Source of the DNA: a virus
DNA length: 25,201 nucleotides
Virus record (IMG/VR): IMGVR_UViG_3300043420_001688
Location: 1 to 25,201 of that record
Reading direction: 5' to 3' (one strand)
Of this stretch, positions 1 through 25,201 are shown piece after piece. Under the pieces are notes generated by a model, which was given only the letters and a program-made list of their open reading frames with translations, searched no databases and was not told the DNA's origin. Both the position numbers and the translations under genes were made by a program. Each line of letters starts with the position of its first letter. Position 1 is the stretch's first letter.

Positions 1-1
1 G

Positions 2-3000
2 GATCCGTTCTCTTGGACGGAAGTTGGCCCTCTCGGGGTCAATGACTACTCAATTACGCGGCAAAACCGCGCTCTGCAGCAGCCAATTCGGGTTTACAGC
101 AGGGACGAAGAGCAGCTCGCAAAGCAGTGGAGCGACCTTCGGGAAGCGCAGGAGCTGGGGCGAGGGACCGGGACCGTCAGCGGGCAGTGGACCGGCTGGA
201 ATACCCCGGAAGCGGTCCAGTTACCGATCCAGGTGCCCCGTGGGCCGGGTAGCTCGAGCCTTAATCGGCTGCTGGCGAAGCCAACCAAGGACCGGTGGGT
301 GTCCACAGCGGAAGCACCCAGCGCCAGCACCAAGACCGCCCTGGCTGACCTGCTGGCGGGCATCAGGGATCGGGCTGTTTTTACCGACCCAGCGATGCTT
401 TCGGGGTCATTTAAGACTGGAGTCCTCGGCAAAAGACCGGTCAAGTACACGCTGAGCAGCGGAGACTTAGCAGTTTCCGATCTCGCCGACTCGCCAAATG
501 TTGCATCGGTCTACGAATCCCTCGCAGGCCCCGCTCCTGGCGCGGCTTGGTCTGACGAGAGGAGTCGATGGGAGTATCAGGATGGAACTCCGGCCGAAAT
601 CTTTGAAATTGACTGGACGACAGGGCTGCCCTCTGACACCCCGGTCTACATGCGCGGGCAAGCGGGGGTAAATCGCAGTGAGCGAGGCGCACTGAATGCG
701 GATACTGGCGGTTTTTCCAGTGTTGACAACGCAAGTGAGAATTTGAAGGATAAAAGCAAGCAGATTGGCGTCGAAATGAACCCGTATGCAACAAAAGCGG
801 TCGTTTTTTCCAATGGAGATGGCACTTTCTCGCTTCGATCGATAGATCCGTCGGCGGCTGTCGGGCAGGAAGTGGTCAATGCGGACAGCACGGCCGTATG
901 GGACAGAGGGAGGGATCTGCCGCTGGGCTCAGCAGTCCGCGCTGTCATGAACGAGACGAAAACCCCGGTGCTGACCAGGTCCAAGTTGATTGAGGCGTAC
1001 CGGCAGGGGCAATTCAAGCCGCTGCCGCAGGGCAAGAAGGAGGGCACCTTGGTGGGCTACCTGGACAACCCGGCAGGCGGCGAGGCGTTGCCGGTTTATG
1101 CGCCCAAGGATCGCGATAAGAACCCGCTGACGACCATCATGGACGTCGCCACCCGGAGCGAGAGGGGTGCGGCCGAGGTTTCCCAGGTTGAGGAGCAGAT
1201 CTACAGGGTTGGAGAACCGCTGAATCGCCGGCAGAAAGAGCTCCGGGAGGGGCTTCAGGACTCCATGCCGGTGCGGCGGCGCATGATGCCGCAGAAAGGG
1301 CGCCCCGTGGGCTACGGCAGCCTGGCTGGCGCCCTGAATGACTACCGCGTCCTGCCAGCAGAGTGGAGCGTCGCCGGGACCGCGGAAGCCCCCTTGCTGC
1401 TTGACACGTATAGCTTGAGCGCTGAAGATTTGCGCGCGCGAGCTCTCGCGTTGAGAGGGCAAGTAGCCCAGACCGCTGGTGCTTCGCTGCCGGAAAGCAG
1501 CAGGCTCGATCTTTACCGGCCGGGCAACTCTGCGCCGACCCAGTCCCTGGTCCCCGAGGTCGACGATGGCGGGCGTTACACCGGGCGGTTCCTGCCGATA
1601 GCCAGGGGGGAGGAGGGCCCCGCGGTTCTCGTCAGCGATGCCCTGCAGAGGACAAAGGGTGAGGAGTTTGGGCAGAGGCAGGGCCTGAGTCAGTTTGATG
1701 CCGGACTGGAGGGAACCGCCAGGCGCGTCGGCGAGGGCGACTTCATGCAGTCCCCCTCGACCGCTGACGGCACGCGCTTGGTCGCTCGCCTGGTCATCGC
1801 GGGCAAGATCACGCCGGAGCAGCTCGTGAACGATTCGCGCATTGCGCCCCTGTTCCGCCCCGGCAGCTACGCCAGGAAAGTCCTGAAACAGGAGGTCATC
1901 AGCGAATCCAACGGGGCGATGCGGCTCGAACTTCCCGACGACGCTCCGATCAGGGGTGGCCGCGAGGAAAACACCGCGCAGCTGGCACTGCAAATGGCCG
2001 ACGGCCGTCCCGTGGCGTCGCTGCTGCCGGATCGGATGGCCCCCCTGAGTCGCTACCTGCAGCGATGGGAGGGCGAGACATCAGGGGTGAGCCCTCAGTC
2101 CCAGCCTGCGCAGGCCAGCGGCGTTTATCAGCCCTACCTGCGCGGTTTTGGCGAAAAGGGTTGGCCAGGGAGGGAAAGCATCGCCGAGCAGCTCATCCGA
2201 CAAGCCAACGACCAGACCTGGCTGTCCCAGTACGGTGGCATTTCCGGGGACCCGTCCAAGCGGGACCCCAGGGAGCTGTCCCGTGAAATCGCGGAAACCA
2301 GGCTTCAGCTAGAGCAGGAGGCGAGAGAGGCCAGGCTCCAGGCTGCCGCCCAGTACGGAGAATCTCTGCCCCCCGACGTGGAGGACGAGCTGGGCGCCCT
2401 GGACTGGCGTGCGGCTCGCTACCGCGCCGAGAATCCGGGCCTTGGGGCCAAGCAGGCCTCCCTCCTCCAGCGGGCCCCCGAGCCGGTCGCCGCCGCAGCT
2501 GCGCCCCAGGAGCGCCTGGCTGCCTGGCTGGCGAGCAGGGCCAGCAGCCCGCTGCCGCGGCCGGTCGCCGCCCAGCCGACGCCGGAGACACTGGCTCGCA
2601 TCGAGGCTCGCCTGGCGGAGCAGGGCGTATCCCTGGGCTCGCTCACCGCCCTTTCGCAATCCTTGGCCGAGAATGCAGGCCCTGCGCAGCTGGCGCTGCA
2701 GATGGCCGACGGTCGCCCCGTGGCGTCGCTGCTGCCGAATCGGATGGCCCCGCAGCGCCGCTACTTGCAGCGATGGGAGAACGAGATGGCGACCGAGGAT
2801 CCCTGGATTCAGCCTGTCCAGCCCAGTCGGGACTATCAGCCCTACCTGCGCGGCTTTGGGCCGGAGGCCGTGCGCAGGATTCCTCCTGCGGTCTCAGGCG
2901 CGCGGGTGCGGGCGGCTGGTCCCTACGACGATGCGCCCTATTACACCGCCAGGCGCCCGGCTGTCTTCGGTGGCGTCATCCCGGAAGGCCAGCTCCCGCT

Positions 3001-3010
3001 GCCTTGGTAA
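2..3010 (+). CDS. Large virion-type protein, 5' end outside window (partial)
   Basis: The reading frame is open from the first bases of the window, so the true start lies upstream; the GTG at 233 is only the first start-like codon inside the visible part. About 1002 residues are visible. I do not recognise a family. A segment of 59 residues occurs twice (1976-2152 and 2684-2860), beginning AQLALQMADGRP and ending YQPYLRGFG. Between the copies lies a charged, probably coiled-coil stretch rich in Glu, Arg and Ala, then an Ala/Pro-rich linker. No signal peptide can be judged because the N-terminus is missing. Its size and its place at the head of a run of virion-type genes suggest a structural or ejected virion protein. 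A tail or baseplate component is equally possible. Confidence 0.8.
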   Translation, partial: DPFSWTEVGPLGVNDYSITRQNRALQQPIRVYSRDEEQLAKQWSDLREAQELGRGTGTVSGQWTGWNTPEAVQLPIQVPRGPGSSSLNRLLAKPTKDRWVSTAEAPSASTKTALADLLAGIRDRAVFTDPAMLSGSFKTGVLGKRPVKYTLSSGDLAVSDLADSPNVASVYESLAGPAPGAAWSDERSRWEYQDGTPAEIFEIDWTTGLPSDTPVYMRGQAGVNRSERGALNADTGGFSSVDNASENLKDKSKQIGVEMNPYATKAVVFSNGDGTFSLRSIDPSAAVGQEVVNADSTAVWDRGRDLPLGSAVRAVMNETKTPVLTRSKLIEAYRQGQFKPLPQGKKEGTLVGYLDNPAGGEALPVYAPKDRDKNPLTTIMDVATRSERGAAEVSQVEEQIYRVGEPLNRRQKELREGLQDSMPVRRRMMPQKGRPVGYGSLAGALNDYRVLPAEWSVAGTAEAPLLLDTYSLSAEDLRARALALRGQVAQTAGASLPESSRLDLYRPGNSAPTQSLVPEVDDGGRYTGRFLPIARGEEGPAVLVSDALQRTKGEEFGQRQGLSQFDAGLEGTARRVGEGDFMQSPSTADGTRLVARLVIAGKITPEQLVNDSRIAPLFRPGSYARKVLKQEVISESNGAMRLELPDDAPIRGGREENTAQLALQMADGRPVASLLPDRMAPLSRYLQRWEGETSGVSPQSQPAQASGVYQPYLRGFGEKGWPGRESIAEQLIRQANDQTWLSQYGGISGDPSKRDPRELSREIAETRLQLEQEAREARLQAAAQYGESLPPDVEDELGALDWRAARYRAENPGLGAKQASLLQRAPEPVAAAAAPQERLAAWLASRASSPLPRPVAAQPTPETLARIEARLAEQGVSLGSLTALSQSLAENAGPAQLALQMADGRPVASLLPNRMAPQRRYLQRWENEMATEDPWIQPVQPSRDYQPYLRGFGPEAVRRIPPAVSGARVRAAGPYDDAPYYTARRPAVFGGVIPEGQLPLPW
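1976..2152 (+). repeat. 177-bp coding repeat, copy 1
   Basis: First copy of a duplicated segment inside the large N-terminally truncated gene. It starts with AQLALQMADGRPVASLLP and ends with YQPYLRGFG. The second copy at 2684-2860 has the same length, with near-identical ends and a diverged middle, so the segment looks like a duplicated protein module whose two ends are under selection. Confidence 0.85.
2684..2860 (+). repeat. 177-bp coding repeat, copy 2
   Basis: Second copy of the module at 1976-2152. The 18-residue opening differs only at the residue after LLP, and the YQPYLRGFG close is identical. The inner part, after YLQRWE, has diverged. It lies near the C-terminus of the protein. Confidence 0.85.
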
Positions 3011-3028
3011 GCAGGCGCTGCGCTTTCC

Positions 3029-3035
3029 CTAGGAT
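3029..3035 (+). promoter_or_regulatory. Predicted -10 promoter element (CTAGGAT)
   Basis: CTAGGAT lies in the 47-nt gap after the stop at 3010, with 22 nt between its end and the GTG start at 3058. It is one of eleven elements of the same form found just upstream of gene starts. No clear -35 box is visible. Confidence 0.6.
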
Positions 3036-3057
3036 GCACTGATGCCGGAGTCCACCC

Positions 3058-3363
3058 GTGGCGTTTGATCTGAACGGCAACCAGGGGAAGTTCAGAGAGG
3101 CCCGTGGGCGCGCGAATGAATTTGTGCAGAAAGGGCTGGAGAACGCTCGCATTCGGGAGCAGCGTCGCGATACCGGTGCCGGCCCACTGTTTTACGCCAC
3201 CGGTTCGCCGGATAAGACCGAATCGCAGCAGTTCTACCAGGTGGGCCTGCTCTCTCCCTTCAGCCAGGCCGTCCAGGAGAACCCGGACTACTTCGGCCTC
3301 TTCCACGACCGGTGGGACGCCTTCCTCAGCGGCCTTAACGGCGGCGGCTCTTCATCCGCCTGA
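3058..3363 (+). CDS. Small hypothetical protein, 101 aa
   Basis: Begins with GTG; GGAG at 3047-3050 lies 7 nt upstream, and a CTAGGAT promoter element lies 22 nt upstream. It is the first gene of a putative unit that continues into 3370. The protein is soluble-looking, with a charged N-terminal helix (about residues 10-40), an aromatic middle (FYQVGLLSPF, YFGLFHDRW) and a Gly/Ser tail. No family is recognised. By location it is a virion or virion-assembly protein, which is inference only. Confidence 0.75.
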   Translation: MAFDLNGNQGKFREARGRANEFVQKGLENARIREQRRDTGAGPLFYATGSPDKTESQQFYQVGLLSPFSQAVQENPDYFGLFHDRWDAFLSGLNGGGSSSA

Positions 3364-3369
3364 TTCGCC

Positions 3370-3972
3370 ATGCTTCGTTTCGCTGGACTTGCTGGACCTG
3401 CCCTGAGGGCCCTCTACCCCGCCTTGCGCCAGGGCTCCCTGCGTTCGGCGGCGACCTGGAGAAAAGCGGCTCCCGACATCGCTATGGACCTGGTGCCCAA
3501 CGCACTGTTCGCCGGCATGGCAGGTGCGGCGCTGCCCGGCGCGGACCCGGCAACGGGCTTCGAGGGGGCCACCATGGGCGAACGCTTTGGCGCGTCGTTC
3601 CTCGACGCTGCGATTTCAACTCCGATCGGCGTGGCCGGCCGCCTCGCTGGCGCCGGCGTTGCTCGCGGGCTGCGCAACATGCGCGGCGGTCGGCCGATCT
3701 CCCCCGAATGGGAGGCGGGCATCCAGGGCGTGACTGGCATGGGGGCCGAGGTGGGCCTGTTGGGCTCCGGGCTGATCCCCAATCCCTTCATGAATAGGGC
3801 TTTCGAGCGCTACAACGCGGCCTATGCCCGGGCAGAAGAAGAGAACCAGCGGGCCCTGCGCGAGCAGATCGTCGCTGAAGAGCGCGAGCGGATGATGCGC
3901 GAGCAGAGGGCCCTGGAGTACGGCGGCCTGGGTGCCGCGCTCAGTCCATTCGGCTTCGGGGGCTTCGGGTGA
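3370..3972 (+). CDS. Glycine/alanine-rich putative membrane-active protein
   Basis: 200 aa. ATG six bases after the previous stop; no clear Shine-Dalgarno, so translation is probably coupled to the gene before. Residues about 35-110 are rich in Gly and Ala with several hydrophobic segments of the glycine-zipper kind. After the motif NPF (about residue 137) comes a strongly charged helix rich in Glu and Arg (about 145-182), then a Gly/Phe tail. The same plan (hydrophobic Gly-rich part, then NPF or DPF, then charged helix) is seen in the protein at 6887-7561. Such proteins can insert in membranes or pack inside capsids; a role in the ejection apparatus is inference. Confidence 0.75.
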   Translation: MLRFAGLAGPALRALYPALRQGSLRSAATWRKAAPDIAMDLVPNALFAGMAGAALPGADPATGFEGATMGERFGASFLDAAISTPIGVAGRLAGAGVARGLRNMRGGRPISPEWEAGIQGVTGMGAEVGLLGSGLIPNPFMNRAFERYNAAYARAEEENQRALREQIVAEERERMMREQRALEYGGLGAALSPFGFGGFG

Positions 3973-5225
3973 TGGAGATGCCGAAGATCCCGCGGACAGG
4001 CATGGGCCTGCGTGATGTGTTCGCCCACGCCTGGCGCGCCAATCCTCGCGCTGGGGCGTCTCGCGATGAGGATCTCAGCCCTTTTGAGATGCTGTTTCAG
4101 CGATCTCAGGCGATCGACTACGCCCGCCAGGTGATGCCTGGCTGGATGGGCGGCTACGGCAAGCGGGGCATGGCCGACTTCGACAGTCGGCGCAGCAGCG
4201 ACGCCCGCATGCGCGAGAACACGGTGCGCGTCGGTGAATATCCCCAAGGCGTGCCGACCGACGGGGGCGTCGCGGCGGAGGCCGCCCGCCGGGCAGCCCA
4301 GGCTGCTGGCGTCGCCGCAGCTGACGCGACCAGTCAGGGAGGCCTGAACGTCTGGTGGTTCGTCAACGCCGCCCAGGCCGCAGCACAGGCCGCTGGGCAG
4401 CAGGCCATGCACGGCCGGTTGCGGGGACTGGAGGGAGCGCCGGCCGGGGCACCATTCAGCCGGCAGCACTACGCCGTGTCGGCCACGTTCCCACTGGCGC
4501 TTGGAGCCAGCGCCGCGGTCGGCAACCTGTTCCGCCAGCCCGGCTATACCGCCGTGCTGCCCAGTGAGGACGATCGCCGCGAGTCGGAGAATCCGCTGAT
4601 GGAGCAGGGCCTGCGGGCCATCGGCATGACGGGGCGCCTGCTGCCCTACGACGAGTTCGTCAAGGAGCGGCCCGACGTGTCGCGCGGTGAGTACGAGGCC
4701 TACAAGGCCTACCTCTTCGGGAGCCCGATGCCGGTGAAGTTCAACCCAGACGGCATCCACGGCGCCGAGGTGAACCTGCTGGGCAAGTCGATCCCCTTGC
4801 TGACCGGCGTGCTGCCGGTGGCCGGCGGCGTGGCTGGCGGCGCCATCGGACTGCGAATGGCGGGCAAGCGCCTGGCGGCCCGCGGCCCGGGCCCTGGCGG
4901 TACCGTGCGCTTGAACCAGTTCCAGGTGCTGGACAACCGGAGGGCACGGATCGAGAGCCTGCGGGAAAGCCTCAGGCGGGACAAGCTGGACCCCGACGAC
5001 GCCAAGGGCCTCCTTCAGGAGCTTGATGAGGCCCAGGTGGACGAACTCCGCCAGCGCAACTTCATCGAAGACCGGCTCCTGGCCGGATCTTTGCTGGGCT
5101 CCAGCGCAGGACTCGGGATCACCGGTGCCGGGGCCATGCTGCTGGAGCAGATTCGCCGGGCTGGCAACGCGGAGGAGAACCGCCGCCGGCAACAGGAGAA
5201 GATCGCAGCCGAATCGCCCGCCTAG
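3972..5225 (+). CDS. Putative internal virion protein with hydrophobic segments, 417 aa
   Basis: ATG at 3972 overlaps the previous stop (GTGATG); a GTG at 3969 and an ATG at 3978 are alternatives. The protein has an N-terminal soluble part with the hexapeptide YPQGVP (about residue 90), an Ala-rich region, and three hydrophobic Gly/Ala segments: about 175-195, about 270-295 (SIPLLTGVLPVAGG onward) and about 370-395 (LLAGSLLGSSAG onward). A charged coiled-coil-like region lies between the second and third. The hexapeptide YPQGVP recurs twice in the protein at 22402-23655. The stop codon TAG (5223-5225) is also the first half of the next promoter element. No family is recognised; a membrane-interacting virion protein is the best guess. 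Confidence 0.75.
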   Translation: MEMPKIPRTGMGLRDVFAHAWRANPRAGASRDEDLSPFEMLFQRSQAIDYARQVMPGWMGGYGKRGMADFDSRRSSDARMRENTVRVGEYPQGVPTDGGVAAEAARRAAQAAGVAAADATSQGGLNVWWFVNAAQAAAQAAGQQAMHGRLRGLEGAPAGAPFSRQHYAVSATFPLALGASAAVGNLFRQPGYTAVLPSEDDRRESENPLMEQGLRAIGMTGRLLPYDEFVKERPDVSRGEYEAYKAYLFGSPMPVKFNPDGIHGAEVNLLGKSIPLLTGVLPVAGGVAGGAIGLRMAGKRLAARGPGPGGTVRLNQFQVLDNRRARIESLRESLRRDKLDPDDAKGLLQELDEAQVDELRQRNFIEDRLLAGSLLGSSAGLGITGAGAMLLEQIRRAGNAEENRRRQQEKIAAESPA

Positions 5226-5228
5226 AAT
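5222..5228 (+). promoter_or_regulatory. Predicted -10 promoter element (CTAGAAT)
   Basis: GCCTAGAATCG, with 24 nt to the TTG start at 5253. The same 11-mer occurs at 6855-6865, also 24 nt from its start codon. The TAG at 5223-5225 is at the same time the stop codon of the upstream gene. Confidence 0.65.
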
Positions 5229-5252
5229 CGCAGGAGCGCTTGCCACAGCATT

Positions 5253-5726
5253 TTGGCCGCCACGTGGACCTATTCCAACATCTACGGGGGGCCGGGCCCT
5301 GAAACCACGCTGCCGCTGCCTGAGTACGCCAGGTCGGACGACGACGACGAAAGCGATAGCCAACGGTTCACGCCGCAGCCCCCGACGCCGCGCGCCCCGC
5401 GGGGAGCTGATAGCGACCGTTTTCGCGATGCCTACACCAAGGAATTGAGCACGCAGGCCAGGCTGATCCAAGACGTGCTCGCAGCTGACGCCCAGAGGAC
5501 GAGTGCTCGCCATGGCGCGCCGCTGTCGCAGCCGCAGGGCCAGAGCGGCTGGGGTGCGAATCTGGCGCGGAGCCTGGCACCAGCGGTTGGACAGCTCGCC
5601 ACTGGACTGGTGCAGCAATTCCTCCCCGGCGGCTCCACGACCGCCAGCCAGATCGGCAAGACGGCGTTTGCGCCGGGATGGCAGACCTCGGCGTCCAATG
5701 CCTGGCGCGCCGGATTTGGAGTTTGA
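5253..5726 (+). CDS. Hypothetical protein with TTG start, 157 aa
   Basis: TTG is chosen because the promoter element lies 24 nt upstream, as for other genes here. The protein contains no internal methionine at all, so no ATG start is possible. An acidic run (DDDDESD, about residues 29-35) is followed by a Pro-rich linker, a charged helix and a C-terminal half with hydrophobic Gly/Ala/Leu stretches. No Cys. ATT at 5250 would be another possible start codon. No family is recognised. It belongs to the run of virion-type genes and shares a unit with 5730 and 6017. Confidence 0.7.
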   Translation: MAATWTYSNIYGGPGPETTLPLPEYARSDDDDESDSQRFTPQPPTPRAPRGADSDRFRDAYTKELSTQARLIQDVLAADAQRTSARHGAPLSQPQGQSGWGANLARSLAPAVGQLATGLVQQFLPGGSTTASQIGKTAFAPGWQTSASNAWRAGFGV

Positions 5727-5729
5727 GCC

Positions 5730-6017
5730 ATGTTCAATCCCTTCGACAGCCCGTCCGGCGAGATTTTCCAGCAGCGGCGTTTCACCGACGCAATCAACGA
5801 CCAGCGCAGCGCTGAGACCGATGTGATGGGGTCGGCGATTCAGCAGGGGGGCTATGTCAGCGCCGCCAAGCGAGCCCGGAAGTACGCCAAGAAGCAGCGC
5901 CAGAAGGCCGCAGCCAGCGCCGCCAGCGGACCCAGCACCGGAGCGCAGATTGCTATGGGGCTGGGCAGTGTTGCTGTCGGCGCCGGCGTCAAAGCCGGTG
6001 TTACCGCCTTGCTCTGA
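5730..6017 (+). CDS. Small basic protein with C-terminal hydrophobic segment
   Basis: 95 aa, ATG three bases after the previous stop. It begins MFNPFDSP, has a Lys/Arg-rich helix in the middle (about residues 47-62, KRARKYAKKQRQK) and ends with a Gly/Ala/Val segment (about 72-95) long enough to span or insert in a membrane. A basic helix plus a hydrophobic tail would fit a DNA- or lipid-binding virion protein. No family is recognised. The stop overlaps the next start as TGATG. Confidence 0.7.
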   Translation: MFNPFDSPSGEIFQQRRFTDAINDQRSAETDVMGSAIQQGGYVSAAKRARKYAKKQRQKAAASAASGPSTGAQIAMGLGSVAVGAGVKAGVTALL

Positions 6018-6859
6018 TGAGGCAGTCCCTGAGCGCAGACAAGATCGACGCCACGCGGCGGCTGATCGATGTGGCGCACGCGCGCTACCCATCGAGCGCC
6101 ATCTGCTGGTCTGGCGGCAAGGATTCGATGGTGCTGCTGCATCTGCTGCATGAGCAGGGCGTTGATCGGCCGGTGATCTTCTTCCGCGAGCCCTGGCAGC
6201 CGCGCAAGTACGCCTTCCACGATCGACTCATTCGGGACTGGGAGCTGCAGGTGATCTCGTGGCACCCCAGCGGCGTGGCCTTCCAGCAGCGCGGCGACGA
6301 GTTCGAGCTTCAGAACCTCTACACCCTCGGCGATCGGCCGATCACCTGCCCCACCGGGATCATTCCTCCGCAGGATGGGCTGTCCTGGGCCTGTGCTCTC
6401 GACATGGCCAAGCGGCCAACCCAGGAGAGCCTCGATGTGTTCCCGCCGATCGAAGCCCTGTGGATCGGCCACAAGGGCTGCGACGAGGATGTCGTCCTCG
6501 GCGGCCCGGCCGGCACGCGCGTCGACGCCAAGGTGTCCCTCGGCTGCCAGGTCAGCCTGTTTCCGCTGCGGGACTGGAGCCACGGCGACATCTGGGACTA
6601 CATCGAGATTTTCGATGTGCCATACGATCGGGAGCGCTACGTCCATCGCGGCGAGCGGGCGGAGCGGGAGTGCAACGCCGACTACGTGCACGCCTGCACC
6701 CGCTGCATCGACAGCAGGCCCGACGCGCCTCGCTTCGTGTCCTGCCCGAAGCTCGATGGCGCCATGGTTGAGAACGTCTCTTCCACCCTGCCGTGGATCG
6801 AGCCACGCCTGCCGTCTTACATGCAAGACGCGGAAGAAGCCCCCGCTGGCGCTGCCTAG
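6017..6859 (+). CDS. PAPS reductase / adenine nucleotide alpha-hydrolase family protein
   Basis: 280 aa. The start overlaps the previous stop by one base. The PP-loop SGGKDS is at residues 32-37, following a short strand (SAICW), as in PAPS reductases and related ATP pyrophosphatases. Residues 219-243 hold four cysteines spaced C-x7-C-x2-C-x12-C, which could bind zinc or an iron-sulfur cluster. The C-terminal ECGLH motif of true PAPS reductases is absent, so sulfate reduction is doubtful. Family members in phages and in DndC-type DNA modification activate or transfer groups with ATP; the substrate here is unknown. The gene lies between structural-type genes and its TAG stop doubles as part of the next promoter. 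Family assignment is firm, function is not. Confidence 0.85.
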   Translation: MRQSLSADKIDATRRLIDVAHARYPSSAICWSGGKDSMVLLHLLHEQGVDRPVIFFREPWQPRKYAFHDRLIRDWELQVISWHPSGVAFQQRGDEFELQNLYTLGDRPITCPTGIIPPQDGLSWACALDMAKRPTQESLDVFPPIEALWIGHKGCDEDVVLGGPAGTRVDAKVSLGCQVSLFPLRDWSHGDIWDYIEIFDVPYDRERYVHRGERAERECNADYVHACTRCIDSRPDAPRFVSCPKLDGAMVENVSSTLPWIEPRLPSYMQDAEEAPAGAA

Positions 6860-6862
6860 AAT
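6856..6862 (+). promoter_or_regulatory. Predicted -10 promoter element (CTAGAAT)
   Basis: GCCTAGAATCG, with 24 nt to the ATG at 6887. TAG at 6857-6859 is also the stop codon of the PAPS-reductase-like gene. Sequence and spacing match the element at 5222 exactly. Confidence 0.65.
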
Positions 6863-6886
6863 CGCTGCATCGCAGCACGGCACCGG

Positions 6887-7561
6887 ATGGCCGCACCTCT
6901 TCTATTGGCCGGGGGCCGAGCCTTCCTCCAGCGATTGGTAAGCGGCCCCCTGGCCGGAACCATTGCATTCGCGCCGACGGTCATCCAGGCGGCCGGTGAG
7001 CTCAACAGCGCCGATGGTGACCCTGACGGCGATCTGGCCGGCTTTGTGGGCTCACTGGCCCTGGGCGCCCCAGGGTTGGCGGCGGGCGGACTGGTTGGCC
7101 GGGCGTTGAGCGGGCGCGCGGTGCGAGGTGCCGCCAAGCTGGGCGGCAGGACCCTGGCCGGGACTTCACCGACCCTGAGGCGCGCGAAGCAGATCGGCGG
7201 GCTGACAGGCGGGGCGCTGGGCGCCATGGGCCTGGCCGGTATTGGCGCTGGACTGGGGCGCGCCGTGGCGGGACTGGGCAGCGATCCCTTTGACGAGCAG
7301 ATCAAGCGGCAGGCACGCATGTTCGACCTCGAAACCGAGCTGCAGATCAAGCGGGCTGAGGCGATGCTGCCGGTGCAGCGCCTGCAGATGCAGGCCGCCA
7401 GGGAGCACGCAAAGGAGCAGGCCATGCTGGACAGCGAGCTGCGCGGCCTGGAGATGTACCGGCAGGCCCTGCTGGGCGCCGCTCAGCCGATGCCTGGGGC
7501 CTACAGCGATCCCAGCTTCAATCAGATGCTGGCGGGCGTCGTGCAGGGGGCGATGAGCTGA
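6887..7561 (+). CDS. Glycine-zipper protein with C-terminal charged helix
   Basis: 224 aa, first gene after a CTAGAAT element. Residues 1-140 alternate small residues (Gly, Ala) and aliphatics, with likely membrane-inserting segments around 8-32, 48-70 and 105-130. After DPF (about residue 144) a long amphipathic helix follows (about 148-195, rich in Glu, Gln, Arg, Leu). The plan parallels the protein at 3370-3972. The stop TGA overlaps the next ATG. No database family is recognised; a membrane-penetrating or internal virion protein is inferred. Confidence 0.75.
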   Translation: MAAPLLLAGGRAFLQRLVSGPLAGTIAFAPTVIQAAGELNSADGDPDGDLAGFVGSLALGAPGLAAGGLVGRALSGRAVRGAAKLGGRTLAGTSPTLRRAKQIGGLTGGALGAMGLAGIGAGLGRAVAGLGSDPFDEQIKRQARMFDLETELQIKRAEAMLPVQRLQMQAAREHAKEQAMLDSELRGLEMYRQALLGAAQPMPGAYSDPSFNQMLAGVVQGAMS

Positions 7562-8025
7562 TGGCGATCTACGATCCAGGCGCTGGCGCGTTTGCGCAGC
7601 TGATGGCCCAGGCGCCGCAGTTTCAGGCGGGCCCAGGCACCTTCACGCAGGCGGCCATCCAGAACGCGGCGAACCGGCTAAGCATTGCTGGCGACAGCAT
7701 GGAGGCCGCCGCCCTGATCAAAAGCGAGCGCATTCGCCGCAAGCAGGCCCGGATCCTGCGGCGTCCTCAGCAGACCACTACCGGCGACCGGCTGCGGAGT
7801 CTCCTCGCATCAGGAGCCCTGACCCCGGGTGCGACTGGCGCGGCGGCTGGCGGCGGTGGTGGTGGCGGCTCTCGCACGGAAAGCCCTCTCAGCCCCCTGC
7901 AGCTGCTCAGGCTGAACAACCAGACGATGGACGAGCTGCTGTACCTGCGCGCCCATGCCCAGAAGCTGACGAGCGGCAGCGGAAACCTGACTGCGGGGGC
8001 GATCGGCGATGCCATGGGCGGCTGA
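7561..8025 (+). CDS. Hypothetical protein with polyglycine linker
   Basis: 154 aa. ATG overlaps the previous stop by one base. An N-terminal Ala/Gln-rich helical part carries a basic patch (IRRKQARILRRPQQ, about residues 59-72), followed by a run of eight consecutive Gly (about 97-104) and a helical C-terminus. The Gly run looks like a flexible linker between two small domains. Function unknown; position suggests a virion protein co-translated with 6887. Confidence 0.7.
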   Translation: MAIYDPGAGAFAQLMAQAPQFQAGPGTFTQAAIQNAANRLSIAGDSMEAAALIKSERIRRKQARILRRPQQTTTGDRLRSLLASGALTPGATGAAAGGGGGGGSRTESPLSPLQLLRLNNQTMDELLYLRAHAQKLTSGSGNLTAGAIGDAMGG

Positions 8026-8044
8026 GGCCTCTCGGGAGTGCCCG

Positions 8045-8051
8045 CTAGAGT
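8045..8051 (+). promoter_or_regulatory. Predicted -10 promoter element (CTAGAGT)
   Basis: CTAGAGT, a one-base variant of CTAGAAT, in the 65-nt gap before the GTG at 8091; 39 nt separate it from the start. The longer leader holds a good Shine-Dalgarno sequence (8075-8081). The perfect palindrome GTGATCAC (8050-8057) overlaps its 3' end. Confidence 0.5.
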
Positions 8052-8074
8052 GATCACAGTGACCGCTGCGCACC

Positions 8075-8081
8075 AAGGAGG
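8075..8081 (+). promoter_or_regulatory. Ribosome binding site (AAGGAGG)
   Basis: A near-perfect Shine-Dalgarno sequence 9 nt before the GTG at 8091, which fixes that start. It is one of few strong ones in this window. Confidence 0.8.
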
Positions 8082-8090
8082 GCGACTGTC

Positions 8091-8735
8091 GTGAGCTTTG
8101 CGCAGCGTGGTGCTGACTTCCTGGAGAATCTCAATCCCTTTGCGGAAGTCGAGCGGAGGAGGGAGCAGAGAAAGCAGGAGCGGGAGCGGGAGGAGCGGGA
8201 GCGGCAGGAGCGGGAGCGGCGGGCGCGAGATGACTACGACCGCCAACGAAAGCAGGAGGACATAAACCGGGATGTCGAGCGGGCGCGGATAATGGCGGGA
8301 CAGACTTTCCAGTTCGGGCAGCAGGGGGCAGACGGTGAGCTGGGTCGCGCGCTCACGCTCAGAAACAGCGACATGACCAACGCCATGAAGGTCATCGGCG
8401 CCGCCACCCAAGGGAAGGTCGACGCAATAGGGGCCGGCTATCAAGGCCAGAATAGTGTTATCAAGAATCTCCTCAGAGGCCAGAAAGAATCCCAGACCAG
8501 CAAGCAGGACTGGGTCAAGGGGATCCTGGACGGTTACCAGGCGCACGAAAGGGGCGTACTCGGGGACCTGATCGGCCCGACGCCAGCGCTGGAGCAATTC
8601 AACAGAACCTATCTGACCGCACTGGATCGCACGATCGCGGCCGACGAAAGGCTTCAGGCCGCCGAGCGACCTCTGCGCTGGGCGGGCCTCGTACTACCCA
8701 CAACGGCTGCGCTGGCCGCAGCCTTGATCGCGTAA
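8091..8735 (+). CDS. Glu/Arg-rich coiled-coil protein with C-terminal membrane segment
   Basis: 214 aa, GTG start fixed by AAGGAGG. After an N-terminal NPF motif (about residues 15-17) comes a very highly charged single helix made largely of Glu, Arg and Gln (about 20-60), then a mixed helical region, and a hydrophobic C-terminal segment (about 195-214, LVLPTTAALAAALIA) of the tail-anchor type. No family is recognised. The layout suits a virion protein that spans from membrane to a protein or DNA partner. It is followed closely by the Asn-rich gene at 8742. Confidence 0.75.
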   Translation: MSFAQRGADFLENLNPFAEVERRREQRKQEREREERERQERERRARDDYDRQRKQEDINRDVERARIMAGQTFQFGQQGADGELGRALTLRNSDMTNAMKVIGAATQGKVDAIGAGYQGQNSVIKNLLRGQKESQTSKQDWVKGILDGYQAHERGVLGDLIGPTPALEQFNRTYLTALDRTIAADERLQAAERPLRWAGLVLPTTAALAAALIA

Positions 8736-8741
8736 GGAACC

Positions 8742-9683
8742 ATGGCCAAGAAAAAGAAGAGCCAGAGCAACGCCCAGAGCAACGCCAAGCTGGTAGTCCA
8801 GGCATTCCTGGGCAAGAGCGGCAATAATAACAATAACAAGAGCGGCAATAAAAACAATAACAATAGCGGCAATAATAACAATAACAAGAGCGGCAATAAT
8901 AACAATAACAATGGCGGCAATAATAACAAGGGCAAGAACAATGCTCCCGCCCCAGCCCGCGCGGCTGCTCCCGCCCCAGCCCGCGCGGCTGCTCCCGCCC
9001 CAGCCCGCGCGGCTGCTCCCGCCCCAGCCCGCGCGGCTTCTTCTGCTGCGACCAGCTCCCCTTACCGGGCGCCCGCCAGCAATCCGGTGAATCAGTGGGC
9101 TGCTGGTAATTCCCAGAACAACCTCGTGGCCGGTGCTGCCAACGACCTCTTCTACAACGCTGCCAGCGCCGACCTGCAGACCAGGAGCGACGTCAATTAC
9201 GCCATGCAGATGGCGCCCCTGTCGCTTGAGTACCAGCAGGGGGCCCAGTCGATCATGACCGATGCCTTGCTGAAGCTGAAGGCAGCCGACGCTGCCATCG
9301 CCCGGGACCTGACCGAGCAGACTGGCCAGATCAACACCGGCATCGAGTCGATCCGAGCCGACACACTGAAGTACGGCGCGGATCGCCAGCTGGATAGCAC
9401 GCGCCTCAACCAGCAGCAGGAGACGGAGCGCAGCCGCTACACCGCGGACAGCCTCGAACGCACTTCGCGCTTTGGACAGGAGCAGGAGACACAGCGCAGC
9501 CGCTACACCGCGGACAGCAATCGGGTTATCGGCCAGGACCGCAACCAGAGCGAAGAACGCCAGATCGGCCTGAAGGGGGCCGAGGAGCGCCGCACCTTGC
9601 AACAGGGCACCGACGAAACCCTGCGGCTGCGGGCGGATGCACGCGGCGCGATTCGCAGGGCCGGCGCGCGCTTCTATGGCTGA
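8742..9683 (+). CDS. Asn-rich and Ala/Pro-rich repeat protein
   Basis: 313 aa; AAGGA shortly before the ATG. A short Lys-rich N-terminus is followed by five units of the type SGNNNNNK (residues 26-65) and then four perfect units APAPARAA (68-99). The rest is helical, Gln/Arg/Glu-rich, and holds a doubled segment ending QRSRYTADS or ERSRYTADS around residues 225-260. The Asn-rich part resembles prion-like low-complexity sequence and forms an AT-rich pocket in a GC-rich genome. The last eight bases overlap the next gene. Function unknown; probably an extended or flexible virion component. Confidence 0.75.
   Translation: MAKKKKSQSNAQSNAKLVVQAFLGKSGNNNNNKSGNKNNNNSGNNNNNKSGNNNNNNGGNNNKGKNNAPAPARAAAPAPARAAAPAPARAAAPAPARAASSAATSSPYRAPASNPVNQWAAGNSQNNLVAGAANDLFYNAASADLQTRSDVNYAMQMAPLSLEYQQGAQSIMTDALLKLKAADAAIARDLTEQTGQINTGIESIRADTLKYGADRQLDSTRLNQQQETERSRYTADSLERTSRFGQEQETQRSRYTADSNRVIGQDRNQSEERQIGLKGAEERRTLQQGTDETLRLRADARGAIRRAGARFYG
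8817..8936 (+). repeat. AT-rich 24-bp tandem repeat, five units
   Basis: Five in-frame 24-bp units of the type AGCGGCAATAATAACAATAAC + AA(G/T), the last one degenerate. They encode SGNNNNNK-like octapeptides. The array uses AAT and AAC codons in a genome that otherwise prefers G or C at third positions. Confidence 0.9.
8943..9038 (+). repeat. GC-rich 24-bp tandem repeat, four identical units
   Basis: Four identical 24-bp units encoding APAPARAA, starting six bases after the AT-rich array ends and with the same 24-bp period. Identity at the DNA level points to recent expansion. Confidence 0.93.
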
Positions 9684-10158
9684 CCCCTGCCCGGGAGTCT
9701 CCGCATTCCTGTCATCGCTGGATCACGATCAGCGGGAGCGCTTCCTCGCGGAAGCAGAGAGTCGCGACTCCACGATCCAGCTCTGGCTGTATGCCTGCGC
9801 CCTCGGCTACGAAGGCGATTTCCTGGAGCTGGGGCGCTGGCAGGCCCAGCGCTACCCGCGCCTCAACCGCAGGGTCGCCCTGACGTCGGAAGCCGTTCGC
9901 CTGGAGCGCGACATTGCGGACCTGCGGGGCAGCTCGTCAGCGGACCCCCGCTGCGTCGCGGCCCTGACCAAGGAGCTGCGCGGGACGCTGGTCGAGATCG
10001 AGCGAATGGAGCAGCGCCTGGACCGCCGCGGCCTGCTGCTCACCGGTGCAGATCGCCTGCTGCGGATCCTTCAGGACGCCTTCCCAGAGGATGAAGAAAT
10101 GGGGCGAGTTCTCGAGGAGTCGTACGAGACGTTCCTGGCGCAACTGGAAGAGCGCTGA
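9676..10158 (+). CDS. Putative terminase small subunit
   Basis: 160 aa from the ATG at 9676, which overlaps the previous stop by eight bases; the in-frame ATG at 9637 would overlap further. The protein is all-helical and charged, with an acidic C-terminus. The N-terminal third (about residues 10-60, including QRERFLAEAES and GYEGDFLELGRW) could form a helix-turn-helix-like DNA-binding unit, and a coiled coil follows (about 75-120). The call rests on position directly before the large subunit, size and helical composition, not on a recognised motif. Confidence 0.45.
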   Translation: MADPCPGVSAFLSSLDHDQRERFLAEAESRDSTIQLWLYACALGYEGDFLELGRWQAQRYPRLNRRVALTSEAVRLERDIADLRGSSSADPRCVAALTKELRGTLVEIERMEQRLDRRGLLLTGADRLLRILQDAFPEDEEMGRVLEESYETFLAQLEER

Positions 10159-10162
10159 GTCG

Positions 10163-10169
10163 CTACATT
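10163..10169 (+). promoter_or_regulatory. Possible -10 promoter element (CTACATT)
   Basis: CTACATT fits the CTA(G/C)NNT pattern and lies in the 18-nt gap before the terminase ATG at 10177, with 7 nt between. Transcription would begin about at the ATG, giving a leaderless mRNA, unless the true start is the ATG at 10216. This is the weakest match of the plus-strand set. Confidence 0.35.
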
Positions 10170-10176
10170 GCCAGCC

Positions 10177-11706
10177 ATGGCTGGCTCTACGATCGCCCAG
10201 GCGCGCAGGCGCACGATGAAGGCGGCGGCCAAGCGCGTTCCCAAGCGCGCTGCTGCGGACGCGTCGGTTCCAGCGGAGATTCAAGAAGCGCGTGACAGTT
10301 TCGCGGCCTTTTGTGCCCGCATGGGCAAGCCCGCGGCGGCCCACATGCTCCCCTGGCACGACGATTTCGTCAGCGGCGAGAGCAACGACCACCTGCTGGA
10401 TGTTGCCGGCCGCAACACCTGCCTGCTGAGCCCGCGGGGCTCGGCCAAGAGCACCGTCGTTGGCCTGCTGTGTGCATGGCTGATCGGCCGTCATGCGCTG
10501 CAGAAAAAACTGCTGCGCATTCTCTACGTCTCCTACAACGTCGATGTGGCGCGAGGCAAGAGTCTCGCGATCAAAACCACCATCCAATCAGCGGACTACC
10601 AGGAAATTTTTCCGATGGTGCGCCTCTCCAAGACGCGCACTGCTGATGAGCTCTGGTCGATCGACTTTGATTATGCTGGCGTCGACATTCGAGGGGAGGA
10701 TGCGTTCACGCTGGCCTGTGCCGGCTTGCGCGGTTCGATCACCTCTAAGCGCTCCAGCCTGGTGATCCTGGACGACCTCATTAAATCCAAGAAGGAAATC
10801 ATCAACCCGGAAGTGCGCCGGGAGATGGAGGCGAACTGGAACAGCGTCATCGTGCCGACCATGTTCCAGGGGGCCCGCGCGATCGCCCTGGGGACACGCT
10901 TCCATTTCGACGACATCTTTGCGACGACCTTCACGGAGCGCAACGGCTGGACCGTCAAGGTCCAGAGCGCCCTGGAGTACGGGGACGACGGCGAGCCCCG
11001 CTCCTACTGGCCCTCGATGTGGAGCCTGGGCTACCTGCTGGAGCTGCAGCGCAAGGACGGGGTGTCCTTCGCGTATCAGTACATGAACCAGGCGGTGCGC
11101 TCCACCGAGCTGGGCGTGTCACCGGAGCTGTTCGTCAAGGGGGCGGTGCCCGAGGTGTTCGATCAGGTGGGGGTGGGCATGGACCTCTCGGCTGGCTTGT
11201 CTGAGCGCAACGACTGGACGGTGTTCACCCTGGGCGGGCGCGAGGGCGATAAGGGCTACGTGATCGACTACCGGCGCATCCGCTGCATGGGGAACATCGA
11301 GAAGGTGGAGGCCCTGTGCGAACTGCTGGCGGACTGGAATCTGCTGCAGCGCTCCGGCGAGCGCTACCGCCCCACCGCGTCGGAGGTGCACATCTGGGCG
11401 GAATCGGTGGCCTACCAGAAGTCCTTCCAGGGGGACTTCAAGCGCATCGCCTACGAGGACTGGGGGCTGGTCAATCTGCGCGCTCAGCCGGTGAGCGGCG
11501 TGCGGGGCGACAAGCTGGCCCGCTTCCGTGGCGTGATGGGCCTGTTCGAGACTCACCGGGTGATCTTCAACAAATACCGCGACTTCCAGGTGGTCTTTGA
11601 CGAGGTGCTGAACCTGGGCCACTCGGCCCACGACGACTGCGCCGACTCCCTGCAGATCCTCCTCGACCAGCTGTTCCGTCGAGGGGTGGCTGAGGTGGAC
11701 TACTGA
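10177..11706 (+). CDS. terL: Terminase large subunit (packaging ATPase/nuclease)
   Basis: 509 aa from ATG 10177; ATG 10216 is also possible. It pumps DNA into the prohead and cuts it. The ATPase domain shows a Walker A-type loop SPRGSAKST (residues 85-93), Walker B VILDD (196-200) and the coupling segment ALGTRFHFDD (237-246). The nuclease domain shows acidic residues in the expected order: D336 (GVGMDLS), E409 (IWAES) and D486/D487 or D490 in AHDDCAD. It lies between a possible small subunit and the portal, the usual order. Length is normal for the family and no domain is missing. Confidence 0.93.
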   Translation: MAGSTIAQARRRTMKAAAKRVPKRAAADASVPAEIQEARDSFAAFCARMGKPAAAHMLPWHDDFVSGESNDHLLDVAGRNTCLLSPRGSAKSTVVGLLCAWLIGRHALQKKLLRILYVSYNVDVARGKSLAIKTTIQSADYQEIFPMVRLSKTRTADELWSIDFDYAGVDIRGEDAFTLACAGLRGSITSKRSSLVILDDLIKSKKEIINPEVRREMEANWNSVIVPTMFQGARAIALGTRFHFDDIFATTFTERNGWTVKVQSALEYGDDGEPRSYWPSMWSLGYLLELQRKDGVSFAYQYMNQAVRSTELGVSPELFVKGAVPEVFDQVGVGMDLSAGLSERNDWTVFTLGGREGDKGYVIDYRRIRCMGNIEKVEALCELLADWNLLQRSGERYRPTASEVHIWAESVAYQKSFQGDFKRIAYEDWGLVNLRAQPVSGVRGDKLARFRGVMGLFETHRVIFNKYRDFQVVFDEVLNLGHSAHDDCADSLQILLDQLFRRGVAEVDY

Positions 11707-11720
11707 GCAGGCCGCCGAAC

Positions 11721-11727
11721 CTAGGAT
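11721..11727 (+). promoter_or_regulatory. Predicted -10 promoter element (CTAGGAT)
   Basis: CTAGGAT in the 27-nt gap before the portal ATG, with only 6 nt to the start. A promoter here would make a leaderless portal transcript. The AGGA inside it is 7 nt before the ATG and could instead act as a Shine-Dalgarno sequence on a longer message. Confidence 0.5.
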
Positions 11728-11733
11728 GCCACC

Positions 11734-13980
11734 ATGAGCGATCAAAGCGACAGCTCCTTCCAGCAGATCCTCGAGGCGGCGCGCAGTCGCAAGGGGACGG
11801 GAGGTGGCGACACCACCATCATCACGGGCCATTTGGCCCAGATGCGCCTGTTCATGATGCGGCAGGGGGTGGAGTTCTATCCCCGGCAGGACAGCTACGG
11901 CTTTCGCAAGCAGTTCATCACCCGGGTCGTCGAGGAGAACGAGGTCGACGCGCGCCTGGAGGGCGTGGCCGACAATTTCGTGATCGATGGCAAGGGCCTC
12001 TGGTTCTTCCGGCCGGTGCGCGACACCTACCGGATCATGTGGTTCAACAAGGACAGCTATCGCGCCTATCGCGACTCCTACGAAGAGCTCGAAGAAGTGG
12101 ACCTGATCTACTCCTACAGGGAGCGGGCCCGCGGCAACCTGGCGCTTGCCCCAGCAAGCGGCGGCTTCACCGAGAAGTGGGTGCGCCTGGTGGTGCGCCG
12201 CGACATCATCATCGAGACGATCAGCGACGACAAGCCGTCGTTCGATGATTCGACCCAGGGCCTGCTGTATCTGCCTCCCGGCGTCCGCAATGCCCAGGCC
12301 GGCCGGATGGGGCGTGGCGGCAGGGAGACCCGCAACTCGCTGGGATTCATCCCGGCGGTCGAGGCGTTCAACAACATGCTCGCCTCGGGCATGGATGCCA
12401 CCGGGGACTTTGCCGGGCTGGAAGGGCACATCCTGGTGCACGACGCCCTGGTGCGGAACATCCGCGAGAACATCCGCTTCTACGGCAATCCCACCCTGGT
12501 GTCGAGTCGCCCTCGCCACGACATGGTGGAGTCCGGCGACAGCCAGGCGCGCCGGCCGACGATCGCCAGCCGCTCCGACTTCTCCTCGCGGGGCCTTGCG
12601 CCGTCGTGGAGCAACCAGGGCGGCGGGCGGTTCGACCTGACGGGGGCCCCGTCGCTGACCAGCAATGTGCGGGTTCCGCGGCTGATCGCCAATATCGAGC
12701 CGACGGACCGGGTTCAGTACATCACGCCCAACGCCGTCAGCGGCGACCAGAACCTCTACGCCAGGCAGTACCGCGAGGAGATCCGCACGGCCCTGGGCGG
12801 CATTGACGAGCTGGGCATCAGCAGCGGCGCAACCGCCTACGAAATTCGCAGTCTTTTTGGCCGTGCCGCTACAACGGCTGCTCGTAAATGCCGAGGGCTG
12901 CTGACCTACGGGCTTTGCAAGTTGCTGGCCTTGATGGTTCACCACGAGGAGCGGATCTTCCGGGAATCCTTCTCGGCGGTCACCAAGCTGAACCCGCCGG
13001 AAGCACCTCTGCGCGAGCAGTTCGAGGGCGACACGGCCGAGGAGGATTACAGGAAGGCTGAGCAGGCCTATCGCGACGCCTACGCCGCCTACGAGCAGAA
13101 GCTGGAGCAGCGGATCACTCAGGCCATCGAAAGCCAGGAGATCCCTCCCGGGGTGATGGGACTGATCCCCGACGGCGACTCCCGTGTCGAGTGGCGCTGG
13201 CGCGGCCCGGTGTTCGAGGAAAGCCCGGAAGACATCCTCAACGCCTCGATCGTGGTGCGCAACCTGCAGGAGCTTGGGGTCAATTCGATCGAAGCCCTCA
13301 AGCACCTGTTCCCGTCGAAGACTGACGAGGAGCGCAGCGCTATGCTTTCAGGGTATCCGTTCAGGATGGCCCAGGCCACCCAGCAGAGCATTGGAACCTT
13401 CCTCTCGCTCATCGGGACCATGCAGCAGGTGCCTCACCCGCAGCGCCCCGATCTCCCTCTGCTGGCCGACGCTCGACTCGACCTGGTTCCGTTCCTCTAC
13501 AGAGCCTTCGATTTTCTCAAACGCGAGCTGACCTATGCAGGACAATTCAGCGATGCCGCAGGCGCCTCAGGCCCCGCAGAGCTTGAGCCCCTCGAGCGCG
13601 CCCGCGCCAACGCCGGCCTCCCCGCCGAGCTACCAGGCTCCGACGCCCCCATCTTCTTACCCGACAGCGCCCAGCCCGGTGGCGGATCCGTGGCAGGCGT
13701 CGTACCAGCGGCTGAGCGAAGGTTTGAACGGGATGCCCCCATCCCCGCCCCCGGCTCAGCCCTGGCCCGCAGCGCCACCGGCAATGGCCTACCCGGCAGC
13801 TTACCCTTCGGCTCCGGCAGTCTCCCCGGCCGCGTTCAGTTCGGCGATGCCGACTTCGCTGCCCCTAGCAATGCCGGCGTCTTTGCCGACCTTTCCCAGC
13901 GTGCAGCCGAGCGTGCAGCCGCAAGCCGCGGAGCCCGCGGCCGACGGGTTCCTGGGCGCCGTCAGCGACGAAAGTCTTGA
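11734..13980 (+). CDS. Portal protein with long overprinted C-terminal tail
   Basis: 748 aa. The portal forms the ring at the capsid vertex through which DNA passes and to which terminase docks. Evidence is the place directly after terL and the size; the segment from LGFIPAVEAFNN to RFYGNPTLVSS (about residues 205-255) looks like the portal stem/clip part, and helical wing regions follow. About the first 600 residues look like an ordinary folded protein. The last ~148 are Pro/Gly/Ala-rich, end in a very basic stretch (RGARGRRVPGRRQRRKS), and are encoded in DNA that also carries the N-terminal part of the next gene in another frame. Whether this tail is made in full needs testing. Confidence 0.8.
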   Translation: MSDQSDSSFQQILEAARSRKGTGGGDTTIITGHLAQMRLFMMRQGVEFYPRQDSYGFRKQFITRVVEENEVDARLEGVADNFVIDGKGLWFFRPVRDTYRIMWFNKDSYRAYRDSYEELEEVDLIYSYRERARGNLALAPASGGFTEKWVRLVVRRDIIIETISDDKPSFDDSTQGLLYLPPGVRNAQAGRMGRGGRETRNSLGFIPAVEAFNNMLASGMDATGDFAGLEGHILVHDALVRNIRENIRFYGNPTLVSSRPRHDMVESGDSQARRPTIASRSDFSSRGLAPSWSNQGGGRFDLTGAPSLTSNVRVPRLIANIEPTDRVQYITPNAVSGDQNLYARQYREEIRTALGGIDELGISSGATAYEIRSLFGRAATTAARKCRGLLTYGLCKLLALMVHHEERIFRESFSAVTKLNPPEAPLREQFEGDTAEEDYRKAEQAYRDAYAAYEQKLEQRITQAIESQEIPPGVMGLIPDGDSRVEWRWRGPVFEESPEDILNASIVVRNLQELGVNSIEALKHLFPSKTDEERSAMLSGYPFRMAQATQQSIGTFLSLIGTMQQVPHPQRPDLPLLADARLDLVPFLYRAFDFLKRELTYAGQFSDAAGASGPAELEPLERARANAGLPAELPGSDAPIFLPDSAQPGGGSVAGVVPAAERRFERDAPIPAPGSALARSATGNGLPGSLPFGSGSLPGRVQFGDADFAAPSNAGVFADLSQRAAERAAASRGARGRRVPGRRQRRKS

Positions 13981-14494
13981 GGTCCTGCAGCACTTCGGCC
14001 CTGAAGCCCCCGCGCTGCTGAACCGCTACGCCTGCACCGTGGAAGACGCCCTGCTGGCCCAGGCGCAGCAGAGCAATCAGGCCCTGGCGCAGCTCCAGCA
14101 ACTGGGCGAGCAGCTGCAGCAGATGGAGGTCGCCCTCAATGCCACCGTCGAGGACAACAAGGCCTACAACGCGCTGACGACCGATCCCGAGCTGCTCGCT
14201 GAGTATGTCAACGAGTTCTTCGGGCCCGATGGTCCCGTGCCGGTCGAGATCGAGGAAGATCGCCTGAGGGCTGACGTGCAGGCGGCGACCCCCGCCTACC
14301 AGCGTCCCCAGATGCCGATGCCGGCCCCTGGTGCCCAGGGCGGCGGTGGCAGCGTCTCTGCTGATGACTTCTGGAACACCTTCAACCAGGTGGCCACCAC
14401 CCGTCCCCAGGACCTCTACAAGTTGCTGGACGCCGCCCAGGTTCAGGCACCTGACCTGCTGGCCTCCAAGGTGCTGATCAGCACGGGAGAGTGA
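13535..14494 (+). CDS. Scaffold-like protein overlapping the portal gene
   Basis: 319 aa from ATG 13535, the first ATG after an in-frame stop at 13529-13531. ATG 13553 has a better Shine-Dalgarno (AGGA, 10 nt upstream). The first 446 nt overlap the portal gene in the +1 frame. Residues 1-145 are Pro/Ala/Ser-rich and probably unstructured. Then come a Gln/Leu-rich coiled coil (about 165-210), a short acidic region and a helical C-terminus, the usual make-up of a head scaffolding protein whose C-terminus binds the coat. Codons in this frame end mostly in G or C throughout the overlap. Position between portal and capsid supports the scaffold call; no sequence motif proves it. Confidence 0.65.
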   Translation: MQDNSAMPQAPQAPQSLSPSSAPAPTPASPPSYQAPTPPSSYPTAPSPVADPWQASYQRLSEGLNGMPPSPPPAQPWPAAPPAMAYPAAYPSAPAVSPAAFSSAMPTSLPLAMPASLPTFPSVQPSVQPQAAEPAADGFLGAVSDESLEVLQHFGPEAPALLNRYACTVEDALLAQAQQSNQALAQLQQLGEQLQQMEVALNATVEDNKAYNALTTDPELLAEYVNEFFGPDGPVPVEIEEDRLRADVQAATPAYQRPQMPMPAPGAQGGGGSVSADDFWNTFNQVATTRPQDLYKLLDAAQVQAPDLLASKVLISTGE

Positions 14495-14495
14495 G

Positions 14496-14849
14496 ATGAA
14501 CGTGCCACCGGGCTTTCTGACGCGCGTTAGCCCCACCGGCGAGGGACTGGCTCACGCGGCAACGCGCCAGCAGCAGGTGTTCAATCGTGCCTTGGCGATG
14601 GTCCCATCGGCGGATGTCGCCGACGTGACGGCCTTGAGCGAGGCGCAGCGAGGTGCCATGGTGGCCGCCACCACGGCCCAGCACCGGCAGTCACAGGCCA
14701 TGCAGCAGCAGGCGGCCCAGGCCATGGCGGGCCCTGATGCGGCCCAGCTCTGCTGCCTCAGCCACCGCTCCAAGATCATCGGAGCGATGAAGGCCCAGGG
14801 AATGCCGACCCCTGGACTGGACGCCCTGGGCGCAGCGCTGCAGGGCTGA
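14496..14849 (+). CDS. Hypothetical helical protein of the head module
   Basis: 117 aa; ATG one base after the previous stop, with GGGAGAG upstream. Mostly helical, rich in Ala, Gln and Met (about residues 60-80), with a Cys pair in QLCCLSH (about 87). No family is recognised. Tight spacing to the scaffold-like gene suggests one message and a head-assembly role. A terminator-like hairpin follows three bases after its stop. Confidence 0.7.
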   Translation: MNVPPGFLTRVSPTGEGLAHAATRQQQVFNRALAMVPSADVADVTALSEAQRGAMVAATTAQHRQSQAMQQQAAQAMAGPDAAQLCCLSHRSKIIGAMKAQGMPTPGLDALGAALQG

Positions 14850-14851
14850 TC

Positions 14852-14894
14852 GATCCAGCGGGCGGCGAGCCTGGCGCCGGCTGCTCGCTGGATC
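14852..14894 (+). terminator. Terminator-like hairpin without U-tract
   Basis: Perfect 9-bp inverted repeat GATCCAGCG / CGCTGGATC (14852-14860 and 14886-14894). The inner bases GGCGGC and GCTGCT can extend the RNA stem to 15 pairs with two G-U pairs. It starts three bases after the stop at 14849 and lies just before the next promoter. No run of T follows, so it may act as a factor-dependent or weak terminator, or protect the 3' end. Confidence 0.6.
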
Positions 14895-14926
14895 ACGCAT
14901 GTGACCGGTCCTGGCGCTTGCCATGG

Positions 14927-14933
14927 CTAGCAT
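14927..14933 (+). promoter_or_regulatory. Predicted -10 promoter element (CTAGCAT)
   Basis: CTAGCAT after the hairpin at 14852-14894, with 22 nt to the ATG at 14956. It would start the message carrying the small gene and the endolysin. Confidence 0.55.
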
Positions 14934-14955
14934 GGCCCTGCACCCGCAGTGAATC

Positions 14956-15237
14956 ATGCGCCTTGCTGGGAGCCCGGAAATCTTTGAGGCGCTGAAGACC
15001 CATTTCGTCAGCGACGATGTCCCGCCCCAGGCGGCCGGGCATCTGGCTGCCGAGGTGATGACCCATGGCGAGAGCGCGGACACGCGCATCGACCAGTTCT
15101 TCGATTACTTCGCCCGCTTCCGGGACCAGGGCTTCAGCGAGGACGCGGCCCAGCATCTGGCCATCGAGGCCATGGAGGGTCGGGAGCAGGAGCCGCGGCG
15201 AACCCTGCGGTTCGCAGGCGTTCACGGTGGCGATTGA
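14956..15237 (+). CDS. Small hypothetical protein with internal duplication
   Basis: 93 aa; the ATG is 22 nt after a promoter element and there is no Shine-Dalgarno. Two halves resemble each other: PPQAAGHLAAEVMTHGE (about residues 23-39) and SEDAAQHLAIEAMEGRE (about 61-77). They share AA-HLA-E-M and look like two small helical units, similar in pattern to UBA-like three-helix bundles. It ends in a basic tail. Its place before the endolysin could suggest a lysis role, but it has no membrane segment, so it is not a holin by appearance. Confidence 0.65.
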   Translation: MRLAGSPEIFEALKTHFVSDDVPPQAAGHLAAEVMTHGESADTRIDQFFDYFARFRDQGFSEDAAQHLAIEAMEGREQEPRRTLRFAGVHGGD

Positions 15238-15265
15238 CTGCGGCCCACTTTTCCTGACCGCCCTC

Positions 15266-16519
15266 ATGGCCCTGATCCCCCTGCGTCAATACGCGCTGCA
15301 CACCTCGCCAACGCAGCGCCACCAGCTGGAGTTCTGGGACGCGCTCGAGGCCAGCCTCACAGAAGAGCAGCGCCAGTTGTACGGCACCGGTGGCGCCCTG
15401 CGCAGCAAGTGGGCGCCGCCGGTGACTGAAGCGGGCCCAGCAGAAGGTATCGACAACCATGCCGTGGCCCTGGCGGCGGGGCTGATCAAGGAGTTCGAGG
15501 GCCTGGAACTGGAGGCCTATCCCGATCCGGAGACCGGCGGCGATCCTTGGACGATTGGCTGGGGGTCGACCGCCTTCGAGGATGGCTCCCCTGTGGTCCG
15601 GGGTCAGCGCATCACCCGAGAGCGGGCCGACCTGCTGCTGAATCGGCGCCTGGCGCGCGACGTGCGACTGCTGGCGATGCGCATCACCGGCTGGGGCGGC
15701 CTGAGCGCAGGGCAGCGGGCCGCCCTGCTGTCCTTCTCCTACAACTGCGGCATCGACTGGTACGGAGCCGAGGGGTTTCGCACGATCACGGCGGCCGTGC
15801 GCAGCCAGCACTGGGACGAGGTGCCGGCCGCCATGGAGCTTTACGTGAACCCGGGCGGGCCGTCGGAGACGGGTCTGCGCCGGCGCCGCCAGGCTGAAAT
15901 CGCGATGTACCGCGGCGAGAGCAAGCCGCCGGCGATCAGCCCATCGGCCGTGGTGCATGCGGGCATCCAGGAGTGGTCCACCAAGATCCAGGCCCTCAAG
16001 CTCAGCCAGCCCGATGCTGCGACCTGCCAGGCGGCCTGCATTGCGATGGCCGTGCGAGACCCCGACATCATGGGCGTGCGCCGGCGCCTGCAGCAGATCG
16101 GCGTCGCTGGTGATCCGGCGGTGATGGGGCGCGTGATCCGCGATTACAAGGTGCCCTACCAGTACGAGGGAAGCGCCTCGCTGAAGCAGGTGTATCAGTG
16201 GCTGCGCGATGGCGAGCTGCTGATCACTCACGGCTGGTTCACAGCCTCCGGCCATGTGATCGTTCTGGATGGCCTGCGCTTTGATGAACCCAGCGGCCGC
16301 TACCTGCTGAATGTGGCCGATCCGTGGTCAGAGTTCGACGCGCCCTCCTGGGCCTACCGCTCAAGCAGCAAGTTCTACGACGGCTTCTATTCCGAGCTGT
16401 GCATCTTCGCGGCCTGTGTGGCGGGCGGCAGCGTGAGCCATGCCCGCGACCTCTACCGCGCCGGCAGGGTCAATCGCGACCAGCGCGCGATGTGGGTGCA
16501 TCGCATCCAGCCGGAGTGA
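15266..16519 (+). CDS. Bifunctional endolysin: GH24 muramidase plus C39-like peptidase
   Basis: 417 aa from ATG 15266; GTG 15227, overlapping the previous gene, is an alternative, and the frame upstream of that is a shadow. Residues 65-215 match phage T4/P21-type lysozymes: E78 in KEFEG, D87 in YPDP and T96 in WTIGWG form the E-D-T catalytic set, and NCGIDWYGAEGF matches the conserved core. Residues 245-385 look like a C39-family papain-like peptidase, with C254 (ATCQAAC), H330 (SGHVIVLDG) and D352 (VADPW). The protein would cut both glycan and peptide parts of the wall at lysis, or locally if carried in the virion. No signal peptide or holin is seen. The muramidase call is firm, the peptidase fairly so. 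Confidence 0.85.
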   Translation: MALIPLRQYALHTSPTQRHQLEFWDALEASLTEEQRQLYGTGGALRSKWAPPVTEAGPAEGIDNHAVALAAGLIKEFEGLELEAYPDPETGGDPWTIGWGSTAFEDGSPVVRGQRITRERADLLLNRRLARDVRLLAMRITGWGGLSAGQRAALLSFSYNCGIDWYGAEGFRTITAAVRSQHWDEVPAAMELYVNPGGPSETGLRRRRQAEIAMYRGESKPPAISPSAVVHAGIQEWSTKIQALKLSQPDAATCQAACIAMAVRDPDIMGVRRRLQQIGVAGDPAVMGRVIRDYKVPYQYEGSASLKQVYQWLRDGELLITHGWFTASGHVIVLDGLRFDEPSGRYLLNVADPWSEFDAPSWAYRSSSKFYDGFYSELCIFAACVAGGSVSHARDLYRAGRVNRDQRAMWVHRIQPE

Positions 16520-16930
16520 TCAGCGCTCTTTGAAAATCAGCTGGCCGATGGCAAATCGCAGCACGTCGCCGATGGCCGTCGAAGTGGCGGGCGAGAGTGC
16601 CGAGTAGTTGAGGAAGTTGCCGCCCGCCAGCGCATCCCAGACGCCGACATGGGTCAAGGTGGCGCTGGCTAGGACGCTGTTGCTCAGGACGACCGCTGCG
16701 GTGTTACTGATCTGGAATCCGCCGCCAGCGGCGGCCACCGGTTCACTGAGATTGGCGCTGGAGAGGGTGCCCCGGCCGCCGATCACGCTGTTGGTGACGT
16801 CACTGTTGATGCCGTTCACGCCGGGGTCAGCGGTGTGAAGGCTCAGGTAGAGATTGGCCGGCGCGGCGGGGGCAGCCGTGCCTCGCAGCCAGTTCAATTT
16901 GGCCTCGGCGAGGTACTGAGAGGATGCCAT
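16520..16930 (-). CDS. Phage tail/virion protein of the LHTADPG type
   Basis: 136 aa, reading leftward; the ATG complement is at 16928-16930. Residues 27-37 (LYLSLHTADPG) and the later HVGVWDALAGGNFLNYSAL match a small family common in phages, usually annotated as tail-fibre or hypothetical structural protein, in which the conserved order is LHTADPG, then THVGIFDA-GG-L. It probably folds as a beta sandwich. Its stop is back to back with the endolysin stop with no base between. A weak promoter-like CCAGAAT lies 20 nt upstream (minus strand 16951-16957). Confidence 0.7.
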   Translation of the reverse strand: MASSQYLAEAKLNWLRGTAAPAAPANLYLSLHTADPGVNGINSDVTNSVIGGRGTLSSANLSEPVAAAGGGFQISNTAAVVLSNSVLASATLTHVGVWDALAGGNFLNYSALSPATSTAIGDVLRFAIGQLIFKER

Positions 16931-16967
16931 GGCGTCGATGCAGTGGGACCATTCTGGCGGGGCCGCA

Positions 16968-17774
16968 TCAGCCGTATGGCGACAGGCGCTCCAGGGTGGC
17001 GGTGATCGAGGCTTCCGATTCGATGGCGCTCTGCAGGGGCGGGGTTTGCACCAGGCGAGCGGCGATCGAGGCCTCCATGGCGATTTCGGCGCTGACTGGA
17101 CTCAGCGACAGGCGCGCCGATAGCAGCGATTGCATCTCGATTGTGGCCACCAGGTCCGGCTGCGGCACCACTACGACCTGGATGCGATAGGGCAGCTTGG
17201 GCCACTGGGAGCTGGTGACCACAAAGCGATACTCACCCGGCGGCATCAGGGCGCCGAATGGGGACTCGAACGGGAGATCGACGTCCTCGATGGTCCCGCG
17301 GACGATGGTGGGCGGACCTTCGGTGAATTGGCAGTCGAGCTCGCAGTAGCCGCTCTCCCAGTAGCCGCAGTCGACATAGCCGATGTCGATGAGTACCGGC
17401 GGCGAGAGAATCTCCAGGGCCTGCAGGTCGGCGATCTGCGAGTTGGCAAAACCGTCGGCCCCCAGGGCGATCGGCCCGCCCTCGCCCTGCAGCGAAAAGG
17501 TGATGTACTGGTCGGTCCAGTAGTTGAGCTTGACGCGCCGCATGCCGATGCGCGCTGCTTCCAGGGTGCGGAATCGAAAGAAGAGGCTCTGGGTGCCGGA
17601 TTCGGCGCCGATCTCGCCCTGGATGTCCAGCCTGAGCTCGCGCACTTCGCCGAAGTCGCGCGGCTTGTGCACCGAGGCGTAGCGGACATAGCGCGTCCGG
17701 TTAAAGCTGGGCGTCGTGGAATCGCTGCCGCCGTAGGCGCCGATGGCGTCCTGGACGGCGTTGGTCTGATCCAT
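16968..17774 (-). CDS. Putative tail protein with C-terminal degenerate repeats
   Basis: 268 aa from the ATG complement at 17774, seven bases after the stop of the gene upstream on this strand, with GAGGG as Shine-Dalgarno; the ATG at 17795 would overlap that gene. The body is beta-rich with aromatic residues, a Cys cluster in YVDCGYWESGYCELDCQF (about residues 128-145), and a Pro-rich turn. The last ~55 residues carry three degenerate copies of a pattern A-x-I-x(3)-(S/A)-x(2)-A-x-L, as in many tail fibres. No exact family is recognised. Context with two other fibre-type genes supports a tail role. Confidence 0.7.
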   Translation of the reverse strand: MDQTNAVQDAIGAYGGSDSTTPSFNRTRYVRYASVHKPRDFGEVRELRLDIQGEIGAESGTQSLFFRFRTLEAARIGMRRVKLNYWTDQYITFSLQGEGGPIALGADGFANSQIADLQALEILSPPVLIDIGYVDCGYWESGYCELDCQFTEGPPTIVRGTIEDVDLPFESPFGALMPPGEYRFVVTSSQWPKLPYRIQVVVVPQPDLVATIEMQSLLSARLSLSPVSAEIAMEASIAARLVQTPPLQSAIESEASITATLERLSPYG

Positions 17775-17781
17775 GGCGCCC

Positions 17782-18036
17782 TCAGCTGAGTGCAATCACA
17801 AGGCCGATCGTCAGCTTGGAGGCCCGCTCGTCGATTGCCTGGGCCACGCGCAAGGGCGTCATGACCGTGGCGTTGTCGGCGCCGAGGCGGGCCTGGGCTT
17901 CTGTGGAGATGTCGCCGCTGTCGTACTTGGTGGCCTCCAGCTGGGCGATGTCCTGGTTCAGGCCGGTGAAGTTGCTGTCAACTGCCTGGAAACTGAGGGG
18001 GGAGCCCCTGCTGGCACGGGTGGTGATGATGGCCAC
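17782..18036 (-). CDS. Short tail-fibre-type protein
   Basis: 84 aa; GTG start complement at 18034-18036, 21 nt downstream of a minus-strand CTAGAAT element. PLSFQAVDSNFTGLNQDI (about residues 13-30) and ATVMTPLRVAQAID (about 56-69) match short motifs found in many phage tail-fibre proteins (forms such as PL-F-x-VD-NF--LN and MTPLR-AQAI). The family members are often larger, so this may be a small fibre subunit or a cut-down N-terminal adaptor. It is the first gene of a three-gene leftward message. Confidence 0.7.
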   Translation of the reverse strand: MAIITTRASRGSPLSFQAVDSNFTGLNQDIAQLEATKYDSGDISTEAQARLGADNATVMTPLRVAQAIDERASKLTIGLVIALS

Positions 18037-18057
18037 TGGGCTGCCGTCGCTGGAGGG

Positions 18058-18064
18058 ATTCTAG
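18058..18064 (-). promoter_or_regulatory. Predicted -10 promoter element on minus strand (CTAGAAT)
   Basis: The minus strand reads TCCTAGAATCC, with 21 nt to the GTG start at 18036. It has the same sequence and spacing as the plus-strand elements but is oriented with the leftward genes, which argues strongly that the motif is a directional promoter element. Confidence 0.65.
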
Positions 18065-18120
18065 GAATGGCGAGCCAGGCGCTCCCACCCGGTAGCGAGC
18101 CGCGCGGGAGATCGATTGCT

Positions 18121-18209
18121 GCAGTGGGGAAACGGCAAAAATCCACTGCCCTGGCGGTGCTCCTGGTTGGCGCAGGAGCGGCCCCCTGACGCCGTTCTGC
18201 TTCGGGGGC
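18121..18209. repeat. Three consecutive inverted repeats in a 155-nt intergenic gap
   Basis: Three perfect inverted repeats lie side by side: GCAGTGG/CCACTGC (18121-18127, 18143-18149), GCTCCTG/CAGGAGC (18159-18165, 18173-18179) and GCCCCC/GGGGGC (18181-18186, 18204-18209). On the leftward message they follow the stop of the gene at 18219 and precede the promoter at 18058. They could be terminators, a structured RNA or a replication/packaging site; the sequence alone does not decide. The rest of 18065-18120 shows nothing recognisable. Confidence 0.7.
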
Positions 18210-18218
18210 GAGACAAGG

Positions 18219-18818
18219 CTAGCGGCAGCGCATGAGGTGTCTGCCATGCAGGGAGCCGCTGCGCAGGGCATGGGCCATCGAGCGATGCACATGGGGCCGC
18301 AGCCGCTGCACCAACTGCGCCATCGACTGGCGCGCCAGGCGCAGGGTGCGGGCATCGCCGCCCTGCTGCACCTCCTCGATGCCGAGCTTGCCCAGGTGGG
18401 CGGCCAGGGCGGCGGCATCGGCTTCGCTGGGCAGGGCGATGACAGCGGTGCCCCGGTCCCAGCGGCCGTGGAATAACCAGATATTGGCCAATCCGCGATC
18501 GCCGGCAATATCAAGCACCTGGGGCGTCAGCAGCGCCTGCTCGCCGGGGACGAGGAGCTCCAGGGCCCGCTCAAAGCCGTCGTGCTGCAACCGGGCGCGG
18601 CTGACGTCGTAGTAGAGCTTGCCGGGCACCTGATCGATGACGGTGCGCACCGGACCGGCGCCGGCTTGCTGCAGTGAGCGCACCTGATGCAGCAGGTAGG
18701 TGTGCTCCACCTCTGAGCGGCGTAGCTCCAGCCACGGCCGCTGGCGGGTGCCCTTGCGGCGAAGCACGCCGCCACCGAGGGCGTACCCCAGGGCCAGGCC
18801 GACCAGCTTGGCGGTCAC
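18219..18818 (-). CDS. Hypothetical protein with N-terminal hydrophobic segment
   Basis: 199 aa from the GTG complement at 18816-18818, which overlaps the stop of the LAGLIDADG-like gene as GTGA; GAGG lies five bases upstream. The open frame extends to 18947 but would run inside that gene. Residues 4-21 (KLVGLALGYALGGGVL) form a short Gly-rich hydrophobic helix, then a basic region. The remainder is a soluble alpha/beta-looking domain with IWLFHGRWDRGTAVIAL (about 129-145) and a helical, His/Arg-rich end. No family is recognised. Overlap with the gene upstream suggests the two act or are expressed together. Confidence 0.65.
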   Translation of the reverse strand: MTAKLVGLALGYALGGGVLRRKGTRQRPWLELRRSEVEHTYLLHQVRSLQQAGAGPVRTVIDQVPGKLYYDVSRARLQHDGFERALELLVPGEQALLTPQVLDIAGDRGLANIWLFHGRWDRGTAVIALPSEADAAALAAHLGKLGIEEVQQGGDARTLRLARQSMAQLVQRLRPHVHRSMAHALRSGSLHGRHLMRCR

Positions 18819-19456
18819 GGCGCCTCGGGCAGAAAGAGGTGCCGCCGGCTGGCGGGCGCGTAGGGCAGCAAGGCCCCCTTGAGTGTCGCCGCCGCGGCCG
18901 CATCGAAGACCAGGCGGGGGCTTTTGAGGGCCCGGCTGCCGCTGCACCCCGGCCGGTGACCGGGCGGCAGCACGGAGGATGGCGCTCCTGTCAGCACCTC
19001 CAGCCAGCCGCTGATCAGCTTGGCCTCTGCTTCCATGGCGCCGACGCGGCGCAGGATCGTTGGCGCATCGGGGGTGGACGGCGGGCGCGCGCCTTCGGCC
19101 CAGAGCCAGGCGGCTGCTTCATGGCCGACCACATCCAGCAGCGGGCGCGTGATTTCGCGCTCCCCTTCCGGGTAGAGCAGGTTGTAGATGGGGTCGAGCA
19201 GGGGGCTCGAGAAACGAAAGCGCAGGATCGGTGTGCCATCGCCGCCGCCGGGGCGACGGGTGCGGTAGGAGCTGATGCGTGCCCGGGTGGGTACGACCCT
19301 GCGGATTTCCTCGACCTTTTCTTCCAGGAATGACATTTCACCATCACCGCCATGGATCGTTGCGGTGATGTGGGCCTGGGATGGGCTCCGGCTGCGGGTC
19401 AGGTAGCCGTCTGCCAGCAGCAGCCCCAGAAGTCCGCGGATGTCTTTGGCGCTCAT
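18815..19456 (-). CDS. LAGLIDADG endonuclease-like protein
   Basis: 213 aa from the ATG complement at 19454-19456; AAGGAGGT lies 13 nt upstream, and the TTG in frame just before it is an alternative start. Residues 9-17 read LLGLLLADG, very close to LAGLIDADG and, as usual for this family, almost at the N-terminus. The segment ILRFRFSSPLLDPIYNLLYPEGEREITRPLLDVVGHEAAAWLWAEG (residues ~77-122, given here in outline) follows the family pattern of a beta hairpin, a helix with an FY-type turn and a second, degenerate motif AAAWLWAEG. D16 and E121 would be the two metal-binding acids. The C-terminal LLPYAPASRRHLFL resembles the closing PYI-x-SM-YKL segment. A homing nuclease or a DNA-binding regulator derived from one are both possible. 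Confidence 0.6.
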   Translation of the reverse strand: MSAKDIRGLLGLLLADGYLTRSRSPSQAHITATIHGGDGEMSFLEEKVEEIRRVVPTRARISSYRTRRPGGGDGTPILRFRFSSPLLDPIYNLLYPEGEREITRPLLDVVGHEAAAWLWAEGARPPSTPDAPTILRRVGAMEAEAKLISGWLEVLTGAPSSVLPPGHRPGCSGSRALKSPRLVFDAAAAATLKGALLPYAPASRRHLFLPEAP

Positions 19457-19469
19457 TTCACCCAAAGCG

Positions 19470-19477
19470 ACCTCCTT
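19470..19477 (-). promoter_or_regulatory. Strong ribosome binding site on minus strand (AAGGAGGT)
   Basis: The minus strand reads AAGGAGGT, 13 nt before the ATG complement at 19456 and 4 nt before an in-frame TTG. It shows that translation begins here and not at the distant ATG at 19513. Confidence 0.7.
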
Positions 19478-19507
19478 ACTGTAAGAGGTAGCAAGCGGTC
19501 TGCTTGC
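19475..19507. promoter_or_regulatory. Inverted repeats in divergent control region
   Basis: The 83-nt region between the leftward LAGLIDADG-like gene and the rightward capsid gene holds the palindrome CTTACTGTAAG (19475-19485) and the inverted repeat GCAAGC-GGTCT-GCTTGC (19491-19507). They could be operators or an RNA hairpin in the capsid leader. No good CTAGRAT element is present here, so the capsid gene may use a different promoter class. Confidence 0.5.
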
Positions 19508-19539
19508 CAGCAAACCCTTTCATTCGGAGCGTTTCACCC

Positions 19540-20679
19540 ATGTGGGTTGAAAATGATTTCCCGAAGATTCTGGGCGCCGAGCTCTATCGGCCTCACCCTG
19601 CGTACGTCGTCGAGATGGCCGTGGACCCCGTCGTGGTCCACGATTTCGGAGCCCAACCCGGGCAAACCGTTGCCCTCGACCGGTATCGCTATTGGGGCAA
19701 CCCCGGGACCAAAGACTCCCGGGAGCGCACGGCGGATCAGACTCTCGGCACGGCGTCCTCTCGCAACATTGTGAAGGACAAGGTCAATGTGACCTTGAAG
19801 GAATACACCGGCCCCGCCGATTCCAGCGACCCCACCCAGCCGAGCACCTTCAAGGTGGCTCGCGAGACGCTGATTACCTCTCAGCGCCTGCTGCTGGATA
19901 CCCGCAATCTGCCGGCTTTCCACCAGTCGATCGGCAGCATGACGCTGCTTGACGATTATCGCCGCTGGCGCGATCGCGTCTTTGCGGACGAGCTCTTCAA
20001 GGCGGAAGCCAACGGCAAGGCCGACAGCACCCGCGGCGGCTATTTCTTCCCCAAGGGCAAGACTCGCACCGGCACCACGGTCGAGGCCTACGGCGCCAAC
20101 CAGTCCGCCAAGTTCGGCGTCAAGGATGACCTCCTCGATGTGGTCACCGAGATGCGCAAGCGGAACGTGCCGACCTTCGCGGACGGCTACTACCGCTGCA
20201 TCGTCGATCCCACGGCGATGAAGCACCTGCGCCAGGACAGCGACTTCCGCGAAGTGGCTCGTTACACCGGCCAGGGCATGGTGGACCCCATGCAACCCCA
20301 TCTGGCGCCCAACGCCAGCTTCTACCTGGGCATGGGCCCCGCCTATGGCCAGGCCGGCTTCGTGGCCGGTCAACCAGTCATGCCGACGGGCTTCCTGTTC
20401 GAGGGCGTGCGCTGGTTCGAGTCGACCAACCTGCCCGACAAGAGTTTCACCGCCACCATCCCTGTTGCCAGCATCAGCGCTGCCGTCACCACGGCTGCTC
20501 CGATCCTGTTCTTCGGGATGCAGGCCGTGGGCGTCGGCATCGGTGGTGACAATGCCCAGATCCTGTTGAACAACAACGACGATTTCGGGCGTTACATCAT
20601 CATGGTGTGGTCGCTGATGGCCGGTTTTGAGGTCCTGAACAAGGACTTCATCACGGTTGCCTACTCGTTCGTTTACTGA
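19540..20679 (+). CDS. Major capsid protein (N4-gp56-like)
   Basis: 379 aa from ATG 19540, with GGAG at 19526-19529; the TTG at 19504 would add 12 residues without a Shine-Dalgarno. Forms the icosahedral shell. The order of features fits the N4-gp56 family of HK97-fold coat proteins: an N-terminal segment ending DFGAQPGQTVALDRYRYWG (around residues 33-51), the strand-rich IVKDKVNVTLKEYTGP (around 79-94), a central helix-rich A-domain, VPTFADGYYRCIVDPTAMKHLR (around 210-231) and a C-terminal Gly/Phe-rich segment. Length is typical. The scaffold-like gene lies 5 kb upstream, with endolysin and a leftward block between, an unusual separation. Family call is from memory of the pattern. Confidence 0.75.
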   Translation: MWVENDFPKILGAELYRPHPAYVVEMAVDPVVVHDFGAQPGQTVALDRYRYWGNPGTKDSRERTADQTLGTASSRNIVKDKVNVTLKEYTGPADSSDPTQPSTFKVARETLITSQRLLLDTRNLPAFHQSIGSMTLLDDYRRWRDRVFADELFKAEANGKADSTRGGYFFPKGKTRTGTTVEAYGANQSAKFGVKDDLLDVVTEMRKRNVPTFADGYYRCIVDPTAMKHLRQDSDFREVARYTGQGMVDPMQPHLAPNASFYLGMGPAYGQAGFVAGQPVMPTGFLFEGVRWFESTNLPDKSFTATIPVASISAAVTTAAPILFFGMQAVGVGIGGDNAQILLNNNDDFGRYIIMVWSLMAGFEVLNKDFITVAYSFVY

Positions 20680-20691
20680 TCGGAGGTAGCC

Positions 20692-21339
20692 ATGACCAAA
20701 AAGATCTATCCCGGCAACTACGTCAACCCCCTGAGCGCTTACCAGAGCCAGGGCATTGTGGGTGTCCCCGGCCGGCTGTTTGTCCACAAGGTGGGCTACA
20801 TCAAGGTTGACTCCACTCCTCGCACCGAGTTCAACGTCATCATCCCCAGCCCCGACAAGCGGCCGGATGACAAGCCCCGGCCGGACATCACCGGCCTGGT
20901 GGTGCCCAACGGCGCCCATGTGTACTTCCTGGGTCTGCGGATCCTCGATGCACGCAAGGATCCCGGCATTGGCACCGCCCGCTCCGGGCTGATCTGGGGC
21001 AATGGCACTGACCGGATCAAACTGGCCAGTGCCGTGAGTGTCAACGGTGCGGCGATCACCGCCACCACGTTGAGCACCACCCCGATCAACGATGCCAGCC
21101 TCACCGCTGATCCCCAGAGCTCGGTGTTCAGCGTCATCACTCCGGTAAAAGCCACCGCCGAGATGACCCTGAAGCTCTACTACGACAACGGCAGCACCGC
21201 TGCTGGCAACGCCGCAGGTCTGACCTCGGCCGAGCCTGGCGGCAGCTACCTGACGGCAGAGGTGGCCTACTTCATCGACGACGAGGCTTCCGATGCCTCC
21301 GCGTTCGGCGGCCTGCCTGCCGTGGTGGAGACCGTCTGA
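20692..21339 (+). CDS. Probable capsid decoration or head-stabilising protein
   Basis: 215 aa; the ATG is 12 nt after the capsid stop, with GGAGG five bases upstream, so it is probably expressed at high level with the capsid. The protein is beta-rich, with many Thr, Val and Gly residues, no hydrophobic helix and no Cys. The call rests on its place directly after the major capsid gene and on composition; no motif is recognised. A hairpin and a promoter follow, so capsid and this gene form one short unit. Confidence 0.6.
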   Translation: MTKKIYPGNYVNPLSAYQSQGIVGVPGRLFVHKVGYIKVDSTPRTEFNVIIPSPDKRPDDKPRPDITGLVVPNGAHVYFLGLRILDARKDPGIGTARSGLIWGNGTDRIKLASAVSVNGAAITATTLSTTPINDASLTADPQSSVFSVITPVKATAEMTLKLYYDNGSTAAGNAAGLTSAEPGGSYLTAEVAYFIDDEASDASAFGGLPAVVETV

Positions 21340-21348
21340 GGGTGACTT

Positions 21349-21382
21349 CGGAGCGGGGTGCCTGCAAGGGCCCTCCGCTCCG
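21349..21382 (+). terminator. Terminator-like hairpin after the capsid unit
   Basis: Perfect 8-bp inverted repeat CGGAGCGG / CCGCTCCG (21349-21356 and 21375-21382), starting nine bases after the stop at 21339 and ending six bases before the next promoter element. No long T-run follows. With the similar hairpin at 14852 it shows a repeated order: stop, hairpin, CTAG element, next gene. Confidence 0.6.
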
Positions 21383-21387
21383 TCTCC

Positions 21388-21394
21388 CTAGGAT
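21388..21394 (+). promoter_or_regulatory. Predicted -10 promoter element (CTAGGAT)
   Basis: CTAGGAT directly behind the hairpin at 21349-21382, with 41 nt to the ATG at 21436. The leader is longer than for most units. Confidence 0.55.
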
Positions 21395-21435
21395 GGCTCC
21401 ACGTCCTCCTGCAGCTCCTCTGACGGGGCAGGCGC

Positions 21436-21873
21436 ATGACCCTTTATCAGAATCGCAGAAACGGGCAGATCGTGGAGCTGATCAGCTATCACGACGCCGA
21501 CTACGCCATGGTCAAGAACCAGAGCGGCGCGATCTCCTATCCATTGCGGCGCGACCTGGAGGAATATCAGCCCGGCCACGGCCGCACGGGCGTCACCTTG
21601 GCCTCTGCGGCTGACGGCAGCGGCGACAACAGCGAAGGCGATGCGCCTCCGGCGCCGACCATTCCCGCCGACACCCGCCTGAATGTGAACACGGCGACCG
21701 CTGAGGCGATCGCGGCTGCCATCAAGGGCGTCGGCTATTCCACGGCCAAGAAGATCGTCGAGCTGCGCATGAGCCTGCCCGGCGAGAAGTTCATCAACCT
21801 CGAGCAGCTCAAGCAGGTCGGCCGCGTCGACTGGGAGCAGGTGCTCGCTGAGGATCTGATCTACGTGGCCTGA
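21436..21873 (+). CDS. Helix-hairpin-helix protein of the head/neck module
   Basis: 145 aa. Residues 1-45 look like a small beta barrel (QIVELISYHDADYAMVKN and so on), followed by an acidic Gly/Ser linker (about 53-72). Residues 80-145 match ComEA-type tandem helix-hairpin-helix: RLNVNTATAEAI, then IKGVGYSTAKKIVELR, then NLEQLKQVGRVDWEQV. This fold binds double-stranded DNA without sequence preference through the GVG-type hairpins. In a phage structural cluster it may hold the DNA end at the portal or act in head completion, which is inference. DNA binding is likely; the exact role is open. Confidence 0.75.
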   Translation: MTLYQNRRNGQIVELISYHDADYAMVKNQSGAISYPLRRDLEEYQPGHGRTGVTLASAADGSGDNSEGDAPPAPTIPADTRLNVNTATAEAIAAAIKGVGYSTAKKIVELRMSLPGEKFINLEQLKQVGRVDWEQVLAEDLIYVA

Positions 21874-21877
21874 GTTC

Positions 21878-21884
21878 CTAGAAT
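21878..21884 (+). promoter_or_regulatory. Predicted -10 promoter element (CTAGAAT)
   Basis: TCCTAGAATCG starting five bases after the stop at 21873, with 27 nt to the GTG at 21912. Its core equals that of the elements at 5222 and 6856. Confidence 0.65.
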
Positions 21885-21911
21885 CGGTCGAGGCCAGCCA
21901 GGCGCGACTGC

Positions 21912-22397
21912 GTGGAACTCAATCCGTACGACAAGTCGCGCTGCCGCTTCCACCTGGGCTTCAACCTGGGCGCGCAGGTCCCGGCCGGCGATTCCGCTCG
22001 CCTGGAAGAGGCGATGGCGCGCATCCCTGACAGCTACTTCTACGGCCGCGTGCTGGAGCATCTGGACCGGTGCGACCGGACCTGGAAAGCGTCGGAGATC
22101 CTGCGCGATGAAACCCAGCCGATGCCCAGTCGCATCGAGCGGATCACCGGCGACACCGACCGGGCGATCTACCAGTCGGACCCCCTGAAGTCCGACCAGA
22201 TGTACCGGGAGCTCTACCTGCGGGAGGTGGATCGCCTGGCCGAAACGCTTTACGTCCCCAACTACCGGCGGGAGGACGTTCGCCGCTATGCGTTTGCGCG
22301 CAGCGGCGCTGAGTTCATCATGGCGGTTCCTGGCCCAGCCGATACGGCTGTCGGGACGCGCGTGGCGACTTTGACCGGCTCATTCAACTGGAGGTAG
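21912..22397 (+). CDS. Putative head-tail connector protein
   Basis: 161 aa; GTG start 27 nt after a promoter element, with no clear Shine-Dalgarno. Mostly helical and charged (LEEAMARIPDSYFYGRVLEHLDRCDRTW about residues 30-58; REDVRRYAFARSGAEFIMAVPG about 125-146), with a beta-type C-terminal end. Size, helix content and place after capsid and neck-type genes fit a head-completion or adaptor protein that plugs onto the portal. No family motif is recognised, so this is a positional call. Confidence 0.5.
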   Translation: MELNPYDKSRCRFHLGFNLGAQVPAGDSARLEEAMARIPDSYFYGRVLEHLDRCDRTWKASEILRDETQPMPSRIERITGDTDRAIYQSDPLKSDQMYRELYLREVDRLAETLYVPNYRREDVRRYAFARSGAEFIMAVPGPADTAVGTRVATLTGSFNWR

Positions 22398-22401
22398 GAC
22401 C

Positions 22402-23655
22402 ATGCCAGCGCCCTGGGATCCATTGGGCTGGGCCCGGCAGATGTTGCAGGGGACGGGCTACGTCCAGCCCCGTATCCCAGGCATCCCTGGCCCAACAGCT
22501 GCCGAGCGCATTCGCAGCACGGCCGGAAGGGCTGCTTCCGCCATCCAAAGGGCCGTGCCGGCCGCGCAGCGTGCCGTTCGGGGCGCCCTGACGAGACCCG
22601 CAGCCACTCAACTGCGCATCCCCGGGCTGCGCGTGCCCGGCGGCGGCGCCCCCGCTGCCGCCTTGTTCATGCTGCCGCAAGCCGCGCATGGCGCCTACCG
22701 CGGCGCCCAGGGGCTCTACGAGGGGGCGGAAGGCCTGGTGCGGGGACGCCCCCTGCGCGAGACCAGTCGGCGCATGGCGACTCCGGGCTACCAGTCCGCA
22801 GGCGGTGGCGCTTCTTCGCTGCCGTCCAATGCTCGGGTGCTCTCCCAGTACCCCCAGGGCGTGCCGGGCGCCGGCGGCTCTTCTTCGCTGCCGTCCAGCG
22901 CCAGCGTGCCTTCCCAGTACCCGCAGGGCGTGCCGACAGGAGCCGCCATGGCAACTCCTGTTGTCCCTGGTCGCGGCACGGTGCCGGTCAGTGCTCCCGG
23001 CACTCCGGCCCGCGAGCGTGCCTACCGCTTGGCAGTGCAGCAGGGCGGCGCTGCTGCATCACCGGCGCCGACACTGCCAGCCGCCAGGGCGGCGCAGGCG
23101 GCAGCCCCGGCTGCCAGCGGGGCGGCGCCGGCAGGGAGGCCGGGCTGGACGCCTGAGCAGATCGCGGCCGCAGAGGCCCGTGCCGCCGGCAAGGCGAGCC
23201 GGGATCCCCGCAGCCCCGACTACTGGGCGCAGGCCGACATTGCCGCCTGGGCCGCCGCCAACGATACGCTGGCCAAGGATCTCAAGCGCAGGGTCGGCTA
23301 CCAGGAGCCCTCCCCCGGCGGCACCTACGTCGACGCTTCCGCCCTCCCGAAGGACCTGCCGGCCATGGCCCAGGCTCCGATCCAGTGGCAACCGGTGGGA
23401 CCGGAGCAGACCTCTCCGTCGTTCACCACCCAGGGCGTGGAGCTGCCGGCCTACGCGCCTGGTGACCTGCTGGATCCATCTCGCAGGCCTCCCGCGGGAT
23501 CGATGACCAGCCAGCCCATTCAGTGGCAGGCGCCGACGCCCGAGCAGATGTCTCCGTCGTTCACCACCCAGGGCGAGGGGCTGCCGCCCTATTCAGCCAG
23601 CGACCTGCTGCGGCGCCGCGGCGTGCGCAACAGTGAGATGTACCCCATCCTGTGA
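22402..23655 (+). CDS. Ala/Pro-rich virion protein with two repeat families
   Basis: 417 aa; GGAGG seven bases before the ATG. An N-terminal basic helical part (about residues 30-75) is followed by a short Gly/Ala hydrophobic stretch, then low-complexity Ala/Pro/Ser sequence. Two copies of a 22-23-residue unit end in SQYPQGVP (about 136-181). The C-terminal part has two copies of a 32-residue unit beginning PIQWQ, containing PSFTTQG and ending with DLL (23377-23472 and 23515-23610). The hexapeptide YPQGVP also occurs in the protein at 3972-5225. It looks like an extended virion protein with docking motifs; function unknown. Confidence 0.75.
   Translation: MPAPWDPLGWARQMLQGTGYVQPRIPGIPGPTAAERIRSTAGRAASAIQRAVPAAQRAVRGALTRPAATQLRIPGLRVPGGGAPAAALFMLPQAAHGAYRGAQGLYEGAEGLVRGRPLRETSRRMATPGYQSAGGGASSLPSNARVLSQYPQGVPGAGGSSSLPSSASVPSQYPQGVPTGAAMATPVVPGRGTVPVSAPGTPARERAYRLAVQQGGAAASPAPTLPAARAAQAAAPAASGAAPAGRPGWTPEQIAAAEARAAGKASRDPRSPDYWAQADIAAWAAANDTLAKDLKRRVGYQEPSPGGTYVDASALPKDLPAMAQAPIQWQPVGPEQTSPSFTTQGVELPAYAPGDLLDPSRRPPAGSMTSQPIQWQAPTPEQMSPSFTTQGEGLPPYSASDLLRRRGVRNSEMYPIL
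23377..23472 (+). repeat. 96-bp coding repeat, copy 1
   Basis: Encodes PIQWQPVGPEQTSPSFTTQG and on to PAYAPGDLL. The second copy is at 23515-23610, 138 bp downstream from start to start. Confidence 0.85.
23515..23610 (+). repeat. 96-bp coding repeat, copy 2
   Basis: Encodes PIQWQAPTPEQMSPSFTTQG and on to PPYSASDLL, near the C-terminus. It has the same length as copy 1, and PIQWQ, SPSFTTQG, LP-Y and DLL are conserved. Confidence 0.85.
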
Positions 23656-23657
23656 CC

Positions 23658-24044
23658 ATGAACCTGGCTGAACTCTCCAGCGGTCATCCCGACCCTCGCG
23701 CCCGCCGTGATCCGCGCTTCCAGCGCAACAACACGCTGAACACCCAGATGCTGCCTCCGGCGGCCGTGCGCTACGGCACGATCTACGGCGACGGCGCGGT
23801 GCTGCACCAGTTGCCGGGCGTGCAGTTCACCGATGCGCGGGCAACGCCGGACCCCAACCCGGCTGCCCTGACGCCGCAGCAGAGCCAGGCCGGCGACTTC
23901 TTGGCGCAGTTCACCACCCAGCTGCCGATGAGCCAGAGCCAGGTCGCCAAGGGTGATCACCAGGCGGCGATGCGCCGCGGCATGTTCACCAGCCTGAGCG
24001 GATCGAGGGCTCAGAAAGGTGGCTATCCGCCCCGTCTAGCATGA
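23658..24044 (+). CDS. Hypothetical protein, possible virion component
   Basis: 128 aa from ATG 23658, two bases after the previous stop; the GTG at 23652 would overlap that stop. Few hydrophobic residues, rich in Pro, Gln and Arg, with a basic N-terminus (HPDPRARRDPRFQRNN) and FTTQLPMSQSQVAKG near residue 88. No family is recognised. Its final codons and stop overlap the promoter element at 24036-24042. Confidence 0.65.
   Translation: MNLAELSSGHPDPRARRDPRFQRNNTLNTQMLPPAAVRYGTIYGDGAVLHQLPGVQFTDARATPDPNPAALTPQQSQAGDFLAQFTTQLPMSQSQVAKGDHQAAMRRGMFTSLSGSRAQKGGYPPRLA
24036..24042 (+). promoter_or_regulatory. Predicted -10 promoter element (CTAGCAT)
   Basis: CTAGCAT overlaps the last codons of the gene before (its TGA begins at the final T) and lies 29 nt before the GTG at 24072. 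Confidence 0.5.
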
Positions 24045-24071
24045 TCGAGACGGCGCGCACCGACAGACACA

Positions 24072-24593
24072 GTGAGCAGCTCCAGCACCAACAAGCAGCC
24101 CCTGCTGATCGATCGGCCGCTGCATGAATGGGTCACCCTGGGGGCCACCCCGGCGCTGGCGACCGCAACCAACTATTCGACGATCGTGGGCGGCGGCTGC
24201 TTCCCCCTGGTGGACTGCAGCGACAACGATGGCGCCACGATCGACAGCCTCTCGATTGTGGCCACAGAGGCCGGCACCACTGCCGCCGTGGTGCTGTTCT
24301 TCCTGAGTTCTTCGCCGACGCCGTTTGGTATCACGGCGGCCAACACGGCCCTGGTGGCATCGGCGGCGATTCTTTCGAGCACCGCCGGACAGCGGACCAA
24401 TGTGCCGCTGCCACTGCTGACGGTGCCGGTGCCGCCCCTGGGTGCCGATCCCGCCCCCAGCGAGGCGGCCAAGAAGAACACCGCCTTGATGGTGCCGGCC
24501 GGGCGGCTGCTGTACGCGGGCCTGAACACGGCGATCCAGGCGCCGACGCCGGCCACCGGGGTCAATGTCTTCGCGCAGGGCGGGTATTACTGA
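24072..24593 (+). CDS. Beta-rich virion protein, 173 aa
   Basis: GTG start; no Shine-Dalgarno, but a CTAGCAT element 29 nt upstream. The protein is rich in Ala, Thr, Val and Ser with alternating hydrophobic strands (DGATIDSLSIVATEAGTTAAVVLFFL, about residues 53-78, given in outline), typical of a jelly-roll or Ig-like virion subunit. No Cys in the second half and no membrane helix of clear type. It could be a tail tube, a spike or a decoration protein. The stop overlaps the next ATG as TGATG. Confidence 0.65.
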   Translation: MSSSSTNKQPLLIDRPLHEWVTLGATPALATATNYSTIVGGGCFPLVDCSDNDGATIDSLSIVATEAGTTAAVVLFFLSSSPTPFGITAANTALVASAAILSSTAGQRTNVPLPLLTVPVPPLGADPAPSEAAKKNTALMVPAGRLLYAGLNTAIQAPTPATGVNVFAQGGYY

Positions 24594-25201
24594 TGCCGCG
24601 CGGGGTCGGCAGGCCGGTCGATGGCATCGCCCGCCTCGGCGACGTGAGCAAGCCGCAGCGGTCGCGCAAGGCGGGCAGCTACCGCACGGCTGAGCGCGGC
24701 GGCGGATCCGGTCAGACCGGCGGCACGGTCTACCCCACGATCCTGGAGGCCTACAACCGTGACAGCGACTACAAGCGCTGGCGCGCCGGCTGGGACTACT
24801 GGCAGGGCAGCGGCAAGAGCTGGGCCGACCGGGAGGAGTCCTACCTGGTGCGCTCTCTGCGCGACTACGGCGCACCGCCGGGGCCGCAGCTGGTGGTGGT
24901 CACCTACTTCCCCAGCGATTCGTCTCCCGATGCGGCCTGGACGGTGGTGAACCGGCGCCGGGGAGCGATCATCCTGCCCCAGCCGCTGCGGGTCCAGGAC
25001 ATCACCCTGGATGCCAGCCACGCCCAGGTGGAGCGCCACCGGTTGATCCTGGATGTGAGCGGCACCTTGAGCCAGTCCCAGCTGAAGAATTGGAGCGCCT
25101 TCATCGGCGATCAGTTCGAGGATTCGGCGGTGAGCACCGCAGTGCCGCAGGGGCTGATCCCTGAGCCGATCGACACCATTGCCTACACCCTGGTGGAGGT
25201 C
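24593..25201 (+). CDS. Hypothetical tail-module protein, 3' end outside window (partial)
   Basis: An open frame starts with ATG 24593, overlapping the stop of the previous gene by one base, and is open to the window end (203 codons visible). The N-terminus is basic and flexible (MPRGVGRPVDG; RSRKAGSYRTAERGGG), followed by an aromatic helical stretch (YNRDSDYKRWRAGWDYWQGSG, about residues 54-74, in outline), a YFPSDSSPDAAWTVVNRRRG segment and strand-rich sequence. No family is recognised. Translational coupling to the gene at 24072 suggests a common structure. Confidence 0.75.
   Translation, partial: MPRGVGRPVDGIARLGDVSKPQRSRKAGSYRTAERGGGSGQTGGTVYPTILEAYNRDSDYKRWRAGWDYWQGSGKSWADREESYLVRSLRDYGAPPGPQLVVVTYFPSDSSPDAAWTVVNRRRGAIILPQPLRVQDITLDASHAQVERHRLILDVSGTLSQSQLKNWSAFIGDQFEDSAVSTAVPQGLIPEPIDTIAYTLVEV

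Follow-up and report, generated by a model that had tools for sequence, protein, structure and literature searches.

The DNA analysed here, a stretch of 25,201 nucleotides referred to as the window, is, judged from its genes, the virion-gene part of an uncultured freshwater cyanophage of S-EIV1-like type. It has homologous terminase and portal genes and the virion gene order of this lineage. The order around terminase and portal is as in the cultured relative S-EIV1 (KJ410740), and the terminases of the two are 53.5% identical. The window's portal gene, named from its position, is 41% identical to S-EIV1 gene 57537-59840, which adjoins the terminase gene. The eleven CTAGRAT-type words of the original prediction are all present at the claimed coordinates and strands. 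The putative −10 elements, with their predicted transcription starts (+1) and counterparts in relatives (L and G numbers), are as follows.

3029..3035, plus strand: −10 CTAGGAT; predicted +1 at A 3042, 16-nt leader to GTG 3058; score 13.1, the best in the window; CTAGACT in L005
5222..5228, plus strand: −10 CTAGAAT, which overlaps the stop codon (TAG) of gene 3969-5225; predicted +1 at A 5235, 18 nt before TTG 5253; CTAGAAT likewise at the gene end in L005 and L027
6856..6862, plus strand: −10 CTAGAAT, which overlaps the stop codon (TAG) of gene 6017-6859; predicted +1 at A 6869, 18-nt leader to ATG 6887; same place in L005
8045..8051, plus strand: −10 CTAGAGT; predicted +1 at A 8058, 33-nt leader to GTG 8091; score 7.0
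11721..11727, plus strand: portal-gene −10 CTAGGAT; predicted +1 at A 11734, the first base of the ATG, hence no leader
11734..13980, plus strand: portal protein gene, with a predicted leaderless mRNA
14927..14933, plus strand: −10 CTAGCAT; predicted +1 at G 14940, 16-nt leader to ATG 14956; CTAGCAT in L005, L012-L015, L023 and L027, TTAGCAT in L026
16951..16957, minus strand: added −10 CCAGAAT; predicted +1 at A 16944, 14-nt leader to ATG 16930; score 8.7; in relatives TGCCAGAAT, TGCCACAAT, TGCCATAAT and, in L034, CCTAGAAT
18058..18064, minus strand: −10 CTAGAAT; predicted +1 at A 18051, 15-nt leader to GTG 18036
18216..18222, minus strand: tentative element CTAGCCT; score 5.9; CTAGCAT in L016
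19476..19482, plus strand: tentative promoter TTACTGT of a capsid-like gene, without A at +6; in relatives CTATAGT or CTAGCGT, with a TTT..CCC block upstream
21388..21394, plus strand: −10 CTAGGAT; predicted +1 at A 21401, 35-nt leader to ATG 21436; CTAGGAT or TTAGGAT in relatives of high GC, CCCTACAAT at lower GC
21878..21884, plus strand: −10 CTAGAAT; predicted +1 at A 21891, 21-nt leader to GTG 21912; same place in L013, L015, G004 and G006, CTAGACT in G001
24036..24042, plus strand: −10 CTAGCAT within gene 23652-24044, at its end; predicted +1 at G 24049, 23-nt leader to GTG 24072; CTAGACT in G004, TTAGCAT in G001

CTAG is avoided in the window, with 14 occurrences against 45.6 ± 6.2 expected from 100 dinucleotide shuffles, every one of which held at least 14; the avoidance is common to phage and host. 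All ten words of the form CTAG(A/C/G)(A/G)T (CTAGVRT) on either strand end no more than 50 nt ahead of a start codon in their own orientation; this zone covers 2.9% of the positions of both strands (p = 4e-16, binomial). Seven elements, rather than the eight first counted, lie 21-29 nt from their start codon (22, 24, 24, 22, 27, 29 and 21 nt), the others at 39, 41 and 6 nt. In the 80 nt upstream of the called genes, CTAGNAT occurs seven times in sense and never in antisense orientation, and it is absent from 19.5 kb of gene interior. The motif is thus neither equally frequent inside genes nor randomly oriented, the pattern that had been named beforehand as speaking against promoters. These placement and strand controls replaced a reversed-sequence null, which is unsuitable because reversal turns GATC into CTAG.

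The motif was also recovered without guidance. A motif search of the kind suggested as a check on the prediction, run on three relatives and the window together, put c(c/g)CTAG(a/c/g)AT on top. A profile built from the relatives, leaving out the window, placed ten of the eleven sites listed earlier among its top 11 window matches (cut-off 4.5). CTACATT at 10163..10169 (plus strand), before the terminase gene, had been listed as a member. Its membership is not supported: it falls below that cut-off, the base at its expected +1 is C, and the terminase starts of relatives do not conserve it. Two elements absent from the earlier list, CCAGAAT at 16957-16951 (minus strand) and TTACTGT at 19476, are both conserved in relatives. 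The remaining CTAG words had been said to lack T at the right place, which fails for the word starting at 18222 on the minus strand.

Among 79 sites in the relatives, an A stands exactly 6 nt past the hexamer, where +1 is expected, in 77%, and C occupies −13 in 86%. The preference for A at +1 recurs within single genomes, whose sites are not orthologous to one another (8 of 10 in the window, p 2e-5; 6/9, 6/8, 6/7, 5/8 and 4/4 in others). At orthologous sites the place is kept while the hexamer drifts with GC, from TACAAT to TAGGAT, and one gene, that at 16930 (minus strand), has a TGn-CANAAT promoter in relatives; as far as sequence can tell, this is sigma70-like behaviour. For G006 and G008, relatives of low GC, the unguided search recovered no clear −10, and the case rests on the orthologous sites. 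The fixed spacing to the +1 A, the unguided recovery in relatives and the orthologous conservation under GC drift strongly support the interpretation of the CTAGVRT words as promoter −10 elements with TANNNT as their core, as originally proposed.

At the portal gene, TANNNT-N6-ATG is found in 16 of 18 distinct relatives spanning 41-67% GC, an arrangement that predicts a leaderless portal mRNA. The portal gene of S-EIV1, unlike that of the window, does not have it. The S-EIV1 genome has 46% GC and avoids CTAG less strongly than the window; its enriched upstream words include TAGAAT and TATAAT.

The elements had been described as the promoter set of the phage, which is too broad. Across five larger relatives, CTAGVAT stands before 17 of the 65 virion genes that lead an operon, as against 1 of the 176 operon-leading genes elsewhere. 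The motif therefore belongs to the virion module and would mark a late set, not that of the whole phage, the late timing being inferred from gene content. The non-virion module of the relatives includes ThyX, SSB, exonuclease and primase/helicase genes. Upstream of the replication genes no promoter class proved to be conserved; the commonest feature there is a terminator-like T run.

The statement that no −35 is shared holds for the 79 aligned sites, in which positions −36 to −31 carry at most 0.2 bit of information and no upstream box besides the −10 is conserved. Matches resembling TTGACA are weakly enriched some 17 nt upstream (17 of 79 sites with at least 4 matches, against about 9 elsewhere), and a search for classical two-box −35/−10 promoters gave none in 20 kb. 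The proposed extended −10 is contradicted by the sites themselves: TG occurs at −15/−14 in 0 of 79 CTAG/TAGACT sites, and TGn appears only in relatives, at the CANAAT promoter of the 16930 (minus strand) gene. Promoters of the E. coli RpoS type likewise combine C at −13 with little need for a −35, as sigma factors of this type favour C at −13 without a −35. They differ in the base at −10, which is Y in the RpoS consensus CTAYACT and G here.

In tandem intergenic DNA of the host, Cyanobium, TANNNT occurs 30 times in sense and 7 times in antisense orientation. The words there (TAGGGT, TAGGCT, TAGGTT) differ from the phage set at position 5, being TAGG(C/G/T)T, and CTAGNAT is absent from 27 kb upstream of host genes. 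The phage set is therefore not a mere copy of common host promoters. The +1 preference of Cyanobium was too weak to read, and its psbA upstream regions, when aligned, showed no clear −10. The pattern CCTAGAATCG had no match in six host genomes, nor did a control pattern. Two unrelated high-GC Synechococcus phages, which carry their own sigma genes, do not use CTAGVAT.

The elements are probably the −10 boxes of promoters that serve the late (virion) genes of an S-EIV1-like cyanophage and are read by the host polymerase. Such a promoter would consist of C at −13, TAG(A/C/G)(A/C)T at −12 to −7, six further bases and A at +1, with neither a −35 nor TGn. Host RNA polymerase with a sigma70-class factor would open the DNA at TANNNT and start at the A, giving most virion genes a short leader of 15-35 nt, and the portal mRNA would start on its own ATG. 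These promoters may be read through a group-2 sigma of the host, or through SigA if a phage helper takes the place of the −35 contact. One reason for proposing these two is the RpoS-type preference for C at −13 in promoters lacking a −35. The other is that Synechocystis SigA needs a −35 in vitro and SigD does not (PMC2758279). The choice between them is a guess.

It is possible that host SigA holoenzyme acts with a phage co-activator, so that ordinary −10 elements fire late, once an early phage protein replaces the −35 contact (cf. T4 AsiA/MotA, phi29 p4). Restriction to the virion module, the missing −35 and the host-like TANNNT class all agree with this, although the 79 aligned sites show no conserved upstream box besides the −10. 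One possible candidate is the small HTH protein of L194:1501-2142, conserved in five relatives (phrog_4779, E 4e-4); however, no homologue was found in S-EIV1 or G008, and its fold prediction was useless (pLDDT 41). By eye, L197:2501-3199 is methyltransferase-like and L219:2001-2390 resembles an excisionase-type HTH protein. None of these three candidate regulators could be tied to the promoters.

That a host group-2 sigma (SigB/SigC/SigD/SigE type) reads the promoters, a stress sigma hijacked for late genes, is somewhat more doubtful. The prevalence of C at −13 and the absence of TGn resemble the RpoS preference. Moreover, cyanobacterial group-2 sigma reads −10-only promoters, and a psbA template that has just the −10 is used by SigD and not by SigA (PMC2758279). 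One virion gene, however, has a conserved TGn-CANAAT promoter, which fits SigA equally.

A divergent phage sigma working as gp55 does in late T4 transcription is an improbable reader. The rigid +1 agrees with it, T4 late promoters are likewise −10-only and late (PMC2988020), many early proteins belong to no known family, and the unrelated Synechococcus phages S-CBS1 to S-CBS3 have annotated sigma genes. Yet a seven-member gp55 profile in the most sensitive mode matched none of 6,566 ORFs in nine genomes of relatives, Sigma70_r2 and Sigma70_r4 gave nothing above cut-off in the phage genomes searched (the region 4 search did find the S-CBS1 sigma, its positive control), and the hexamer drifts with GC as host −10 boxes do. 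Single-subunit RNA polymerase of T7 type had no match in the relatives in a search run without a positive control. About 87% of the phage families have no known function, which leaves room for an unrecognised phage factor. Finally, it is very improbable that the words are a translation signal, an RNA-processing, restriction or methylation site, or an effect of composition, for although CTAG avoidance in phage and host alone makes the remaining sites conspicuous, it leaves placement, orientation, T at −7 and A at +6 unexplained, and drift to TAACAT, TAAAAT and TACAAT loses CTAG while place and spacing stay.

Returning to reading by the host polymerase, we tentatively suggest that throughout the lineage the virion genes stand on a uniform −10-only class (C−13, TAGVMT, A+1) that is used neither by the phage's own replication genes nor by unrelated phages of the same hosts. 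It would be served by a redirected host enzyme, through group-2 sigma or SigA plus a phage helper, with no recognisable phage sigma, and the portal mRNA would be leaderless lineage-wide. The promoters of this freshwater and marine lineage seem not to have been described in the literature searched. The set yields single-base predictions, namely a start at the A 13 nt past the C and a leaderless portal mRNA, and is a source of compact −10-only promoters for use in high-GC cyanobacteria.

Among known systems, cyanobacterial type 2 promoters have only a −10 hexamer, as in Synechocystis psbD, sigB and lrtA (PMC2758279). The set resembles them in its TANNNT −10 at the right distance, its lack of a −35 hexamer and its cyanobacterial host lineage; it differs in serving virion genes of a phage, in its C at −13, G at −10 and fixed +1 A, and in showing no known activator site. 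T4 late promoters, read by gp55 with gp33 and the gp45 clamp, also serve late genes, and their only recognition element is a −10 box that lies roughly one helical turn ahead of the start (PMC2988020). The T4 element is an 8-bp TATA box, whereas the consensus here is CTAG(A/C/G)(A/C)T, no TATAAATA-like 8-bp box is seen, and no gp55 relative was found in the genomes of relatives searched; the gp55 reading was dropped. The Microcystis phage Ma-LMM01 is, like the phage here, a cyanophage without known sigma or gp55, for which SigA-like late promoters have been proposed (PMC5780444). Its late consensus, WTNNANN16-22TATTMT from four promoters, differs in its letters and in a weak upstream element (PMC5780444). 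The present set would make it possible to test how a cyanophage in which no sigma or RNA polymerase has been recognised keeps late transcription apart from early, a question that Ma-LMM01 also poses (PMC5780444).

None of 50,697 phage records closely matches the 25,201-base virus fragment from IMG/VR, which has a GC content of 66.5%. Terminase identity to Synechococcus phage S-EIV1 is 53.5%, and closer terminase relatives (63–79% identity) lie on 31 IMG/VR contigs, several of them 66–88 kb long. The window contains virion genes, and the replication genes of the relatives fall outside it. Relative G002 (L042–L044; alignment A2) encodes an NblA-like phycobilisome degradation protein (Pfam E 5e-7), a further sign of a cyanobacterial, phycobilisome-bearing host. 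This protein may be the 42-aa ORF L043:2988-3116, which is 83–97% identical in four relatives. Cyanobium-like genomes (62–69% GC) were used for host comparison.

The CTAGRAT-type words that the original prediction had listed as the phage promoter set were all found where it placed them. The motif search it suggested, run on 357 upstream regions from three relatives and the window with arbitrary seeds, returned c(c/g)CTAG(a/c/g)AT as the top motif, and two more relatives, each searched alone, gave the same core. When the window was scanned with a profile built from the relatives only, window excluded, the top seven matches were all predicted sites. Ten of the eleven predicted sites were among the best eleven matches; the CTACATT at 10163, before the terminase gene, did not rise above the cut-off. 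The remaining match in the top eleven precedes a gene:
16951-16957, minus strand, additional promoter-like element
Relatives keep this element as TGCCAGAAT, TGCCACAAT or TGCCATAAT, which are true extended -10 forms.

CTAG is scarce in the window (14 observed, 45.6 in shuffles) and in the host (119 versus 458 in 380 kb of Cyanobium). All 10 CTAG(A/C/G)(A/G)T words in the window end at most 50 nt upstream of a same-strand start codon (chance ~4e-16). CTAGNAT occurs 7 times in sense and 0 times in antisense orientation in the 80 nt upstream of window genes, with sense-to-antisense counts of 9:0, 8:1, 6:1, 6:0 and 9:1 in five larger relatives. Rather than being equally frequent inside genes in random orientation, the pattern named at the outset as counting against a promoter set, CTAGNAT is nearly absent from gene interiors and sense-biased. 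Two genes end in a TAG stop codon (5222-5225 and 6856-6859) whose bases also belong to the -10 element of the gene that follows, an overlap also seen in sequences of relatives (L005, L023 and L027).

Late-module sites, 79 in all, were aligned on CTAG(A/C/G)AT or NTAGACT. The noted lack of a shared -35 held: no two-box promoter was found in 20 kb and positions -36 to -31 carry ≤0.2 bit, though TTGACA-like matches are in weak excess at the sites. The proposed extended -10 did not hold, with TGn in 0 of 79 sites; C occupies -13 in 86%. At orthologous sites across relatives the letters change with GC, TAGGAT giving way to TACAAT, TAACAT or TAAAAT at unchanged position and spacing. Sigma70 -10 boxes behave in this way, and the pattern speaks against CTAG as such being what defines the site.

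The seventh base after the hexamer, which played no part in choosing the 79 sites, is A in 77% of them (1.15 bits), with neighboring positions near background. If the T of the hexamer lies at -7, the conserved A would be +1, the predicted transcription start. Within the window, 8 of 10 sites have this A (p 2e-5) and the other two have G; other single genomes gave 6/9, 6/8, 6/7, 5/8 and 4/4. For the window, the expected leader lengths are 16, 18, 18, 33, 0, 16, 35, 21, 23 and 15 nt; the Prochlorococcus medians are 27 and 29 nt (PMC6091082). The leader of 0 belongs to the element at 11721, where a six-base gap makes the first base of the portal ATG the predicted +1. Of 18 distinct relatives, 16 have TANNNT-N6-ATG at this place, with CTAGGAT in phages of high GC, CTAACAT in those of middle GC and ATAAAAT or CTAAAAT where GC is low; the arrangement was not seen at the portal of S-EIV1 itself. 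The portal mRNA would thus be translated leaderless, and 19 leaderless transcripts are known in a host relative, S. elongatus UTEX 2973 (PMC6091082).

In the five larger relatives, CTAGVAT accompanies 17 of 65 operon-leading genes (preceding gap ≥45 nt) in the virion module versus 1 of 176 elsewhere, the latter including genes within operons because gene calls miss small early genes. Over all genes the counts are 31/172 and 6/365. This concentration narrows the proposed phage promoter set from the whole phage to its virion genes; their content suggests late timing. The non-virion module contains ThyX, SSB, exonuclease and primase/helicase genes, and few promoters may be all that early operons need, which could be the source of the contrast. 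At the level of sequence, then, the motif, its orientation, spacing to the A, module restriction and orthologous conservation are established. Two virion-module genes were noted for their products: 6017-6859 (+) appears PAPS-reductase-like by eye, with an SGGKDS motif and 57–60% identity in relatives, and 8742-9683 (+) encodes long KSGNNNN repeats rich in Asn, with APAPARAA repeats after them.

Other signals were noticed in the replication module. A recurring AGCAGTGCACA / CTGCACG element, possibly regulatory or translational, lies ahead of its genes in relatives G001–G004 and G007 (in G002, for example, near 37.7 and 48.6 kb), with GTGCAC enriched there. A small HNH gene (L043:2304-2630) has a leader, CTCGTTAGCCTGGGCTGGCGCCTGACAACCAGCGAGAC, near-identical in three relatives (G002, G003 and G007), including a TAGCCT word and conserved more strongly than most surrounding sequence.

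What reads the virion-gene promoters was approached through both phage and host. A search for a phage RNA polymerase gene gave no match in the relatives, but lacked a positive control and carries no weight. Neither sigma region 2 nor region 4 gave anything above the cut-off, the region 4 search having recovered the S-CBS1 control sigma, and no gp55 turned up when nine genomes with 6,566 ORFs were searched; a phage sigma that has diverged beyond detection is possible but less likely. Sigma factors are annotated in the unrelated Synechococcus phages S-CBS1, S-CBS2 and S-CBS3 (L215, L216 and L217). An HTH-like regulator (L194:1501-2142; G002 64616-65260, minus strand), kept in at least five relatives and preceded by a conserved true extended -10, TGGTACAAT, is a candidate switch protein. 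Host Cyanobium likewise uses TANNNT, 30 times in sense and 7 in antisense orientation, with the words TAGGGT, TAGGCT and TAGGTT; CTAGNAT was found 0 times in 27 kb of Cyanobium upstream DNA, and use of CTAGVAT does not extend to two unrelated high-GC Synechococcus phages. Judged from these comparisons, the reader is most likely a sigma70-class host holoenzyme, with either SigA plus a phage helper or a group-2 sigma, a cyanobacterial class that tolerates a missing -35 (PMC2758279).
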